Assembly: GCF_014138265.1 (NCBI RefSeq)
Contig: NZ_JACGXL010000001.1
Location: 496,001 to 560,000, forward strand
DNA length: 64,000 nt
Direction of reading: 5' to 3'
DNA from: Dokdonella fugitiva
GTDB lineage: Bacteria; Pseudomonadota; Gammaproteobacteria; Xanthomonadales; Rhodanobacteraceae
In this document: positions 1 to 64,000 of the stretch, piece by piece
How the letters are laid out: every line of letters starts with the position of its first letter
Position numbering within the stretch: the stretch's first letter is position 1
Notes under the pieces: model-generated
The model's database searches: none
Seen by the model: the letters and a program-made list of their open reading frames with translations, nothing else
What the model was told of the DNA's origin: nothing
Program-made: the position numbers and the translations under genes

Positions 1-659
1 CGCGCGATCACCTGATCGATCGGAATCGCCGTGCTGTCGATGACCACTGCCCCTGCCGCCGGCTTCAGCGGCGCCACCTTGCGGGTCGCGTCGCGTTCGT
101 CGCGGGCTTCGATCTCGCGCAAAAGGGACGAGAGTGTAACAGTCAACCCCTTTTCCTTCAACTGCTTATAGCGCCTCCTTGCGCGCTCCTCCGCACTCGC
201 GGTGAGGAAGATCTTGTGCTCGGCGTCGCTGAAGACCACGGTGCCCATGTCCCGCCCGTCGGCGACCAGCCCGGGCGACCGGCGGAACGCGCGCTGCTTG
301 TCGAACAAGGCGGCCCGCACGGCGGGAATCGCGGCGATCGCCGAGGCGGCCGCCCCGCAGGTTTCCGTGCGCAGTTCGTCGGTCGCGTCGTGGCCGTTGA
401 CGACGACCCGGGTTTCGCCGCCGTCCTTCGGGTCGCGGAACACGATTTTCGTGGTTTCCGCGCAACGGGTGACCGCGGCAGCGTCGGACAGGTCGATCCC
501 GGCCATGCCCGCCGCGTAGCCGACCGCGCGGTAGATCGCGCCCGAATCGAGCAGGTGCCAGCCGAGCGCGTCGGCGACCGCGCGGCTGATCGTGCCCTTG
601 CCGGAGCCGGAAGGCCCGTCGATCGTGAGCACGGGGACGGGCTTGTCGGGCTTGGTCAT
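1..659 (-). CDS. cmk: Cytidylate kinase, 3' end cut by window edge
   Basis: Phosphorylates CMP and dCMP with ATP in the cytoplasm. The ATG is at 657-659 and the frame stays open to base 1, giving about 219 residues, so only a few C-terminal residues should be missing. The N-terminal P-loop G-P-S-G-S-G-K-G-T (about residues 15-23) is that of bacterial CMP kinases, and the D-G-R-D-M-G-T segment matches the conserved nucleotide-binding region of the family. It lies 101 bases downstream of aroA on the same strand, the arrangement usual in gammaproteobacteria, where rpsA normally follows. Very likely correct. Confidence 0.95.
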
Positions 660-760
660 GGCGGCTCGGCTAGGCGAAAGGCGGCAATTCTATGTTGAGA
701 ACCGCCCGAACCGTGATCCCCATCGCAGACCGGACGGACCGGCGCGGCGCCGCCGCGCGT

Positions 761-2068
761 TCAGGTTTCGGCGAGGGCGAGGCCGATGCCGCGGGCGAGC
801 GCCGGAAACCCGGGGAACGAGGTCGCCACGTTGGCGCAGTCGTCGATGCGCACGGGCGCCCGCGCGACCGCGCCGGCGACCGCGAAGCTCATCGCGATAC
901 GGTGGTCGCCCGCGCTGTCGACCTCGCCGCCATCGAGGCGTCCCCCGGCGATCGTGGCGCCGTCCGGCGTCTCGTCGATGGTGATGCCGAGGCGCCGCAG
1001 GCCTTCGGCCATGACCGCGATGCGATCGGACTCCTTGACCCGCAGTTCGGCCGCGCCGCGCACGCGCGTCGTGCCGTCGGCGACCGCCGCGGCGGCGAAC
1101 AGCGCGGGGAACTCGTCGATCATGTCCGGCACGAGGTCGAGCGGCACGTCGATGCCGCGCAGGCGGGCGTGGCGCACCTCGAGATCGGCGACGGTTTCGC
1201 CGCCCTGCTCGCGCGCGGCGTGCTCGCGGATGTCCGCCCCCATCAGCCGCAAGGCCTGCAGCAGGCCGGTGCGCCGCGGGTTGAGGCCGACCGCGCGCAG
1301 CAGAACGCGCGAACCCGGCACGATGCTCGCCGCGACGAGGAAGAACGCGGCAGAGGAAAAGTCCGCCGGCACGACCACGTCGGTCGCGCGCAGGCGATGC
1401 CCGCCGGCGAGGCGCGCCCTGCCCGGCTCGAACGCGATCGGCCAGCCGAACGCGGCGAGCATGCGCTCGGTGTAGTCGCGCGTCGGGTGCGCTTCGCGCA
1501 CTTCGGTTTCGCCCTCGGCATAGAGGCCGGCGAGCAGCACCGCCGATTTCACCTGCGCACTCGCGACGGGCGTCGCGTACGCGATGCCACGCAGCCGGCT
1601 GCCACCGGTGATGCGCAGCGGCGGCAGCCCGCCGTCGCGTGTGTCGATGCGCGCACCCATCGCGGCCAGCGGCTCGGTCACGCGGCCCATCGGCCGGCGC
1701 GACAGCGATTCGTCGCCGACGAGGGTCGACGCGAACGCCTGTCCGGCGAGTACGCCGCAGAGCAGGCGCATGCCAGTGCCTGAATTGCCGCAGTCGAGCG
1801 GCCGCGCTGCTTCGCGCAGGCCGTCCAGGCCGACGCCGTGCACGACGCGGCGCGACGCGTTCGGCGTCTCGATGCGCACGCCGAGGTCGGCGAAGATGCG
1901 CGCGGTCGCGCGCGTGTCCTCGCCTTCGAGGAACCCTTCCACCTGCGAAGTCCCGTCGGCGAGCGCGGCGAGCATGATCGCGCGGTGCGAGATCGACTTG
2001 TCGCCGGGGACGACGATTTCGCCGGCGAGCGCCGACGCCGGCCCGGTGGTCCAGGTGTGTCCGCTCAC
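761..2068 (-). CDS. aroA: 3-phosphoshikimate 1-carboxyvinyltransferase (EPSP synthase)
   Basis: Transfers enolpyruvyl from PEP to shikimate 3-phosphate in chorismate synthesis. 435 residues, normal for the family. The N-terminal P-G-D-K-S-I-S-H-R motif and the later G-N-S-G-T-G-M-R-L segment are the substrate-binding signatures, and the C-terminal half contains the D-E-F-P-A-L-F segment. The GTG start at 2066-2068 overlaps the TGA stop of hisC (2065-2067) in a GTGA junction, which favours this start over longer in-frame extensions that run inside hisC. It is co-transcribed with hisC and pheA, so one operon carries the common and the phenylalanine branch of aromatic synthesis. Confidence 0.95.
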   Translation of the reverse strand: MSGHTWTTGPASALAGEIVVPGDKSISHRAIMLAALADGTSQVEGFLEGEDTRATARIFADLGVRIETPNASRRVVHGVGLDGLREAARPLDCGNSGTGMRLLCGVLAGQAFASTLVGDESLSRRPMGRVTEPLAAMGARIDTRDGGLPPLRITGGSRLRGIAYATPVASAQVKSAVLLAGLYAEGETEVREAHPTRDYTERMLAAFGWPIAFEPGRARLAGGHRLRATDVVVPADFSSAAFFLVAASIVPGSRVLLRAVGLNPRRTGLLQALRLMGADIREHAAREQGGETVADLEVRHARLRGIDVPLDLVPDMIDEFPALFAAAAVADGTTRVRGAAELRVKESDRIAVMAEGLRRLGITIDETPDGATIAGGRLDGGEVDSAGDHRIAMSFAVAGAVARAPVRIDDCANVATSFPGFPALARGIGLALAET

Positions 2069-3198
2069 GGCAGCGCGTCCAGCAGGCGCTGGTTCTCCGC
2101 GCGGCTGCCGATGCTGATGCGCACGGTATGGCCGAGGCCGTAGCCGCCCATCGGACGCACGATCACGCCGCACTCGAACAGGTGGCGCTCGAACGAGGCC
2201 GCGTCGCACGCGAGATCGACGAGCAGGAAGTTCGTCTGCGACGGCAGTACCGCATAGCCGCGCGCCGCGAGGCCGTCGCGCAGCCAGGCCCGCTCGTCGC
2301 GGTTGAACGCGCGCACGGACGCGAGATGCGTGCCGTCGGCGAGCGCGGCGGCGGCGCCGGCGAGCGCGACGTGGTTGACGTTGAACGATTCGCGCAGGCG
2401 TTCGAGCACGGCGACGACGCTCGCGTGCGCGACGAGGTAGCCGACGCGCAGGCCGGCGAGCGCGTACGCCTTCGAGAACGTGCGCGTGACGACGAGGTTC
2501 GGATGGCGCTCGGCGAAGCGCAGCGCGGTGCCGAGGCCGGGTGCATCGACGTACTCATGGTAGGCCTCGTCGACGACGACGAGTACGTCGCCTGGCACGC
2601 GCGCGAGGAAGCGCGCGAGCGCATCGTCGTCGAACCACGTGCCGGTCGGATTGTTCGGATTGGCGAGATAGACGATGCGCGTGTCGCCCTGCACCGCCGC
2701 GGCGAGCGCGTCGAGATCGTGGCCGAACGGCGCCGAGGCATGGTCGCGCGGCAACGCGGGCACGCGGATCGGCTGAGCACCGGCAGCCGCGGTCGCGATC
2801 GGGAACACGGCGAAGCCGTACTGCGAGAACACGATCGAATGGGCCGGGTCGGCGAAGCATTGCGCGAGCAACATGAGCAGTTCGTGCGAGCCGTTGCCGA
2901 GCGCGATGCGGTCGGCGCCGACGCCGAGCCGCCGTGCGAGCGCGTTCTTCAGTGCCGCACCGCGCGGATCCGGATAGCGCCAGCTCTCGGCGAGCGCGGC
3001 GCGCATCGCCTCGAGTGCGAGCGGGCTCGGCCCGAGCGGATTCTCGTTCGAGCCGAGTTCGGCGATGGCCGCGCCGAAGCGCTGCCGCAGCGCCGGCAGG
3101 TCGTGACCGGGGTCGTACGCACGCAACGCCGCCGTGGCCGGATTGGCGAGCCGGCTGGCGTCGAACGACGCGCCGTCGCGCCGGGGTTCGGCGCTCAC
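2065..3198 (-). CDS. hisC: Histidinol-phosphate aminotransferase family, probable aromatic role
   Basis: PLP-dependent class I/II aminotransferase of 377 residues. The S-N-E-N-P-L-G-P-S motif near the N-terminus and T-F-S-K-A-Y-A-L-A-G-L-R, with the PLP lysine, are typical of HisC. It sits between pheA and aroA, not in a his operon, which matches the hisC2-type paralogue found in pseudomonads and xanthomonads. From this context I infer that it mainly transaminates phenylpyruvate, hydroxyphenylpyruvate or prephenate, although histidinol phosphate cannot be excluded. The GTG start (3196-3198) overlaps the pheA stop in a GTGA junction. No tyrA follows. Confidence 0.9.
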   Translation of the reverse strand: MSAEPRRDGASFDASRLANPATAALRAYDPGHDLPALRQRFGAAIAELGSNENPLGPSPLALEAMRAALAESWRYPDPRGAALKNALARRLGVGADRIALGNGSHELLMLLAQCFADPAHSIVFSQYGFAVFPIATAAAGAQPIRVPALPRDHASAPFGHDLDALAAAVQGDTRIVYLANPNNPTGTWFDDDALARFLARVPGDVLVVVDEAYHEYVDAPGLGTALRFAERHPNLVVTRTFSKAYALAGLRVGYLVAHASVVAVLERLRESFNVNHVALAGAAAALADGTHLASVRAFNRDERAWLRDGLAARGYAVLPSQTNFLLVDLACDAASFERHLFECGVIVRPMGGYGLGHTVRISIGSRAENQRLLDALP

Positions 3199-4301
3199 GG
3201 CACCGCCACCGGGTAGGATCCGAGCACCTTCACCTGCGCGGCGTGCTCTTCGAGTTCGTGCAACGCGGCCTTCATCGCATCGTCCTCGACGTGGCCGGCG
3301 AGGTCGATGAAGAAGCCGTATTCCCACTTCGCCTGGTGCGACGGCCGCGACTCGATGCGGTTCATGCTGATGCCGTGCCGCGCGAACGGACTCAGCACGT
3401 TGAACAGCGCGCCGGGCTGGTCCTTGATGAAGACGAGCACGGACGTGCGGTCGTGGCCCGAGCTCGGGAAGACCTGCCGGCCGAGCACGAGGAAGCGCGT
3501 CGTGTTGTCCGCGTGGTCCTCGATCGACTTCATGATGACCTTCTTGAGGCCGTAGACGTGGCCGGCCGATTCGCCGCCGATCGCCGCGGCGTCGTCCGCG
3601 TTGCGTGCGCGGCGCGCGCCTTCGGCATTGCTCGACACCGGGATCTTCTCGACCTTGGGCAGGTTCGAGCGCAGCCAGCCGGCCGTCTGCGCGAACGACT
3701 GCGGGTGCGCGTAGATGCGCTCGATGTCCTCGATGCGACCCGAGCGCGACAGCAGGAACTGGTGCACGCGCAGTTCCACTTCGCCGCAGATCTTGAGGTT
3801 CGAGGTGAGGAACATGTCGAGCGTGACCTGGATCGTGCCCTGCCCGGAATTCTCGACCGGAACGACGCCGAAGTCGGCGTTGCCCGCTTCGACTTCCTGG
3901 AACACCTCCTCGATGCTCGCCATCGGCAGGCCGTGCGCGGAACGGCCGAAATGCTTGTGCACCGCCTGTTGGCTGAACGTGCCCTCGGGACCGAGGTAGC
4001 CGACCTTCAGCGGCTCCTGCTGGGCGAGGCAGGCCGACATGATCTCGCGGAACAGGTGCACGAGCACTTCGTCGCTGAGCGGCCCCTCGTTGCGGTCGAC
4101 CACCATGCGCAGCACCTGCGCTTCGCGCTCCGGCCGGTAATAGTCGACCGCCGCCGCGAGCTTGCCCTTCGCCTTGCCGACCTGGTGCGCGAAATTCGCG
4201 CGCTCGGCGATCAGCGCCTGGATCTGGCGGTCGATGCCGTCGATGCGCGCGCGCACCTCGGCGAGATTGGGTGCGGGGGGCGTCGCGGCGTCGTCGCTCA
4301 T
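3195..4301 (-). CDS. pheA: Bifunctional chorismate mutase/prephenate dehydratase (P-protein)
   Basis: Converts chorismate to prephenate and then to phenylpyruvate. 368 residues in three parts: an N-terminal AroQ-type mutase helix bundle (about 10-95), prephenate dehydratase (about 100-280) beginning with V-G-Y-L-G-P-E-G-T-F-S and carrying the T-R-F catalytic motif, and a C-terminal ACT domain with the phenylalanine-binding E-S-R-P motif. Feedback inhibition by phenylalanine is therefore expected. The ATG is at 4299-4301, four bases after the serA stop, and the 3' end overlaps hisC by four bases. Confidence 0.96.
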   Translation of the reverse strand: MSDDAATPPAPNLAEVRARIDGIDRQIQALIAERANFAHQVGKAKGKLAAAVDYYRPEREAQVLRMVVDRNEGPLSDEVLVHLFREIMSACLAQQEPLKVGYLGPEGTFSQQAVHKHFGRSAHGLPMASIEEVFQEVEAGNADFGVVPVENSGQGTIQVTLDMFLTSNLKICGEVELRVHQFLLSRSGRIEDIERIYAHPQSFAQTAGWLRSNLPKVEKIPVSSNAEGARRARNADDAAAIGGESAGHVYGLKKVIMKSIEDHADNTTRFLVLGRQVFPSSGHDRTSVLVFIKDQPGALFNVLSPFARHGISMNRIESRPSHQAKWEYGFFIDLAGHVEDDAMKAALHELEEHAAQVKVLGSYPVAVP

Positions 4302-4305
4302 GGCT

Positions 4306-5472
4306 TCAGTTTCCGATCACGCGTACGGACAGGATGCCGTCGATCGAGGCGATCGCGGCGACCAGCGACTCCGGTACCGGCGAGTCGACGTCGATGAGGC
4401 TGTAGGCGAGCTCGCCGCGCGACGCGTTGTGCATCTGCGCGATGTTCACGCCGGCTTCGCCGAGCACGTGCGACAGCTGGCCGATCATGTTCGGGCGGTT
4501 GCTGTTGGCGATGCAGATGCGCGCGCTGCCCGTGCGCGCCATGCGCGTCTCCGGGAAGTTGACCGAGTTGCGCACGTTGCCGTGCTCGAGGAAGTCGCGC
4601 AGCTGGTCGACCACCATGAGCGCGCAGTTCTCCTCCGCCTCTCCGGTCGAGGCGCCGAGGTGCGGCAACGCGATCACGCGCGGATCGCCGAGCAGGTCCG
4701 CCTCGGGGAAATCCGACACATAGCGGCCGATGCGGCCGTCGGCGAGGCCCTTGCGCAACGCGGCGGCGTCGACGATGCCTTCACGCGCGAAGTTGAGCAG
4801 AACGATGCCCGGGCGCACGCTCTCGAGCGCCTGCGCGCCGAACGCACCGCGCGTCTTGTCGTTGAGCGGCACGTGGAACGTGAGGTAATCCGACGCCGCG
4901 AACAACTCGGCGAGCGAACCGGCTTTCGCGACTTCGGCCGACAGCTGCCATGCGCCGTCGACGGTCATGTGCGGATCGAAACCGATCACGCGCATGCCGA
5001 GCGCGTACGCCGCGTTGGCGACCTTCACGCCGATCGCGCCGAGGCCGACCACGCCGAGCGTCTTGCCGGCGAGCTCGGTACCGACGAAACGCTTCTTCTC
5101 CGCCTCGACCTTGTGGTGGAGGTCACCCGACGCGTCGAGGTCACGCACGAAGCCGAGCGCGTCGGCGATGTTGCGCGCCGCGAGCAGCATGCCGGCGACG
5201 ACCAGTTCCTTCACCGCATTCGCATTCGCGCCCGGCGCGTTGAACACCGGCACGCCGCGCGCGGACAGATCCGTGACCGGGATGTTGTTGGTGCCTGCAC
5301 CCGCGCGCGCGATCGCCTTCACGCTCGCCGCGATCGGCGCCTTGTGCATGTCGGCCGAGCGCACGAGCACCGCGTCGGGCGCCGCGACTTCGTTGGCGAC
5401 GCTGTAGAGGTTCGCCGGCAGACGATCGAGGCCGTTGCGCGAAATGTTGTTGAGCGTCTGGATCTTGAACAC
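4306..5472 (-). CDS. serA: D-3-phosphoglycerate dehydrogenase
   Basis: Oxidises 3-phosphoglycerate with NAD in the first step of serine synthesis. 388 residues. The Rossmann motif V-V-G-L-G-A-I-G-V is followed by the catalytic-histidine segment L-P-H-L-G-A-S-T. A C-terminal ACT domain (from about residue 315, with N-R-P-N-M-I-G-Q) probably binds serine for feedback control. The protein is the short form without the extra intervening domain of long PGDHs. The GTG start at 5470-5472 is preceded by AGAGG. The next enzyme of the pathway, serC, lies upstream across an inverted-repeat spacer, so the two may not share every transcript. Confidence 0.94.
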   Translation of the reverse strand: MFKIQTLNNISRNGLDRLPANLYSVANEVAAPDAVLVRSADMHKAPIAASVKAIARAGAGTNNIPVTDLSARGVPVFNAPGANANAVKELVVAGMLLAARNIADALGFVRDLDASGDLHHKVEAEKKRFVGTELAGKTLGVVGLGAIGVKVANAAYALGMRVIGFDPHMTVDGAWQLSAEVAKAGSLAELFAASDYLTFHVPLNDKTRGAFGAQALESVRPGIVLLNFAREGIVDAAALRKGLADGRIGRYVSDFPEADLLGDPRVIALPHLGASTGEAEENCALMVVDQLRDFLEHGNVRNSVNFPETRMARTGSARICIANSNRPNMIGQLSHVLGEAGVNIAQMHNASRGELAYSLIDVDSPVPESLVAAIASIDGILSVRVIGN

Positions 5473-5508
5473 GTTCGATCAGGCCTCTGGGCGAATGTAC
5501 GGTGAAGG

Positions 5509-5722
5509 AAAAGATTGAAACACGAAGGAAACGAAGGACACGAAGGAAGCAGGCTGGCGAACGAGAAGCGAAAGATTGAAACACGGAGCACGCGGAGCAC
5601 ACGGAGAAAGCAAGAGCATGGGCATTCACCGGGACAGCGTCCCTGCGTGGGCTCCGTGTGCTCCGTGTCTCAGGCTTTTCTGAACTCCTCTTCCTTCGTG
5701 TCCTTCGTGTTTCAGGCTTGGC
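5509..5722. repeat. Nested inverted repeat, cacgaagg/cacggag modules (copy 1)
   Basis: The spacer between serC and serA is a nested inverted repeat. The outer arms at about 5511-5548 and 5691-5719 are built on CACGAAGG/ACACGAAGG units, each preceded on its own strand by AAG(ATT/CCT)GAAACACG. The inner arms at about 5572-5606 and 5650-5676 are built on ACACGGAGCAC units with the same AAG-TGAAACACGG lead. The loop lies between 5607 and 5649. A second, partly decayed copy lies at 34800-34952. Function unknown. It could fold as long RNA stems between serC and serA or be a non-autonomous dispersed element. Confidence 0.85.
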
Positions 5723-5736
5723 TTCGTGGCGTGACG

Positions 5737-6819
5737 TCACCCGTTGCGCGCAGCGAAGTCCTTCATGAAGTCGACGAGTGCCTGCACACCTTCGAGCGGC
5801 ATCGCGTTGTAGATCGACGCGCGCATGCCACCGACCGCGCGATGGCCCTTGAGCGCGAGCAGGCCGGCCGCTTCCGACTGCTTGAGGAACGCGGCGTCGA
5901 GTTCCTCGCGCGGCAGCGTGAACGGGACGTTCATCCACGAGCGCGCCGACTTCTCGACCGGATTGCGGTAGTAACCCGAGCGGTCGATGTAGCCGTACAG
6001 GAGCTCGGCCTTGGCGCGATTGCGCGCGGCCATCGCGGCGACGCCGCCCTGCGCCTTCACCCACTTGAACACGAGGCCGGCGAGGTACCAGCCCCAGGTG
6101 TTCGGCGTGTTGAGCATCGAGCCCTGCGCGGCGTGCTCGGCGTAGTTGAAGATCTTCGGGATGTCCTTCGGGCAGCGCTCGAGCAGGTCGTCGCGCACGA
6201 CCATGACGACGAGCCCTGACGGCCCGATGTTCTTCTGCGCACCGGCATAGAGCAGCGCGTACTTGGACACGTCGAACGGCCGCGACAGGATCGTCGAGGA
6301 GACGTCGCCGATCAGCGGAGCGCCGCCGACGTCGGGGATGTCGTGGAATTCGACGCCGCGGATCGTCTCGTTGGGCGTCACGTGCACGTACGCAGCCGAG
6401 GCGTCGAGGTTCCATTCCGCGCGCGCGGGGATGCGGTCGTAGTTGCTGTCGGCGGAACTCGCGGCGATGCGCACCTGCGCGAGCGGCTTGGCTTCCTTCG
6501 CCGCCTTCTCGCTCCAGTCGCCAGTGAGCACGTAATCGACCGCCTGATCGCGGCGCGCGAAGTTGAGCGGGATCTGCGCGAAATGCTGCGTCGCACCGCC
6601 CTGCAGGAACAGGACCTTGTAGTTCGACGGCACCGCGAGCAGGTCGCGCAGGTCCTGTTCGGCCTGCTCGGCGAGCGCGATGAAGTCCTTGCCGCGGTGG
6701 CTGATCTCCATGACCGACGCGCGCGCACCGCTCCACTCGAGCAGTTCCGCCTGAGCTTGGCGCAACACGTCTTCGGGCAGCACGGCGGGGCCCGCGCTGA
6801 AGTTGTATCCGCGACTCAC
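5737..6819 (-). CDS. serC: Phosphoserine aminotransferase
   Basis: PLP enzyme of 360 residues converting 3-phosphohydroxypyruvate to phosphoserine (also used in pyridoxine synthesis). The N-terminal N-F-S-A-G-P-A-V-L-P, the F-L-Q-G-G-A-T segment and A-G-A-Q-K-N-I-G-P-S-G with the PLP lysine are diagnostic. The GTG start at 6817-6819 has a strong AGGAGAG ribosome site six bases upstream. It is the first gene of the serC-serA-pheA-hisC-aroA-cmk run. In many relatives gyrA precedes it, but here an FHA-domain gene does. Confidence 0.96.
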   Translation of the reverse strand: MSRGYNFSAGPAVLPEDVLRQAQAELLEWSGARASVMEISHRGKDFIALAEQAEQDLRDLLAVPSNYKVLFLQGGATQHFAQIPLNFARRDQAVDYVLTGDWSEKAAKEAKPLAQVRIAASSADSNYDRIPARAEWNLDASAAYVHVTPNETIRGVEFHDIPDVGGAPLIGDVSSTILSRPFDVSKYALLYAGAQKNIGPSGLVVMVVRDDLLERCPKDIPKIFNYAEHAAQGSMLNTPNTWGWYLAGLVFKWVKAQGGVAAMAARNRAKAELLYGYIDRSGYYRNPVEKSARSWMNVPFTLPREELDAAFLKQSEAAGLLALKGHRAVGGMRASIYNAMPLEGVQALVDFMKDFAARNG

Positions 6820-6907
6820 GTAACTCTCCTGACGCCGAACCGGGAGAGCATTCCTACCGCATTATGCGGCGCCGCAGCAAGCCCCTCGCAGGCCTTATGC
6901 GAATTGA

Positions 6908-7720
6908 TCAGATGCCGCGGTGGATGAGCAGCACGAGCAGGACGGCAATCAGCGCGGCGGCACCGATCAACCACCAGATGCCGCCGTGGGCGGAAACCAC
7001 CTCGCCGTCGGCCGCGGGCGTCCCGGCGTCGCCGGCCGCGGCGTCGACGTCGCCGAACGGATCGGTCGCGCCGCCGCGTGCCGGCAGGCCCGGCGCCTCG
7101 ACGACGAAATGGCTGTGCTCGAACGCGAGCTGGTCGCCGGCGTGGATCGCGGCGTTGTGCACGCGGATGCCGTTGACGAGCGTTCCGTCGCCGGAATCGA
7201 GATTGCGCAGCCAGAGGCGATCGCCCTCGAGTTCGACCACCGCATGGCGCGACGCGACGCGCGACTCGTCGAGGACGAGGTCGCAACCCGCACCCGTGCC
7301 GACGACGAGACGCTGGTTGACCGCGATCGCCTTGCCGAAATGGCGCCCGGAAACACCGCGCAGGACGACCCGCGCGGGTTGCGTCGGTGCCGCGGCCGCG
7401 GCGCGCACGGGCGGCAGCGTCGCGGCGCCGATCGCATCGGGCTCGGCGCGCAGCACGATCACGGTGCTGCCGAGGCAGACCGTGTCGCCGCAGCGGAGCA
7501 GCGCCTTCTCACGCACGGGCCGACCGTTGACGTGCGTGCGTGCGGTCGGGTCCATCACCTCGAGCACGATGCCGCGCGCGTCGAGGGCGAGCCGCGCATG
7601 CCAGGGCGCGACGTCCTTGCCCGCGAGCACGACCCCGTTGCCTCCCGCGCTGCCGAGGTTGACGACACCGCCATCCATGCTGAAGTCGGCGCGCTCGCCG
7701 CTCGCAAAACTGAGTCGCAT
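6908..7720 (-). CDS. Membrane-anchored protein with two FHA domains
   Basis: 270 residues. A first FHA-like domain (about 20-90, with P-W-H-A-R and H-V-N-G) and a clearer second one (about 138-208, with S-R-H-A-V and D-G-T-L-V-N-G) are followed by a Gly/Ala/Asp-rich linker and a single C-terminal membrane helix (about 249-266) ending in H-R-G-I, i.e. a tail-anchored arrangement with the FHA domains in the cytoplasm. FHA domains bind phosphothreonine peptides, so it may read the output of a Ser/Thr kinase such as the one at 30306-33077. That link is inference only. It is divergent from the PHA-granule gene at 7851. Confidence 0.85.
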   Translation of the reverse strand: MRLSFASGERADFSMDGGVVNLGSAGGNGVVLAGKDVAPWHARLALDARGIVLEVMDPTARTHVNGRPVREKALLRCGDTVCLGSTVIVLRAEPDAIGAATLPPVRAAAAAPTQPARVVLRGVSGRHFGKAIAVNQRLVVGTGAGCDLVLDESRVASRHAVVELEGDRLWLRNLDSGDGTLVNGIRVHNAAIHAGDQLAFEHSHFVVEAPGLPARGGATDPFGDVDAAAGDAGTPAADGEVVSAHGGIWWLIGAAALIAVLLVLLIHRGI

Positions 7721-7850
7721 CGCATTGATTCACTGGCCTATTCGGAACTCTAGCACAAGGCCCGCTGGACCTCGTCCACGGCGGCCGTCCCCATCCGCGC
7801 AGCGCATCGGGCATCATGTGCGCCCCGCCCCACCGGAGCACGAGGCACGC

Positions 7851-8126
7851 ATGGCCGTCATCGACATCAGGCGCTCGCACACGAAGCCGCTCAAGACCGC
7901 GAAGGCCGCCGTCGAACGCGTCGCCAAGTCGATCGCGAAGGAATACGGCATCGAGCATCACTGGGACGGCGACAAGCTGCTGTTCGATCGCAGCGGCGTG
8001 AAGGGACACATCGCGGTCGGCAAGGCCGACCTGCACGTGCGCGTCGAACTCGGTTTCCTCATGAGCGCGATGAAGCCGATGATCGAGCGCGAGATCGAAC
8101 GCAAGCTCGACGAGCAACTCGCTTGA
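7851..8126 (+). CDS. PHA-granule-associated small protein
   Basis: 91 residues. It begins with D-I-R-R-S-H and continues through K-A-A-V-E-R-V-A and G-V-K-G-H-I-A-V, resembling the polyhydroxyalkanoic-acid system family of small proteins encoded beside phasins. It is expected to act at polyester granules in the cytoplasm, though its biochemical role is not established. The ATG at 7851 has a weak GAGG upstream. The next gene encodes a phasin-like protein, which supports the assignment. Confidence 0.75.
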   Translation: MAVIDIRRSHTKPLKTAKAAVERVAKSIAKEYGIEHHWDGDKLLFDRSGVKGHIAVGKADLHVRVELGFLMSAMKPMIEREIERKLDEQLA

Positions 8127-8262
8127 GGCCGCCGTTCGTGCCGCAAGGCGCGAGTCATTCGACGACACTCGGCGGACGGGCACGCCTAGTGTGTCTGCTC
8201 TAGGCGAAGCCGAAAAGATCGCGCCACTCGCGGCGGACGCCGCATCCAGTGGAGACGCGACG

Positions 8263-8736
8263 ATGGCCAAGCCCAAACTGAAAGCCCGCAGCAAGTCAGC
8301 TCCAGAAGCCGTGAAGGACGCGCGCGGCATCAGCAAGACCGTGATGGATTCGGCCCAGCAGATCTGGCTCGCCGGCCTCGGCGCATTCGCCAAGGCGCAG
8401 GAGGAAGGCAGCAAGCTGTTCGAGGCGCTGGTCAAGGAAGGCACCGCGCTCGACGCGAAGACGCGCAAGTTCACCGAAGCCAGGATGAACGAGGCGCGCG
8501 GCAACGTCGAGACGACGCTCGGCCAGGTGCGCGAGCGCAGCCAGGAAACCTGGGACAAGCTCGAGAAGGTGTTCGAGGACCGCGTCTCGAAGGCGCTCGG
8601 CCGCCTCGGCATTCCGGGCCAGACCGAACTCAAGGCGCTCAACGCGCGCGTCGACGACCTCTCGCGCGAGGTGAAGAAGCTCGGCGGCAAGCCGGCGGCG
8701 ACGAAGCGTCCGGCGGCGAAACGCGCGGCGAAGTGA
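8263..8736 (+). CDS. Phasin family protein
   Basis: 157 residues. The central amphipathic helical region (I-W-L-A-G-L-G-A-F-A-K-A-Q-E-E-G) is the classic phasin signature, and the C-terminus is an Ala/Lys/Pro-rich tail of the kind that contacts DNA or granules (P-A-A-T-K-R-P-A-A-K-R). The ATG at 8263 follows GGAG at 8251-8254. Longer in-frame starts from 8191 have no good ribosome site. The product probably coats polyhydroxyalkanoate granules and pairs with the gene at 7851. A strong hairpin follows the stop. Confidence 0.88.
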   Translation: MAKPKLKARSKSAPEAVKDARGISKTVMDSAQQIWLAGLGAFAKAQEEGSKLFEALVKEGTALDAKTRKFTEARMNEARGNVETTLGQVRERSQETWDKLEKVFEDRVSKALGRLGIPGQTELKALNARVDDLSREVKKLGGKPAATKRPAAKRAAK

Positions 8737-8765
8737 CGCCACGCGGATTCCAGCGGTGATTCACG

Positions 8766-8787
8766 GGAGCGGGCTTCGGCCCGCTCC
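8766..8787 (+). terminator. Hairpin after phasin gene
   Basis: Perfect nine-base stem GGAGCGGGC/GCCCGCTCC with a TTCG tetraloop, 29 bases after the phasin stop. Only a weak T-rich stretch follows (TTCGTTG), so it is a probable but not canonical intrinsic terminator. Confidence 0.7.
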
Positions 8788-9111
8788 TTCGTTGAGGGCC
8801 GGCGAATACGACACCGCGCGCGGAGGATCGGCCGTCGTCATTCCGCCCAAGCGGGAATCGATGTCCACCGGCACGTCGAAACGTCACGAATGCCTGCTTC
8901 GCGGGCATGACGATGCGGCAGCAGTGAATCCGGGCGCAGTCGTTGCGACGCTTGCCGCTCACGTCGCTGGCTCGCCGGAACGGTGCAAGCGATGCCGGGG
9001 TTACGCGAGCCTTCGCCAGCAGCCGTGCATGGCCCACTGCCGCTCGCCATCCATGGCTCGCCGGAAACTCCTGCGCACGTTGCCTCAGAGCCGCGTGCAA
9101 GCGCATGAATT
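8788..9111. other. Gene-free spacer with degenerate GTCATTC repeat
   Basis: Between the convergent phasin and acyl-CoA reductase genes I find no credible gene. Bases 8837-8860 (CGTCATTCCGCCCAAGCGGG followed by AATC) and 8888-8915 (ending GCGGGCATGACGAT) look like the two halves of the GTCATTCC...GCGGGAAT palindromic repeat that is dispersed in many proteobacterial genomes, here decayed. The rest is featureless GC-rich DNA. Confidence 0.5.
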
Positions 9112-11097
9112 CTACCAATGCACCCCGCGCATGAGCGCGGCGAACGCGATCTGTTCGCTGGTCGGCTCGGATTCCGAGCGTCCCTTCATGCCCTTCGACG
9201 CCTGCGAGTCGGGGAACAGGCGGAACGCGGTGTTCATGACGATCTCGTAGACGCGCGGCGCGAGCGCGTAGAACACCTGCGCGAACGTGCCGAGGCGCGT
9301 CGCGATGCGCACCGGACGCTCGACGATCGCTTCGATGACGATGTCCGCGGCTTCGTCGGGCGTCAGCGTCGGCACCGACTCGTACATCTTCGTCGGCGCG
9401 ATCATCGGCGTCTTCACCAACGGCATGTTGATCGTCGTGAAGCTGACGCCGTTGTCTGAATACTCCGCCTGCGCGCAGCGCGAGAACGCGTCGAGCGCGG
9501 CTTTCGAGGCGACGTAGGCCGAGAAGCGCGGCGAGTTGGTCAGCACGCCGATCGACGAGATGTTGATGATGTGCCCGCGGTGGCGTTCGGCCATGCCGGG
9601 CAGGAAGCCCATGATCAGGCGCAGCGCGCCGAAGTAGTTGAGCTGCATCGTGCGCTCGAAATCGTGGAAGCGGTCGTAGCTCGCGCTGATCGCGCGGCGG
9701 ATCGAGCGGCCCGCGTTGTTGACGAGGACGTCGACCGCGCCGTGGTCCTTGAGCACCTGGGCGACGAACGCGTCGCACGAAGCCATGTCCGACAGGTCGA
9801 CCTGGTAGGTGTGGCAGGCTCCACCCGCCGCTTCGACCTCCTGCTTCGTCTCGGCGAGCTCGTCCGCGCCGCGTGCGCAGATGACGAGCTTGGCGCCGGC
9901 GGCGGCGACCTTGAGCGCGGCGGCCTTGCCGATGCCCGACGAGCCTCCCGTGACGACGACCACGCGCCCCTTGACCTTGCCACCGAGCGAATGGTCGACG
10001 AAGAGATCGGGGTCGAGGTGGCGTTCCCAGTAGTCCCACAGGCGCCAGGCGTAGTCGTCGAGCTTCGGCAAGCGGATCTTCGTGCCCTTCAGCGCGCGCT
10101 CGGTTTCGCGGCAGTCGAAGCGCGTCGGGTAGTTGATGAACTTCATCACCGACGCGGGGATGCCGAGATCGCGCAGTAGCACGTTCACGACGCGGCGCAC
10201 GGGCGGCAGGCTGCCGATCGCCGCTCGCACGCTGCCGGGGATGAAGCCGAACATGCGCGCGTCGAGGCGCATCGTCATCTGTGGCGCATGGCCTGCGCGC
10301 GCGAACAGGTTGAGCACCTCGCCGATGCGCCGCGGCGCGGGATCGGTCAGGTGGAACGTGTGGCCGTCGAGCGCGGGCTTGTGCGCGATGTGGTCCATCG
10401 CCGCGGCGACCCAGTCGACCGGCACGAGATTGAGGCGCCCACCCTCGAGGCCGATCGTCGGCATCCACGGCGGCAACGTCTGACGCATCTTCTTGATGAG
10501 CCGAAAGAAGTAGTACGGGCCGTCGATCTTGTCGATCACGCCGGTGCGCGAATCGCCGATCACGATGCCGGGGCGGTAGATGCGGTACGGCCGTGCGTAG
10601 TACTTGCGCACGAGCCCCTCGGAATCGTGCTTGGTGCGGAAGTACGGGTGGTCCAGTTCCTCCGCCTCGTCGAACATGTCCTCGCGGAACACGCCCGGGT
10701 AGAGGCCCGCGGCGGCGATCGAACTCACGTGGTGGAAGCAGCCGGCCTTGACCGCCTCGGCGAACTCGAGCGCATGGCGCGTGCCTTCGACGTTCGCGAC
10801 CACCTGGCTCTGCTCGTCGGCGGCAAGGTCGTACAACGCGGCGAGGTGGAAGAAGTGCTTGATCTTGCCGCCGAGCTCCTTCTGCGCGGTCGGCGCGACG
10901 CCGAGCTTCGGCTTGGCGAGATCGCCGACCACGGCCACGAGGCGCTTTTCGTCGGCGCCGAGTTCCTCGCGCAGCGCCTTGAACTTCGCCAGTGACTCCT
11001 TGCGCACGAGGCAATGGATCGTGCCCTGGCGCTCGAGCAGGCGCTCGAGCAGGTGTCGCCCGATGAATCCGGTTGCACCGGTCACGAAATAGGTCAT
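9112..11097 (-). CDS. Two-domain fatty acyl-CoA reductase (alcohol-forming type)
   Basis: 661 residues joining two short-chain-dehydrogenase folds. The N-terminal male-sterility/NAD-binding-4 domain (G-A-T-G-F-I-G-R-H-L at the start, catalytic Y-x-x-x-K-like region near H-P-Y-F-R-T-K-H) resembles fatty acyl-CoA reductases. The C-terminal classical SDR domain (from about residue 370) has T-G-G-S-S-G-I-G, N-N-A-G and the catalytic Y-V-A-S-K. This architecture matches the alcohol-forming acyl-CoA reductases of marine wax-ester bacteria. It should reduce fatty acyl-CoA to aldehyde and then alcohol with NADPH. The ATG at 11095-11097 has GGGGAG upstream. It is divergent from an acyl-CoA-binding protein gene. 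Confidence 0.85.
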   Translation of the reverse strand: MTYFVTGATGFIGRHLLERLLERQGTIHCLVRKESLAKFKALREELGADEKRLVAVVGDLAKPKLGVAPTAQKELGGKIKHFFHLAALYDLAADEQSQVVANVEGTRHALEFAEAVKAGCFHHVSSIAAAGLYPGVFREDMFDEAEELDHPYFRTKHDSEGLVRKYYARPYRIYRPGIVIGDSRTGVIDKIDGPYYFFRLIKKMRQTLPPWMPTIGLEGGRLNLVPVDWVAAAMDHIAHKPALDGHTFHLTDPAPRRIGEVLNLFARAGHAPQMTMRLDARMFGFIPGSVRAAIGSLPPVRRVVNVLLRDLGIPASVMKFINYPTRFDCRETERALKGTKIRLPKLDDYAWRLWDYWERHLDPDLFVDHSLGGKVKGRVVVVTGGSSGIGKAAALKVAAAGAKLVICARGADELAETKQEVEAAGGACHTYQVDLSDMASCDAFVAQVLKDHGAVDVLVNNAGRSIRRAISASYDRFHDFERTMQLNYFGALRLIMGFLPGMAERHRGHIINISSIGVLTNSPRFSAYVASKAALDAFSRCAQAEYSDNGVSFTTINMPLVKTPMIAPTKMYESVPTLTPDEAADIVIEAIVERPVRIATRLGTFAQVFYALAPRVYEIVMNTAFRLFPDSQASKGMKGRSESEPTSEQIAFAALMRGVHW

Positions 11098-11235
11098 CGC
11101 CGCCGCTCCCCTGCCAGATCGATCGTCGCTCAAGCATAGCCTCGCACGATCGCCGATGGCTACGCGGGCGTGCACGGCATGACGCTCGCGCCGGCATGTT
11201 GCGATGCAATCGCCGCCGATCTTCGCGTCGCGCGA

Positions 11236-11264
11236 TTGACCGCGCGCGGGGGCGCTGATGTAAG
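11236..11264 (+). promoter_or_regulatory. Sigma70-like promoter for the acyl-CoA-binding protein gene
   Basis: TTGACC at 11236-11241 and TGTAAG at 11259-11264 with 17 bases between, 38 bases upstream of the ATG at 11302. It lies in the divergent region shared with the acyl-CoA reductase. Predicted by eye. Confidence 0.5.
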
Positions 11265-11301
11265 CTCGTGCTCCAGCCGACGCCCAGCGACCGGAACAGC
11301 C

Positions 11302-11559
11302 ATGGCAGACATCAAAGCTCGCTTCGAAAAAGCCGCCGAAGACGTCAAGAAACTGTCCGAGCGGCCCGACAACGACACGCTGCTGAAGCTCTACGCGCTG
11401 TACAAGCAGGGCTCGGACGGCGACGTGTCCGGTCCGAAGCCGGGCTTCTTCGATTTCGTCGGCACCGCCAAGTACGAGGCCTGGGCGAAGCTCAAGGGCA
11501 CCAAGCCCGAAGAGGCGCAGCAGAAGTACATCGACCTCGTGAAGAAGCTCGGCGGCTGA
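11302..11559 (+). CDS. Acyl-CoA-binding protein
   Basis: 85 residues. The family signature is clear: L-K-L-Y-A-L-Y-K-Q-G-S-D-G-D, then G-F-F-D-F-V-G-T-A-K-Y-E-A-W and the C-terminal K-x-x-E-A-x-x-x-Y-I. It is a cytoplasmic four-helix carrier of long-chain acyl-CoA. It is uncommon in bacteria and here sits back-to-back with the fatty acyl-CoA reductase, so it may supply or buffer that enzyme's substrate (inference). ATG at 11302. Confidence 0.92.
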   Translation: MADIKARFEKAAEDVKKLSERPDNDTLLKLYALYKQGSDGDVSGPKPGFFDFVGTAKYEAWAKLKGTKPEEAQQKYIDLVKKLGG

Positions 11560-11656
11560 CGCGAGCACCGCTTCGCCGCCGATGGCGGCTCCCTTCCGTT
11601 CCCGCGCGATGCGCCATCGATCACCGGCGCCTGCGCCGCGCGCAACCGCGACCCCC

Positions 11657-12289
11657 ATGGCACGCCAGACCCGCGAGCGCATCCTCGAAACCAGCCTCGC
11701 GATGTTCAACGCGCAGGGCGAACCGAACGTCACGACGAACCACATCGCGGACGAGATCGGCATCAGCCCCGGCAACCTCTACTACCACTTCCGCAGCAAG
11801 GACGACATCGTCGAGCACCTGTTCGCGCGCTACGAGGCGCGCGTCGGCGAGGCGCTCGCCCTGCCCGACGGCCGCGCGCCGAACCTCGAGGACATCTGGC
11901 TGCAGTTGCACCTCGTGTTCGAGTCGCTGTGGAACTACCGCTTCCTCTACCGCGACCTCGTCGACATCCTCGCCCGCAACCGCAAGCTCAAGCTGCGCTT
12001 CGCGCGCATCATGAACCGCGCCGCCTCGAGCGCGACGGACCTGCTGCGCGGCCTCGTGCGCGCCGGCGTCATGCGCGCGAGCGCGGACGAGATTCACGCG
12101 CTCGCCGAGAACATCCTGCTCGTGGCGACGTTCTGGATGAGCTTCGATGCCGTGCGCGGCGGCAAGCACGAGGCGGGTGAAGTCGACCTCAGCCGCGGCA
12201 TCCATCGCGTGATGATGCTGATCGCGCCGTTCCTGCGCGATGCCGAGCGTTACCACCTCAACACGCTCGCCGCGACCTACGTGCGCTGA
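11657..12289 (+). CDS. TetR/AcrR family regulator
   Basis: 210 residues. The N-terminal helix-turn-helix (R-E-R-I-L-E-T-S-L through I-S-P-G-N-L-Y-Y-H-F) is typical of TetR, and the C-terminal helical ligand domain is of the kind found in lipid-linked regulators. I start it at the ATG at 11657 (M-A-R-Q-T-R-E-R). Longer in-frame starts add an unusual Pro/Arg/Ala-rich leader. It lies 97 bases after the acyl-CoA-binding gene and may control that gene and the divergent reductase through acyl-CoA levels (inference). Its stop is 10 bases before the kinase start. Confidence 0.88.
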   Translation: MARQTRERILETSLAMFNAQGEPNVTTNHIADEIGISPGNLYYHFRSKDDIVEHLFARYEARVGEALALPDGRAPNLEDIWLQLHLVFESLWNYRFLYRDLVDILARNRKLKLRFARIMNRAASSATDLLRGLVRAGVMRASADEIHALAENILLVATFWMSFDAVRGGKHEAGEVDLSRGIHRVMMLIAPFLRDAERYHLNTLAATYVR

Positions 12290-12299
12290 ACACCGGGCC

Positions 12300-13685
12300 G
12301 TGAAGCTCACGATCGGCTACCGCCTGTTCCTCGCGATCGCGGCGTCGATGGCCGTGCTCGCCGGCATCGGGCTCGGCGTAGTGCGCTGGCGCCTGTTCGC
12401 GGGGCCCGCGGCGGGTCCCCAAGCGATCGAGTCGACGGACGCCCTCGCAGCGTCCCTCGCCGCGCAGCATGCGTTGCATCGCGACTGGTCGTTCCTGCCG
12501 GCGGAACCCGGCGCGCGAACGGGCTGGTTGCGCGACGAATGGAAACGCGTCGCCGACCCCGCCGCCACGGCGGTACCGCTTCAGGATCGACGAATCGGCC
12601 TGCTCGACCAGGATGGCCACTACCTCGCCGGCGTCGTCGCGAGCCGGTTCCTGGTCGCATTCGCCTCGATCGACACCGTGCGCCGCGCCATCGAGCACGA
12701 TGGCCGCACGGTCGGCTACCTCGTGCTCGCCACGCCGCAGGGAGCGGACGATGCGCTGGCGGTCGCGTTCCTGCTCGACCAGCAGGCGAACCTCGCGCTC
12801 ACCGCGTTCGCGGCGATCGGGCTCGGCATGCTGGTCGCGGCCCTGCTCGCGGCGCACGTGCGCCGGCCGATACGCCGCCTCCTCGAGGCCACGCGCGCGA
12901 TCGAAGGCGGACAGCTCGACCGCCGCGTGTCGCTGCGCCGAAGCGACGAACTCGGCGAACTGGCAGCCGCGTTCGACCACCTCGCGGCGAAGCTCGCCGA
13001 CGCCGAAGCGTCGCGCCGGCAATGGGTGGCCGACACCTCGCACGAACTGCGCACGCCGCTGGCCGTCCTGCAAGGCCAGCTCGAGGCGCTTCAGGACGGC
13101 GTGCGCGTCCCGACCGCGGACAACGTCGCGCTCATGCTGCGCCACGTTCGCACGCTCGACGGGCTGGTCGACACGCTGTACCAGCTCGCGCGCGCCGACG
13201 TCGGGCGCATGGAGTTCGACCTGCGCGCCTGCGACGCCTGGCAGATCGCGTGCGAATCGATGCAGGCATGCGCCGACCGGTTCGTCGCAGCCGGCCTCGA
13301 GGCGCGTTCGGCCGCAGCGCCGGTGCGGGCGATCGTCGAAGGCGATGCGGAACGCCTGCGCGGCGTCTTCGCGAACCTGTTCGAGAACGCGCTGCGCTAC
13401 ACCGATCGCGGCGGCCGCGTGGAATTGTCCGGAACGGTCGTCGACGGCCATCTGCAGGTAAGCATCGACGATTCGCCCCCCACGGTTCCCGCCGCGCTGC
13501 TCGCGCGCCTCGGCGAACGCTTCTTCCGCGTCGATCCGTCGCGCAGCCGTCGATCGGGCGGCAGCGGCCTCGGCCTTGCGCTGGCTCGCGCGATCGTCGA
13601 GGCACACCGCGGCCACCTCGCGTTCGCCGCCTCGCCGCTCGGTGGCTTGCGCGCGACGATCGTGCTTCCGCTGGCGTCGCCATGA
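12300..13685 (+). CDS. Sensor histidine kinase, BaeS-like
   Basis: 461 residues. An N-terminal membrane helix (about 5-25), a periplasmic domain, a second helix (about 160-182), a HAMP linker, the dimerisation box D-T-S-H-E-L-R-T-P-L with the phospho-histidine, the N box F-E-N-A-L-R-Y-T-D and the G box G-G-S-G-L-G-L-A. The form is that of BaeS-type envelope-stress kinases. The GTG start at 12300-12302 is 10 bases after the tetR stop, and the 3' end overlaps its response regulator by an ATGA junction. The ligand is unknown. Confidence 0.9.
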   Translation: MKLTIGYRLFLAIAASMAVLAGIGLGVVRWRLFAGPAAGPQAIESTDALAASLAAQHALHRDWSFLPAEPGARTGWLRDEWKRVADPAATAVPLQDRRIGLLDQDGHYLAGVVASRFLVAFASIDTVRRAIEHDGRTVGYLVLATPQGADDALAVAFLLDQQANLALTAFAAIGLGMLVAALLAAHVRRPIRRLLEATRAIEGGQLDRRVSLRRSDELGELAAAFDHLAAKLADAEASRRQWVADTSHELRTPLAVLQGQLEALQDGVRVPTADNVALMLRHVRTLDGLVDTLYQLARADVGRMEFDLRACDAWQIACESMQACADRFVAAGLEARSAAAPVRAIVEGDAERLRGVFANLFENALRYTDRGGRVELSGTVVDGHLQVSIDDSPPTVPAALLARLGERFFRVDPSRSRRSGGSGLGLALARAIVEAHRGHLAFAASPLGGLRATIVLPLASP

Positions 13686-14344
13686 GCGCCGCGATCCTCA
13701 TCGTCGAGGACGAGCAGGACCTCGCGTCGATCATCGCGGACTACGTCACCGCCGCCGGATATCGCGCCGACGTCGTCGCCGACGGCCACGCCGCGCTCGC
13801 CCGCATCCGTCGCGACTCACCCGACCTCGTCGTGCTCGACCTCATGCTGCCCGGCACGGACGGACTCGCCGTCTGCCGCGAAGTCCGCACGTTCTCCGAC
13901 ATCCCGGTGATCATGGTCACCGCGAAGGTCGAGGAGATCGATCGGCTGCTCGGCCTCGAAACCGGCGCGGACGACTACCTGTGCAAGCCGTTCAGCCCGC
14001 GCGAGCTGGTCGCGCGCATCAAGGCGATCCTTCGCCGCAGCGGGAAACCCGTGGAGGCGCCGCCGCTGGTGCGCATCGACGATGCATCGCGCACGGTCTT
14101 CGTGCGCGCGCGCGCGCTCGCCCTGACCGCGACCGAGTACGCGCTGTTCGTCGCGATGGCGCGACGCCCCGGCGTGATCTTCTCGCGCGCGCAACTGCTC
14201 GATCTCGCGCGACGCGACAGCTACGACGTGACCGACCGCGCGATCGACACGCACATCAAGAACCTGCGCCGCAAGGTCGCGGCCGTCGCGCCCGTCGATC
14301 TCATCCATTCCGTCTACGGCGTCGGCTACCGCGTCGAGCCGTAG
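13682..14344 (+). CDS. OmpR-family response regulator, BaeR-like
   Basis: 220 residues. The receiver domain has the acidic pocket V-E-D-E, the phospho-acceptor aspartate in V-L-D-L-M-L-P-G, and the lysine in C-K-P-F-S-P-R-E. The C-terminal winged helix ends with the R-A-I-D-T-H-I-K-N-L-R-R-K and G-V-G-Y-R segments. It is translated from an ATG overlapping the kinase stop, so the two proteins are coupled. The output genes are unknown; the peptidase downstream is a candidate. Confidence 0.93.
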   Translation: MSAAILIVEDEQDLASIIADYVTAAGYRADVVADGHAALARIRRDSPDLVVLDLMLPGTDGLAVCREVRTFSDIPVIMVTAKVEEIDRLLGLETGADDYLCKPFSPRELVARIKAILRRSGKPVEAPPLVRIDDASRTVFVRARALALTATEYALFVAMARRPGVIFSRAQLLDLARRDSYDVTDRAIDTHIKNLRRKVAAVAPVDLIHSVYGVGYRVEP

Positions 14345-14444
14345 CACCTCGTAGGCGAGCCGCGCGGCCCGCCCCCACAATGTCCTCACAGTGTTGTCGC
14401 AGCCTGCTCGGGTCGGATGCCGACATTGCAGACATGAGGACTCC

Positions 14445-15533
14445 ATGCAACGCAAGCACATCATCGCCGCGACGCTCGCGCTCGCGGTCACCGCGGCGCT
14501 CGGCGTCGTGGCCTTCGTCGGCGCCGGCATGGGCCGGCACGGGCCGCCGCAGAAGGACCGCGCGATCGACGCGGGCGAGCGCGCGGCGCTCGTCGAGAAC
14601 GCGATCGCCTTGCTCGACCGCTCTTACGTATACCCGGAAAAAGCCGCTGCGCTCGCCGTTTCGCTGCGCGCGCAACTGCACGAAGGCGCCTTCGATTCGA
14701 TCGACAGCGCCGAGGCGTTCGCCGACGCGTTGACCGACGCGCTCCAGCACGACACGCAGGACCGCCACCTCGAGGTGCGATACTTCGAACAGAGCGTGCC
14801 CGACCGCCCCGCCGGCGAGGACGAATCGGCGGAGGACCAGGCGGCCGAGTTCCTGCAGCAGCAGCGCCTCAATTTCGGCTTCGCGGAAGTGCGTCGCCTG
14901 CACGGCAACATCGGCTATCTCGACATCCACCAGTTCGGCCGGCCGCAGGGCAGCGCCGAGCGGATCGCCGCGGCGATGACCCTGCTCGCCGACACGAGCG
15001 CGTTGATCATCGACCTGCGCAAATGCGGCGGCGGCGATCCGGACAGCGTGAAGCTCGTCGCGAGCTACCTCGTCGACCATCGCACGCACCTCAACGACAT
15101 CTATTGGCGCGAGGAGAACCGCACCGAGGAACGCTGGACCCAGGATGACGTACCGGGCCGGAAATACGGCTCCGCGCGTCCGCTCTACGTGCTGACCAGC
15201 GGCGACACGTTCTCCGGCGGCGAGGATTTCGCCTACGCGCTGAAGAACGCGGGCCGCGCGATCCTCGTCGGCGAAACCACCGGCGGCGGCGCGCACCCGG
15301 GCAACCCGCGACGGCTCGCCGAGCACTTCATGATGTTCGTGCCGTCGGGTCGGCCGATCAGCCCGGTCACGCACACCGACTGGGAAGGCGTCGGCGTCAC
15401 GCCGGACATCGCGGTCCGCGCGGGCAAGGCACTCGACATCGCGCAGATCGCGGTGCTGAAGCAGCTGATCGCGACGGAAGCGGATGAGGAATGGAAGGGG
15501 CGCCTGCAGGAGACGCTCGCAGAGCTCGAGTGA
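14445..15533 (+). CDS. Exported S41 family peptidase
   Basis: 362 residues. An N-terminal signal or anchor helix (R-K-H-I-I-A-A-T-L-A-L-A-V-T), an IRBP-like N-terminal domain and a C-terminal protease domain with L-I-I-D-L-R-K-C-G-G-G, the nucleophile serine in T-F-S-G-G-E-D-F and the lysine in A-L-K-N-A-G-R-A. It is expected in the periplasm as a tail-specific-protease relative without an evident PDZ domain. The ATG at 14445 follows GAGGA. It sits 100 bases after the response regulator and may be one of its targets (inference). Confidence 0.85.
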   Translation: MQRKHIIAATLALAVTAALGVVAFVGAGMGRHGPPQKDRAIDAGERAALVENAIALLDRSYVYPEKAAALAVSLRAQLHEGAFDSIDSAEAFADALTDALQHDTQDRHLEVRYFEQSVPDRPAGEDESAEDQAAEFLQQQRLNFGFAEVRRLHGNIGYLDIHQFGRPQGSAERIAAAMTLLADTSALIIDLRKCGGGDPDSVKLVASYLVDHRTHLNDIYWREENRTEERWTQDDVPGRKYGSARPLYVLTSGDTFSGGEDFAYALKNAGRAILVGETTGGGAHPGNPRRLAEHFMMFVPSGRPISPVTHTDWEGVGVTPDIAVRAGKALDIAQIAVLKQLIATEADEEWKGRLQETLAELE

Positions 15534-15650
15534 GCGCGCACAGCCGGCGCGACGAATCGGCCGCTCGATCTTCACATCGGCCGGCGTCAACGCAAGGCAC
15601 GCGAGTGCGTTCCGCTTTCGAACGTCCATTGCCGCGAACGAGGCCGAACG

Positions 15651-16163
15651 ATGCGAACCCTGCCGTCGACGACGATGACCGTCATCCTCGCACTCTGCCT
15701 CGCCGGCACCGACGCAGGCGCCCAGGGTTTTCCCGGCGGTGGCCGTGCAGGCGGTCGCGGCATGGGCGGCGCCCACGGCACGCACGCGCCCGCGGGCACG
15801 CCGCCTTCGGCGGCCCGGCAGGCCGCGGACCCGCTCGTCGTGTTCCTGCAAGGCCTCGGCGCGCTGCGCATCGACCTGCTCGTGCGTGCCGAGCAGGTCG
15901 ATGCCTGGAGCGCGATGCACGATGCGCTGATCGTCGTCGCCGACGTCGAGCGCGACGCAGCCGCGTCGCGACCGGTCGCAAACGACGCTTCGCTGCAGCT
16001 GGATGCGTTCGTCGACGGCCTGCGCCGCCGCGCGGACGCGGCGAAGGCGGCCGGCGAGCGGATCAAGGCGGTGATCGGCCTGCTCGACGAGCGGCAGAAA
16101 CCCGCGTTCCTTGCCCGTCTCGCCGACGCGATCGGCGCCAGCGAATCGCCTCCGACACCGTGA
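15651..16163 (+). CDS. Small exported protein, Spy/CpxP-like helical
   Basis: 170 residues. A signal peptide (M-T-V-I-L-A-L-C-L-A-G-T-D-A-G-A), a Gly/Arg-rich low-complexity stretch, then a helical domain ending with a conserved-looking L-D-E-R-Q-K-P-A-F-L-A-R-L. That last block recalls the LTxxQ repeats of Spy/CpxP-type periplasmic chaperones, but the match is weak and the function is unassigned. The ATG at 15651 has GAGG upstream; an internal ATG at 15678 would also leave a signal peptide. It follows the S41 peptidase. Confidence 0.6.
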   Translation: MRTLPSTTMTVILALCLAGTDAGAQGFPGGGRAGGRGMGGAHGTHAPAGTPPSAARQAADPLVVFLQGLGALRIDLLVRAEQVDAWSAMHDALIVVADVERDAAASRPVANDASLQLDAFVDGLRRRADAAKAAGERIKAVIGLLDERQKPAFLARLADAIGASESPPTP

Positions 16164-16217
16164 GCATCGGGCGACCGCGCCGTCGCCGGCACGGTCGCCA
16201 CCGATGCCCGATGGTGC

Positions 16218-16613
16218 CTATTGCGGCGACGCGGCCGCGTGGATCGGCTCGCCGACGTCGATGCGATTGCCATCGGGATCGGCGAACACGAAACAGCGCA
16301 GGCCGAAGTCGGCGTCGCGGATCGCCTTGACGATGCGCACGTTGAGCGCTTCGAGATGCGCGTACAGCGCGGCGGCGTCGTCGACGAGGAGATGGGCGAC
16401 GTTGAGTGTGCTGCCCTCGTGGCCGCGCTTGAGCGTGAGGTGCAGTTCCGCGCGGTCCTTCTCCAGGATAACGAAGCCGGCAGGACTGCCGTTCTCGAAC
16501 GTCTTGGTGAACCCGAACACGCTGCAGTAGAAGTCGACGGCCTTGCCGATGTCGCTGACCGGGACCGTGGGCGCCATCCGCCCGAAGCGGACGGTCGAAG
16601 CATCACTCGTCAT
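16218..16613 (-). CDS. VOC (glyoxalase/bleomycin-resistance fold) protein
   Basis: 131 residues. Two beta-alpha-beta-beta-beta units. The N-terminal P-T-V-P-V-S-D-I-G-K-A-V-D-F-Y and C-terminal F-A-D-P-D-G-N-R-I-D-V-G-E are typical of the vicinal-oxygen-chelate superfamily. The histidine in A-E-L-H-L-T and the glutamate near the end could bind metal. The substrate cannot be read from sequence. ATG at 16611-16613. Transcribed alone, convergent with the exported protein before it. Confidence 0.8.
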   Translation of the reverse strand: MTSDASTVRFGRMAPTVPVSDIGKAVDFYCSVFGFTKTFENGSPAGFVILEKDRAELHLTLKRGHEGSTLNVAHLLVDDAAALYAHLEALNVRIVKAIRDADFGLRCFVFADPDGNRIDVGEPIHAAASPQ

Positions 16614-16862
16614 CGGCGCTCTCCGGAACGAAGCGCGTGGGGACGATCGAGGCGGTGCCCGAGGCGTCGACGCGCTTCAGTGGCGGAGCGGTGTCCGCAA
16701 CGGGTGGAGTGTAGCAGCGGGCAGCGTCTGCCCGTCGTCGTCGCTCCGTCGCGGATTCGCGCCGGCTCGTCGCATCCTCGGCCGCGGACGCGATGGCAAA
16801 TCCCGCGCGGCGCCGATGGCGTCCGTGAAGCGGGCCGCCGGCCCGCGACTTCCGGAGACGCC

Positions 16863-18224
16863 ATGACCTGTTCCGCCACGCTTCGTCGACGCGCGACGCG
16901 ATTCGCCCTGCTCCTCACGCTCGCGTTCGATGCGAGCCAGGCCACCACGCTCACCGTGACCAACACGAACGACTCGTGCACGTCGTGGCTGCTCGGCGGG
17001 CGCTGCCTGCGTTCCGCGATCGCCTACGCCAACCTGTTCGACGACACCGACCGGATCGAGTTCGCGATCCCGGGCAACCCCGAGCATTTCCAGCGCATCC
17101 TGCTGCAGTCGGGCCTGTCGATCACCGAGCCGCTCGAGATCGATGGTTACACGCAGCCGGGCGCATCGCCGAACACCGCGACGGACGGCATGAACGCGAA
17201 GGTCCGCATCGTCGTCGACGCGCTCGCGACGAGTGGCGCGGCCTTCGAGATCGCCGACACGACGGACCTGCGCGGCCTCGCGATCATCAACAGCGGCGGC
17301 CCGGGCGTGTACATCCGCGCGTGGGCGCCGGAGACGCGCGTGCGCGGCAACTACATCGGCACCGAAGCCACCGGCTTCGCCGCGGGCAACCGCGGCGGCG
17401 GCGTCATCGCCGACGGCGACTTCTGCGTGATCGGTGGTTCCGACGCCGGCGACCGCAACCTCATCTCGGCCAACCGGTCGTTCGGCATCCGCTCGACCGG
17501 ACCGCGCAACGTCGTCATCGGCAACCTCATCGGCACCGATCCGTTCGGCAGTCCCGTGCTCGGCAACGACGTCGGCGTGGTCGTCACCGCGGGTCCGACG
17601 CGCGTCGGCGACTTCGGCGTGCCGCTGCCGAACGTGATCGCCGGCAACCGCTGCGACGGCGTGCGCGTCGCCGGTACCGACGTCGAAGACGTCTGGGTCG
17701 GCTCGCTGCTGTACGCGAACGCCGCGGACGGCGCGGACTGCCGCAGCATCGCGCTCGGCGGCAGCACCTACGTCAACGATGTGGACGATCTCGACGACGG
17801 CGCGAACGGCGCGCTCAACCATCCGGAGATCTCGTCGGTGCGCGAATCCGGCGGCGACCTCGTCGTCGAGGGGCGCATCAACTCCGCTGCGAGCACCGAG
17901 TACCACGTCCAGCTGTTCGCCGATTTCAGCGCGGGCGCCTGCGCGGATGCCGGCGCCCCGGGCGAAGGCGAGGCGGCGATGGCCGAGTTCACGGTCGCCA
18001 CGCCGGCCGGCAGTGGCGTGCGCACCTTCACCTGGCGCGCTCCGTTCGCCGGCCTCGGCATCCGCGCGGTGGCCGCGACGGCGAGCGTCGGCGCGGCTGA
18101 AGTCGCGGCGTTCTCGACTTCGCCGTTCAGTCCGTGCGTGCTCGTCGCAACGGATGACGGCATCTTCCTCGACGGCTTCGAGCCAGCGACGAAGCTCGCT
18201 GCAGGGACGGTCGTCCTGCACTGA
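16863..18224 (+). CDS. Exported right-handed beta-helix protein with CSLREA-like domain and D-x-I-F tail
   Basis: 453 residues. A signal peptide (A-L-L-L-T-L-A-F-D-A-S-Q-A) is followed by a CSLREA-like repeat start (T-V-T-N-T-N-D-S ... C-L-R-S-A-I-A-Y-A-N) and a right-handed beta-helix with recurrent N-x-I-G-T and G-N-R-I turns. The C-terminal region ends with D-G-I-F-L-D-G-F-E (18156-18182), the motif shared by five other proteins here, but with 13 further residues after it. It is probably cell-surface or secreted; the substrate is unknown. ATG at 16863. Confidence 0.85.
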   Translation: MTCSATLRRRATRFALLLTLAFDASQATTLTVTNTNDSCTSWLLGGRCLRSAIAYANLFDDTDRIEFAIPGNPEHFQRILLQSGLSITEPLEIDGYTQPGASPNTATDGMNAKVRIVVDALATSGAAFEIADTTDLRGLAIINSGGPGVYIRAWAPETRVRGNYIGTEATGFAAGNRGGGVIADGDFCVIGGSDAGDRNLISANRSFGIRSTGPRNVVIGNLIGTDPFGSPVLGNDVGVVVTAGPTRVGDFGVPLPNVIAGNRCDGVRVAGTDVEDVWVGSLLYANAADGADCRSIALGGSTYVNDVDDLDDGANGALNHPEISSVRESGGDLVVEGRINSAASTEYHVQLFADFSAGACADAGAPGEGEAAMAEFTVATPAGSGVRTFTWRAPFAGLGIRAVAATASVGAAEVAAFSTSPFSPCVLVATDDGIFLDGFEPATKLAAGTVVLH

Positions 18225-18231
18225 CCGGAGG

Positions 18232-18265
18232 CACCGGCGGCGTATCGGGTGATCCGCCGCCGGTG
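18232..18265. terminator. Hairpin between convergent genes
   Basis: Ten-base perfect stem CACCGGCGGC (18232-18241)/GCCGCCGGTG (18256-18265) with a 14-base loop, between the beta-helix gene and zipA. No T-tract, so terminator function is only likely. Confidence 0.5.
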
Positions 18266-18284
18266 GGAACGCATGAGCGTGCGC

Positions 18285-19040
18285 CTAGCGGCCGGGGCGT
18301 ATCTGCTGCCGTTCCTGCTGGCGGTCCCACGCGCGCAGTTCGTCGCGGATGTGCGCGATGCGCTGGCGACCGAGCGCGTTGCGGCCTTCGTCGAGCACTT
18401 GCGCGTCGAGCAGTTCGGCGAGCCGCTGCGCGGTCGGCAGCAGCATTTCCCATGCGTCGAGCGCGGGCAGAGGGCCCGGCAAGGTCATGAACAGCGTGAC
18501 GCCGGGCGTCTGCACGTCGTCGAGCTGGGCCATGTCGAAATGACCGGGCTTGACCATGTTCGCCATGCTGAACACCGGGCCGTCCGCCTTCTTGCCGAGC
18601 ACGAGGCGGTGGAAGATCCCCATGTCGCCGAATTCGAGGCCGGCCTTTTCGGCGGCGACGACGATGTCGGGGCCGGCGAGCGGTTCACCCGCGCGCGATG
18701 CGACGAACAGGGTGACGATGCGTTCGATCGCCCGGTCGGGGCGCGCGCCGACGCTCGGGCGCGGCGATGCGGGACGCGCGGCCTCCGCCTCGCGGCCGGC
18801 CACGCTGGCACCGAGCCGCTCGAGTTCGCCGGCGAGCGAGACGTCGAGTTCACCCTGCGCCGGCGTCGCGTCCGGATCGCCGAACGTCGGCTCGACGCGC
18901 TCGTTGTCCAAACCCGAACGCCGCGGGGGCCGCCGCTCGCCCTGCTCGGGCTTCTTCGGCCTGCCGAACAGGTAGATCAGCAACAGCACGATCGCGCCGA
19001 GGACGATCAGCGGTATGCCGACGCTCGCGTTCCATTCCAT
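18285..19040 (-). CDS. zipA: Cell division protein ZipA
   Basis: 251 residues. An N-terminal membrane helix (about 8-25, L-I-V-L-G-A-I-V-L-L-L-I-Y-L-F-G), a Pro/Arg-rich linker and a C-terminal FtsZ-binding domain from about residue 105 (I-V-T-L-F-V-A-S-R through V-L-D-E-G-R-N). It tethers the FtsZ ring to the inner membrane. The ATG at 19038-19040 follows GGAGG. It lies 35 bases downstream of smc. In relatives ligA follows zipA; here a convergent accessory gene ends there instead. Confidence 0.9.
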   Translation of the reverse strand: MEWNASVGIPLIVLGAIVLLLIYLFGRPKKPEQGERRPPRRSGLDNERVEPTFGDPDATPAQGELDVSLAGELERLGASVAGREAEAARPASPRPSVGARPDRAIERIVTLFVASRAGEPLAGPDIVVAAEKAGLEFGDMGIFHRLVLGKKADGPVFSMANMVKPGHFDMAQLDDVQTPGVTLFMTLPGPLPALDAWEMLLPTAQRLAELLDAQVLDEGRNALGRQRIAHIRDELRAWDRQQERQQIRPGR

Positions 19041-19075
19041 GATGCTCGCCTCCGCCGTGGAACCGGGCGGCCCGC

Positions 19076-22000
19076 TCAGGCCGCGCCCGCGAGTTTAGCC
19101 GCTTCGGCGAGGTCGACCTGCACCAGGCGCGACACGCCCGGTTCGCGCATCGTCACGCCGCAGAGCTGCTTCGCCGCTTCCATCGTCGCCTTGTTGTGGG
19201 TGACGAAGATGAACTGCACCTGTTCGCTCATCTCCGAGACGAGCGACGAGAAGCGTCCGACGTTCGCCTCGTCGAGTGGCGCGTCGACCTCGTCGAGCAG
19301 GCAGAACGGCGCGGGGTTGAGGCGGAAGATCGCGAACACGAGCGCGACCGCGGTCATCGCCTTCTCGCCGCCGGAGAGCAGCGAGATCGAACTCACTCGC
19401 TTGCCCGGCGGGCGCGCCATGATCGCGACGCCGGTCGACAGCAGGTCCTCGCCGGTGAGCTCGAGGTAGGCGTGGCCGCCGCCGAACAGGCGCGGGAACA
19501 GCTCCTGCACACCCGTGTTGACGCGGTCGAAGGTTTCCTTGAAGCGCGCGCGCGTCTCCTTGTCGATCTTGCGGATCGCGCCTTCGAGCGTCTCGAGCGC
19601 GGTGCCGAGGTCGGTGAGCTGCGCGTCGAGGTAAGTCTTTCGCTGCGACTGCTCCTCGTACTCCTGGATCGCGGCAAGGTTGACCGGCTCGAGGCGGCGG
19701 ATCTTCTGGTCGAGTTCGCCGAGGTCGGCCTGCCACTGCCCCGCGTCCGCCTCGCCCGGCAAGGTCGCGATCAGCGCCTCGTAGTCGAAGCCCGCTTCCG
19801 CGATCGCGCCGGCGAGCGCCTGCGCACGCAGGCGGTGCTCCTGTTCGCGCAGGCGCAGCTGCGCGACTTCCTCGCGCTGCTCGGCGAGCCCGGCCTCGAA
19901 GCGGTGCCGCTCCTGCTCGAGGCGACGCAACTCGGCTTCCTGCTCCTGCTGCGCCTGGCGCGCCTCGACCATCTGGCGGTCGACGAGCAGGCGCTGGTTG
20001 AGGCAGGTCTGGCGTTCGTCTTCGAGGCCCGCGAGCGGATCGTTGCTCGAGGCGAGCTGCGCGGCGATCTCGCCGCGGCGCGCGTCGAGTTGCGCGAGCT
20101 GGCCGTGCATGCGCTGCAGCGACTGCTCGAGCGCACCCGCGGCGGTGCGCCGCGACTCGGTCGACAGCGCCGCCTGGTGCGCGGCGTCGCGCGCCTCGCG
20201 CGCGTTCATGCGCGCCTCTTCGCGCGCCTCGAGCAGCTTGCGCCGCTCGCCATCGAGCGCCTGGCGGCGCTGCTCGAGGTCGCCCATGTGGCCGACCGCG
20301 GTCTCCAGGCGGCCGCGCGCCTCGCGCGCCTGCTCGCGATCGGCGTCGAGCTTGGCGACGACGTCCTCGAGTTCGCGCGCGACGCGGTTGAGGCGCTCCT
20401 GCGCGCTGTCGATGCGGCCGCGTTGGCTCTGCAGCTGGCCGCCGACTTCGGCGAGGCGGCGGTGCGAGGTGTACAGCTCGCGCTGCGCGTCCTCGCGCGC
20501 GCGCTCGGCGTCGATGCGCTCGAGCTTGCCGCGCTCGAGCGCATCGGCGTGCGCGTCGATCTCGGATTCGAGCGCGGCGATGCGTTCGCCGAGTTCGCGG
20601 ATCTCGCGCTCGCGCGCGAGCACGCCGACCTGCGCGCCGGAGCCGCGCTGCACGCGCACCGTGCCGTGGCCGAACCACTCGCCTTCGGCGGTGACGATCG
20701 ACTCGCCCGCGGCGAGCGTGGGCGCGTGCGTGCGCGCTTCGCCGAGCGAAGCCGCCGTGCGCACGCGCGCGAGCACCGCGCACGCGGCGGCCGGGCCGCG
20801 CACGTGCGCCGCGAGCGTTCCGGCCGCACCGCTCGCGCCGTCCTCGCGTGCGCCGATCAGCGCGACGTCGGCGTCGCGCAGCGCGGCGAGTTCATCGGCG
20901 AACGCGGCCGGCTCGTCCACGAGCACGGCTTCGAGCCAGCCGTCGAGCACGGTCTCGACCGCGCGCTCCCAGCCGGCGTCGACCTGCAGCGCCTCGCCGA
21001 GTCGACGTGCCTGGCCGAGGCCGAGGCCGTCGAGCCAGGTCTTCGCGGCGCCGCCCTCGCCGAGCGCGGCGTGCTGCAGCGTTTCGAGCGAACCGAGGCG
21101 GCCGCGCAGCTTCTCGAGCTCACCGCGCTTGCCGCTGAGCATCGCCTGCGTCGTGCGTTCGAGTTCGAGCGCGGCCTCGGCGGCGTGGCGGCGCTCGTCG
21201 AGGGCGGCCGTGTGCGCTTCGACGTGCTCGCGCAGCGCCGCGTGCTCGGTGTCGAGCGCTTCGAGCGCCTGGCCGAGTTCGTCGATGTTCGCCGCGGCCC
21301 GCTCGGCTTCGAGCGCACCGCGGCGCTGGTCGGCGGCGAGGCACTGCTTGTCGAGGTAGTCGAGGCGCGTGCGCTCGACTTCGGCCGCCTGCCCCGCCTG
21401 CGAGGTCGCGAGCGTGTGCTGGTCCCACTGCGTCTGCCATTCGGACAGCTGCAGCTCGCTCGTGCGCAGCGCCTCGGCCGCGGCCTCGTCGGCCTCGCGC
21501 AGGGTTTCGAGCTGCGGCGCGGCGTCGGCGAGCAACGCGCCGAGTTCCTCGAAGCGCTGGCGGTCGGTCTCGATGTGTTCGGCGAGTTCGGCGTGCGCGC
21601 GTTCGGTCTCGTGGCGCGCGCGGTCGAGCTGTTCGGCGAGCTGCTTGCTGTGCTGGATCTGCTGCTCGACGCGCGCGATCTCCGCGCCGACCTTGTACAC
21701 CTCGCCCTGCACCGCGTTCATGTGCTCGACCGCGGCGGCATGCTTCTCGCGCCCGGTCTCGAGCGCGGCTTCGGTGTGGCGCTGCTCGGCGAGCTGCTGT
21801 TCGATCGCGAGCTCGGCCTTGCGCAGCGCGCCCGACTGGCCGTCGACTTCGGCCTGCGCCGAGCGCAGCGAAAGCGCCTTGACCTCGGCTTCCTTCTTCT
21901 TCTGCTCTTCCTTGAGCTGCTGCCAGCGCTCGGCGGTCTTGGCCTGGCGCTTGAGGTGCTCGAGCTGCTTGTCGACCTCGTCGCGCACGTCGCGCACGCG

Positions 22001-22576
22001 GTCGAGGTTCTCGCGCGTCGCCTTGATGCGGTTCTCGGTTTCCTTGCGGCGCTCCTTGTACTTGGAGATGCCCGCCGCTTCCTCGAGGTGGTTGCGCAAC
22101 TGCTCGGGATCGGACTCGACGATGTCCGAGATCATGCCCTGCTCGATGATCGAATAGCTGCGCGGACCGAGCCCGGTGCCGAGGAACAGGTCGGTGATGT
22201 CGCGCCGGCGGCAGCGCACGCCGTTGAGGAAATACTGCGACTGGCCGTCGCGGCTGACCAGGCGCTTGACCGAGATCTCGTTGTAGCTCGCGTACTCGCC
22301 GACGATGAGGCCGTCGGAGTTGTCGAACAGCAGCTCGACCATCGCGCTGCCGACCGGCTTGCGCCCGTTCGAGCCGGAGAAGATCACGTCGGTGAGCGCG
22401 TCGCCGCGCAGGCGGCTCGCCGCGCTCTCGCCCATGACCCAGCGGATCGCGTCGATGATGTTGGACTTGCCGCAGCCGTTCGGACCGACGACACCGGTCA
22501 TGTTGGTCGGCAGGTGCAAGGTGGTCGGGTCGACGAACGACTTGAATCCGGCCAGTTTGATCGTAGTCAGACGCAT
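19076..22576 (-). CDS. smc: Chromosome segregation ATPase SMC
   Basis: 1166 residues, normal for bacterial SMC. Walker A G-P-N-G-C-G-K-S-N (31-39), long coiled coils, a hinge at about 500-650 (V-E-T-V-L-D-G-W-L-E-A-V-L-V), and the C-terminal signature L-S-G-G-E-K-A-M-T-A-V-A with Walker B C-L-L-D-E-V-D-A-P-L-D-E. With ScpA and ScpB (encoded at 23558-25313) it forms the condensin complex. The ATG at 22574-22576 precedes the conserved R-L-T-T-I-K-L-A-G-F-K-S-F. Confidence 0.97.
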   Translation of the reverse strand: MRLTTIKLAGFKSFVDPTTLHLPTNMTGVVGPNGCGKSNIIDAIRWVMGESAASRLRGDALTDVIFSGSNGRKPVGSAMVELLFDNSDGLIVGEYASYNEISVKRLVSRDGQSQYFLNGVRCRRRDITDLFLGTGLGPRSYSIIEQGMISDIVESDPEQLRNHLEEAAGISKYKERRKETENRIKATRENLDRVRDVRDEVDKQLEHLKRQAKTAERWQQLKEEQKKKEAEVKALSLRSAQAEVDGQSGALRKAELAIEQQLAEQRHTEAALETGREKHAAAVEHMNAVQGEVYKVGAEIARVEQQIQHSKQLAEQLDRARHETERAHAELAEHIETDRQRFEELGALLADAAPQLETLREADEAAAEALRTSELQLSEWQTQWDQHTLATSQAGQAAEVERTRLDYLDKQCLAADQRRGALEAERAAANIDELGQALEALDTEHAALREHVEAHTAALDERRHAAEAALELERTTQAMLSGKRGELEKLRGRLGSLETLQHAALGEGGAAKTWLDGLGLGQARRLGEALQVDAGWERAVETVLDGWLEAVLVDEPAAFADELAALRDADVALIGAREDGASGAAGTLAAHVRGPAAACAVLARVRTAASLGEARTHAPTLAAGESIVTAEGEWFGHGTVRVQRGSGAQVGVLAREREIRELGERIAALESEIDAHADALERGKLERIDAERAREDAQRELYTSHRRLAEVGGQLQSQRGRIDSAQERLNRVARELEDVVAKLDADREQAREARGRLETAVGHMGDLEQRRQALDGERRKLLEAREEARMNAREARDAAHQAALSTESRRTAAGALEQSLQRMHGQLAQLDARRGEIAAQLASSNDPLAGLEDERQTCLNQRLLVDRQMVEARQAQQEQEAELRRLEQERHRFEAGLAEQREEVAQLRLREQEHRLRAQALAGAIAEAGFDYEALIATLPGEADAGQWQADLGELDQKIRRLEPVNLAAIQEYEEQSQRKTYLDAQLTDLGTALETLEGAIRKIDKETRARFKETFDRVNTGVQELFPRLFGGGHAYLELTGEDLLSTGVAIMARPPGKRVSSISLLSGGEKAMTAVALVFAIFRLNPAPFCLLDEVDAPLDEANVGRFSSLVSEMSEQVQFIFVTHNKATMEAAKQLCGVTMREPGVSRLVQVDLAEAAKLAGAA

Positions 22577-22642
22577 CTAGCGGTTACCTCGGGAATCCAT
22601 GACGCGAGCTCCCCGCTCGCGGACGTGCAGGCGGCGATCGAC

Positions 22643-22912
22643 TCAGCCCTCTTCCGGCGCTCGCGCGTCGATCGCGAGCGCGTGGATGTCGGTCTGCATG
22701 AGCTCGCCGAGCGCGGCGTACACGGCGCGGTGGCGCGCGAGCGGCAGCTGGCCGCGGAATGCGGCGCTGACGACGCGCACGCGGAAATGACCGCGGCCAT
22801 CGCGCGCACCGGCATGCCCCGCGTGGCGATGGCTCTCGTCCTCGATCGCGAGTTCGAGCGGCGCGAGCGCGACGGTCAGGCGCTCGCGGATGCTGTCCAC
22901 GCGCGCACTCAA
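22643..22912 (-). CDS. bolA: BolA family protein
   Basis: 89 residues if translated from the TTG at 22910-22912, which overlaps the upstream stop in a TTGA junction and has AAGGTGG just upstream. A GTG at 22898-22900 would give 85 residues but has no ribosome site. The conserved core [11 protein letters not shown] and [10 protein letters not shown], ending near I-H-A-L-A-I, is BolA, as is the N-terminal [10 protein letters not shown]. BolA proteins act with monothiol glutaredoxins in Fe-S handling and stress response. Coupled to a YciI-like gene. Confidence 0.88.
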
Positions 22913-23208
22913 GGCGCCACCTTGCGGAACGGCCGCACGCTGACCTCGGCGTAGACGCCGGCGGCAACGTACGGGTCGGCGTCGGCCCATGCCTTCGCCG
23001 CGGCGAGGTCGGCGAACTCGGCGACGATCAGGCTGCCGCTGAAACCCGCCGGGCCGGGATCCTCGGCGTCGATCGCCGGGAACGGACCGGCGAGCAGCAG
23101 CCGCCCCTCCTCGCGCAGGCGGTTCAGGCGCTCCAGGTGGGCCGGGCGCACCGAAAGCCGGCGCGCGAGGGAGTCGGGCACGTCGCTGCCGACGATCGCA
23201 TACCACAT
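22909..23208 (-). CDS. YciI family protein
   Basis: 99 residues. It begins [12 protein letters not shown] and contains the family's R-x-A-H-L-E-R-L and a D-P-Y-V-A-A-G-V-Y segment (histidine and aspartate form the putative active site). The ferredoxin-like fold is known but the reaction is not. It is translationally coupled to bolA downstream. The ATG is at 23206-23208; longer in-frame starts have no support. Confidence 0.85.
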
Positions 23209-23557
23209 GAACGGGGCATCCTGCGGACAAAGACATATGTTAGCCGAAGCGTCGCGCAACTCGGCGGCGACATGCGGCTGTCACGGCATTTGCGCATCGA
23301 CGCGTTTCCCCGTAGTCTAGGGGTGAATCGAGAGGGCGGAGTCCCGCGCGCGCCGACGCGGAGCGTTTCCAGCCCACCTCCCGACCTTTTTAGGATTGCC
23401 GACCTCCGGATTCCCCAGGAACCGGGCGTCCTCGTTGCAGGCCTTGCGCGCCGACGGCGGTTGTTGCCGCGTGCGTCCGGCCGCACGCCGTGATCGTTGC
23501 ACGACCCGCCGCGCCGTGAGGCGCCGGATGGCGTGGAATCGGGATCATCGATCGAGC
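23209..23557. other. Divergent promoter region, yciI/scpA, with possible leader
   Basis: No gene seen. A possible plus-strand promoter is TTGCGC (23290-23295) and TAGTCT (23313-23318), 17 bases apart. A run CCTTTTTAGG near 23386-23392 could end a short transcript, but no convincing hairpin precedes it. The remainder to the scpA ATG is unstructured GC-rich DNA. Confidence 0.35.
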
Positions 23558-24484
23558 ATGAACCAGACCGCCGAACAGCCCAGCACAGACACACCGGCCA
23601 ATACGTTCCCGCAGGTGCCGCAGCAGCAGGAGATCCCGCTCGCGGTCGTGCGCGGGCAGCCGGTGCTCGAGATCCCGCAGGACCTGTACATCCCGCCGGA
23701 TGCGCTCGAGGTCATCCTCGAGGCGTTCGAGGGGCCGCTCGACCTCCTGCTGTACCTGATCCGGCGGCAGAACCTCGACATCCTCGACATCCCTATCGCC
23801 GAGATCACGCGTCAGTACGTCGACTACATCGAGATGATGCACGAGATGAAACTCGAGCTCGCGGCCGAGTACCTGGTCATGGCCGCGATCCTCGCCGAGA
23901 TCAAGTCGCGCCTGCTGCTGCCGCGGCCGCCGGCCGAGGAAGGCCTCGAGGAGGACCCGCGCGCCGAACTCGTGCGTCGCCTGCAGGAGTACGAGCGGTT
24001 CAAGAAAGCGGCGGAGGACATCGACGCGATGCCGCGCCAGGACCGCGACTTCGCGCCGGCGCACGTCGTCGTCGACGACCGCAACGTGATCCGCCTGCCG
24101 CCGCCGGTGGAACTGCGCGAACTGCTGCTCGCGCTCAAGGACGTCATGAAGCGGGCCGAACTGTACGGCCATCATGCGATCCAGCGCGAGGCGCTCAACG
24201 TGCGCAGCCGCATGAGCGACGTGCTGAACGCGCTCGGCGACGGCGAATTCCATCGCTTCGAGCAGTTGTTCGACGCGACCGAAGGTCGGCGCGGCGTCGT
24301 CGTGACCTTCCTCGCGATGCTCGAACTCGCCAAGGAACAGCTCATCGAGATCGTGCAGGAAGCATCGCTCGCGCCGATCTACGTGAAGTCGCTCGCGACC
24401 GCCGACGGCAAGGCCGCGTCGTCCGGCGAGGCCGCGAACGACGCGCCCGAAGCCAGCGACGAACCGGCGAGCCAGGCGTCCTGA
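23558..24484 (+). CDS. scpA: Segregation and condensation protein A
   Basis: 308 residues. The kleisin N-terminal signature F-E-G-P-L-D-L-L-L-Y-L-I-R-R-Q-N-L-D-I is plain and the C-terminal winged-helix segment (F-L-A-M-L-E-L-A-K-E-Q) binds SMC. The extra N-terminal 40 residues are Gln/Pro-rich and the last 30 are acidic and low complexity. It bridges SMC heads together with ScpB. ATG at 23558 (M-N-Q-T). Downstream genes scpB and rluB form its operon. Confidence 0.95.
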   Translation: MNQTAEQPSTDTPANTFPQVPQQQEIPLAVVRGQPVLEIPQDLYIPPDALEVILEAFEGPLDLLLYLIRRQNLDILDIPIAEITRQYVDYIEMMHEMKLELAAEYLVMAAILAEIKSRLLLPRPPAEEGLEEDPRAELVRRLQEYERFKKAAEDIDAMPRQDRDFAPAHVVVDDRNVIRLPPPVELRELLLALKDVMKRAELYGHHAIQREALNVRSRMSDVLNALGDGEFHRFEQLFDATEGRRGVVVTFLAMLELAKEQLIEIVQEASLAPIYVKSLATADGKAASSGEAANDAPEASDEPASQAS

Positions 24485-24548
24485 ACGCTACACGGATTCC
24501 ACCGCGGTCGACGCGACCGCACCGACAGGCCAACGAAATCCACCACTG

Positions 24549-25313
24549 ATGGAACCGCAGCTACTCAAACGCATCATCGAGGCCGCCCTGCTCGCCTCCG
24601 CGCAGCCGTTGTCGCTGCCGCAGCTGTCGGGCCTGTTCGACGAGTTCGAGATGCCTTCGCACGAGGACCTCGCGAAGGCGGTCGAGGAACTCAAGGCCGA
24701 CGCCGAGGGGCGCGGCATCGAACTCGTCGAGGTCGCCTCCGGCTTCCGCTACCAGGTGTGCAACGACGTGCACGCGCACGTCTGCCGCCTGTGGAGCGAG
24801 CGCCAGACGCGCTATTCGCGCGCACTGCTCGAGACGCTGTCGCTGATCGCCTATCGCCAGCCGATCACGCGCGCGGAAATCGAGCAGATCCGCGGCGTCG
24901 CCGTTTCGACCAACATCGTGCGCACGCTCGAGGAACGCGAATGGGTGCGCGTGGTCGGTTACCGCGACCTGCCCGGCAAGCCTGCGTTGTTCGGCACGAC
25001 CAAGCAGTTCCTCGACTATTTCAACCTCAAGTCGCTCGACGAACTGCCGCCGCTCGGCGAGCTGCGCGACATCGAGGAACTCGACCCGCAGCTCGCGCTC
25101 GACGAGCCGCGCGGGCCGATCCACGCCCAGGTGGCGCCCGACGTCGCGGGCGACACCGCGGCCGCCGGCAGCGAACACGCTGGCGAAGACCCCATCGACG
25201 AGACCGCCATCGCCGCCGTCGCCGAGCACGGCGACGAACCGGCTCCCACCGACGACCGCGAAGCGCCGACCGACGGCGACGCACACGAAGACACCCCGGA
25301 ATCCATCGCATGA
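24549..25313 (+). CDS. scpB: Segregation and condensation protein B
   Basis: 254 residues. Two winged helices, with E-T-L-S-L-I-A-Y-R-Q-P-I-T-R-A-E-I and L-P-G-K-P-A-L-F-G-T-T as signature blocks, followed by about 70 acidic low-complexity residues not present in short ScpBs. It dimerises and binds ScpA in the condensin complex. ATG at 24549, 64 bases after scpA. Its stop overlaps the rluB start by four bases (ATGA). Confidence 0.95.
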   Translation: MEPQLLKRIIEAALLASAQPLSLPQLSGLFDEFEMPSHEDLAKAVEELKADAEGRGIELVEVASGFRYQVCNDVHAHVCRLWSERQTRYSRALLETLSLIAYRQPITRAEIEQIRGVAVSTNIVRTLEEREWVRVVGYRDLPGKPALFGTTKQFLDYFNLKSLDELPPLGELRDIEELDPQLALDEPRGPIHAQVAPDVAGDTAAAGSEHAGEDPIDETAIAAVAEHGDEPAPTDDREAPTDGDAHEDTPESIA

Positions 25314-26974
25314 GCACCTCCGCCCGTTCCATCCTCAAGCTCAAACGCCCGGCCGAAGCCGCCGATGCGCCCGCCGTCGAGGAGCGCCTGCACAAGGTGC
25401 TCGCGAACGCCGGGCTCGGCTCGCGCCGCATGCTCGAGGCGCGCATCGAAGCCGGCGAGGTACTGCTCAACGGCGGCGTCGCCACGCTCGGCCAGAGCGT
25501 GCGCAGCGGCGACCGCGTCGAAATGGATGGCAAGCGCTTCGTCGTCGTCGCCGACAACGCCGAGCACGCACAGGTCCTGCTCTACAACAAGCCCGACGGC
25601 GTGGTCGCCACGCGCGACGATCCCGAAGGCCGCCCGACCGTGTTCGAGCAGTTGCCGCAGCTCAAGGGCGCGCGCTGGATCGCGGTCGGCCGCCTCGACA
25701 TCAACACGACCGGCCTGCTGCTGCTGACGACCGACGGCGATCTCGCCAACACGCTCATGCATCCGCGTTCGGAGATCGAGCGCGAATACATCTGCCGTGT
25801 GCACGGCGAGGTGCCCGACGAGGTGCTCGAGCGCCTGCGCACGGGCATCGAGCTCGAGGACGGTCCCGCGCACTTCGACGAAATCGGCGTGATCAGCCGC
25901 GGTGCGAGTCATTCCTGGTTCCGCGTCGTGTTGCGCGAGGGACGCAACCGCGAAGTGCGCCGCATGTGGGAATCGCAGGGACTCATGGTCAGCCGCCTCA
26001 AGCGCATCCGCTACGGCAGCATCGAGCTGCCGCGCGGACTGCTGCGCGGCCATTCGACCGAACTCGACGTCGCACAGGTCGCCGCGCTGCGCGAACGCTG
26101 CGGCGTCGGCACGCCGGACCCGCGCCTCACGCTCGCCCCGGTGATCGGCCAGCGCCGCGCCGCGCCGACCGAATTCCGGCCGATGCCGAAGACGCAGCAG
26201 GCCTGGACCGGCGCGCGCGCCGACGAAGCGCGCGAGTTCGCCGCGTTCGACCGCATTCGCGACGACGGCTGGCGCGGCGCCACGGCGAAGCCGCGCAAGG
26301 CGCGCGGCGGCGGCCCCGGTCGCAAGGGACGCCCCGGTGCGCAGGATGCGCAGACTCAGGGACAACGCCCCGCGCGCGGTCCGCGACAGGGACAGCGCCC
26401 GGGCCAGGGTCCGCGCCAGGGCCAGGGACAAGGACAGCGCCAGGGTCAGGGACCACGCCAGGGCCAGGGCCGTCGCGGCCAGGGCCAGGGACAAGGCCAG
26501 AACCAGGGCCACGACGCGCCGCGCGCCGCATGGGCGGCCGAACCAGGCCTCAGCCCGGCGGTGCTGCGCAGCTGGTTCCCGGAATCCGCACCGGGCCAGA
26601 AGCGTCGCGGCGCGCGCCCAGGCATGGAGCAGCCGTACCATTCCGGCCAGTTCCATCCGCAGGGGCGCGACGATCGCCACGGCAATCGCGCGGCACCGCA
26701 AAATCCGGGACGTGGCCCGCGCCCGCAGCGCAGTGGTTCACCCGGCAACTCCGTGCACGAGCTCCCGTACGGCCATCCCGATTCGCGTCCGCAGCACGGC
26801 GGCCCGCGTCGCGGCAGCGGCGCGCCCGGCAACTCGACGCATGACGCGGGCAACCGCGCACCCGGCGGCAACCGCGCGCCGGGCGGCAATCGCCCGCCTG
26901 GCGGCAATCGCCCACCCGGCGGCAATCGCGGGCGTGGTGGCGGCGGTGGCCGTGGCGGTCCGCGCTCGCGCTGA
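25310..26974 (+). CDS. rluB: 23S rRNA pseudouridine synthase B with long disordered tail
   Basis: 554 residues, about twice the usual length. An S4 RNA-binding domain (about 24-85) and the RluB/RsuA catalytic domain with G-R-L-D-I-N-T-T-G (catalytic aspartate at 130) make pseudouridine in 23S rRNA (position 2605 in E. coli). From about residue 300 the protein becomes Gln/Gly/Arg/Asn-rich: Q-G-Q-R-P and R-Q-G-Q-G repeats, then four A-P-G-G-N-R-type repeats and an R-G-G-G-G-G-R end, probably a disordered RNA-binding or condensate-forming tail. The start overlaps the scpB stop (ATGA). Confidence 0.93.
   Translation: MSTSARSILKLKRPAEAADAPAVEERLHKVLANAGLGSRRMLEARIEAGEVLLNGGVATLGQSVRSGDRVEMDGKRFVVVADNAEHAQVLLYNKPDGVVATRDDPEGRPTVFEQLPQLKGARWIAVGRLDINTTGLLLLTTDGDLANTLMHPRSEIEREYICRVHGEVPDEVLERLRTGIELEDGPAHFDEIGVISRGASHSWFRVVLREGRNREVRRMWESQGLMVSRLKRIRYGSIELPRGLLRGHSTELDVAQVAALRERCGVGTPDPRLTLAPVIGQRRAAPTEFRPMPKTQQAWTGARADEAREFAAFDRIRDDGWRGATAKPRKARGGGPGRKGRPGAQDAQTQGQRPARGPRQGQRPGQGPRQGQGQGQRQGQGPRQGQGRRGQGQGQGQNQGHDAPRAAWAAEPGLSPAVLRSWFPESAPGQKRRGARPGMEQPYHSGQFHPQGRDDRHGNRAAPQNPGRGPRPQRSGSPGNSVHELPYGHPDSRPQHGGPRRGSGAPGNSTHDAGNRAPGGNRAPGGNRPPGGNRPPGGNRGRGGGGGRGGPRSR
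26356..26510 (+). repeat. CAGGG-rich low-complexity repeat inside rluB
   Basis: Imperfect short tandem units built on CAGGGCCAGGGACA encode the Q-G/R-Q-G-Q-G tract of the RluB tail. The codons for Gln and Gly are repeated nearly unchanged, suggesting expansion by slippage. Confidence 0.75.
26858..26929 (+). repeat. Four tandem 18-base units inside rluB
   Basis: Units begin at 26858, 26876, 26894 and 26912. Each is 18 bases of the form (G/C)C(A/G)CC(C/G/T)GGCGGCAA(C/T)CGC and encodes (A/P)-P-G-G-N-R. Copies differ at a few third positions, so the array is older than a very recent duplication. It is likely variable in length between strains. Confidence 0.85.
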
Positions 26975-27011
26975 CGCGGCCGACGACGAGCCCACCGCGC
27001 GCGCAGTGGGC

Positions 27012-27042
27012 AAAAAAAAGGCGGGCCGAAGCCCGCCTTTTT
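27012..27042. terminator. Bidirectional intrinsic terminator
   Basis: GGCGGGC (27020-27026), CGAA loop, GCCCGCC (27031-27037), flanked by eight A on the left and TTTTT on the right. It terminates rluB on the plus strand and the CsgG-like gene on the minus strand. Confidence 0.93.
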
Positions 27043-27061
27043 CATTCCTTCGAAACCGTCC

Positions 27062-27775
27062 TCAGTCGAGCTTGAGCGACTTGCGGTTGCTGTCGCGGCG
27101 CTTCTGTTCCTTCGCGTCGAACTCCGACTCGCAGCTGCCACGCTTGACCATCACGCAGTCGAGGTAATCGCTGATCTCGACGAGCGCGGCACCGATCGCC
27201 TTGCCCGCCGGCGTGTTCGACTCGTGCGCGAGGTCGCCGCCGAAACCGCCGCGGAACACGCCCACGCTCACGCCGCCGCCCGAGCTGCGACCTTCGATCG
27301 CGCGCGAGAAGTCGACTTCACCCGTGGTCGCGTTGACCACGCGCACGTCGATGCGGATGTACGCCTCGGACTTCTTGCCGCCGAGCGAAATGCCCTTGAA
27401 GCTGATGCCGCCGCCGGTGCTCGCGGTGTTCTCTTCGTACGCGGTCACCGTGCCGAACACGAGGTAGTCGGCGCCCGTGACCTGGCCCATCTTCGCGCCG
27501 GTGCCCGAACGCACGCGACCGGACGCGGCGAGGTTCTGCTCCTCGAGCACCTTCTCGAGCTTGGAGCGCTCGACCATGCGGAAGTCGCCCGTGCTCGACA
27601 GCTCGTTCGACAGCATGCCCGACAGCTCCCAGCCCACACCGCCGCGCCACCAGCCGGCCGCGGATTCGTTCTTGAACTCGGCGACGCCGATCGCCGGCTT
27701 GTTGGCCGCGAACGCGGCGCCGCAGGCGAATACGCCGGCCAGGGAAAGCATGACCGCACAAAACGACTTGCTCAT
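27062..27775 (-). CDS. Exported CsgG/HfaB-like protein
   Basis: 237 residues. A signal peptide ends at A-A-F-A-A-N, without a lipobox cysteine at the cleavage site. The body is CsgG-like: I-G-V-A-E-F-K-N, then a S-N-E-L-S-S-T-G-D-F-R-M-V-E-R block, A-D-Y-L-V-F-G-T-V-T and I-D-V-R-V-V-N-A-T-T-G-E. Family members form outer-membrane secretion pores or holdfast anchors; here no curli or holdfast genes are adjacent, so the role is open. The ATG at 27773-27775 follows GGGAG. Confidence 0.8.
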   Translation of the reverse strand: MSKSFCAVMLSLAGVFACGAAFAANKPAIGVAEFKNESAAGWWRGGVGWELSGMLSNELSSTGDFRMVERSKLEKVLEEQNLAASGRVRSGTGAKMGQVTGADYLVFGTVTAYEENTASTGGGISFKGISLGGKKSEAYIRIDVRVVNATTGEVDFSRAIEGRSSGGGVSVGVFRGGFGGDLAHESNTPAGKAIGAALVEISDYLDCVMVKRGSCESEFDAKEQKRRDSNRKSLKLD

Positions 27776-27991
27776 CTCTCTCACTCCCATGGATGGAACC
27801 CCGATGCCCCCGTTCAGCAGGCCGCCCCAGAGACAGGCATGGGCCACCAGCCCTTCCGCGCCGGTCGCCCGCGTCGCCGTAACGATTGGAGACATTCTAG
27901 CAAACGGTTTTTGATGCCACCTCGGACACGTTCGGCGGACCGGGGCGGAACTGGTTCACGTCACGGGCGTGACGCGAGCGGCGTCGCGTGG

Positions 27992-28050
27992 AAAAAAAGA
28001 GGCCATCCCGGGAACTGCGCGGCGGGGAGAACGCGCAGGCGGGATGGCCG
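27992..28050 (-). terminator. Intrinsic terminator of the delta-60 protein gene
   Basis: On the minus strand CGGCCATCCCG pairs with CGGGATGGCC around a loop of about 28 bases, and the second arm is followed by CTCTTTTTTT. It lies just after the stop codon at 28072-28074. Confidence 0.8.
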
Positions 28051-28071
28051 GGAAACCGGTCCGGCCGGAAA

Positions 28072-29589
28072 TCAGAAGCCCGGCGGCGCGTCGAAGCCGT
28101 TGGCGAAGATCCGGTCCGGATCGCCGAACAGGCGCAGCAGGGCGAAATCGTGCGGCGCTACGTTCGGACGCGAGGTGTAGCCGCCGGCGAGGATGTCGCC
28201 GGAGACCTCGACCGCGACCGCGTAGGCGCCGTCCTCGACGGTCGACACCTGCGCGACCTTGAGTCCCTGCTCGCCGTAGGTCGTGTCGATGCTGCCGTCG
28301 GCGTTCCAGCGGCCGACGAAGAAGTCCTGGTGCGCCGCACCGGTCGCGCGGTTCGTCGCCGAACCCGCGGCGACGATCCTGCCGTTGCCCTGCAGCGCGA
28401 GCGCCGCCACGACATCCTCGTCCGCACCGCCGCTGAACTTGATCAGCGAGCGTCCCTGCTGGCCGAAGGTCGTGTCGAGCGAACCATTCGCGTTGAACCG
28501 CATCACCGCCATGCCGCGATCGTTGCCTTCGCCGGCGACGACGATGTGGCCGTCCCTGGTCAGGCGCGCCGACGCGAGCATGTACAGACCGCTGTAGACG
28601 CCACCGCTGTTGGCGGCCTGGAACGTCACGCGACCGGTGCCGTTGAACGTCGTGTCGACCGCGCCGTCCGCGGTGAGCCGGGCGAGGAACGAGGTGTTGC
28701 GGCCGAAGGTGTAGCCGCCGACGACGATGCGGTCGTCGGCAGCGAGGTTGCCGGCCTGGTCGAGCGCGATCGTGCTCAGCGTGTCGCCGGCCGCGCCGAA
28801 GAACGGCGCGAGCACGACGTAGCCCTGCCCGCCCGCGAACGTCGTGTCGAGCACACCGTCGGCGGTGAACCGTGCGACCGCGACCTGGCCGTACCAGAAG
28901 CCGTCGTGGAACACGCGCGTGATGCCCGCGAGCACGATCTTGCCGTTGCGCTGCAGCGCCATCGCGTACGGGTTGTCGTGCACGTCGGGACCACCGATGT
29001 CGAGGCGCACGTAGCCTTTGCGCGCGGCGCCTGCGTCGGCTTCGCCGAACGTCGTGTCGAGCGAACCGTCGGCGCGCAGCTTGACCACGCCGTAGTCGGA
29101 GTGCGAAGCGGTCGAGAGGGTGCCGCCGACGAGCACGCTGTTGTCCGACAGCACGCGCAGCGCGCGGCCCTCGTCGGACGCGCCGTCGACGTCGAGGTGG
29201 ATCATTCCGCCGCTGCCGAAGCTCGCGTCGAGCGTGCCGTTCGGCAGGTAGCGCGCGACCGCGAGGTTCTCGCTGCCGCCGCTGCCGTTCGCGTTCGCGC
29301 CGGTGACCTTGCCGGTGACGACGAAGCGGCCGTCGCGCATCGGCGCGATCGCGTAGATCTGCTCGTCGGTGCCGAAGAAGTCGTTGGTGACGAAGCCGCC
29401 CTGGCCGAAGCCGCCGTCGATGTCGCCCGGGTGCGCGGCGAACGCGGCGCCGGTCGTGCATGCGAGTGCGATCAGGGTTGCGCCGAAGCGACGCACCAGC
29501 GCGCCGGGACGAACGCCCGTCGCGAGGTCATGGCAGGAACCGCGGCTCGCGGGCGGGTCGTTCGTGATTCGGTTGCGAGTACACTTCAT
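28072..29589 (-). CDS. Exported delta-60 repeat beta-propeller protein with D-x-I-F tail
   Basis: 505 residues. A signal peptide with a long N-terminal extension (hydrophobic core A-T-L-I-A-L-A-C-T-T-G-A-A-F-A) is followed by about eight repeats of the delta-60 type, each holding (A/N)D-G-(S/T)-L-D-T-T-F-G or a close variant. The last residues are D-R-I-F-A-N-G-F-D plus A-P-P-G-F, the recurrent C-terminal motif of this window (28090-28116). Probably a secreted or surface beta-propeller; its partner is unknown. ATG at 29587-29589 with GAGATG upstream. Divergent from the sigma factor. Confidence 0.85.
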   Translation of the reverse strand: MKCTRNRITNDPPASRGSCHDLATGVRPGALVRRFGATLIALACTTGAAFAAHPGDIDGGFGQGGFVTNDFFGTDEQIYAIAPMRDGRFVVTGKVTGANANGSGGSENLAVARYLPNGTLDASFGSGGMIHLDVDGASDEGRALRVLSDNSVLVGGTLSTASHSDYGVVKLRADGSLDTTFGEADAGAARKGYVRLDIGGPDVHDNPYAMALQRNGKIVLAGITRVFHDGFWYGQVAVARFTADGVLDTTFAGGQGYVVLAPFFGAAGDTLSTIALDQAGNLAADDRIVVGGYTFGRNTSFLARLTADGAVDTTFNGTGRVTFQAANSGGVYSGLYMLASARLTRDGHIVVAGEGNDRGMAVMRFNANGSLDTTFGQQGRSLIKFSGGADEDVVAALALQGNGRIVAAGSATNRATGAAHQDFFVGRWNADGSIDTTYGEQGLKVAQVSTVEDGAYAVAVEVSGDILAGGYTSRPNVAPHDFALLRLFGDPDRIFANGFDAPPGF

Positions 29590-29721
29590 CTTTCATCTCC
29601 CGTTCGGATTCGGTGGCCGCTTCGTCCGGCGGTTCGCCGGCATGCATCGGCATCCACCGGATCAGTACGGGAGGGCGGAAGATTTCCTATCATCGGCCGC
29701 AGGCGACGTGCGGACAGGCGC

Positions 29722-30305
29722 ATGAACGAACCCTACGCAGCGAACGACGGACAGGACCAGCAGGCGGTGACGCGCCTGCTGCACGCATGGAACGACGGCG
29801 ATGCCGCCGCGGCCGAACGCCTCACCGAACTCGTCTACGCGCAGGTGCGCGCGATCGCCGGCAAGCACCTGCGCCAGTTCGGCGGGCGCATGACCCTGCA
29901 GCCGACCGAACTCGCGCACGAACTGTTCCTGCGCCTCATGAACGCGGACGTCGCGTGGCAGGACCGGCGCCACTTCTACGGCGTGGTCAGCGTCGCGATG
30001 CGCCGCATCCTCGTCGATGCCGCGCGCGCGCGCGGCGCCGAGCGGCGCGGCGGCGGCGAGGTGCACGTGACGCTGTCGGCCGCCGACGAGGCCCCGGACA
30101 CGGACGCGCAGGGCGAAGCATTCGCGCTCGAGGAGGCGCTCGCGGCGCTGCGCGAACTCGATGCGCGCAAGTGCGAGGTGATCGAACTCAACTACCTGCT
30201 CGGCCTCAAGCGCGAGGAGATCGCCGAAGTGATCGGCGTGTCGGTGCCGACCGTCGACCGCGAGCTGCGCTTCGCGCGCGCGTGGCTGAAGCAGAAGCTC
30301 GCCGC

Positions 30306-30309
<4 letters not shown>
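29722..30309 (+). CDS. ECF-type sigma factor paired with a Ser/Thr kinase
   Basis: 195 residues. Region 2 (A-I-A-G-K-H-L-R-Q-F through W-Q-D-R-R-H-F-Y) and region 4 (L-L-G-L-K-R-E-E-I-A-E-V-I-G-V-S-V-P-T-V) mark it as a sigma70 of the ECF-like PF07638 family. In region 2, Q-P-T-E-L-A-H-E-L-F has a threonine (residue 62) where classical ECF factors carry an acidic patch. This is the feature of sigma factors activated by phosphorylation (EcfP/PknT in Vibrio, EcfK/PknS in Xanthomonas). The gene overlaps the kinase by ATGA. ATG at 29722. Confidence 0.88.
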
Positions 30310-33063
<2,754 letters not shown>

Positions 33064-33077
<14 letters not shown>

Positions 33078-33345
33078 CGAGGTCGGCGTAGTCGGGATGG
33101 CGCTGGATCCACGCGGCGGCGTAGGAGCATGCCGGCACCACGCGCCAGCCTTCCCTACGCGCGGTGTCGAACGCGGCCGACACGAGCGCGCCCGCGATGC
33201 CGCGGCCGCCGACCTGCGCCGGTACGCCGGTATGGGTGATCGTCATCACGCCATCGTGCAGACCGTATTCGAGTACGCACGAAACGCCGTCGACGACGGC
33301 CTCGAAGCGGCGCTGCGCCGCGTTGTGCACGACATTCACTGCCAT
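33064..33345 (-). CDS. Small GNAT-type N-acetyltransferase, YjdJ-like
   Basis: 93 residues. The F-E-A-V-V-D-G start, G-V-M-T-I-T-H-T-G-V, the acetyl-CoA loop G-G-R-G-I-A-G-A-L-V and the final C-S-Y-A-A-A-W-I-Q-R-H-P-D-Y are those of the short GNAT family of PF14542. The reaction is presumably acetyl transfer from acetyl-CoA; the substrate is unknown. The ATG at 33343-33345 follows GAGG. Convergent with the kinase gene, sharing 14 bases. Confidence 0.85.
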
Positions 33346-33452
33346 GGTTCCTCGTAGCGATCCACCGCGGCGGCTGCCGCGAAATCGCACGATACGTGTT
33401 TTCGCCACGGCGTGCGCGGTGTAGGCTCGGCGCTGCATCGAGGAGCCGCCGC

Positions 33453-34268
33453 ATGGCCTTCGTCACCTTCGTACCGCCGCCGCCGTTGCATCCGTCGATC
33501 GAGCGGATCTGGGACTGGCGCGTCGAACCGGGCGAGCTGCGTTTCGAGCGCATCCTGCCGCAACCCGGTTCGGCGCTGATCCTCAACCTGCTCGAGGACG
33601 AAACGCGCGTCTACGACGACGACGGCGGCCACCATTGCGAACGGCTCGCGGGATCGGCCTACAGCGGCCAGTTCACGCGCAGCTTCGTCATCGACACGCG
33701 CGAACAGGTCGCGGTCATGGGTGTCGCGTTCCGCCCTGGCGGTGCGCGCGTGCTGCTGCGCGAGCGCATGGACGTGCTCGGCAACCGCCACCTCGCGCTC
33801 GAGGATCTGCTCGGGTCGACCACCCGTGCGCTGCGCGATCGCCTGTTGCACGCGGTGGACGCGCGCGAACGATTGGGCGTGCTCGCGCGCTGGCTGCTGC
33901 GCGGCTGCATCGGAGCGACGCTGCACCCCGCGGTGTCGCAAGCGCTCGCGACGATCGAGCGCGCACCGAGCCTGCCGCTCGTCGCGCGCCTCGCCGCCGA
34001 CTGCGGCGTCTCGGCGCGCCGCCTCGGCACGTTGTTCCGCGAGCAGGTCGGCGTCGGCACGAAGGAATACCTGCGCCTGCAGCGCTTCCGTCGCGTCGTC
34101 ACCGAAGCGCAGCGCTGCGGTGGCGTCGACTGGGCACGCGTCGCCGCGGACTGCGGTTTCCACGACCAGCCCCACCTTGCTCACGAGTTCCGCGCATTCT
34201 CCGGCATGACGCCCGCGGCCTACGTCGCGCGGCGCGGTGCGTACGTCAACCACGTCGAACTCGCCTGA
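33453..34268 (+). CDS. AraC-family transcription regulator
   Basis: 271 residues. The N-terminal domain resembles the DUF6597-type sensor (P-P-P-P-L-H-P-S-I-E-R-I-W-D-W, later F-R-P-G-G-A). The C-terminal pair of helix-turn-helix motifs (L-A-A-D-C-G-V-S-A-R-R-L and V-A-A-D-C-G-F-H-D-Q-P-H-L) ends with F-S-G-M-T-P-A-A-Y. The ATG at 33453 follows GAGGAG. A VOC protein is encoded 75 bases downstream on the same strand and is a likely target. Confidence 0.9.
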   Translation: MAFVTFVPPPPLHPSIERIWDWRVEPGELRFERILPQPGSALILNLLEDETRVYDDDGGHHCERLAGSAYSGQFTRSFVIDTREQVAVMGVAFRPGGARVLLRERMDVLGNRHLALEDLLGSTTRALRDRLLHAVDARERLGVLARWLLRGCIGATLHPAVSQALATIERAPSLPLVARLAADCGVSARRLGTLFREQVGVGTKEYLRLQRFRRVVTEAQRCGGVDWARVAADCGFHDQPHLAHEFRAFSGMTPAAYVARRGAYVNHVELA

Positions 34269-34342
34269 CGCGTTCCGAAATCTACAAGACGCACGCGAAC
34301 CGCGACGCTACGCTGCCGACCCAGCCATCGACCGGAGCCGCC

Positions 34343-34777
34343 ATGACGACGCTCGCCGCGAATACGACCTCGACGATCATCCCGAGCCTGCGCTACCGCG
34401 ACGCGCCCGCCGCGATCGAATGGCTGTGCCGCGCGTTCGGCTTCGAGAAGCATGCCGTGCACGCCGACGGCGATGTCATCCACCACGCCCAGCTCGTGTT
34501 CGGCAACGGCATGGTCATGCTCGGCTCGGTCGCGAACCGCAGCGCCTGGGGCGAACGTATCGCGCAACCGGACGAGATCGGCGGACGCGAGACGCAATGC
34601 CCGTGCGTGATCGTCTCCGACTGCGCGGCGCACTACGCCCGCGCGAAGGCGGCCGGCGCGATCATCGTCGACGAACTCGAACACAAGGACTACGGTGGCG
34701 CCGGCTATTCCTGCCGCGACCCCGAAGGCCACCTCTGGTGGTTCGGCGAATACGATCCTTGGGGCGCGGAAGCCTAG
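34343..34777 (+). CDS. VOC family protein
   Basis: 144 residues. P-S-L-R-Y-R-D-A-P-A-A-I-E-W-L-C-R-A-F-G-F opens the first repeat and S-C-R-D-P-E-G-H-L-W-W-F-G-E-Y-D-P-W closes the second; both are characteristic of VOC proteins of the PhnB-like group. The substrate is unknown. The ATG at 34343 follows GGAG. It is probably co-transcribed with the AraC regulator. A dispersed repeat begins 23 bases after its stop. Confidence 0.85.
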   Translation: MTTLAANTTSTIIPSLRYRDAPAAIEWLCRAFGFEKHAVHADGDVIHHAQLVFGNGMVMLGSVANRSAWGERIAQPDEIGGRETQCPCVIVSDCAAHYARAKAAGAIIVDELEHKDYGGAGYSCRDPEGHLWWFGEYDPWGAEA

Positions 34778-34799
34778 AGGCTGGAAGATCCGAAACCAG

Positions 34800-34952
34800 A
34801 AGCCTGGAAGATTGAAACACGAAGGACACGAAAGACACGAAGGAAACGCAAAATCAGGAGGAAAACTTGAAACACGGAGCACACAGAGCACGCGGAGGAA
34901 GAGCTATCAGACAGGAAGCTCTTCCATCGTGGCCTTCGTGCTTCAAATCTCT
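34800..34952. repeat. cacgaagg/cacggag repeat (copy 2, partial)
   Basis: A module ATTGAAACACGAAGGACACG continuing to about 34844 is followed by a second ACTTGAAACACGGAGCACAC module to about 34898. A partial inverted arm ends the element (CCTTCGTGCTTCAAATCTC, 34933-34951). An inner dyad GAAGAGCT/AGCTCTTC lies at about 34899-34925. It has the same order and lead sequences as the element at 5509-5722, with more decay on the right side. It separates two unrelated genes, which argues that it is a mobile or dispersed element. Confidence 0.75.
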
Positions 34953-34966
34953 TGCCCTTCGCTTGT

Positions 34967-36223
34967 TCACGACTCGTCGCGGCGACCGATGATGATCCGC
35001 GCGTGGCGCTGGTAGGTGACGTACGACCAGATCCACTCCGCCATGACGACGAGACGGTTGCGGAAGCCGATCAGGAAGAACACGTGCGCCCACAGCCAGA
35101 AGAACCAGGCAAGCGCGCCCGAGAAACGCAGTCGACCGAGGTCGACGACCGCCGCCATGCGCCCGATCGTGGCGAGGTTGCCGTAGTCGCGGTAGTGGAA
35201 CGCGCGCGTCGCACCGCCCGCGATCCGCTCGCGGATCATCGCCGCCGCATGCGCGCCCATCTGCTTCGCCGCCGGCGCGACGCCGGGCACCGGCTTGCCG
35301 TCCTGCGCCACGGCGGCGAGGTCGCCGACCACGAAGACTTCCGGATGCGCGGGCAGCGAAAGGTCCTCCGCGACGCGCACGCGGCCGGCGCGATCGCGGT
35401 CGCCGCCGAGTTGCGCGCCGAGCGGCGACGCGGCGACACCCGCTGCCCACAGCACGGTGCGCGCGTCGATACGTTCGTCGCCGAGGTCCACGCCGCGTTC
35501 GTCGATCGCGGTCACCGGCTTGCCGAGGTGCACGCTCACGCCGAGCCGTTCGAGCTGCCGCCGTGCGCGGTCCGACAGCGACGGCGGCATCGACGCGAGC
35601 ACGCGCGGGCCGGCTTCGACGAGATGGATCTTCGAACGGCGCGGGTCGCTGTGGCGGAATTCGCGCGGCAACGTATGGCGCGCGATCTCCGCGAGCGTGC
35701 CCGCGAGCTCGACGCCGGTCGGGCCGCCGCCGATGATGACGAAGTCGAGCCACTCGGCCTGCGCGCGCGGATCGACGGCGCGCTCGGCCGCCTCGAACGC
35801 CTCCAGCATGTGGCGGCGGATGTGCAAGGCGTCGTCGAGCGTCTTCAATCCCGGCGCATGGCGCGCCCATTCGTCGTGGCCGAAATACGCATGGCGCGCG
35901 CCGCTCGCGACGACGAGATAGTCGTAGTCGAGCGAGCCGCCGTCGAAGCGGACGCGACGATGCTCGACGTCGATCCCGCGTGCGACGTCCATGCGCACGA
36001 CCACGTTGTGCTGGCGGCGCAGGATGTGACGCAACGGTGCGGCGATGTCGGGCGACGACAGGCCGGCCATCGCGACCTGGTAGAGCAGCGGCTGGAACAG
36101 GTGGTGGTTCGTGCGATCGACGAGCGTCACGCGCACGGGCGCCGAAGCGAGCGCGCGCGTCGCCCACAATCCGCCGAAACCGCCGCCGATGACGAGTACG
36201 TGGGGTAGCGCGTTGTCTGCCAT
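34967..36223 (-). CDS. ndh: Type II NADH dehydrogenase
   Basis: 418 residues. Two dinucleotide-binding motifs (V-I-G-G-G-F-G-G-L near the N-terminus and I-I-G-G-G-P-T-G-V-E) and the N-H-H-L-F-Q-P-L-L-Y-Q-V segment are diagnostic of NDH-2. A C-terminal hydrophobic stretch (A-W-F-F-W-L-W-A-H-V-F-F-L-I) anchors it to the membrane. It oxidises NADH and reduces quinone without pumping protons. ATG at 36221-36223. It runs 27 bases after the Pr6Pr-like gene on the same strand. Confidence 0.92.
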   Translation of the reverse strand: MADNALPHVLVIGGGFGGLWATRALASAPVRVTLVDRTNHHLFQPLLYQVAMAGLSSPDIAAPLRHILRRQHNVVVRMDVARGIDVEHRRVRFDGGSLDYDYLVVASGARHAYFGHDEWARHAPGLKTLDDALHIRRHMLEAFEAAERAVDPRAQAEWLDFVIIGGGPTGVELAGTLAEIARHTLPREFRHSDPRRSKIHLVEAGPRVLASMPPSLSDRARRQLERLGVSVHLGKPVTAIDERGVDLGDERIDARTVLWAAGVAASPLGAQLGGDRDRAGRVRVAEDLSLPAHPEVFVVGDLAAVAQDGKPVPGVAPAAKQMGAHAAAMIRERIAGGATRAFHYRDYGNLATIGRMAAVVDLGRLRFSGALAWFFWLWAHVFFLIGFRNRLVVMAEWIWSYVTYQRHARIIIGRRDES

Positions 36224-36250
36224 CGCCTGGTCGCGTCGTGCCGCAGGCAG

Positions 36251-36910
36251 CTATTCTGCCCGAACGCGCGACGACTCCGCAGCCGCGCGCGGCGCGAGGC
36301 GATCGAAAGCGACGACGAGCAGTCCCGCGGCGACGAACAGCACAGCGATCGCAGCGGCGTTGCGCAACACGACCGCGATGCCGAGTGCATCGACGTCGAT
36401 GAACGGATACGGATACTCGTGCAACCATGCGCCGCGCAGCAGGCTCCAGCCGAAGAACACGGCCGGGAACAGCAGCACGAGCAACGGGTCCATCCATTGC
36501 AGCCGTCGATGCGGCACGCAGGCGACCCACCAGCCGACGTAGAGCACCGGCACGACGTAGTGCAATGCAATGTCCGCGACGAGTTGCAGGCCGTGCGGCG
36601 ACCAGGTCGAGGCGAGCAGGAAATGGTAGATCGCGCAGACGATCGCGATGCAGAGCGCGGTGCCGCCCTGCACGCGCGCGCTGCCGAAGAACCGCTGCCA
36701 GGCGGCGGCTCCGCCGCGCCAGGCCGCGCTCGTCGTCAAGGCGACGGCGAAGTTGCTCAGGATCGTGAAGAAGCTGACGTAGCGCAGCGTGCCGAGCCAA
36801 GGCCCGATGTCGCTCCAGGTCGCGACGATCAGCAGCACGTACTGGAGCACCAGCGTCGACCATGCGATCGTCGCGACGACGAGCGCGAACCTGCGTCCCG
36901 CGGATGGCAT
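36251..36910 (-). CDS. Pr6Pr family membrane protein
   Basis: About 219 residues with six hydrophobic helices and W-S-x-H-G-x-x-L-V-A-D-I-A-L-H-Y-V-V-P in the middle, the pattern of the Pr6Pr/FAR-17a-AIG1-like integral membrane family. The function is unknown. GGAGG lies three bases before the ATG at 36916 and nine bases before the ATG at 36910; I use the second, which gives normal spacing. A start at 36937 would add a basic leader. Confidence 0.75.
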   Translation of the reverse strand: MPSAGRRFALVVATIAWSTLVLQYVLLIVATWSDIGPWLGTLRYVSFFTILSNFAVALTTSAAWRGGAAAWQRFFGSARVQGGTALCIAIVCAIYHFLLASTWSPHGLQLVADIALHYVVPVLYVGWWVACVPHRRLQWMDPLLVLLFPAVFFGWSLLRGAWLHEYPYPFIDVDALGIAVVLRNAAAIAVLFVAAGLLVVAFDRLAPRAAAESSRVRAE

Positions 36911-36989
36911 CTGCATGTTCCTCCGCCGCCGTGGCATCGGCTTGCCTGCGCTGCCATCATAGCGTGCCGCCGCCGACGATCACGATGCG

Positions 36990-37820
36990 ATGAACGCACC
37001 CTCTTCCGACCTGTTCGCGAACCCCGCCGCGAACGCACCCGTCCGTGTCGGCATCGGTGGCTGGACCTACGCGCCGTGGCGCAACAACTTCTACCCGGCC
37101 GGACTCGTGCAACGACGCGAGCTCGAGTACGCGAGCCGGCAGGTCAACGCGATCGAGATCAACGGCACCTACTACGGCGCGCAGAAGCCGGCGACCTACG
37201 CGAAGTGGCGCAGCGAGACGCCCGACGGCTTCGTGTTCTCGCTGAAGGCGCCACGCTTCAGCACCGACCGCCGCGTGCTCGCCGACGGGGGCAAGACCGT
37301 CGATGCGTTCGTCCATGGCGGCCTGGCCGAACTCGGCGATCGGCTCGGCCCGATCAACTGGCAGTTCACCCCGGACAAGGCGTTCGAGCGCGACGATTTC
37401 GCCGCGTTCCTCGACCTGCTGCCGCGCGAGCTCGACGGCCGTCCGCTGCGCCACGTGCTCGAGGTGCGCCACGCCTCGTTCCTGTGCGACGACTACCTCG
37501 CGCTCGCACGCGCGCACGGCGTCGCCAGCGTGTTCACCGACTCGCCGAAGTACCCGTCGTTCGCCGATGTCACCGGCGACTTCGTGTACGCGCGGCTCAT
37601 GCGCAGCGAAAGCGCGAACGCGACGGGCTATGCACCTGCCGCGCTCGATGCGTGGGCCGAGCGGGCGCGTGCGTGGGCCGCGGGCGGCGATCCGGCGGAC
37701 CTGCCGCGCGTCGCGGCGCCATTGCCGTCCGCGGTCTCGCGCGACGTGTTCGTCTATTTCATCAGCGCGGCCAAGGAACGCAACCCTGCCGCGGCGATGG
37801 CGCTGCTGTCACGGTTCTGA
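36990..37820 (+). CDS. DUF72 family protein
   Basis: 276 residues, YecE-like TIM-barrel family. The signature is seen in V-G-I-G-G-W-T-Y-A-P-W, the E-I-N-G-T-Y-Y segment, F-S-L-K-A-P-R-F-S-T-D and L-E-V-R-H-A-S-F. Function unknown. ATG at 36990; the preceding bases show no clear ribosome site. The 3' end overlaps the convergent beta-propeller gene by 12 bases. Confidence 0.88.
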   Translation: MNAPSSDLFANPAANAPVRVGIGGWTYAPWRNNFYPAGLVQRRELEYASRQVNAIEINGTYYGAQKPATYAKWRSETPDGFVFSLKAPRFSTDRRVLADGGKTVDAFVHGGLAELGDRLGPINWQFTPDKAFERDDFAAFLDLLPRELDGRPLRHVLEVRHASFLCDDYLALARAHGVASVFTDSPKYPSFADVTGDFVYARLMRSESANATGYAPAALDAWAERARAWAAGGDPADLPRVAAPLPSAVSRDVFVYFISAAKERNPAAAMALLSRF

Positions 37821-38819
37821 TCGTTTCGAAGGCGGTTTCGCCGCGAACCACGGTTGCAGCGATACCGACCAGATGTTGTAGTTTCCGTCGTCCCAGGCGA
37901 GCATGCGCGCGGTGTCGGCGTCCGCCTGCGCGCGCGTTCGCGGGAACGCGACCGGGACGACGCGCTCACTGCTGAAATACAGCGTCGCGTGATCGGCCCC
38001 CAGACGCGGCTCCGCGTCCGAACCGCTGCTGTTGACCCTGTCGCCGAGCCAGACCGGTTCGCCCCAGCCGTCGCCGTCGCGGAACGCGATGAACAGGTCG
38101 ATGCCGACCTTCGGCCTGCGACCGGAACCGAAAACGACGAACGACTCGTCGGGCGCCACCGCAGGGTCGACGTCGGTCACGCTGCCGTCGCTGAACGGCA
38201 ACGGCTTGGCCGCCTCGTAGCGGCCATCGCGGAACTGCGAGCGATACAGGCGGAACTTGCCGCTCGTCGCGTCGGGCGTCATGAACCAGAGGCTGCCGTC
38301 GCCAGCGACGCTCGGCGCGAACGTCGACGGATTCGGATTCACCGCATCGGGCAATCGCACCGGCTCGCTCCAGCCGCTGCCCTTGCGTTCGACGCGCCAG
38401 AGATTGCCACCCTTCTGCGTACCGCCGTTGTAGCTCGCCTCGATCGGCACTCCGCCGGGCTTCGCCGGCCGGTTCGACACGAACACGATCCAGGAACCGT
38501 CCGGCGCGAACGCGGGCTCCATGTCGTTCCACTCGCCCGAGAACGACGCAACGCCAGGTTCCGACCAGCGCTCGCCCTGCTTGCGCGAGACGTAGATCGT
38601 CGATTGCGCGGCGTTACTGCGCGTGAAGTAGACGGTCGCGCCATCGGGCGTGAACGCAGGCGCCGAATCGTGCGCGGGTCCGGAGATCGTACCGGGCGCG
38701 AACACGGCCGGCGGGTAGTGGATCGCGTCCACGATGCCGGCCGGTTCGAGCGCTACCGCGAGCGTCGTGCGTGCAACCCCTGCGGCCGCCGCCGCCATCA
38801 TCATCCTTCGCATCGCCAT
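37809..38819 (-). CDS. Exported PD40/TolB-like beta-propeller protein
   Basis: 336 residues. A signal-like start (R-R-M-M-M-A-A-A-A-A-G-V-A-R-T) is followed by repeated S-A-P-A-F-T-P-D-G-A-T-V-Y-F-T-R-type blades (P-A-F-A-P-D-G-S-W-I-V-F-V-S-N; P-A-V-A-P-D-E-S-F-V-V-F-G-S). Periplasmic or secreted, function unknown. It lacks the D-x-I-F tail found in other exported proteins here. ATG at 38817-38819. Confidence 0.78.
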   Translation of the reverse strand: MAMRRMMMAAAAAGVARTTLAVALEPAGIVDAIHYPPAVFAPGTISGPAHDSAPAFTPDGATVYFTRSNAAQSTIYVSRKQGERWSEPGVASFSGEWNDMEPAFAPDGSWIVFVSNRPAKPGGVPIEASYNGGTQKGGNLWRVERKGSGWSEPVRLPDAVNPNPSTFAPSVAGDGSLWFMTPDATSGKFRLYRSQFRDGRYEAAKPLPFSDGSVTDVDPAVAPDESFVVFGSGRRPKVGIDLFIAFRDGDGWGEPVWLGDRVNSSGSDAEPRLGADHATLYFSSERVVPVAFPRTRAQADADTARMLAWDDGNYNIWSVSLQPWFAAKPPSKRSEP

Positions 38820-38876
38820 GGACCCCGCCGATCGACCAGCCTCCTCGACCGCATCCGGCGACGAGGGTTCCCGTGG

Positions 38877-39677
38877 TCAGATCGGCTGCCACGGGTGCAC
38901 GGCCATGCAAGCATCGAGCAGCGCGCGGGGTTCGGCACCGGTCGCGAACGGGGTGCCGTCGATGCTGGCGATCGGCATGACCGTGCACGAGGTGTTGGTG
39001 AAGAACGCTGCGCGGAATGCGCGCAGCCCGTCGAGGTCGATCCTGCGCACCTCCGTCGGCACGCCGCGCTTGCGCAACCCGTCCTGCAGCAGTTGCATCG
39101 AGATGCCCTGCAAGGCGGGCGCGTCCGGCCAGACGACGCGCTCGTCGTCGAGGAAGCCGACGTTCCAGATCGAGCCTTCCGCGACCGCCCCGCTGGCGTC
39201 GACGAACAACGCATCGTCGTAGCCGGCCGCCTGCGCGAGCCGCTTCTGGTGGTACAGGCCGAACGTTCCGACGTGCTTGATGTGCGGCGCTTCGCGCTGG
39301 TAGCGCACGCTGCGCACGTGCAGCGGCGTGGGAGCGAGCGTGCGCGCGGGCGCGGTCGCGACGAGCACGTCGGGCGCGGCCGGCTCTAGCAGGTGATCTC
39401 GATCGAGCGCGCGCGAGAACACGGTCACGCGCAGCGACAGCGCGCCACGCGCGCCGGCGACGGCCTGGCGCATCCATGCGCGCGTCGCATCGACGTCGAG
39501 TGCGGTCGAGAACAGCTCGTGCGTCGCGCGCCGCAGGCGCTCCAGGTGCAGGTCGAGGCCACGCACACCACCATCCTGCACCTGCATCGAGCTGAAGTGG
39601 CCGTAGTTGACCAGCGCGAGCACACGCAGGCCGTCGACGTCGACCGGACGGCCATTGAGTTCGATGCGCATGTCCAT
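38877..39677 (-). CDS. Class IV aminotransferase (aminodeoxychorismate lyase-like)
   Basis: 266 residues. PLP fold-type IV enzyme. The catalytic lysine is likely in A-P-H-I-K-H-V-G-T-F. The glutamate motif A-V-A-E-G-S-I-W-N-V-G-F and T-N-T-S-C-T-V-M-P-I-A-S-I-D follow. PabC, BCAA or D-amino-acid aminotransferase activity cannot be separated by eye. I place the start at the ATG at 39675-39677 with GGGGG upstream; the ATG at 39671 is equally possible. Divergent from the EamA transporter. Confidence 0.82.
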   Translation of the reverse strand: MDMRIELNGRPVDVDGLRVLALVNYGHFSSMQVQDGGVRGLDLHLERLRRATHELFSTALDVDATRAWMRQAVAGARGALSLRVTVFSRALDRDHLLEPAAPDVLVATAPARTLAPTPLHVRSVRYQREAPHIKHVGTFGLYHQKRLAQAAGYDDALFVDASGAVAEGSIWNVGFLDDERVVWPDAPALQGISMQLLQDGLRKRGVPTEVRRIDLDGLRAFRAAFFTNTSCTVMPIASIDGTPFATGAEPRALLDACMAVHPWQPI

Positions 39678-39702
39678 GCGACCCCCGTGGTGGAAAATTC
39701 GA

Positions 39703-39730
39703 TTGACGCGCCCGGGCGACGCCCTAAGAT
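39703..39730 (+). promoter_or_regulatory. Strong sigma70-like promoter for the EamA gene
   Basis: TTGACG at 39703-39708 and TAAGAT at 39725-39730, 16 bases apart. Transcription would begin near 39737, so the in-frame ATG at 39729 lies inside the -10 element and cannot be the start. Confidence 0.7.
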
Positions 39731-39758
39731 GCGACTCCCCTCCGCATTCTCCCAAGAC

Positions 39759-40706
39759 GTGACCACGCTGTCTCCCACGACGAAGGCGCAGCTGCAGATC
39801 CATTTCTGCGTGCTGCTCTGGGGTTTCACCGCGATCCTCGGCAAGCTCATAACGCTCGACGCACTTGCGCTGGTCTGGTGGCGCATGCTGGTCGTCGTCG
39901 CGGCGCTCGCGCTGCTGCCGCGCGTCTGGCGCGGCCTGCGCGCACTGACGCCGCGCCTGCTCGCCGCCTACGCCGGCGTCGGCGTGCTCGTCGCGCTGCA
40001 CTGGCTTACGTTCTACGGGTCGATCAAGCTCGCCAACGCGTCGGTCGGCGCGACCTGCATCGCGCTCGCGACGCCGTTCACCGCGCTGGTCGAACCGAAG
40101 CTCGCGGGCCGCAAGTTCTCGCTGCGCGAACTGCTGCTCGGCGTCGCGGTGCTGCCCGGCGTCGCGCTCGTCGTCGGCGGCGTACCAGGCTCGATGCGCG
40201 TCGGCATCGCGGTCGGCGCGCTGTCGGCGCTGTTCGTCGCCCTGTTCGGTTCGCTCAACAAGCGCCTGGTCGAACACGCCGACGCGCTCGCCGTGACCGG
40301 CCTCGAACTCGGTGCCGGCGTCGCCGCGCTCACGCTGCTGACGCCGGTATTGCCCCACGTGTTCCCGGTGCTCGCCGGCAACCCGTTCGCGCTGCCCGGC
40401 CTGCGCGACACCGGCCTGCTGCTCGTGCTCGCGCTCGCCTGCACCCTGCTGCCGTTCACGCTCGCCCTGGTCGCGTTGCGCCACATGAGCGCGTTCGCCG
40501 CGCAACTGGCGACGAACCTCGAGCCGGTCTACGCGATCGTGTTCGCGGCGATCCTGCTCGGCGAGCAGCACGAGCTCACACCGACGTTCTACTGCGGTGC
40601 CGCGATCATCCTCGGCGCGGTGTTCGTCCACCCGTTGCTGCAGCGCCCGCAACGGATCTCCCATCCCGAAGTGCTCGGTACTTCCGAGGCGCACCGCGCC
40701 GACTGA
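39759..40706 (+). CDS. EamA/RhaT-type drug or metabolite transporter
   Basis: About 315 residues with ten hydrophobic helices arranged as two repeats; the first repeat opens with I-H-F-C-V-L-L-W-G-F-T-A-I-L-G-K-L-I and the second ends with E-P-V-Y-A-I-V-F-A-A-I-L-L-G-E. Inner-membrane exporter; the substrate is unknown. I prefer the GTG at 39759 (V-T-T-L-S-P) because the upstream ATG at 39729 overlaps the -10 box. The GTG has no good Shine-Dalgarno, so the leader is short (about 22 bases). Confidence 0.83.
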   Translation: MTTLSPTTKAQLQIHFCVLLWGFTAILGKLITLDALALVWWRMLVVVAALALLPRVWRGLRALTPRLLAAYAGVGVLVALHWLTFYGSIKLANASVGATCIALATPFTALVEPKLAGRKFSLRELLLGVAVLPGVALVVGGVPGSMRVGIAVGALSALFVALFGSLNKRLVEHADALAVTGLELGAGVAALTLLTPVLPHVFPVLAGNPFALPGLRDTGLLLVLALACTLLPFTLALVALRHMSAFAAQLATNLEPVYAIVFAAILLGEQHELTPTFYCGAAIILGAVFVHPLLQRPQRISHPEVLGTSEAHRAD

Positions 40707-40719
40707 CGAACGTCCGCGC

Positions 40720-41109
40720 TCAGAACAGCGCGGACACGACCATGACCAGGCCGACCAGCGCGACCGCCCATACCGCGGTGCGCAGGAACGGAATGCCGAT
40801 CGCATAGGCCGGAAGGTAGGCGACGCGCGCCCAGAACCAGATCTGCGCGCCGAGCATGGTGTGCTCGTTGCCCTTCTGCAGGAACGCGAGCATGAGCACG
40901 GCCGCGGCGAAGAACACGAACGTCTCGAGGAAATTGCGCGAGGCACGATCGAGGCGTCCGGCCAGTCCGGTCAGTGGGGCGGGCACGCCGTCGCGCGGCC
41001 CAATGTTCCACAGCAATCCGCGCTGCGCGGTCGACAGGCTCGCCGCGACCAGGACGTGCACGAGGCCGAGCACGATGGACCACGCCAGGATTTTCATTTC
41101 GATCGACAT
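40720..41109 (-). CDS. MAPEG family membrane protein
   Basis: 129 residues and four hydrophobic helices. L-D-R-A-S-R-N-F-L-E-T-F-V-F-F-A and F-W-A-R-V-A-Y-L-P-A-Y-A-I-G-I-P are the typical MAPEG segments. Eukaryotic members are glutathione-dependent eicosanoid enzymes; the bacterial role is mostly unknown. ATG at 41107-41109. It ends 13 bases from the convergent EamA stop. Confidence 0.85.
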   Translation of the reverse strand: MSIEMKILAWSIVLGLVHVLVAASLSTAQRGLLWNIGPRDGVPAPLTGLAGRLDRASRNFLETFVFFAAAVLMLAFLQKGNEHTMLGAQIWFWARVAYLPAYAIGIPFLRTAVWAVALVGLVMVVSALF

Positions 41110-41304
41110 CGTCGCGTCTCCGATGGACTGGGTTGCAGTCGGGCGCGCCGGCGCGGGCGCGTCGGCGGGATCGTCGGATCGGCGTCCTCCCCGCGGCGAA
41201 TCTTAACGGACGCCGACGCTCGTCCGGTCGCTTGTCGATCGGCGGGCTCCTGCTTCGTCGGGAAAGTGCGGCCATCGTCGCCGCCCACCCCAGAGGAGTC
41301 CGTC

Positions 41305-41658
41305 ATGTCCTACGTCGATGGTTTCGTCGTCCCCGTGCCGAAGAACAAGCTCACCGCCTATCGCCGCCTCGCGCGCAAGGCCGGCAAGGTCTGGCGCGAG
41401 CACGGCGCCCTGCACTACGTCGAATGCGTCGCCGACGACGTCAAGGCGGGCAAGGTCACGTCGTTCCCGCAAGCGGTCAAACTCAAGCCGGACGAGGTCG
41501 TCGTGTTTTCGTGGATCGTCTACGCCTCGCGACGCGAACGCGATCGCGTGAACAAGAAGGTGATGTCCGACCCGCGGCTCAAGATGGACCCGAAGGACAT
41601 GCCGTTCGACGGCATGCGCATGTTCTGGGGTGGATTCAAGCCGATGCTCGACCTTTGA
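41305..41658 (+). CDS. DUF1428 family protein
   Basis: 117 residues. The whole sequence has the family pattern, starting S-Y-V-D-G-F-V-V-P-V-P and ending with F-D-G-M-R-M-F-W-G-G-F-K. Ferredoxin-like fold; function unknown. The ATG at 41305 has a strong AGAGGAG upstream. Bases 41110-41304 before it are a divergent promoter region with the MAPEG gene. Confidence 0.88.
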   Translation: MSYVDGFVVPVPKNKLTAYRRLARKAGKVWREHGALHYVECVADDVKAGKVTSFPQAVKLKPDEVVVFSWIVYASRRERDRVNKKVMSDPRLKMDPKDMPFDGMRMFWGGFKPMLDL

Positions 41659-41681
41659 CCGCTGCGGCACGGTCGCGGCGA

Positions 41682-42128
41682 TCACTTCTGCAGGCGGCTC
41701 GCATGACTCGCGGCGAGCTTCCAGCGGCCGTCGCGCCGCACCCAGGTGTCGGTGAACTGGAAGTCGGCCGCGAATGCGTCCGTGCCGGAGATGCCCTTGA
41801 CCTCGGTGATGCCGGTCACGATTGCCGCGTCGCCGTACAGGCGCACCTTCTGCTCGCGGTTGCGGAACACCTCGTAGCGCGGCTCGCGCCGCGCGATCTC
41901 GTCGAGGTTCTGCGTCCGGTCGGTCACGCCACCGTGCGAATCGGTGAGCGTGAACGTTTCGTCGAGATCCTTGCGCGCGGTCGCTGCGTCGCCGCTCTCG
42001 AAGGCTCGGCAGAGTTCGGCTTCGACGCGCAGCAGGTCGCGCGTGTCCGCGGCGGCGTCGCGCGCGGACGCAGCGCTCGCGGCACACAGGGCGAACGTGG
42101 GGATCCACAGCCAGCGCATCGGCGTCAT
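41682..42128 (-). CDS. Exported SnoaL/DUF4440-like (NTF2 fold) protein
   Basis: 148 residues. A signal peptide (W-L-W-I-P-T-F-A-L-C-A-A-S-A-A-S-A) precedes a typical NTF2-like domain with L-C-R-A-F-E-S-G-D-A-A-T-A, T-L-T-D-S-H-G and a late D-T-W-V-R-R-D-G-R-W-K-L-A. It may be a small enzyme or ligand-binding protein; the substrate cannot be told. ATG at 42126-42128. Convergent to DUF1428 with 23 bases between. Confidence 0.78.
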   Translation of the reverse strand: MTPMRWLWIPTFALCAASAASARDAAADTRDLLRVEAELCRAFESGDAATARKDLDETFTLTDSHGGVTDRTQNLDEIARREPRYEVFRNREQKVRLYGDAAIVTGITEVKGISGTDAFAADFQFTDTWVRRDGRWKLAASHASRLQK

Positions 42129-42273
42129 CGTGTCCTCGGCTTTCGGGGGCAGGTACCCCAGTGTAGGCTCGATCGGTGCGACGCAAGTGACCACGCTTGC
42201 GCGCTCGCGCTAAACCCTGCCCGCGCCGCGGGCATCGAACGGGACGTCATCCACCACTGCCCGGGCCTTTCCC

Positions 42274-43653
42274 TTGAACGATTTGCTGCAGCGCCTGACT
42301 GTCCTTCTCCTCGCCGCATCGATGTCGCACGCGTTCGCCGCCGAGCCGGCGGCACCTGCGCCTTCGCGGAGCATCGCGTTCGTGCACGTCAACGTCGTGC
42401 CGATGGACCGCGAACGCGTGCTGCGCGACCAGACCGTGGTCGTCGACGGCAACCGGATCGTGGCCGTCGGCTCGGCAATCGAGCTGCCTGCGCAAGCCGT
42501 AGTCATCGACGGCGGCGGCACCGCCTATCTTTCGCCGGGCCTCGCCGACATGCACACGCATGCCGACAGCGCGCGCGACATGGCGCTGTATCTCGCCAAC
42601 GGCGTGACGACCGTGCTGAACATGGGCGAGGCATCGAACGAATTCCTCGCGCAGGTGCGCCCCGCGATCGATCGCGGCGACAAGCCGGGGCCGCACATCC
42701 ATGCCGCGTTCCTCGTCGACGGCTCGCCGCGCTACGGCCACTTCACGGTGACGACCGCCGACGAGGCGCGCGCGATCGTGCGCCTCGCCAAGACCAACGG
42801 TTACGAATTCATCAAGGTGTACAACAACCTCTCGCCGACGACGTTTCGTGCCCTCGTCGACGAGGGGCGCCGGCGAGGCCTGCCGATCGTCGGCCACGGC
42901 GTCACCGCGGTCGGCATCGAACGCCAGCTCGACGCGGGCCAGCTGATGGTCGCGCACGCCGAAGAATTCCTCTACACCTACCTGCTGCAGCCGCGCGCGG
43001 GCCATCCCGATCCGCTGCCGGACGAAGCACGCATACCCGGCGCGATCGCCGCCGTCCTGCGCAACAAGGCGTTCGTGACTGCGGACCTCGATACCTACGA
43101 GACGATCGCGCGGCAATGGGGCAAGCCCGCGGTGGTCGAGCAGTTCCTGCGCATGGACGAAGTACGCTACCTCTCGCCCGACCGGCGCCTTTCCTGGCGG
43201 CACGCAGGCTACGCCGACCGCAACGGCAACCTCGACGACAACGTGGCATTCCTGCGCCGCTTCACCAAGGCGATGAGCGACGCCGGCGTCGCCCTCGTCG
43301 CCGGTACCGACGCGCCGACGATCCCCGGCCTCGTGCCGGGCTGGTCGCTGCACGACGATCTCGCCGCGCTCGAACAGGCCGGCCTGTCGCGCTACCAGGT
43401 GCTCGCGACCGCGACGCGCACGCCTGGCCTATTGCTGCACCGCGCGGCGCCGACTGCGATCGAATCGGGAACCGTGGAAACGGGCCGCCGCGCGGACCTG
43501 CTGCTGTCCGGAAGCAATCCGCTCGAGGACCTCGCGACCTTGCGCCGGCCGCTAGGCGTCATGGTCGACGGGCGCTGGCATGACGCGACCACGCTGCGCC
43601 GCATGCTCGAGGGCATAGCGGCCGACTACGCGGCAGCGGCGAGCCCGCGTTGA
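42274..43653 (+). CDS. Exported amidohydrolase superfamily enzyme
   Basis: 459 residues. A signal peptide (L-T-V-L-L-L-A-A-S-M-S-H-A-F-A) is followed by a metal-dependent hydrolase: D-M-H-T-H near the start, a lysine in F-I-K-V-Y, H-G in V-G-H-G-V-T, H in V-A-H-A-E-E, and aspartate in A-G-T-D-A-P-T, then the C-terminal beta-sandwich piece T-V-E-T-G-R-R-A-D-L-L-L. It resembles imidazolonepropionase-like periplasmic hydrolases. I use the TTG at 42274; there is no strong ribosome site, so the exact start is uncertain. Confidence 0.85.
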   Translation: MNDLLQRLTVLLLAASMSHAFAAEPAAPAPSRSIAFVHVNVVPMDRERVLRDQTVVVDGNRIVAVGSAIELPAQAVVIDGGGTAYLSPGLADMHTHADSARDMALYLANGVTTVLNMGEASNEFLAQVRPAIDRGDKPGPHIHAAFLVDGSPRYGHFTVTTADEARAIVRLAKTNGYEFIKVYNNLSPTTFRALVDEGRRRGLPIVGHGVTAVGIERQLDAGQLMVAHAEEFLYTYLLQPRAGHPDPLPDEARIPGAIAAVLRNKAFVTADLDTYETIARQWGKPAVVEQFLRMDEVRYLSPDRRLSWRHAGYADRNGNLDDNVAFLRRFTKAMSDAGVALVAGTDAPTIPGLVPGWSLHDDLAALEQAGLSRYQVLATATRTPGLLLHRAAPTAIESGTVETGRRADLLLSGSNPLEDLATLRRPLGVMVDGRWHDATTLRRMLEGIAADYAAAASPR

Positions 43654-43662
43654 GCACCGGCG

Positions 43663-44148
43663 CTAGGCGGCGTCGCTGTCGACCGGCGCGGTCAGCGCGT
43701 AGAAGCGGTAGAGTCGCGATTCCTTCTCTTCGAGGTAGCGTTGCAGCACGCCGCGCGCCTCGTCGACGAGCGATGCCGGCGGCATGCCGGGGCGCGCACG
43801 CGAGAACAGGCCTTCGACGAGCCGCATGAAATGCCGCGCGAGCGCATTCGACTCGCGCCGCAGCGACGCGACCGCGGCGGCGCCGTCGGGATCGTCGACC
43901 ATGCGGCGCGCGATCGTCGGGTAGAGCCGCAGCGCTTCGATGCGTTGTACATCGTGCAACTGGCGCGCACACCGCCTGATCGCCAGCGCCGCCGCCTCGA
44001 AAGACCCGCGCCGCCCCGCGTGCAGCGCGACCGAGTAGCTCATCGCGAGTTCGCGATTCGCGCGCCGCAGCTCGTCGATCAGGTCCGGATCGTGCCGCAG
44101 CGGCGTGCTCCAGGTGAACGGAGCGCCCGCATCCGCCTTGCCTACCAT
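43663..44148 (-). CDS. Helical protein, possibly a degenerate hemerythrin-like domain
   Basis: 161 residues, nearly all helical, no signal or membrane segment. The Q-L-H-D-V-Q-R-I-E-A-L-R-L-Y-P-T-I segment fits the H-x-x-x-E-x-x-L-x-P block of hemerythrins, but where the next histidine is expected the sequence reads R-R-E-S-N-A-L-A-R-H-F, so metal binding is doubtful. I cannot assign a function. The ATG at 44146-44148 follows GGGAG. Downstream of an XRE regulator in the same direction, but 344 bases away. Confidence 0.6.
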   Translation of the reverse strand: MVGKADAGAPFTWSTPLRHDPDLIDELRRANRELAMSYSVALHAGRRGSFEAAALAIRRCARQLHDVQRIEALRLYPTIARRMVDDPDGAAAVASLRRESNALARHFMRLVEGLFSRARPGMPPASLVDEARGVLQRYLEEKESRLYRFYALTAPVDSDAA

Positions 44149-44492
44149 GGTCCACGCTCCCTAGCAGACATGAGGCACGCGCGGGTCGCGGCGGCACCCG
44201 GCCCGGTGCCGGGCGGGGACGGATGCCGCCGGCCCTCCTGCACGCCGACGGTTGCCTTCCCGCCGTCGATGCAACGCACTCGCCGTGGACGGACGCTCGT
44301 CCACCGCGAACGGTGCGTGCAGGTTCCTCCCCAACGCCGAATCTGCGTGCGGTACGGACGCTAGCAATCCGGGTCACCACGGTTCAAGACAGCTGCGGCG
44401 TTAGCACTGCTAACAGCAGCGACGCGATAGCGCAGGAGTCATGGCCGGCCGCGCACACGACGCAACACGCGCCGCGTGCATGCGCGCGCGAT
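44149..44492. other. Gene-free spacer with a perfect 15-base dyad
   Basis: No gene seen between the XRE gene and the helical-protein gene. GTTAGC-ACT-GCTAAC at 44400-44414 is a perfect dyad with a three-base centre, about 250 bases upstream of the helical-protein gene and 79 after the XRE stop. It is a good candidate operator for a dimeric regulator. The other bases are GC-rich without clear elements. Confidence 0.45.
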
Positions 44493-44897
44493 TCAGCGCC
44501 GGCCGGGGCGCACTTCCTCGAGCAGGTTCACGAGCATCTGCTTCGCGCGTGGCGACAGCAGGCGGAAGCGCTCCAGCAACACTTCCTCGGTCCAGTCCTG
44601 CGCGTAGACGTCGAGCTTGAGCGCGGGAATCGAGTCCGGATGCGGCCGCTTCTGGCGCCGTTCGCCGCGGCCGGTGGCGAGCCATTCGAAGCTGACGCCG
44701 GTCGCGGCCGCGATCTCCTGCAGGCGCGGCGTGCCGGGACTGGTGCCGTTCGGATGCTCCCATTGGGCCGCCGCACTCGGCGTGACGCCGACGCGCTCGG
44801 CGAGCGCGGTCTGGGTGAGTTTCGCGTCGCGTCGCGCCACGCGGATGCGCCCCGCGAGCTTGACCCGGTCATCCGAAGCCGTTCTTGAAATTTTCAT
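44493..44897 (-). CDS. XRE/Cro-CI type regulator
   Basis: 134 residues. N-terminal helix-turn-helix (K-L-T-Q-T-A-L-A-E-R-V-G-V-T-P-S-A-A-A-Q-W-E-H) with a short acidic, Arg-rich C-terminus (V-L-L-E-R-F-R-L-L-S-P). This is a phage- or stand-alone-type repressor but I see no phage genes near it. The ATG at 44895-44897 is preceded on the minus strand by an AT-rich block reading TGTATATAG about 40 bases upstream, a likely -10 region. Confidence 0.85.
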   Translation of the reverse strand: MKISRTASDDRVKLAGRIRVARRDAKLTQTALAERVGVTPSAAAQWEHPNGTSPGTPRLQEIAAATGVSFEWLATGRGERRQKRPHPDSIPALKLDVYAQDWTEEVLLERFRLLSPRAKQMLVNLLEEVRPGRR

Positions 44898-45010
44898 GCA
44901 GCACCGATGTATTCGAAGAGGAACTATATACAGCGCGATGCGGAACTCTAGGGCACCCGAGCCCAGGTTGCCATCGTTTTTCGTCGGCACGGGCGCCCTG
45001 GCGACCCGCC

Positions 45011-47668
45011 TCAGCGTCCGATCGAGAAGACCGGCGGGTCCTGCAGCCACGCCCGCAACGCCACCCGGGCGAGTGGCGGGCTCACGTGATAGCCCTGCGC
45101 GAAGTCGCAGTGGTAGCGGCGCAACTGCTCCATCACCTCGCGCGTCTCGACGCCCTCGGCGACGATGCTGCGGTCGAGTTCGTGGCCGAGGTCGATGGTC
45201 GAGCGGACGATCGCCGCGTCCCGCTCGTTCGCGAGCATCTCGCCGGTGAACGAGCGGTCGATCTTCAGCTCGGTGAACGGCAAATGGCGCAGGTGCATGA
45301 GCGACGAGTAACCCGTGCCGAAATCGTCGATCGAAAGGCCGACGCCGATCGTGCGCAGGCGCTGGAAGATGTCGGTGGCGAGGACCGCCTGTTCGAGCAG
45401 GCTGCTCTCCGTGATCTCGATCGTCAACCGCTGCGCCGGCAAGCCGCCGCCGGCGAGCTCGCGCGCGATGAAGTCGGGCAGGTCGGCGTCGCGCAGGTTG
45501 TGCGCCGCAAGGTTGACCGAGACGCCGACATCGATGCCCGACTCGACCCAGTCACTGCAGTCACGGATCGCCGTGTGCAGGACCCAGCGCGCGATGCGGT
45601 CGATCAGTTCGCTCGACGCGACGAGCGGCAGGAACTCGTCCGGCAGCAGCAGGCCGCGCTCCGCATGATTCCAGCGCAGCAGCGCCTCGACGCGCGCGAC
45701 CTTGCCGCTGCGCAGGTCGACCTGCGGCTGGTAGTGCAGTTCGAATGCGTCGCCGCCGATGCTGCCGCGCAATTCGTTGACGAGGCGTATGCGCGCCGGC
45801 GAGTGTGCGTCCTGCTGCGGGTCGTAGATCGTCGCGCCGGCGCGCGCGTTCTTCGCTGCATACATCGCGATATCGGCGCGCCGCATCAACGTGGTCGGAT
45901 CGGTGCCGTGCTCGGGGCAGTGCACGATGCCGATGCTGGCGCCGACGACGAGCTTGTGACCCTCGACCTCGAACGGCTGCTCCAGCGTCGCGAGCAGCTC
46001 CGCGGCGGTGCGCCTCGACGCCTCCACGTCGTCGGCGTGGTCGAGCAGCACGGCGAACTCGTCGCCGCCGAGGCGCGCGATCACGTCCGCCTCGCGCAGG
46101 CGCGCGCGCAGGCGGTTGCCGACCTTCGCCAGCAGCGCGTCGCCGGCGAGGTGGCCGAACGTGTCGTTGATCTCCTTGAAACCGTCGAGATCGAGGAACA
46201 GCAACGCGAAGCGCCGGCCGTGACGGCGCATGCCGAGGATGCCCTGCTCGATGCGATCGTGCAGCAGCACGCGATTCGGCAAGCCGGTGAGCGCGTCGTG
46301 CAGCGCCTGGTGCTTGAGTGCGTCCAGGTGCGCCTTGCGGTCGCTGACGTCGCGCAGGATCGCGATCCAATGCGGCGGCTGGCGCACTTCGCTCGGCACG
46401 GGCATCGCGTGGAATTCGAGCGCGTAGACCGACGCGTCCGGCCGCACCGCGACGGCTTCCGCCTGGAACGGCTCGCCGCGGCGCACGCTGTCGGCGAGCG
46501 CGGCGAAGATGGCGCCCTCGCCCGCCGCGAGTCGAAGATGCGTCAGCGAACGGCCGACGACGTCGCTCGCGGGATAGCCCGTGATGCGCGAGAAGCCGTG
46601 GTTGACGAACACGATGCGCAACGGATCGTCGCCGTCGTGCTGTTCGAGGATCACGAAGCCTTCGGTCGCGTTCTCGACCGCCGATCCGAGCAGACGCAAC
46701 TGTTCGGTCGCGCGTTCGAGCTCGCGCGCGCGCTTGTGCACGCGCGCCTCGAGCTGTTCGTTCGCTTCGCGCAGCTCTTCCTCGAGTCGCTTGCGCTGGA
46801 AGAACTCGGGCACGATACCGAGGCGCCCGCCGGCCGCCCTGGCGACGTGCGTGCCGCCGCGGCGTGCGTACGCTTGCAGGTGCCGTTCGATACTCGTGGG
46901 CGGCGCCATGATGAAGCGACAGTGTTCGCCACCCGCGGCGAGGCATTCGACCTCCACCGAGACGAGCGGCATCCCGAAACTCTCTTCGCACCATCCGGAC
47001 GAATAGCCGGCGTTCATGATGCAGACGGGCGTCTCGCTGCGCTTGTGCTTGGCTAGCCACGAATGCGATTCGAACGAGAACGGGTGGTCGTACAGCAGGA
47101 AGTAGTTCTCGTCCGGCGACGGTCTCGACTCCGGCGAAATGTCGACGAACGCCCAGCCGGAGAAGGCGAAATGGATCGGCCCCGCGGAAAGGTTCGCGAT
47201 CGGGTCGTGCAGCGACATCTTTTCGCGGAACGCACGCGCGTCGGCCCGCCCGAGCGCGTGCGCGAGGTCGAACAGCAGGTTGTTCGCGACCGCGCGCGCT
47301 TCGTCGACACCCTTGTCCTGGTACAACTTCATGACGAGTTCGACGAACTCGACCGACAGCGACGCCGCGCGCAGCAGCACATAACGCTCGCCGGCGATCG
47401 ATATCGTCGCGGTGTCCGGGTGTTCGACCCGGTCGGCGAAGTAGCGCGCGACGTGGGCCTGCGCGTGCAGGAACGGCTGTTCGAACTCGGGCGGCACCTT
47501 GACCGTGGTGAGGCGGTCGATCGATGCACCAGCGCCATCCGTGCGCCGGCGGCGATCGAGTTCGGCTTCGAGTTCGGCGATGCGCGCGAACAATTGCTCG
47601 CGCGTCGGTTCCGGAGTGGAAGACGCGGACGCAGCCGACGGCGGCGGATTCACACGCTTCGTTCCCAT
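45011..47668 (-). CDS. V4R-PAS-GGDEF-EAL signalling protein
   Basis: 885 residues. An XylR_N-like sensor followed by a V4R domain (about 60-255; C-L-A-A-G-G-E-H-C-R-F is the V4R end), a coiled coil (293-328), a PAS domain (about 329-440), a GGDEF domain with an intact R-L-G-G-D-E-F (532-538) and an EAL domain with E-A-L-L-R-W-N-H (from 661), D-D-F-G-T-G-Y-S-S and E-G-V-E-T. Both cyclase and phosphodiesterase motifs are complete. V4R domains sense small hydrophobic compounds, so it may tie aromatic or lipid sensing to c-di-GMP. ATG at 47666-47668. Confidence 0.9.
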   Translation of the reverse strand: MGTKRVNPPPSAASASSTPEPTREQLFARIAELEAELDRRRRTDGAGASIDRLTTVKVPPEFEQPFLHAQAHVARYFADRVEHPDTATISIAGERYVLLRAASLSVEFVELVMKLYQDKGVDEARAVANNLLFDLAHALGRADARAFREKMSLHDPIANLSAGPIHFAFSGWAFVDISPESRPSPDENYFLLYDHPFSFESHSWLAKHKRSETPVCIMNAGYSSGWCEESFGMPLVSVEVECLAAGGEHCRFIMAPPTSIERHLQAYARRGGTHVARAAGGRLGIVPEFFQRKRLEEELREANEQLEARVHKRARELERATEQLRLLGSAVENATEGFVILEQHDGDDPLRIVFVNHGFSRITGYPASDVVGRSLTHLRLAAGEGAIFAALADSVRRGEPFQAEAVAVRPDASVYALEFHAMPVPSEVRQPPHWIAILRDVSDRKAHLDALKHQALHDALTGLPNRVLLHDRIEQGILGMRRHGRRFALLFLDLDGFKEINDTFGHLAGDALLAKVGNRLRARLREADVIARLGGDEFAVLLDHADDVEASRRTAAELLATLEQPFEVEGHKLVVGASIGIVHCPEHGTDPTTLMRRADIAMYAAKNARAGATIYDPQQDAHSPARIRLVNELRGSIGGDAFELHYQPQVDLRSGKVARVEALLRWNHAERGLLLPDEFLPLVASSELIDRIARWVLHTAIRDCSDWVESGIDVGVSVNLAAHNLRDADLPDFIARELAGGGLPAQRLTIEITESSLLEQAVLATDIFQRLRTIGVGLSIDDFGTGYSSLMHLRHLPFTELKIDRSFTGEMLANERDAAIVRSTIDLGHELDRSIVAEGVETREVMEQLRRYHCDFAQGYHVSPPLARVALRAWLQDPPVFSIGR

Positions 47669-47781
47669 GCCCCCCGGCCCGAAACAAGCGATGGCCGCAG
47701 TGTAGTGCATGGCGGGTCGCGCGGCGCGCGCTGTTTCGCGCGGCGGCCGTCCTTGGTCGCCGCGCCCCCGGGGAACGTGCC

Positions 47782-47985
47782 TCAGTGCAGCGACAGGCTC
47801 CCGTGCGGTTCTCCGTTGGACCGGCCCTTGGAATTCGCCGGTCGCCAAGCGAGGATCTTGTCGAACGACAGCGGCAAGCCGTAGACGTCGATGAAATCGT
47901 CGTTGCGATAGACCGCGTCCTGCCACTCGCCGTCACGCAGCTTGACCTCGATCTTCTGGCCTTCGATCGGCAACTGACTGTTCAT
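47782..47985 (-). CDS. Small hypothetical protein, SH3-like
   Basis: 67 residues starting M-N-S-Q-L-P-I-E-G-Q-K-I-E-V-K-L-R-D-G-E-W-Q. The alternation of short beta strands (I-E-V-K-L, W-Q-D-A-V-Y, D-F-I-D-V-Y-G-L-P) suggests a small beta barrel. I do not recognise it. The ATG at 47983-47985 has a strong GAGGAG eight bases upstream, which is the main reason to believe the gene. Confidence 0.55.
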   Translation of the reverse strand: MNSQLPIEGQKIEVKLRDGEWQDAVYRNDDFIDVYGLPLSFDKILAWRPANSKGRSNGEPHGSLSLH

Positions 47986-48082
47986 GCGTTCTCCTCGCAG
48001 TGAGTGCGGATCGAACGTAAGCGAAAGCACCTAAGCGCCGCCTGAAGCGTGGCGCCCGGCTGTTCAGGGTGCAGTCGGAAAG

Positions 48083-49642
48083 TCAGGGCTCGAAACCGCT
48101 GCGGAAGATCAGATCGGGCTGGCGTTCGTACGCGCCGACGTCGACCGCGCCGCCGCGCGGCGCGCCGCGCTGGTCGGTCGCCGGTGCACCTGCAGTCGAT
48201 CCACCGTCGATCGCCGGGCTGCCGGGCGGCAGCGCCATCGTCTCGGTCGGACCGCCGTTCGCCGCGGGGTCGGCGAGATTGGCGTTCGCGAACACGGTCC
48301 CCGGAGCGACGGCCGGTTCGCCCTGCCCCGCTGCGGGACGCGCCTGCGGCCATTGCAGGTTGCCGGCACCGTTCGCGGCGGGATGCAACATCGCCCATGG
48401 GTTGTAGGCGTTGCCGCCGACGTTGTCTTCGAACAGCACGTTGCGCAACGTCAGCGACGCTCCGCTGTCATTGGCGATGCCGGCGGCGAAGCATCCCGCG
48501 CACGGTGCGGCGTTGTGGGCGATCGTGAGGTTCTGCAAGGTCAGCGCGCTCGCCGCCTGGATCGCCATCGCACCCCCGAGGCCGCCGCGTGCGAGGTTGC
48601 CGACGAACGTCGAGTTGCTGATGCTGCCCTCGAGCACCCCGCCGTAGCCGAACAGCGCGAGGCCGGCGTAGCCGTTCGCGTCGTTGTCGCGGAACGTGCT
48701 GCCGCTGATCGCGATCGGGCTGCCCTGGATATACGCGCCGCCGGCGAGCTTGTCCGCCGCGCTGCTCGTGTTGCCCTGCACGGTGGAGTCCTGCAGTCGC
48801 GTGTGCGACGCATTGCTGTAGGTGACGGTGAACAGGCCGCCGCCGAACGCATTCGCCTCGTTGTCGATGAGCCGGACGCGACAGAGGTTGACGAAGCGGG
48901 CGTCGCCGTCGACGCCGATCGCGCCACCGTTGCCGCCGTTGCCTGGATTGCCGCCGCTGCCGGTCGCATGGTTGCCGGTGAACACGCTGTCGTAGAGGTT
49001 CACGCGCTTGGAGCCGAGCGAATAGAAGGCACCGCCGTTCGAACCGCTGTTGCCGTCGAACTGCCCGCGTACGACCGCGACTTCGGCCGCACCGACGACG
49101 TAGAGCGCGCCACCGCCGTCGTCCTGCGCGGAAGCGATCGCGTGGTTGCCGCTGAAGCGCACGTCGAAGAATCGCAGCGTCACCGCCTGCCACGGCCCGC
49201 CCGTCGCCTTGTAGAGGCCCGCTCCGCTCGCCGTGGGCGTGCTGCCGTCGGCGATGCTCCCGTGCGACAGCGTGAACGCGTAGGTCTGGTTCGCTGGATT
49301 CTGCACCTCGATCACGCGGCGCACGTGGTCCCCCGAGAGCGTCGCGCCGCCGAGATCGAACGTGGTCGCGCGCGTGACGCGCAAGGTCGCGCCGAGCGCG
49401 AGCGTCGACGCGCCGATGTCGAGGCGGATCGGCCCGCCTGCATCGAGCGCCTGCTGCACCTGCGCGGTGGTCACGCTGCCGGCGCCGCCGTTGCCGAGCA
49501 CCACGGGCGCGACCAGAGACGGTGTTGCAGGCGCGACGCAGTCGAACGAGACCTGCGCGATACCCTCATCGGGGACCAGCGCTGCCGCGCATGTCAGGGC
49601 GACCGCGAAAGCGCGCGCGACGGCCGCCGCCATGGGATTCAT
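48083..49642 (-). CDS. Exported beta-helix protein with choice-of-anchor Q ending and D-x-I-F tail
   Basis: 519 residues. A signal peptide (A-F-A-V-A-L-T-C-A-A-A-L-V) leads into a right-handed parallel beta-helix (repeated G-N-x-A and S-x-F-x-x-N turns; G-G-A-I-G-V-D-G). Near the end a choice-of-anchor-Q-like block reads P-G-S-P-A-I-D-G-G and V-D-V-G-A-Y-E. The protein stops one residue after D-L-I-F-R-S-G-F-E (48089-48115). The choice-of-anchor domain is known from proteins carrying different C-terminal anchors, which supports treating the tail as a sorting signal. The ATG at 49640-49642 has GGAGGAAGG upstream. Confidence 0.88.
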   Translation of the reverse strand: MNPMAAAVARAFAVALTCAAALVPDEGIAQVSFDCVAPATPSLVAPVVLGNGGAGSVTTAQVQQALDAGGPIRLDIGASTLALGATLRVTRATTFDLGGATLSGDHVRRVIEVQNPANQTYAFTLSHGSIADGSTPTASGAGLYKATGGPWQAVTLRFFDVRFSGNHAIASAQDDGGGALYVVGAAEVAVVRGQFDGNSGSNGGAFYSLGSKRVNLYDSVFTGNHATGSGGNPGNGGNGGAIGVDGDARFVNLCRVRLIDNEANAFGGGLFTVTYSNASHTRLQDSTVQGNTSSAADKLAGGAYIQGSPIAISGSTFRDNDANGYAGLALFGYGGVLEGSISNSTFVGNLARGGLGGAMAIQAASALTLQNLTIAHNAAPCAGCFAAGIANDSGASLTLRNVLFEDNVGGNAYNPWAMLHPAANGAGNLQWPQARPAAGQGEPAVAPGTVFANANLADPAANGGPTETMALPPGSPAIDGGSTAGAPATDQRGAPRGGAVDVGAYERQPDLIFRSGFEP

Positions 49643-49928
49643 CGTCCTTCCTCCGATCATGCGGCCATCGTAGGCCGATGCGCCCGGCGGTGGCGTGACG
49701 GTATCGTCATCGGGCGCGTCCCGCTGGTGCGCCGCCGTCGTGGTGCGAGCGCTACCTGCGGTACCGTCGATGCGACGAAACGCACCGCGGACGCGCCCGT
49801 CTGCAGTGGCTCCGGCTCGCGTCGCTGCAAGTGGTCCTGTTGCTGCGGGAGGTCGGACGCAAGACTCGGATGGATCGGACGGTGGCCGCGCCGCACGATG
49901 TCGCCCGCCGCCACCCGTCGAGGTCCGC

Positions 49929-50699
49929 ATGAAAGCGAAGTTGCCGCCGTGCATCGTGTTCCCGCTCGCCCTCGCCATCGCCGGCTCGCCGGCGCGCGCG
50001 GAGGAAGCGCCGCAACTCGTGTACGGCTACGTGCAGCTCATGAACAACTACATCGGCCGCGGCCTTTCGCAGAGCGTGGGCGAGCCTTCGGTGCAGGCGG
50101 AGGTCGACGTCAACCCCGGCGAAGGCGTTTACGGCAATGCGAGCGCGGTGCGCATCGGCTGGATCGACAAGATCACGCCCGGCAATCGCGTGCACTACGA
50201 GATCGATGCCGTGCTCGGCTATCGCTGGCTGTTCGGCCACAGTGGCGAGGTCCGCGCCGGGGTGCTGCAACTGCAGTTTCCCGGTCACTACGTCGCGCAC
50301 GCGCGACGACCGGACACGACCGAAGTCTTCGCCTTCGTCGGCTGGCACGGCCTCAATGCGCGCATCAACTACGACGTCACCGATTCGTTCGGCACGCCCG
50401 ATTCACGCGGTTCGTGGTACCTCGACACCAACGCCAACTGGCCGGTCGCGCCGCGCTGGAACCTCGCCGCGCACGTCGGCCGGCGCCATTCGCGCGGCAC
50501 CGACCCGCAGACCGGTGCGAGCAACGAGAAGCGCTTCTCGTACACCGACTACAAGCTGTCGGTCGCGCGCTCGTTCGTCCACGCGACGAGCCTCACGCTC
50601 GCGTACTCGTGGACGACGGCCGATCCGGCGATCTACACGCTCGACGGCTACGACGTCGGCGGCCGCCATGTTTCGGTCGTGCTCGAGAAGGATTTCTAG
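49929..50699 (+). CDS. TorF-family putative porin
   Basis: 256 residues. A signal peptide ending at A-R-A-E-E-A, then beta-strand-rich sequence with N-N-Y-I-G-R-G-L-S-Q-S near the N-terminus and a final V-S-V-V-L-E-K-D-F, as in TorF (Gcw_chp) outer-membrane proteins. The terminal phenylalanine suits BAM recognition. It is an outer-membrane barrel of unknown substrate. The start at ATG 49929 has a weak site (GAGGT). Confidence 0.85.
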   Translation: MKAKLPPCIVFPLALAIAGSPARAEEAPQLVYGYVQLMNNYIGRGLSQSVGEPSVQAEVDVNPGEGVYGNASAVRIGWIDKITPGNRVHYEIDAVLGYRWLFGHSGEVRAGVLQLQFPGHYVAHARRPDTTEVFAFVGWHGLNARINYDVTDSFGTPDSRGSWYLDTNANWPVAPRWNLAAHVGRRHSRGTDPQTGASNEKRFSYTDYKLSVARSFVHATSLTLAYSWTTADPAIYTLDGYDVGGRHVSVVLEKDF

Positions 50700-50706
50700 T
50701 CGCCGT

Positions 50707-50730
50707 TGCCCGCGGCGATCGCCGCGGGCA
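50707..50730. terminator. Perfect 24-base palindrome between convergent genes
   Basis: TGCCCGCGGCGA and its exact inverse, centred at 50718/50719, between the TorF stop and the first roadblock gene stop. Strong GC stem, no T-tract; probable two-way terminator. Confidence 0.65.
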
Positions 50731-50741
50731 CGGCGCTGTCG

Positions 50742-51101
50742 TCACAGCTGCAGCGTCTGCTCGACGTCCTGGGCACCGCGACGGGCCAGCGCGAGGTTCG
50801 ACTTCGACTTGTCGAGCACGAGGTAAATGAACAAGCCGACCTTGGCCGCGACCGGGCGGATGATGTGGTACTGCTTGCCGAGCGTGATCAGGATGTCCTC
50901 GATCGCGTCGTTGAGGCCGAGCGACTTCATCGTCTTCATCTTCGCACGCACGACCTCGGTGTTGCCGGCCGCCGCTAGATCGAGGTCGAGGCCCGTCCCG
51001 ATCTTTCCGAGCAACATGCCGCTGTTGGCGTCGACCACGGCGGCGCAGAGCGCGCCGTCGACTTCGAGCAGCTTCGCAAGACTATCGTTGATGTTGGCCA
51101 T
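50742..51101 (-). CDS. Roadblock/LC7 domain protein (1)
   Basis: 119 residues. The fold pattern is that of roadblock proteins (L-A-K-L-L-E-V-D-G-A-L-C-A-A-V-V-D, G-M-L-L-G-K-I-G-T, then T-L-G-K-Q-Y-H-I-I-R-P and F-I-Y-L-V-L-D). Roadblock proteins bind small GTPases of the MglA type and often act as GAPs. It is the last gene of an operon with a GTPase and a second roadblock protein. ATG at 51099-51101. Confidence 0.85.
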   Translation of the reverse strand: MANINDSLAKLLEVDGALCAAVVDANSGMLLGKIGTGLDLDLAAAGNTEVVRAKMKTMKSLGLNDAIEDILITLGKQYHIIRPVAAKVGLFIYLVLDKSKSNLALARRGAQDVEQTLQL

Positions 51102-51161
51102 TGCCTTGTCTCCGAGACATCGGGTTGTATCGCCGCGAGCGGTGCCTCATCCGGCCGCGAC

Positions 51162-51557
51162 TCATGGATCCAGCAATTTCGCCAGCGCCTGGCAGCAGCG
51201 TTGGGTCGCCCACAACAATTGCCCGAGCACCGCATCCTTGCCGGCGACGACGGCGAGCGACATCGAGCGGCTGCTGCCGACGCGCATGATCGTCACGGCG
51301 CCGCCGTTGCTCTCGATCGTGGTGCGCTCGAAGTCGCCCAGGCCCGCCTCGCCTGCCAGGGCGGTGCCGAGCGCGGCGAGCGAGCTGCCGATCGCCGCGA
51401 GGCGCGCCGACGCGGCGGCATCGGCCGCGTGCGACGCGATCTCGAAACCGTCCGAAGAGAACAGCACGGCGCACTGCACGCCGGCGACTTCGCCGTAACC
51501 CTCGAGCACCTTTCGCGCGAGTTCGCGCGACAGCTTGGCGGGTCGCACCTTGCTCAT
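51162..51557 (-). CDS. Roadblock/LC7 domain protein (2)
   Basis: 131 residues. A roadblock-like domain with V-L-F-S-S-D-G-F-E-I-A-S-H, E-S-N-G-G-A-V-T-I-M-R and S-M-S-L-A-V-V-A-G-K-D. Different in sequence from the 119-residue partner at 50742-51101, so the pair may form a heterodimer. The ATG at 51555-51557 overlaps the GTPase stop (51554-51556). Presumably regulates the GTPase. Confidence 0.82.
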   Translation of the reverse strand: MSKVRPAKLSRELARKVLEGYGEVAGVQCAVLFSSDGFEIASHAADAAASARLAAIGSSLAALGTALAGEAGLGDFERTTIESNGGAVTIMRVGSSRSMSLAVVAGKDAVLGQLLWATQRCCQALAKLLDP

Positions 51558-52117
51558 GCGGGCACCCCGTGGGCCGTGTGCGAACCGAGGATGCAGACGA
51601 GCGTGCGCACCAGCATCATGACGTCACCCTGCCTGCGCACGTCGACCGACAGCACGGGCGCGACGATGCCGCGCGCATCGAGGCGCGCCGCGAACGCGTC
51701 GGTGCTCGGCGCGTTCGGCACGTCGGTGCGACCGACGCCGACCACCAGCGCACCGTGCGCGACGTGCGGAATGAACGCGTCGACGAACACGTCGAGCTGG
51801 ACGAGCGCGCCGGGCGCGCTCGCGTCGAGCAGGACGATCACGCCGGCCGCGCCGCGTCCGAGGATGTCCCACATGAAGCGATAACGCACCTGCCCGGGCG
51901 TGCCGTACAGGCGCACGACGCTGCCGTCGGCGAGCGTGATGCGGCCGAAGTCGAAGCCGACCGTGGTCGATTCCTTCGCGTGCGCGACGCGATCGGTGTT
52001 CTCGACCTCGGTGCGCACCGGTTCGCCTTCGCTGATCGCGGCGATCGCCGTGGTCTTGCCCGCGCCCATCGGCCCGGTGAACACGATCTTGAACTCGCCC
52101 GCTTCCACTCCGCTCAT
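51554..52117 (-). CDS. MglA-like small GTPase
   Basis: 187 residues. G1 loop G-P-M-G-A-G-K-T-T (15-23), a switch II region with Y-G-T-P-G-Q-V-R-Y (family variation of D-T-P-G), and a degenerate G4 reading V-G-R-T-D. These features are seen in the MglA/ATP-GTP-binding group of bacterial GTPases. It is presumably inner-membrane or pole associated and cycles with the roadblock proteins encoded beside it. The ATG at 52115-52117 overlaps the stop of the first gene (ATGA). Confidence 0.88.
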   Translation of the reverse strand: MSGVEAGEFKIVFTGPMGAGKTTAIAAISEGEPVRTEVENTDRVAHAKESTTVGFDFGRITLADGSVVRLYGTPGQVRYRFMWDILGRGAAGVIVLLDASAPGALVQLDVFVDAFIPHVAHGALVVGVGRTDVPNAPSTDAFAARLDARGIVAPVLSVDVRRQGDVMMLVRTLVCILGSHTAHGVPA

Positions 52118-53040
52118 GCGGCGAGCCCCAGGTGGCGCCGCAGTCCGCCGAGGAAACGATCCCAGCCGCTCTGTACGCGACCGCGCGCGAGCAACGCCGG
52201 CGCCTGCTCGCTGCCATTCGCGACGAGCAAGCCGGCGAGCGAAGCCGCCGCGAGGAAGCGGTGCACGTCGGCCGCGGGCTGACCGCTCGCCTCGACCAGC
52301 GCAGCCGGCGTCCATGCGCGCACCGTGCTCATCGCGCACAGCTCGAGCATTCCGGTATTCACGCCGAGCCGACCGAAGTCGGGCCATCGCCGCAGCCGGT
52401 AGGCGACGTCGGCGAAAAGCCAGGGCGCGAGCCGCGCAGGCCCGCTCAATCCGACGTACCAGGCGAAATCGCAGGCGGCAATCGCCGGCGCATCGGCAGG
52501 CGGGCTCGTTCCCGTGGGATGGAACGCAGCGAGTTCGAGTTCGCCGGCGCGCAACCTCGCGATCGTTCGCGCCGCCGCCCTCACGAGGCCGTGGCCGAGC
52601 CACACCTCCTCGCCGAGCGGCGTGCGTGTGACGTGCCAGGCCGCATTGCCGGACTGCGGCATCAACGCGCGCAGCGATTCCGCCGCGCTCCAGCGGCTCG
52701 GGTCGCCGCGCTCGCGCCCGGGCGATGCGGCCAGCAGGTCGGCGACGTCGTCGAGCACGGAGAGCAGTTGCATCACGCGGAACGGGTGGCGCAACACGAA
52801 CGGCGCGGGCGGCCAACTGCTGCGGTCGTCGATCACGAGCACGACCGGCTTGCCGGTGGCGCCCCATGCGGCGAACGTGCTGCCGTCTCCTTCGGAGGAC
52901 GCGAACAGCACGTCGGCATGTTCGATCCCGGCGACCTGCCAGGCCGCCTTCGAGCGGCCAGCGACGATCTTCAACATGGAATGGAATGCGTGCGACGTGT
53001 CGGGTTGCAGACCCACGTCACATATCTTCAGCGTCTGCAT
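52114..53040 (-). CDS. Unrecognised operon-leading protein, receiver-like plus winged helix
   Basis: 308 residues, no signal peptide. The N-terminal 105 residues look like a degenerate receiver fold (D-V-L-F-A-S then P-V-V-L-V-I-D-D and F-R-V-M-Q-L-L), lacking an obvious phospho-aspartate pocket. The middle is helical; the last 100 residues resemble a winged-helix region (A-L-V-E-A-S-G-Q-P-A-A-D-V-H-R-F-L). I cannot name the family. The ATG at 53038-53040 follows GGAGG. It heads the operon and its 3' end overlaps the GTPase start by four bases, so a functional link is likely. Confidence 0.72.
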   Translation of the reverse strand: MQTLKICDVGLQPDTSHAFHSMLKIVAGRSKAAWQVAGIEHADVLFASSEGDGSTFAAWGATGKPVVLVIDDRSSWPPAPFVLRHPFRVMQLLSVLDDVADLLAASPGRERGDPSRWSAAESLRALMPQSGNAAWHVTRTPLGEEVWLGHGLVRAAARTIARLRAGELELAAFHPTGTSPPADAPAIAACDFAWYVGLSGPARLAPWLFADVAYRLRRWPDFGRLGVNTGMLELCAMSTVRAWTPAALVEASGQPAADVHRFLAAASLAGLLVANGSEQAPALLARGRVQSGWDRFLGGLRRHLGLAA

Positions 53041-53541
53041 CGGCGGCCTCCGTTCTCGCTCGCGGCTCGCCGCGCGGTTCGCCGCGCGACGCCGGGACAC
53101 TTGTTGGCAGAATTTGTCCACATGTGACGTCGACCCCCTCCTCCTGAGTGCATCGAACCATCGCTGCGCCGCTACCCCGACGGCGCCTGCATCCGCCTTC
53201 GTCCGCTGGTGCCCGACACCTCCCCTTCCGTCGTCGTGCGACGCATCCGCCGCAGCGCTGATCACGACGATGCAATGCGTGAGCCAATGTATACGTCCAC
53301 ACATGTAGACTGCGGAAGAGGGTTGGAACCACCTCGGGCGCAGCGTGGACCCGATCGACAGCGACGCTGCGATCACAGCCGTATCCGCGCACTTCGATCA
53401 GTGCGGCTGATTGCGTCGGCGTAACGGCATGCTTGCCTTTCCTTAACCCGATGCATCGCATCCTTCGCGCGGCCGCATCATCGCGGCGATGTCGACGAGG
53501 GAGTCGCGGATGTGGACGGCGACGATGCGGAAGGCGACGTG
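53041..53541. other. 500-base divergent regulatory region
   Basis: No believable gene. GTCCACATGTGAC at 53116-53128 is almost a perfect palindrome, and GTCCACACATGTAGAC at 53295-53310 is a related imperfect one; both suggest a regulator binding site upstream of the GTPase operon. The rest shows no clear elements. ORFs in this stretch look like shadows. Confidence 0.4.
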
Positions 53542-53802
53542 GTGAGGCGTGCGTGGATGTGGGTCGCGGCACCGATCGGAGCTGCATTGGCGAGCAAGGT
53601 CGGCTCGACGGAAGCGGGAGCGAACCCGGGCGGTTGTCCCGGGCTCGTCGCGCACGTGACGCTCAGCGACTACGACGGCACGCACAGCCTGCCGCTGTGC
53701 GTGGCTCCCGGCGGCTTCAACGTCAGCGGCGGCGTCGTGACCTTGAAAGTCTACGACCCGGCATCCGACGGAATATTCCACAATGACTTCGATGCTTCCT
53801 AG
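53542..53802 (+). CDS. Short exported protein with D-x-I-F tail
   Basis: 86 residues from the GTG at 53542, which has GGAAGG seven bases upstream; a GTG at 53512 also has a site but would give an acidic leader before the signal peptide. The signal peptide is R-R-A-W-M-W-V-A-A-P-I-G-A-A-L-A, then a mature part of about 65 residues with two cysteines (P-G-G-C-P-G-L, S-L-P-L-C-V-A), ending S-D-G-I-F-H-N-D-F-D-A-S (motif at 53767-53793). The motif, despite a tiny unrelated body, suggests it is recognised by the same machinery as the large proteins. Confidence 0.65.
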   Translation: MRRAWMWVAAPIGAALASKVGSTEAGANPGGCPGLVAHVTLSDYDGTHSLPLCVAPGGFNVSGGVVTLKVYDPASDGIFHNDFDAS

Positions 53803-54010
53803 TCAACACGGAATCTTAGTCGACACGTTTTGCCGCCCTTCCTTGCGTGGGGCGACGTCGGACGCGTTTCGAGGGATTCTCCGCGCCGAACCGCGCGGTT
53901 TTCCCGGCTGTGCCGGCCGATCGTTTGGTCTAGCCTGTGATCCACCCGAAGGAGAGCCGCCCGGTCGGCCGCCGCCAGCGAGGTAGCGGACGCCGGATGT
54001 TCGGGCCGCC

Positions 54011-54063
54011 GCAGCACCAGTGATCGAAGGCCAAGGGAGGGCTACTTCGAACTGGTGCTGCGG
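54011..54063. other. 12-base inverted repeat with inner stem
   Basis: CGCAGCACCAGT (54011-54022) and ACTGGTGCTGCG (54052-54063) form a perfect stem; inside it CGAAG/CTTCG can also pair. It is 12 bases beyond the OsmC stop. It may end the osmC transcript or be a structured RNA element. Confidence 0.5.
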
Positions 54064-54074
54064 ACCTTCCCCCT

Positions 54075-54542
54075 TCAACCCGCCCGGGTCACGATGCGCA
54101 CGGCACCCTGCAGGGTCCGGTGCACGGGGCAGCGCTCGGCGATCTGCAGCAGGCGTTCGCGTGCGGGTTCCGGCACGACGCCGTCGATCCATATCGTGCG
54201 TTCCAGCCGGTCGATCTTCGCGCCGGCGTCCGTCTCGCAATGTTCGCAATCGACTTCGTGCACTTTCTCGTGCCGCACGAGGACGCGGATGCCCGAGACA
54301 GGCAAGGCCTTGAGCTTCGCGTAGGAGTGCATCGTCATCGCCGTGCACGCGGCAAGTGCTGCCGACAGCATGCCGTACGGCGAAGGCCCCTGGTCGGTGC
54401 CGCCGAGCGCGACCGGTTCGTCGGCGATCGCGGCGTGCCCCGCGATGTCGAGCGTCGTACGGAAGCCCGTGTTGTCGGATACCGCGTACGCCTCCCCTTC
54501 GCCGAGCGGCGTGCGCCCGGCGTCGAACCCTGTTCCGCCCAT
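54075..54542 (-). CDS. OsmC family peroxiredoxin-like protein
   Basis: 155 residues. The two redox cysteines are visible in L-A-A-C-T-A-M-T-M and E-R-C-P-V-H-R-T-L, with the D-Q-G-P-S-P-Y-G-M-L domain in between. Organic-hydroperoxide detoxification is the known role of the family, in the cytoplasm. The ATG at 54540-54542 follows AGGAGA. No regulator is adjacent. Confidence 0.9.
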   Translation of the reverse strand: MGGTGFDAGRTPLGEGEAYAVSDNTGFRTTLDIAGHAAIADEPVALGGTDQGPSPYGMLSAALAACTAMTMHSYAKLKALPVSGIRVLVRHEKVHEVDCEHCETDAGAKIDRLERTIWIDGVVPEPARERLLQIAERCPVHRTLQGAVRIVTRAG

Positions 54543-55100
54543 GATCGTCTCCTGCCGATGCGGGCGACCATGCTACCTTCGAAGGGCGCGGCGCGCCTCG
54601 CGCCGCGCGAACAGCATGCGCGACCCGCGTATCCGCCGGATGGTCACGCGCGACTCCAGGCGCATCCATCGATGCCGCACGATCGAATCGTCGAGCGGTT
54701 GCCGCGCGGAACGCCATCCGCAGCGCACACGATGCAGACTCGCCGATCGTGGTCCGCATTGCGCACGACGCGCCGCGTTGCAACGTCGCAGGTTCAAATT
54801 CCGTTTGTTGCGACGCGTTCAGCAACGCGATGCGAAACTGATCCTGCAACGATTGGTGAAACTCCCTCCCCTGAGTCAATCCCACGTTTGCGCCGCGCGT
54901 GAGCGCCGCATCAGGACAAGTCGCAATAATCGATCGCCATGGACGCGGCGAGGAGACGGCGGATCCGGCGCGAGTCGGGCCCGCCGTTTCCATTTGGTGA
55001 ACCGAGATCGCGCATCGCGATCTCCGCCCGCTCGCACATGCGACGTTCAGCCAGGGTCGCCTAGCGTTGCCGGCGGGAAGACGGGTACGGAGAACTCTCC
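54543..55100. other. 558-base gene-free region with several dyads
   Basis: I find no gene here. Local dyads include CGTTGCAACG (54776-54785), CGTCGCA...TGCGACG (54784-54790/54809-54815), CGCGTT-CAGC-AACGCG around 54814-54829, and GAGATCGCG-CAT-CGCGATCTC (55004-55024). The first three overlap and look like alternative stems of one structure. It lies between OsmC and the zinc-ribbon gene and may hold a structured leader or a small RNA. Confidence 0.4.
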
Positions 55101-55334
55101 ATGACGAAGATCGACATTCCCGATCTCACCGGCGGCAACGGCATGCTGCTGCAGTGCCCGCACTGCAATGCCTACAACCTCGATACGCCGCTGCTGCCGC
55201 GTGGAGACGACTACGTCGAATGCCTCACGTGCGGTGAGCTGTTCACCTATTCGTTCGTGGAGTCGTGCGCGCTCGCGAGCACGCGCGAGATGCTCGCCCG
55301 CGAGTTTCCGAACCTTCCGCTCGATCCGCTTTGA
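55101..55334 (+). CDS. Small zinc-ribbon protein
   Basis: 77 residues. Two CxxC knuckles (C-P-H-C-N-A-Y and C-L-T-C-G-E-L-F) that should bind one zinc. No known domain beyond this. It may be an adaptor or transcription-associated protein. The ATG at 55101 follows GGAG, 11 bases upstream. The long upstream non-coding region could regulate it. Confidence 0.72.
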   Translation: MTKIDIPDLTGGNGMLLQCPHCNAYNLDTPLLPRGDDYVECLTCGELFTYSFVESCALASTREMLAREFPNLPLDPL

Positions 55335-55429
55335 CGGATTGCGCCGCCGCGGCACCGGCCGCGGCGTGAACGACGCCCGCTTCCGGCGTCGAACGGCGTG
55401 TTCCCTGGGTATGCCCACGGAGCCACGCC

Positions 55430-56479
55430 ATGACCACGCCGTTCCGAGCCGCGTACCTGTCCATCGCGCTGTTCGCCGCAGCGACCACGCGAGCGGCGGC
55501 GCACGAAGCGTGCGTCTCGACCGCTGCAGAACTCCAGCAGGCGCTGGCCGACGCCTCCGACGGCGGGCCGTATGTGGCGGAGGACAACCTCGTCAAGCTC
55601 GCCACAGGCACCTATCGGACGGGAGCGGCAACGTCGAACGGCCCGTTCTTCTTCTACTCGAGTCATTCGACCACGAGCCTCACGCTCTACGGCGGATACG
55701 GACCCGGCTGCAGCGGCGGCCGCCATGCGGCCGCCGACACGATCCTCGACGGACGCGGCTCCACCGCCGTGCTCGTCCTGCGCAGCAAGCAGGGCCCGCT
55801 CGCCGTGACGCACCTGACCTTGCAGAACGGCGACAGCGACGCGCCCGGCGCAGGCCTGCAGATCAACTACCTCGTCACCGTCGAAAGTTCGGTGCAGGTC
55901 GACCACGTGATCATCCGCGGCAACCACAGCAGCGTCGATGCCGGAGGCCTCTACGCATCGGGCGCCGCATCGGCCGGATCGGCCGTGACGCTCACCGACG
56001 CCCTGATCGTCGACAACGCGTCGGACGCGAACTACGGCGGCGCCTACGTCACGCCGTACGGCGACACGGCGCTGGTCGATCACGCGACCATCGCGCGCAA
56101 CGCCGCCGCAGCCACCAGCGATCGCGTCGGTGGCCTCTATTGCGGCGGAACCGCGTTGTGCAACGTCTTCGATACGATCGCCTGGAACAACAGCAACGTC
56201 GGCCTCTACTTCGATTCGCCGGCCGCGCTCGTCTGCGACGACTACGGCGCGATCGGCGGTGCGGTACCCGACTATGTCGCGAACGTGCATTCGGTCTCGC
56301 CGGCGTTCGTCGATGCAGAGAACGGCGACTACCACCTGGGAGCGGGGTCGCCGCTGTTCGGGCTCTGCGCGGCCGGCAACGGTACGACCGACCTCGACGA
56401 TCATCCATTCCCGGGCCGCGGCAGCGCCGACGTCGGCGCCTACGAGGACACGATCTTCGTCGACGGCATCGACGGCTGA
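55430..56479 (+). CDS. Exported beta-helix protein with choice-of-anchor Q-like ending and D-x-I-F tail
   Basis: 349 residues. A signal peptide (A-A-Y-L-S-I-A-L-F-A-A-A-T-T-R-A-A-A) is followed by C-V-S-T-A-A-E-L-Q-Q-A-L, a start common in CSLREA-type exported proteins, then a short beta-helix (A-G-G-L-Y-A, V-G-G-L-Y-C). The end has A-D-V-G-A-Y-E, similar to a choice-of-anchor Q block, and the last ten residues hold D-T-I-F-V-D-G-I-D (56447-56473). The ATG at 55430 follows GGAG. Function unknown; probably displayed at the cell surface. Confidence 0.85.
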   Translation: MTTPFRAAYLSIALFAAATTRAAAHEACVSTAAELQQALADASDGGPYVAEDNLVKLATGTYRTGAATSNGPFFFYSSHSTTSLTLYGGYGPGCSGGRHAAADTILDGRGSTAVLVLRSKQGPLAVTHLTLQNGDSDAPGAGLQINYLVTVESSVQVDHVIIRGNHSSVDAGGLYASGAASAGSAVTLTDALIVDNASDANYGGAYVTPYGDTALVDHATIARNAAAATSDRVGGLYCGGTALCNVFDTIAWNNSNVGLYFDSPAALVCDDYGAIGGAVPDYVANVHSVSPAFVDAENGDYHLGAGSPLFGLCAAGNGTTDLDDHPFPGRGSADVGAYEDTIFVDGIDG

Positions 56480-56557
56480 GAGCGTCGACGCGCACCAGCG
56501 CCGCGTACATGACCGACGGCGGTTCCCGCGCGAGAGGAACTGTTCTACGCTCGCCCG

Positions 56558-56998
56558 ATGAACCCCGAACAGAAACGCACCGCCGGCGCGCTCGTGCGAG
56601 CGGTCGTCCTGCTGCAGCTGAAGCTGCTCCTGAACGCCGCGCGCGACCTCGTTCTGATCCCGCTCGCACTCATCGCCGCCGGCGCTGACCTCGTCCTGCT
56701 GAAGACGGACGAGCCGCGCTTCTTCCGCGCCGTGCTGCGCCTGGGCGAGCGGTCCGACCGCTGGATCGACGTCTGGTCGGGTGGGCGCGAAGCCCACGAG
56801 GATCCGCGCGAGAACGTCGACGCCCTGCTCGCCCGGGTCGAGGACGTCGTGCGTGATCCGCAAGCCGGTGCGCGACGCGCACGCGTGCTCAAGCGCTGGG
56901 CAGAACGCCAGGTGTCGCGCGCCCGGCAACGTGCCGCGCGACCGACGCTGGCTGACCCTGCCTCGGGCCGGCCACCACGGTCGGACATGACGCTGTAG
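56558..56998 (+). CDS. Hypothetical membrane-associated protein
   Basis: 146 residues. One hydrophobic region (L-L-Q-L-K-L-L-L-N-A-A-R-D-L-V-L-I-P-L-A, about 17-46) then a charged, Arg-rich tail. I do not recognise the family. The ATG at 56558 has a reasonable spacing to AGAGGA. The stop codon is inside an 18-base dyad. Confidence 0.55.
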   Translation: MNPEQKRTAGALVRAVVLLQLKLLLNAARDLVLIPLALIAAGADLVLLKTDEPRFFRAVLRLGERSDRWIDVWSGGREAHEDPRENVDALLARVEDVVRDPQAGARRARVLKRWAERQVSRARQRAARPTLADPASGRPPRSDMTL

Positions 56999-57011
56999 GA
57001 ATTTTCCTACA
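56994..57011. other. Perfect 18-base dyad over a stop codon
   Basis: TGTAGGAATTTTCCTACA, an eight-base stem with a TT centre, and the TAG stop of the preceding gene lies within it. There is no T-tract, so it may be an operator for the following iminopeptidase gene or a weak terminator. Confidence 0.45.
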
Positions 57012-57215
57012 CGAAGGCGCGGCGATCAGCCATCGCGCGCGCTTTCGGTGACGCGCAATCTGGCTTCGCCCGGGACCACCTCGCGCCAGGATTGGGCGCC
57101 CCGATGTGGGCACGGAAGCCTCCCCGGGCATTGCGCGACCGCTGCCACATTCTCCCGCGCCGTCGTGCCCCTCCCTGCTTCGGTTAAGCTCCCGTGGGCA
57201 TCCACGGAGTCCCGC

Positions 57216-58175
57216 ATGCGCGAGCTGTATCCGGACATCGAGCCCTATCGCACCGATCGCCTCGCGGTGGACGACCTGCACACCTTGCACATCGAGGAGT
57301 GCGGCAATCCGCACGGGCTGCCCGTCGTGTTCCTGCACGGCGGCCCCGGTGCCGGTGTTTCGACCTACCATCGTCGCTTCTTCGACCCCGCGCGCTACCG
57401 CATCGTGCTGTTCGACCAGCGCGGCGCTGGCAAGTCGACGCCGCACGCGGAGCTGCGCGACAACACCACGCAGCACCTCGTCGCCGACATCGAGAAGATC
57501 CGCGTCCATTGCGGCATCGAGCGCTGGGTCGTGTTCGGCGGTTCGTGGGGTTCGACGCTCGCGCTCGCCTATGCGCAGGTCCATCCGGAGCGCGTGCTCG
57601 GGCTCGTGCTGCGTGGCATCTTCCTCGGCCGCCCCGGCGAGCTGCGCTGGTTCAACGAGCTCGACGGCGGCGCGCGCTGGATCTTCCCGGAACGCTGGCA
57701 GCGCTATCTCGACTACATCCCCGAAGCCGAACACGGCGAGCTCGTCGAAGCCTACTGGCGCCGCCTCGACGATCCCGATCCCGACGTGCGGCTCGCCGCC
57801 GCGCTCGCCTGGGGCTGGTGGGAAGGCGGCAGCACGACGCTCGTGCACGACCCGCGGGAGAGCGGCAATTTCGAGGAACCCGCCATCGCGATCAGCGTCG
57901 CCCGCGCCGAGGCGCACTATTTCCGCCATCGCGTCTTCCTCGAGCCCGACCAGCTGCTGCGCGGCGTCGATCGGATCCGCCACATCCCGGCGACGATCGT
58001 GCACGGCCGCTACGACATCATCTGCCCGGTGAAGAGCGCGATCGACCTCGCCGCGGCATGGCCGGAGGCCTCGTTGCACATCGTGCTCGCCGGGCACAGC
58101 GCCGCCGATCCCGCTATCGTCGACGTGCTCGTCGGCGCGACCGACGCACTCGCGAATCGTTTCGCGGTTCGCTGA
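57216..58175 (+). CDS. pip: Proline iminopeptidase
   Basis: 319 residues, alpha/beta hydrolase. H-G-G-P-G-A-G oxyanion-hole region, the nucleophile serine in G-G-S-W-G-S-T-L, the aspartate in V-H-G-R-Y-D-I-I-C-P and the histidine in L-A-G-H-S-A. W-G-W-W-E-G-G-S and the R-x-E-x-H-Y-F segment are typical of the prolyl aminopeptidase family. It removes N-terminal proline from peptides, in the cytoplasm. The ATG at 57216 follows GGAG. Confidence 0.93.
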   Translation: MRELYPDIEPYRTDRLAVDDLHTLHIEECGNPHGLPVVFLHGGPGAGVSTYHRRFFDPARYRIVLFDQRGAGKSTPHAELRDNTTQHLVADIEKIRVHCGIERWVVFGGSWGSTLALAYAQVHPERVLGLVLRGIFLGRPGELRWFNELDGGARWIFPERWQRYLDYIPEAEHGELVEAYWRRLDDPDPDVRLAAALAWGWWEGGSTTLVHDPRESGNFEEPAIAISVARAEAHYFRHRVFLEPDQLLRGVDRIRHIPATIVHGRYDIICPVKSAIDLAAAWPEASLHIVLAGHSAADPAIVDVLVGATDALANRFAVR

Positions 58176-58189
58176 CGCGGGAAGGACCC

Positions 58190-59293
58190 TCAGCCGCCCG
58201 CGCGCTTGAGGCAGCGCTGGTAGCGCTCGTCGACGCGACTCGCGAACCATGCGGTGGTGAGCTGGCGCGTGATCTTCGGGCTGTGCAGCGCGATGCCGGG
58301 CACGAGCGCGCGCGGCAGCGGCTCGTGTCCGCCGCGCTCGGCGAGTTCGAACACGCGCTCGTACAGGGACGAGCGCTCGAACGCTTCGCTTTCGCCGCGT
58401 TCGAGGGCGCGGCGGATGTCGCGCTCGTCGAGGTCGATGCGCCGCGCGAGGGTGCGCAGCGCCCGTTCGGTCTGGCCCGGATCATCGAACGACGCATCGG
58501 GTCGCAGCACGTCGCCGTCGAGCGCGAGCGGCACCCCGGAGGCGACGCTCGCCGCGTTCTGGAAGGCCGCGTTCCGGCTCGCATACCAGCCGGCGTTGAA
58601 ATCGGCGAAGCGGTAGATCGCCTTCGGATAAGGCGCGCGATAGCCGAGCAGGTGCGCGGCGCCGAACCAGAGGCCGCCACGCCGGCTGAAGACCTCGTGG
58701 CGGATCGAACCGTCGATCGGGTACGGATAGCCCTTCGCGTGCGCCTCGGCGAATGCGATGCTCACCTGCATCGGCCCCGCCGTGTGCACCGGATTGAGCC
58801 TCCCGAACAGGCGCTGGCCGAGCGGCACCATGCCGATGAAGTCCTCGAACATCGCGCTCATGTCCTTCTCGGTGCGCACCGACGCGAGGCGTTCGCGATA
58901 GCTGCGTCCATCCGGCGAGTCGATGCGCAGGGCTGCGTCGACGAGGAAGTCGGGAACGTGCAGCGAGGCCGCACGTCGATCGATTTCCGCACGCGCGATC
59001 TTCGGCAGGCCGGGCACCGGCGGGTCGGCGCGGAACGTCGATTCCTGCTCGGCGACCGCGAGCACCGCGCAGAGGTTCGCGGCGGTCGTCTCTATCTCCT
59101 GCGTGCGCAAGGCCGCGTCGATGTCGGCCGCCCAGCCTTCGCGATCGGCGACCTGCGCGGGCATCAGCCGCACGATCTGGGCGCGCACGTCGGCGGGACG
59201 TCGCGGCGGCGCCTGCGTGCGTGGCGCGACGCAGCCAGCGAGCGCCGCGACCAGTGCGAACGGCGCGAGCCGCAACGCGATGATGCGATCCAT
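58190..59293 (-). CDS. DUF1615 family lipoprotein
   Basis: 367 residues. A lipoprotein signal with the lipobox L-A-G-C. The mature domain with A-V-A-E-Q-E-S-T-F, F-N-A-G-W-Y-A-S-R-N-A-A-F-Q and T-A-G-P-M-Q-V resembles the DUF1615 lysozyme-like group. A peptidoglycan role is suspected but not shown. The ATG at 59291-59293 has AGGAGAGG upstream. Convergent with pip, with 14 bases between. Confidence 0.83.
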   Translation of the reverse strand: MDRIIALRLAPFALVAALAGCVAPRTQAPPRRPADVRAQIVRLMPAQVADREGWAADIDAALRTQEIETTAANLCAVLAVAEQESTFRADPPVPGLPKIARAEIDRRAASLHVPDFLVDAALRIDSPDGRSYRERLASVRTEKDMSAMFEDFIGMVPLGQRLFGRLNPVHTAGPMQVSIAFAEAHAKGYPYPIDGSIRHEVFSRRGGLWFGAAHLLGYRAPYPKAIYRFADFNAGWYASRNAAFQNAASVASGVPLALDGDVLRPDASFDDPGQTERALRTLARRIDLDERDIRRALERGESEAFERSSLYERVFELAERGGHEPLPRALVPGIALHSPKITRQLTTAWFASRVDERYQRCLKRAGG

Positions 59294-59434
59294 CGATCCC
59301 TCTCCTGCCCTCGCACCCTGGTCGCGTGGCCAGGCTGTGCATCGATTCCATCATGCCTGCGCAGGAACTGCACAATCGCGGCCTAGCTTACGTTCTGCCG
59401 GAGGACGGCGCGACCCACGTCGAGGAGAACGACC

Positions 59435-60259
59435 ATGGCGAAAATCCTGCCCATCCTGCGCAGCCCGCACGCGACGCTCGCCGAAACCCTGGACGTGCTC
59501 GAACGACGGCGCCGCGTGCTCGGCCTGCTCGGCGGCGTCGGCGCGCTCGCACTGCTGCCCGGCGCGCTGCGTGCCTGCACGTTGATCCCGCAGGAAACGG
59601 GAGGCCCGTATCCGGGCGACGGCACCAACGGGCCGAACGTGTTGACGCAGAGCGGCATCCTGCGCTCGGACATCCGTTCGAGTTTCGGCTCGTCGGGCAC
59701 GAACGTCGCGCCCGGCACCCTGCTCGAACTCACGCTGCAGTTCCTCAGCACTACGACCGACTGCGGCCCGATCGAAGGGCTCGCGATCTATCTCTGGCAC
59801 TGCAACGCGACCGGCGGCTATTCGCTCTACTCGCAGGGCGTCACCGGTGAAAACTACCTGCGCGGCGTGCAGGTCACCGACGCGCAGGGCCGCGTGACGT
59901 TCACCACGATCTACCCGGGCTGCTACTCCGGCCGTTGGCCGCACATCCATTTCGAAGTCTTCGCCTCGCTCGCCGACGCCACCAGCGGCAACAACGCCGG
60001 CCGCACGTCGCAACTCGCGATGCCCGAGGCACCGTCGCGCGTCGTGTACGGCCAGGCAGCGCTGTACCCGAACAGCACGAGCAACCTCGACCCGCTCTCG
60101 CTGCAGTCGGACAACGTGTTCGGCGACGACGGCGGCGTGCACCAGCTCGCGACCGTCGCCGGCGACAACGCGAGCGGCTACACGGCGTTCCTCGAAGTCG
60201 GCATCGCAGTCGACGCGACGTCGTCGGACATCATCTTCACGGATGGCCTCGACGGCTGA
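59435..60259 (+). CDS. Exported intradiol dioxygenase-like protein, Tat-like leader and D-x-I-F tail
   Basis: 274 residues. An unusually long N-terminal region contains R-R-R-R-V-L-G-L-L-G-G-V-G, a twin-arginine-like leader. The domain is of the intradiol ring-cleavage dioxygenase type: G-P-Y-P-G-D-G, then Y-P-G-C-Y-S-G-R-W-P-H-I-H-F with two iron-binding histidines and candidate tyrosines. The last ten residues hold D-I-I-F-T-D-G-L-D (60227-60253). A folded metalloenzyme exported by Tat with this tail is a useful case for the motif's role. The ATG at 59435 follows GAGGAG. Confidence 0.85.
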   Translation: MAKILPILRSPHATLAETLDVLERRRRVLGLLGGVGALALLPGALRACTLIPQETGGPYPGDGTNGPNVLTQSGILRSDIRSSFGSSGTNVAPGTLLELTLQFLSTTTDCGPIEGLAIYLWHCNATGGYSLYSQGVTGENYLRGVQVTDAQGRVTFTTIYPGCYSGRWPHIHFEVFASLADATSGNNAGRTSQLAMPEAPSRVVYGQAALYPNSTSNLDPLSLQSDNVFGDDGGVHQLATVAGDNASGYTAFLEVGIAVDATSSDIIFTDGLDG

Positions 60260-60292
60260 CCGGCGCGTCGCGGACCGCTCGCGGCTCGCGAC

Positions 60293-61180
60293 CTACGCCG
60301 GGGTCAATCCGCCGATCACGTGGTCGGCGAACGCACGCGCGGCCGGCTTCGCCGCGCGACCCGCGGGAAACACCGCGTGCACTTCGACCGAGCCGGTATC
60401 CCACTCGGGCAGCACGCGTTCGAGCGTGCCGGCCGCGAGCTCCTCCCGGCATCCCCACAGTGCGGTCGACACGATGCCGAGCCCGGCCACCGCCGCGACG
60501 ATCGCGGCTTCGTGCGTGGTGATCTTCAGCCGGCTTTCGACGCGCACCGAATGCGAGCGACCGTCGCGCTCGAACGTCCACGCGGGCTGCCCGGGCCGCG
60601 ACGGCCCGACGATCATCGCGTGTCCCGCGAGCTGCTCGGGCGAACGCGGCGTGCCGGCGCGCCGCAGGTAGGACGGTGCCGCGATGACGACGCGCGGCGA
60701 CATACCGATCAGGCGCGCGGTCGCGCTCGAATCGGTGAGCGCACCGAAACGCAGCGCGACGTCGATGCTCTCGCCGACGAGATCCTGGCGCTGGTCGTTC
60801 ATGAGCAGCTCGATGCGCAGCACCGGATGCCTCGCCATGAAGTCCGGGAGTCGCGGGATCACCTCGCGCGCGGCGAAACCCGACGATACGGCCACGCGCA
60901 GCACGCCACGCAACTCGCCCGTGCCGCGTGCGGCGTGATCCGCCTCCTCGAGCGCGTCGAGGATCGGCTCGATCCGAGCAAGGTAGTCCGAACCGGCGTC
61001 GGTGAGGCGCAACCCGCGCGTCGTGCGCGTCATGAGTGCGACGCCGACGTCCGCTTCCAGCCCGGCGACGATGCGCGACACCGACGGTTGCGACAACGCG
61101 AGTTCGCGCGCGGCCTTCGAAAAGCTGCCGGTGCGGGCGACCTGGGCGAACACGCGCAGCGCGAAGAGCCGGTCGGTCAT
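60293..61180 (-). CDS. LysR family regulator
   Basis: 295 residues. N-terminal winged helix-turn-helix (V-A-R-T-G-S-F-S-K-A-A-R-E-L-A-L-S-Q-P-S) and the usual LysR effector domain (L-R-V-A-V-S-S-G-F, V-A-L-R-F-G). Divergent from an SDR gene at 61290, its probable target. ATG at 61178-61180. Confidence 0.94.
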   Translation of the reverse strand: MTDRLFALRVFAQVARTGSFSKAARELALSQPSVSRIVAGLEADVGVALMTRTTRGLRLTDAGSDYLARIEPILDALEEADHAARGTGELRGVLRVAVSSGFAAREVIPRLPDFMARHPVLRIELLMNDQRQDLVGESIDVALRFGALTDSSATARLIGMSPRVVIAAPSYLRRAGTPRSPEQLAGHAMIVGPSRPGQPAWTFERDGRSHSVRVESRLKITTHEAAIVAAVAGLGIVSTALWGCREELAAGTLERVLPEWDTGSVEVHAVFPAGRAAKPAARAFADHVIGGLTPA

Positions 61181-61289
61181 GCACGAATCGAATATGTGCT
61201 AGTCGAATCGGCAGCCTATCCTCGCGGCGCCGAATGAACAAGAGTGTCGTCCGGCGCCAATCGGGCGCAAAAAATGAAGGACGGAACCC

Positions 61290-62039
61290 ATGAACGCATT
61301 GAACGGCAAGGTCGCGGTCGTCACGGGCGCATCGAAGGGCATCGGCGCCGAGATCGCGCGCCAGTTCGCCGCGGCGGGCGCTGCGGTCGTCGTCAACTAC
61401 GCGTCGAGCCGGCAGGATGCCGAGCGCGTGGTCGGCGATATCATCCGCGCCGGCGGCAAGGCGATCGCGGTGCAGGCGGACGTCGCGCGCGCCGACGACG
61501 TACGCCGCCTGTTCGCCGAAGCAAAGGACGCGTACGGCGCGCTCGACGTGCTCGTCAACAACGCGGGCGTGTACCGTTTCGAACCGCTCGAGGCGGTGAC
61601 CGAAGCCGAATACCGTCGCCAGTTCGACCTCAACGTGCTCGGCACGATCCTCGCCGCGCAGGAAGCCGCGCGCCATTTCGGACCGCTCGGTGGCAGCATC
61701 GTCAACGTGAGTTCGATCGCGAGCGTGAACCAGATGCCGAACTCGGTCGTCTATTCGGCGACCAAGGCCGCAGTCGACTCGATCACGCGCGTGCTCGCGA
61801 TCGAACTCGCGCCGCGCAACATCCGCGTCAATGCGATCGCACCGGGCGCGACCGCGACCGAAGGACTCGCCGCGATGGGCGGCGTCGGCACCGAGTTCGA
61901 GAAGACGCTCGTCGCCGGGATTCCGATGGGTCGCCTCGGCCAGCCCGCGGAGATCGCGAAGGTGGCGCTGTTCCTCGCCTCGAACGACGCGTCGTGGCTC
62001 ACCGGCGAGCGCATCACCGCCTCGGGCGGCCAGCGCTGA
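61290..62039 (+). CDS. Short-chain dehydrogenase/reductase
   Basis: 249 residues, classical SDR. Cofactor motif T-G-A-S-K-G-I-G, N-N-A-G at about 87-90, catalytic S-x(12)-Y-S-A-T-K. Likely NADP-dependent, as in the FabG-like group, with an unknown substrate. The ATG at 61290 follows GAAGGACGGA. Divergent from a LysR gene; 109 bases lie between the two start codons. Confidence 0.93.
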   Translation: MNALNGKVAVVTGASKGIGAEIARQFAAAGAAVVVNYASSRQDAERVVGDIIRAGGKAIAVQADVARADDVRRLFAEAKDAYGALDVLVNNAGVYRFEPLEAVTEAEYRRQFDLNVLGTILAAQEAARHFGPLGGSIVNVSSIASVNQMPNSVVYSATKAAVDSITRVLAIELAPRNIRVNAIAPGATATEGLAAMGGVGTEFEKTLVAGIPMGRLGQPAEIAKVALFLASNDASWLTGERITASGGQR

Positions 62040-62048
62040 TCGACGTGA

Positions 62049-62076
62049 CCCCGGGCTCCGGTGACGGAGTCCGGGG
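62049..62076 (+). terminator. Hairpin after the SDR gene
   Basis: CCCCGGGCTCCG/CGGAGTCCGGGG with a GTGA loop, a 12-base stem with one G-T pair, ten bases after the SDR stop. No T-run follows. Confidence 0.6.
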
Positions 62077-62153
62077 CTACGCAAGCAGGGATCGGCGGCG
62101 ATGGCAGGCGTCTGCGTTCTGCTAAAGTCGGGCGCCTTCCAAGGGGAGCACCG

Positions 62154-64000
62154 ATGGCACGTCCGCTTCCGCGCAGCGCATGCGCACTGCTACTCGTCGC
62201 GTCCGCGACATCCGTCGTCGCCGCGCCGATCGACGTCGTCACCGAACGCTACGACGCCGCGCGCCTCGGCGCGAACCTCGACGAAACCGTGCTCACCACC
62301 GCGAACGTCAACGCCGCGACGTTCGGCAAGCTGTGGGCGTATCCGGTCAGTGGATCGGTGTATGCGCAACCGCTGTACGTGCGCAACGTCGCGATCCCGG
62401 GCCAGGGCGTGCACGACGTCGTCTACGTCGTCACGATGAACGACCGCGTCTACGCGTTCGACGCGAACTCGTCGTCCGGCACGCCGCTGCTCTCGCTCGA
62501 CATCACGAGCCAGGTGGCGGGTTCGACCGCGATCCCGATCCTCGACATCCTCGGCTACAACGACAACATCATCGGCAACGTCGGCATCGAGAGCACACCG
62601 CAGATCGACCTCGCGACGAACACGATGTACCTCGTCGCGCGCACGCGCGAGGCGGGCGCGAACTGCGGCCCGGTCAATCCGACCTTCTGCCAGCGCCTGC
62701 ACGCACTCGACATCACCACCCTGGCCGAGCGCCCGGGCAGCCCGGTCGTGCTCGGCGGCAGCGTCCCCGGCAACGGCAACGGCAGCTCGGGCGGCATGCT
62801 CGCATTCAACCCGAAGATCCAGGACCAGCGCGCGAGCCTCGCGCTCGCGAACGGACGCGTGTTCATCGCCTGGGGCGCGCACAGCGACCAGTTCGCCTAT
62901 CACGGCTGGGTCATGGTGCACGATGCGGCGACCTTGCAGCGCACCGCGATCTGGACGTCGACGCCGGACGGCACCGCGTTCAATGGCGGGGGCATCTGGA
63001 TGGCCGGTCGCGCGCCCGCGGTCGACGCCGACGAGAACGTCTACTTCATGACCGGCAACGGCACCTACGACGGCGTGCGGAACTTCGGCGAATCGTTCGT
63101 GAAGTTCGGCCCGACGCCGGACACGCCGATGCTCGACTGGTTCACGCCCTCGGTCTACGACGAACTCAACCAGGCCGACGCCGATCTCGGCGGATCCGGC
63201 CCGATCCTGCTGCCGGGCACCGATCTCGTCGTCGGCGCCGGAAAGAGCGGCGTGTTCTACGTCATGCATGCGTCCTCGCTCGGCCACGAATCCGCGGGCG
63301 ACGCGAACATCGTGCAGGTGTTCAGCAACGGTGGCCAGCAGATCAAGGGCGGCCCCGTGTACTGGAACCGCGAGAGTGGCGTCGGTCCGTGGATGTACGT
63401 CTGGTCGGACGGCCACAGCCCGATGAAGGCGTATCGCTTCAATGCCGCCGCGGGCACGTTCGACACGACACCGGCCTCGCAGTCGACGCTGTTCTCCAAC
63501 AACGGCTCCGCCGGCGGCGTGCTCGCGCTGTCCGCCAACGGCAGCACGCCGGGCACGGGCGTGCTGTGGTCATCGATGGCCTTCAGCGGCTCCGATCCGA
63601 ACAGCGGCGTGCACCCGGGCGTGCTGCGCGCGGTCGACGCCGACGACCTCACCCACGAGCTGTGGAACTCCGAGCAGAACAGCACGCGCGATCGCGTGGG
63701 CAACTGGCCGAAGTTCAGCCCACCGACGGTCGTCGGTGGACGCGTCTACATGGCGTCGTTCCCGAGCGACGGCGTCGGCGCGGCTGCCGTGAGCACGTAC
63801 GGACTGCTGCCGACCGCGGACTTCACGCTCGCCGCCTCACCCCCGAATCCGGGCGTGCATCCGGGCGACAGCGTCGTCTACGCGATCACGACGAGCGCGC
63901 AGCAGGGTTACACCGGCACGCTCCACCTCGACGTCGACGGCCTGCCGCCGGGCGCGACCGCATCGTTCGCATCGAACGACTTCGCCGCGGGCGGCAGCAC
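62154..64000 (+). CDS. Secreted PQQ-type beta-propeller protein, 3' end beyond window
   Basis: At least 615 residues, open to the window end. The signal peptide (A-C-A-L-L-L-V-A-S-A-T-S-V-V-A) is followed by a PQQ-enzyme-like propeller with D-R-V-Y-A-F-D-A-N, L-A-L-A-N-G-R-V-F-I-A-W-G-A-H and N-V-Y-F-M-T-G-N-G. After about residue 555 an Ig-like or fibronectin-like domain begins (L-P-P-G-A-T-A-S-F). A C-terminal D-x-I-F tail would be expected by analogy but is not visible here. The ATG at 62154 has AGGGGAG upstream. Confidence 0.85.
   Translation, partial: MARPLPRSACALLLVASATSVVAAPIDVVTERYDAARLGANLDETVLTTANVNAATFGKLWAYPVSGSVYAQPLYVRNVAIPGQGVHDVVYVVTMNDRVYAFDANSSSGTPLLSLDITSQVAGSTAIPILDILGYNDNIIGNVGIESTPQIDLATNTMYLVARTREAGANCGPVNPTFCQRLHALDITTLAERPGSPVVLGGSVPGNGNGSSGGMLAFNPKIQDQRASLALANGRVFIAWGAHSDQFAYHGWVMVHDAATLQRTAIWTSTPDGTAFNGGGIWMAGRAPAVDADENVYFMTGNGTYDGVRNFGESFVKFGPTPDTPMLDWFTPSVYDELNQADADLGGSGPILLPGTDLVVGAGKSGVFYVMHASSLGHESAGDANIVQVFSNGGQQIKGGPVYWNRESGVGPWMYVWSDGHSPMKAYRFNAAAGTFDTTPASQSTLFSNNGSAGGVLALSANGSTPGTGVLWSSMAFSGSDPNSGVHPGVLRAVDADDLTHELWNSEQNSTRDRVGNWPKFSPPTVVGGRVYMASFPSDGVGAAAVSTYGLLPTADFTLAASPPNPGVHPGDSVVYAITTSAQQGYTGTLHLDVDGLPPGATASFASNDFAAGGS

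What the first reader, a model, noticed from the sequence alone, without database searches (positions are those of the whole stretch)
18156..60253. Recurrent C-terminal D-x-I-F-x-(D/N/S)-(G/D)-(F/I/L)-(D/E) tail on six unrelated exported proteins
Seen directly: the genes ending at 18224, 28072, 48083, 53802, 56479 and 60259 all encode signal-peptide proteins ending in this nine-residue block, usually within 1-5 residues of the stop. The bodies differ completely (beta-helix, delta-60 propeller, 86-residue protein, intradiol dioxygenase fold). Two carry a choice-of-anchor-like ending, a domain known from proteins with interchangeable C-terminal sorting signals. No hydrophobic helix or basic cluster follows, so it is not PEP-CTERM, GlyGly-CTERM or LPXTG. 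I infer an undescribed sorting, secretion or anchoring tag in this lineage. No candidate processing enzyme is visible in this window.
Basis: partly seen in the sequence, partly recalled or inferred. Interest (0 to 1): 0.85.

Follow-up and report, generated by a model that had tools for sequence, protein, structure and literature searches.

The report
Nine-residue tag on exported bacterial proteins
About a hundred exported proteins of many unrelated kinds in this bacterium carry the same nine-residue tag, usually at their very end; the tag occurs across its bacterial order and tends to come and go with a second set of type II secretion genes, so it may be a short linear export or surface-sorting signal of a kind thought absent from that pathway.

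Summary
The window's genome (nearest named match Dokdonella fugitiva) holds 127 matches to I-F-x-x-G-F-(D/E), against 0 for the reversed pattern; of the 100 listed, 91 lie within 25 residues of a stop. Tagged proteins look exported (57 of 67 by a crude test, most others by eye). Many carry domains that bear surface-sorting signals elsewhere. The tag has no membrane helix or basic tail, matched no Pfam or NCBIfam model that I saw, and also occurs just after signal peptides. Other gammaproteobacterial orders have 0-13 matches per genome.

New: tags track a second gspC-D-E-F set whose GspC ends in a PDZ domain. At least 5 tags: 52 of 73 genomes with that secretin, 3 of 120 without, 7 of 7 set aside. 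A 30-genome tree needs at least three joint changes, best read as losses. Counter-evidence: two tagged genomes lack the set, and a tagless clade keeps it.

Best reading: a linear epitope on type II secretion cargo, read by or delivered through this machine. Function is untested.

The parts
16863..18224 (+). Exported protein, no family model over cut-off; tag DGIFLDGFE at 18156-18182, 13 residues before the stop
   Evidence: ATG at 16863, signal peptide by eye only (missed by the crude test)
28072..29589 (-). Delta-60 repeat beta-propeller, exported; tag DRIFANGFD (first base 28116, minus strand)
   Evidence: TIGR02608 4.4e-75; start 29496 or 29589
29722..30309 (+). ECF sigma factor, TIGR02999 (Sig-70_X6), divergent neighbour of the tagged delta-60 gene
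   Evidence: 1.2e-54, over cut-off
30306..33077 (+). Ser/Thr kinase with TPR-like part, overlapping the end of the sigma gene
   Evidence: kinase models; none over its cut-off
48083..49660 (-). Choice-of-anchor Q and beta-helix exported protein; tag DLIFRSGFE (first base 48115, minus strand)
   Evidence: (NF041518 2.8e-20)
53557..53802 (+). Small exported protein (81-96 residues by start); tag variant DGIFHNDFD at 53767-53793
   Evidence: no family model
55430..56479 (+). Exported beta-helix-like protein (weak); tag DTIFVDGID at 56447-56473
   Evidence: PF13229 0.018, below cut-off
59435..60259 (+). Exported intradiol-dioxygenase-fold protein; tag DIIFTDGLD at 60227-60253 appended after the domain
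   Evidence: (PF00775 3.4e-09)

Best explanation
The tag D-x-(I/V/L)-F-x-(D/N)-G-F-(D/E) is a short, accessible recognition epitope on folded exported proteins. After Sec or Tat export it marks them for transit to the outside or the surface by type II secretion, through a second gspC-gspD-gspE-gspF set ('T2SS-A', in many genomes between rho/trx/DEAD-helicase and ftsEX) whose GspC ends in a PDZ domain; GspC-A and/or the secretin GspD-A is the likeliest reader. Shown here: the tag, its abundance, its concentration on exported proteins of many folds, its order-level distribution, the gspCDEF locus with a PDZ-bearing GspC, and the joint distribution and joint changes on a tree. Inferred: that tagged proteins travel through T2SS-A, that the tag is the signal, and which domain reads it.
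For: Tag counts follow T2SS-A. Of 200 genomes at least 90% complete, 52 of 73 with a full GspD-A have 5 or more tags, against 3 of 120 without it; 7 set aside as GspD-A pieces or broken assemblies are all tagged. G123, one of those 7, showed no clear piece; counting it as absent gives 4 of 121. By family: f1 6 of 6 with A tagged, 0 of 46 without; f2 2 of 2 and 0 of 51; f8 2 of 3 and 2 of 21. On a 30-genome SMC tree A and tags coincide at every tip and well-supported branches force at least three changes: the main f1 clade, G053 nested among A+ genomes, and the main f2 clade. GspC-A has T2SSC in 6 of 6 tested and a PDZ over cut-off in 5 of 6 (the sixth at E 6.7e-05); 3 of 3 Xps-locus counterparts have neither. 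Sequence relatives are the OutC, PulC and EpsC PDZ domains. In Vibrio cholerae one substrate, VesB, relies fully on the EpsC PDZ (PMC12369372 abstract and passages). Tagged domains are surface types; untagged signal-peptide proteins are mostly periplasmic or envelope types. An untagged homologue ends where the tag begins.
Against: G063 and G097 (f8) lack GspD-A yet carry tags: of 20 stretches I picked as promising, 14 hold C-terminal tags (12 of 16 in G097, 2 of 4 in G063); something else reads them there, or the Xps system does. In f10, 16 genomes (g28, g67) keep T2SS-A with 0-3 tags, and G082, G005, G006, G017 and G033 are also under 5 by that pattern. The tagless G009 has the same PDZ-bearing GspC, and so, below cut-off, has the separate T2SS of tagless G230. 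The T2SS-A locus shows only C, D, E and F; a motif scan of 47 own stretches and of the other T2SS-A loci held found no pseudopilins but the Xps ones. Tagged genes near gspC are, by my hand estimate, about as common as chance gives. Tags lie 0-25 residues from the carboxyl end and some are N-terminal, unlike classical PDZ ligands. The joint changes could reflect loss of a whole surface lifestyle. No binding or secretion data.
Confidence: 0.4

Rival explanations
1. Surface retention tag: proteins leave by type II secretion (A in most lineages, Xps in others) without needing the tag; once outside, the tag docks them on an unidentified surface receptor or matrix, as GlyGly-CTERM does by another chemistry for some T2SS cargo.
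For: Tagged domains elsewhere carry anchoring signals (choice-of-anchor Q in 15 of 79, rhombosortase-dependent M36 in 2, a MYXO-CTERM-anchored family in 1). Position flexibility and tandem tags suit a docking epitope. It explains tags without T2SS-A in G063 and G097.
Against: No receptor was found; the close tracking with gspCDEF would then be indirect.
Confidence: 0.3
2. The tag belongs to another, unseen pathway (periplasmic chaperone, vesicle sorting or an outer-membrane insertase), lost by the same lineages as T2SS-A because they gave up a large surface proteome.
For: TIGR02999 sigma factors also track tags (Spearman 0.67 over 62 genomes; matches at E up to 0.001), so several secretome features co-vary; the f8 and f10 exceptions.
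Against: At least three joint changes with no exception in the 30-genome tree, which however holds none of the f8 and f10 exceptions.
Confidence: 0.2
3. Cleaved C-terminal sorting signal of the sortase, exosortase, rhombosortase, myxosortase or PorU type.
For: Mostly C-terminal, on choice-of-anchor proteins.
Against: 2 of 91 tails have a hydrophobic stretch and 72 of 91 have no K/R after the tag; tags directly after signal peptides; rhombosortase over cut-off in 4 of 55 genomes and not in this one. Exosortase, sortase, myxosortase and PorU were not searched.
Confidence: 0.06
4. Structural cap or C-terminal beta-strand of a shared fold, or the start of a jelly-roll domain (F-x-D-G-F-E-x-G-D-x-x-A-W, fold label recalled) left behind by truncation.
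For: One protein has a tag-like stretch leading into such a domain start (L034).
Against: Bodies are of many folds; the untagged homologue lacks only the tail; 81 of 100 tags stop within 5 residues.
Confidence: 0.04

Closest known systems
GlyGly-CTERM / rhombosortase (PMC3237569, seen in search listing)
   Same: C-terminal processing signal in a many-to-one pairing; on T2SS-exported surface proteins in Vibrio (PMC13393428, listing).
   Different: Has a membrane helix and basic tail (recalled) and is cut by a rhomboid protease; the present tag has neither, and rhombosortase is not over cut-off in this genome.
T2SS secretion determinants of single proteins (PelI loop 3; VesB Ig-fold with EpsC PDZ; PMC7949064, PMC12369372, abstracts and passages)
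   Same: Exposed segments that act as secretion signals; the PelI loop is nine residues and interacts with GspC and GspD.
   Different: Those belong to single proteins; both papers state that no common linear signal is known. Here one linear motif recurs on about a hundred proteins of many kinds.
PEP-CTERM / exosortase (PMC1569441, search listing)
   Same: Many exported proteins share a short C-terminal motif; choice-of-anchor domains.
   Different: No helix, no basic tail; copies after signal peptides occur.
T9SS C-terminal domain (PMC4804311, search listing)
   Same: C-terminal export signal on diverse cargo.
   Different: That is a folded beta-sandwich domain of Bacteroidetes; this is nine residues in Gammaproteobacteria.
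ECF43 sigma / Hanks kinase pairs (PMC13147305, passages)
   Same: TIGR02999 sigma and kinase pairs beside tagged genes resemble them; the sigma beside the own gspC carries the QTTA signature.
   Different: The window's sigma at 29722 lacks QTTA; the link to tags is regulatory at most.

Membership tests
PEP-CTERM / exosortase sorting signal | Motif followed by a transmembrane helix and basic residues at the C-terminus | tested here: not met
   2 of 91 tails with a hydrophobic 15-residue window; 72 of 91 with no K/R after the tag, 3 with two or more
PEP-CTERM / exosortase sorting signal | Exosortase gene in tagged genomes | not tested
GlyGly-CTERM / rhombosortase | Rhombosortase (TIGR03902) over cut-off in tagged genomes | tested here: not met
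   Over cut-off in 4 of 55 genomes, three of them tagless, and not in G000
T9SS C-terminal domain | Match to a T9SS CTD model | tested here: not met
   No such model for the six window proteins or among the 25 families shown for 79 tagged proteins (the rest were not shown)
Type II secretion substrate | Signal peptide for Sec or Tat | tested here: met
   57 of 67 by crude predictor, most others by eye
Type II secretion substrate | Genome encodes a T2SS | tested here: met
   GspD over cut-off in 52 of 55 genomes; in 28 of the 31 that I classed as tagged, two
Type II secretion substrate | Secretion lost in a gsp mutant | not testable with these tools
   Needs a mutant and secretome
PDZ ligand | Free carboxyl end at a fixed distance from the motif | tested here: not met
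   Distance 0-25 residues and copies after signal peptides; internal PDZ ligands are not excluded
PDZ ligand | A periplasmic PDZ reader present | tested here: met
   PDZ over cut-off in 5 of 6 GspC-A, the sixth at E 6.7e-05; one of the 6 is from tagless G009. Model of the own GspC-A with a confident C-terminal domain

The most novel reading that the evidence does not exclude
The tag is a true linear secretion signal of a type II secretion system: a portable nine-residue peptide, placed at either end of a folded periplasmic protein, that is read by the PDZ-bearing GspC and/or GspD of the second gspCDEF set. It would be the first linear, genome-wide T2SS signal, in a pathway whose signal is described as structural and without common sequence.
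Probability: 0.33. Interest if true: 0.93.

Novelty: new variant of a known kind. Interest (0 to 1): 0.82.

Why it matters
How type II secretion chooses cargo is a long-standing question; two papers seen here say that no common linear signal is known. A short tag on about a hundred proteins, changing together with a specific GspC/GspD set at least three times, makes that question directly testable with tag grafts and deletions in harmless environmental bacteria. Even if the tag is only a surface dock, it predicts the surface proteome across an order and might give a short portable handle for display.

Tried and rejected
Rejected: known CTERM classes. Chance or repeat DNA: reversed-pattern control 0 and varied codons. 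A tag of all Gammaproteobacteria: 272 other-order genomes have 0-13 matches (highest G496, control 2). Rhombosortase as partner. The ECF sigma/kinase module as the partner: it recurs beside tags (of 17 sigma factors on contigs with complete tag lists, of 21: 3 within 2.5 kb against 1.8 expected, p 0.27; 7 within 5 kb against 3.3, p 0.035; 10 within 7.5 kb against 4.7, p 0.007) but is also numerous in tagless g28 (7-20 matches), so it is kept as regulatory context. Adjacency of tagged genes to gspC as proof: 9 of 46 named records hold a tagged gene, in 5 of them about 3 kb upstream of gspD on the other strand (L256, L260, L266, L297, L301), but over the loci that I fetched this is about what tag density gives by hand estimate. 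Homologue comparison for tag loss in A- genomes: inconclusive, since a tagless homologue also occurs in an A+ genome. First gene caller and first SMC tree used wrong frames and were replaced; a first regex had wrong spacing (replaced). The dioxygenase model has low confidence (mean pLDDT 56); its disordered tail is weak evidence. Looser motif in exceptions: 2 of 2 stretches of G006 (f7) are L-F tags, 0 of 2 of G017; of 12 stretches from g28 genomes 2 lie within 10 residues of a stop and none looks like the tag.

Judgement steps in the T2SS-A count: presence was best E at most 1e-140; G230, at 2.0e-140, just misses this and was kept out by name too, because its set is flanked by rhomboid and rhombosortase-like genes in another place; 7 genomes with pieces or broken assemblies were set aside, of which G123 showed only E 1.1e-27. 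Genomes under 90% complete were dropped before the count (200 of 250 kept; contamination was not filtered). In the family scans three tagged proteins over 1150 residues were left out (79 of 82 scanned); of 137 untagged signal-peptide proteins, 9 over 900 residues and 4 that looked cytosolic to me were left out (124 scanned).
Full report
OBSERVATION. All six tails are present at the stated places. Searching the whole genome (4.77 Mb, 13 contigs; the window is C1:496001-560000) with ATHTTYNNNNNNGGNTTYGAN, that is I-F-x-x-G-F-(D/E), gave 127 matches against 0 for the reversed pattern. The looser D-x-[LIVFM]-F-x-x-G-F-[DE] gave 158 against 0. One search listed 100 places; I read all 100: 91 end within 25 residues of the stop, 81 of them within 5, and 9 are internal or N-terminal. 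In those 91 the logo is D at -2 in 78, I, F, G and F fixed by the search, D or N before G in 79, and D 56 or E 35 last.

WHAT CARRIES IT. With a home-made gene caller and a crude signal-peptide rule, 57 of 67 strictly tagged genes have a signal peptide against 141 of 524 untagged genes in the same stretches (Fisher p 2e-20); most of the 10 misses show one by eye. Of 82 tagged proteins, 79 were scanned: choice-of-anchor Q in 15, beta-helix in 12, delta-60 in 6, choice-of-anchor I in 2, rhombosortase-dependent M36 in 2, a MYXO-CTERM-anchored family in 1. Of 137 untagged signal-peptide proteins, 124 were scanned: S9/S15 peptidases, HlyD, Slp, DsbA and similar. So many tags sit on domains that elsewhere carry surface-sorting signals.

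POSITION. The tag is appended: the dioxygenase homologue in G012 ends SDLLFADGFE, while that in G003 stops where the tag would begin. It is not tied to the C-terminus: in G005, of 12 strict matches that I hold (of 15 counted), 8 are at the C-terminus, 3 just after a signal peptide and 1 elsewhere; two of the 3 look like DUF1800 proteins (recalled from a motif; NCBIfam gave no family for the one scanned). Tandem tags occur (L031). This argues for a binding epitope rather than a cleavage signal. Only 2 of 91 tails hold a hydrophobic stretch, and 72 of 91 have no K or R after the tag.

DISTRIBUTION. In 250 genomes of the order the strict tag count is sharply split, from about 0-2 in most members of families f1 and f2 to tens in others and 127 here; by the looser pattern 10 of the 12 families hold genomes with 5 or more. 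In 272 gammaproteobacteria of other orders the strict count is 0-13, with controls of 0-8 or so. Other phyla were not searched. Named carriers of the associated locus include Dokdonella fugitiva (96% GspD-A identity), D. immobilis, Aquimonas voraii, Chiayiivirga flava and a Rudaea MAG; the C. flava contig has the same length as contig C2 of G091.

PARTNER. A panel search for the type II secretin showed two full GspD in 28 of 31 genomes that I had classed as tagged; of 11 tagless f1 genomes 10 have one and G074 has three, none of the second type. The extra one ('A') sits in a locus that I read, in many genomes, as rho, trx, DEAD helicase, gspC, gspD, gspE, gspF, ftsE, ftsX (gene names by eye and by similarity among loci). 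GspD-A is 44-83% identical to the own one among the first loci fetched, against 23-30% for the Xps-like secretin and 37% for a third, Xcs-like one in G040 (Xps and Xcs are recalled labels). GspC-A carries T2SSC in 6 of 6 tested and a PDZ over cut-off in 5 of 6; the corresponding proteins of three Xps loci have neither. The six include tagless G009, so the PDZ alone does not bring tags. Solved sequence relatives are the OutC, PulC and EpsC PDZ domains, and the GspC-A model is confident over the C-terminal domain.

CO-OCCURRENCE. I searched the same 250 genomes with GspD-A and with the looser tag pattern. Among 200 genomes at least 90% complete, 5 or more tags occur in 52 of 73 with full GspD-A, 7 of 7 set aside as pieces or broken assemblies, and 3 of 120 without; moving G123 to 'absent' gives 4 of 121. 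Within f1 it is 6 of 6 against 0 of 46, within f2 2 of 2 against 0 of 51, within f8 2 of 3 against 2 of 21. On an SMC tree of 30 genomes (6 A+ and 15 A- of f1, 2 A+ and 6 A- of f2, 1 of f3, chosen by me, none from f8 or f10) tag and A coincide at every tip, and well-supported branches force at least three changes. These are best read as losses, since the locus lies in the same place in other families. G053, tagless and A-less inside a tagged A+ clade, is the most telling.

EXCEPTIONS. G063 and G097 (f8) lack GspD-A but have C-terminal tags, mostly of the L-F-x-(S/D)-G-F-E form, in 14 of 20 stretches that I selected (12 of 16 in G097 and 2 of 4 in G063). G048 (90% complete, 180 contigs) is tagged and lacks it; its congener G062 has it. 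Sixteen f10 genomes (g28, g67) have the locus but 0-3 tags; five others with the locus are under 5. In f7 both stretches of G006 hold L-F tags, neither of G017 does. So the locus is neither strictly necessary nor sufficient. It lacks pseudopilin genes, and a motif scan found none but the Xps ones in the own stretches held.

MECHANISM. I commit to type II secretion cargo carrying a linear epitope, read in the periplasm by GspC-A and/or GspD-A (0.4), over a surface dock on T2SS cargo (0.3). In Vibrio cholerae VesB is the only known substrate fully reliant on the EpsC PDZ, and the authors stress the lack of a linear universal signal (PMC12369372, abstract and passages); the nine-residue loop 3 of PelI interacts with GspC and GspD (PMC7949064, passages). 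Against a classical PDZ ligand stands the variable distance to the carboxyl end.

CONTEXT. TIGR02999 ECF sigma factors with a Ser/Thr kinase gene recur beside tagged genes, as at 29722-33077 in the window; 21 sigma factors over cut-off occur in the genome, and match counts track tag counts (Spearman 0.67 over 62 genomes). This looks like regulation of a large surface proteome.

NOVELTY. Searches of the held papers for motif strings, CTERM signals in this order, linear T2SS signals, Dokdonella and Marinicella showed no description in their listings; only part of some listings was shown, and subscription journals are mostly not held.

Noticed in passing
window 29722-33077; G000 genome-wide: TIGR02999 ECF sigma and Ser/Thr kinase pairs recur beside tagged genes; 21 sigma factors over cut-off in this genome.
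   Followed up: partly
L105 (G230:C47), 1699-13428: A complete-looking T2SS gene set flanked by two rhomboid/rhombosortase-like genes in a tagless, 2.5 Mb relative.
   Followed up: no
L037:11650-13278, L038:9875-11677, L036 near 7707, L006: Tags placed directly after a signal peptide.
   Followed up: partly
L031:9219-9281; L034:8894-8972: Tandem tags; in L034 the second leads into a jelly-roll-like domain start.
   Followed up: no
L106, L164, L177, L178 (f10 and f8 GspC-A): The GspC-A PDZ has a C-terminal extension in some f10/f8 members, both tagged and tagless.
   Followed up: no
L289: A contig titled Klebsiella pneumoniae (MAG) encodes a relative of GspD-A (46% identity); the title may be wrong.
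   Followed up: no
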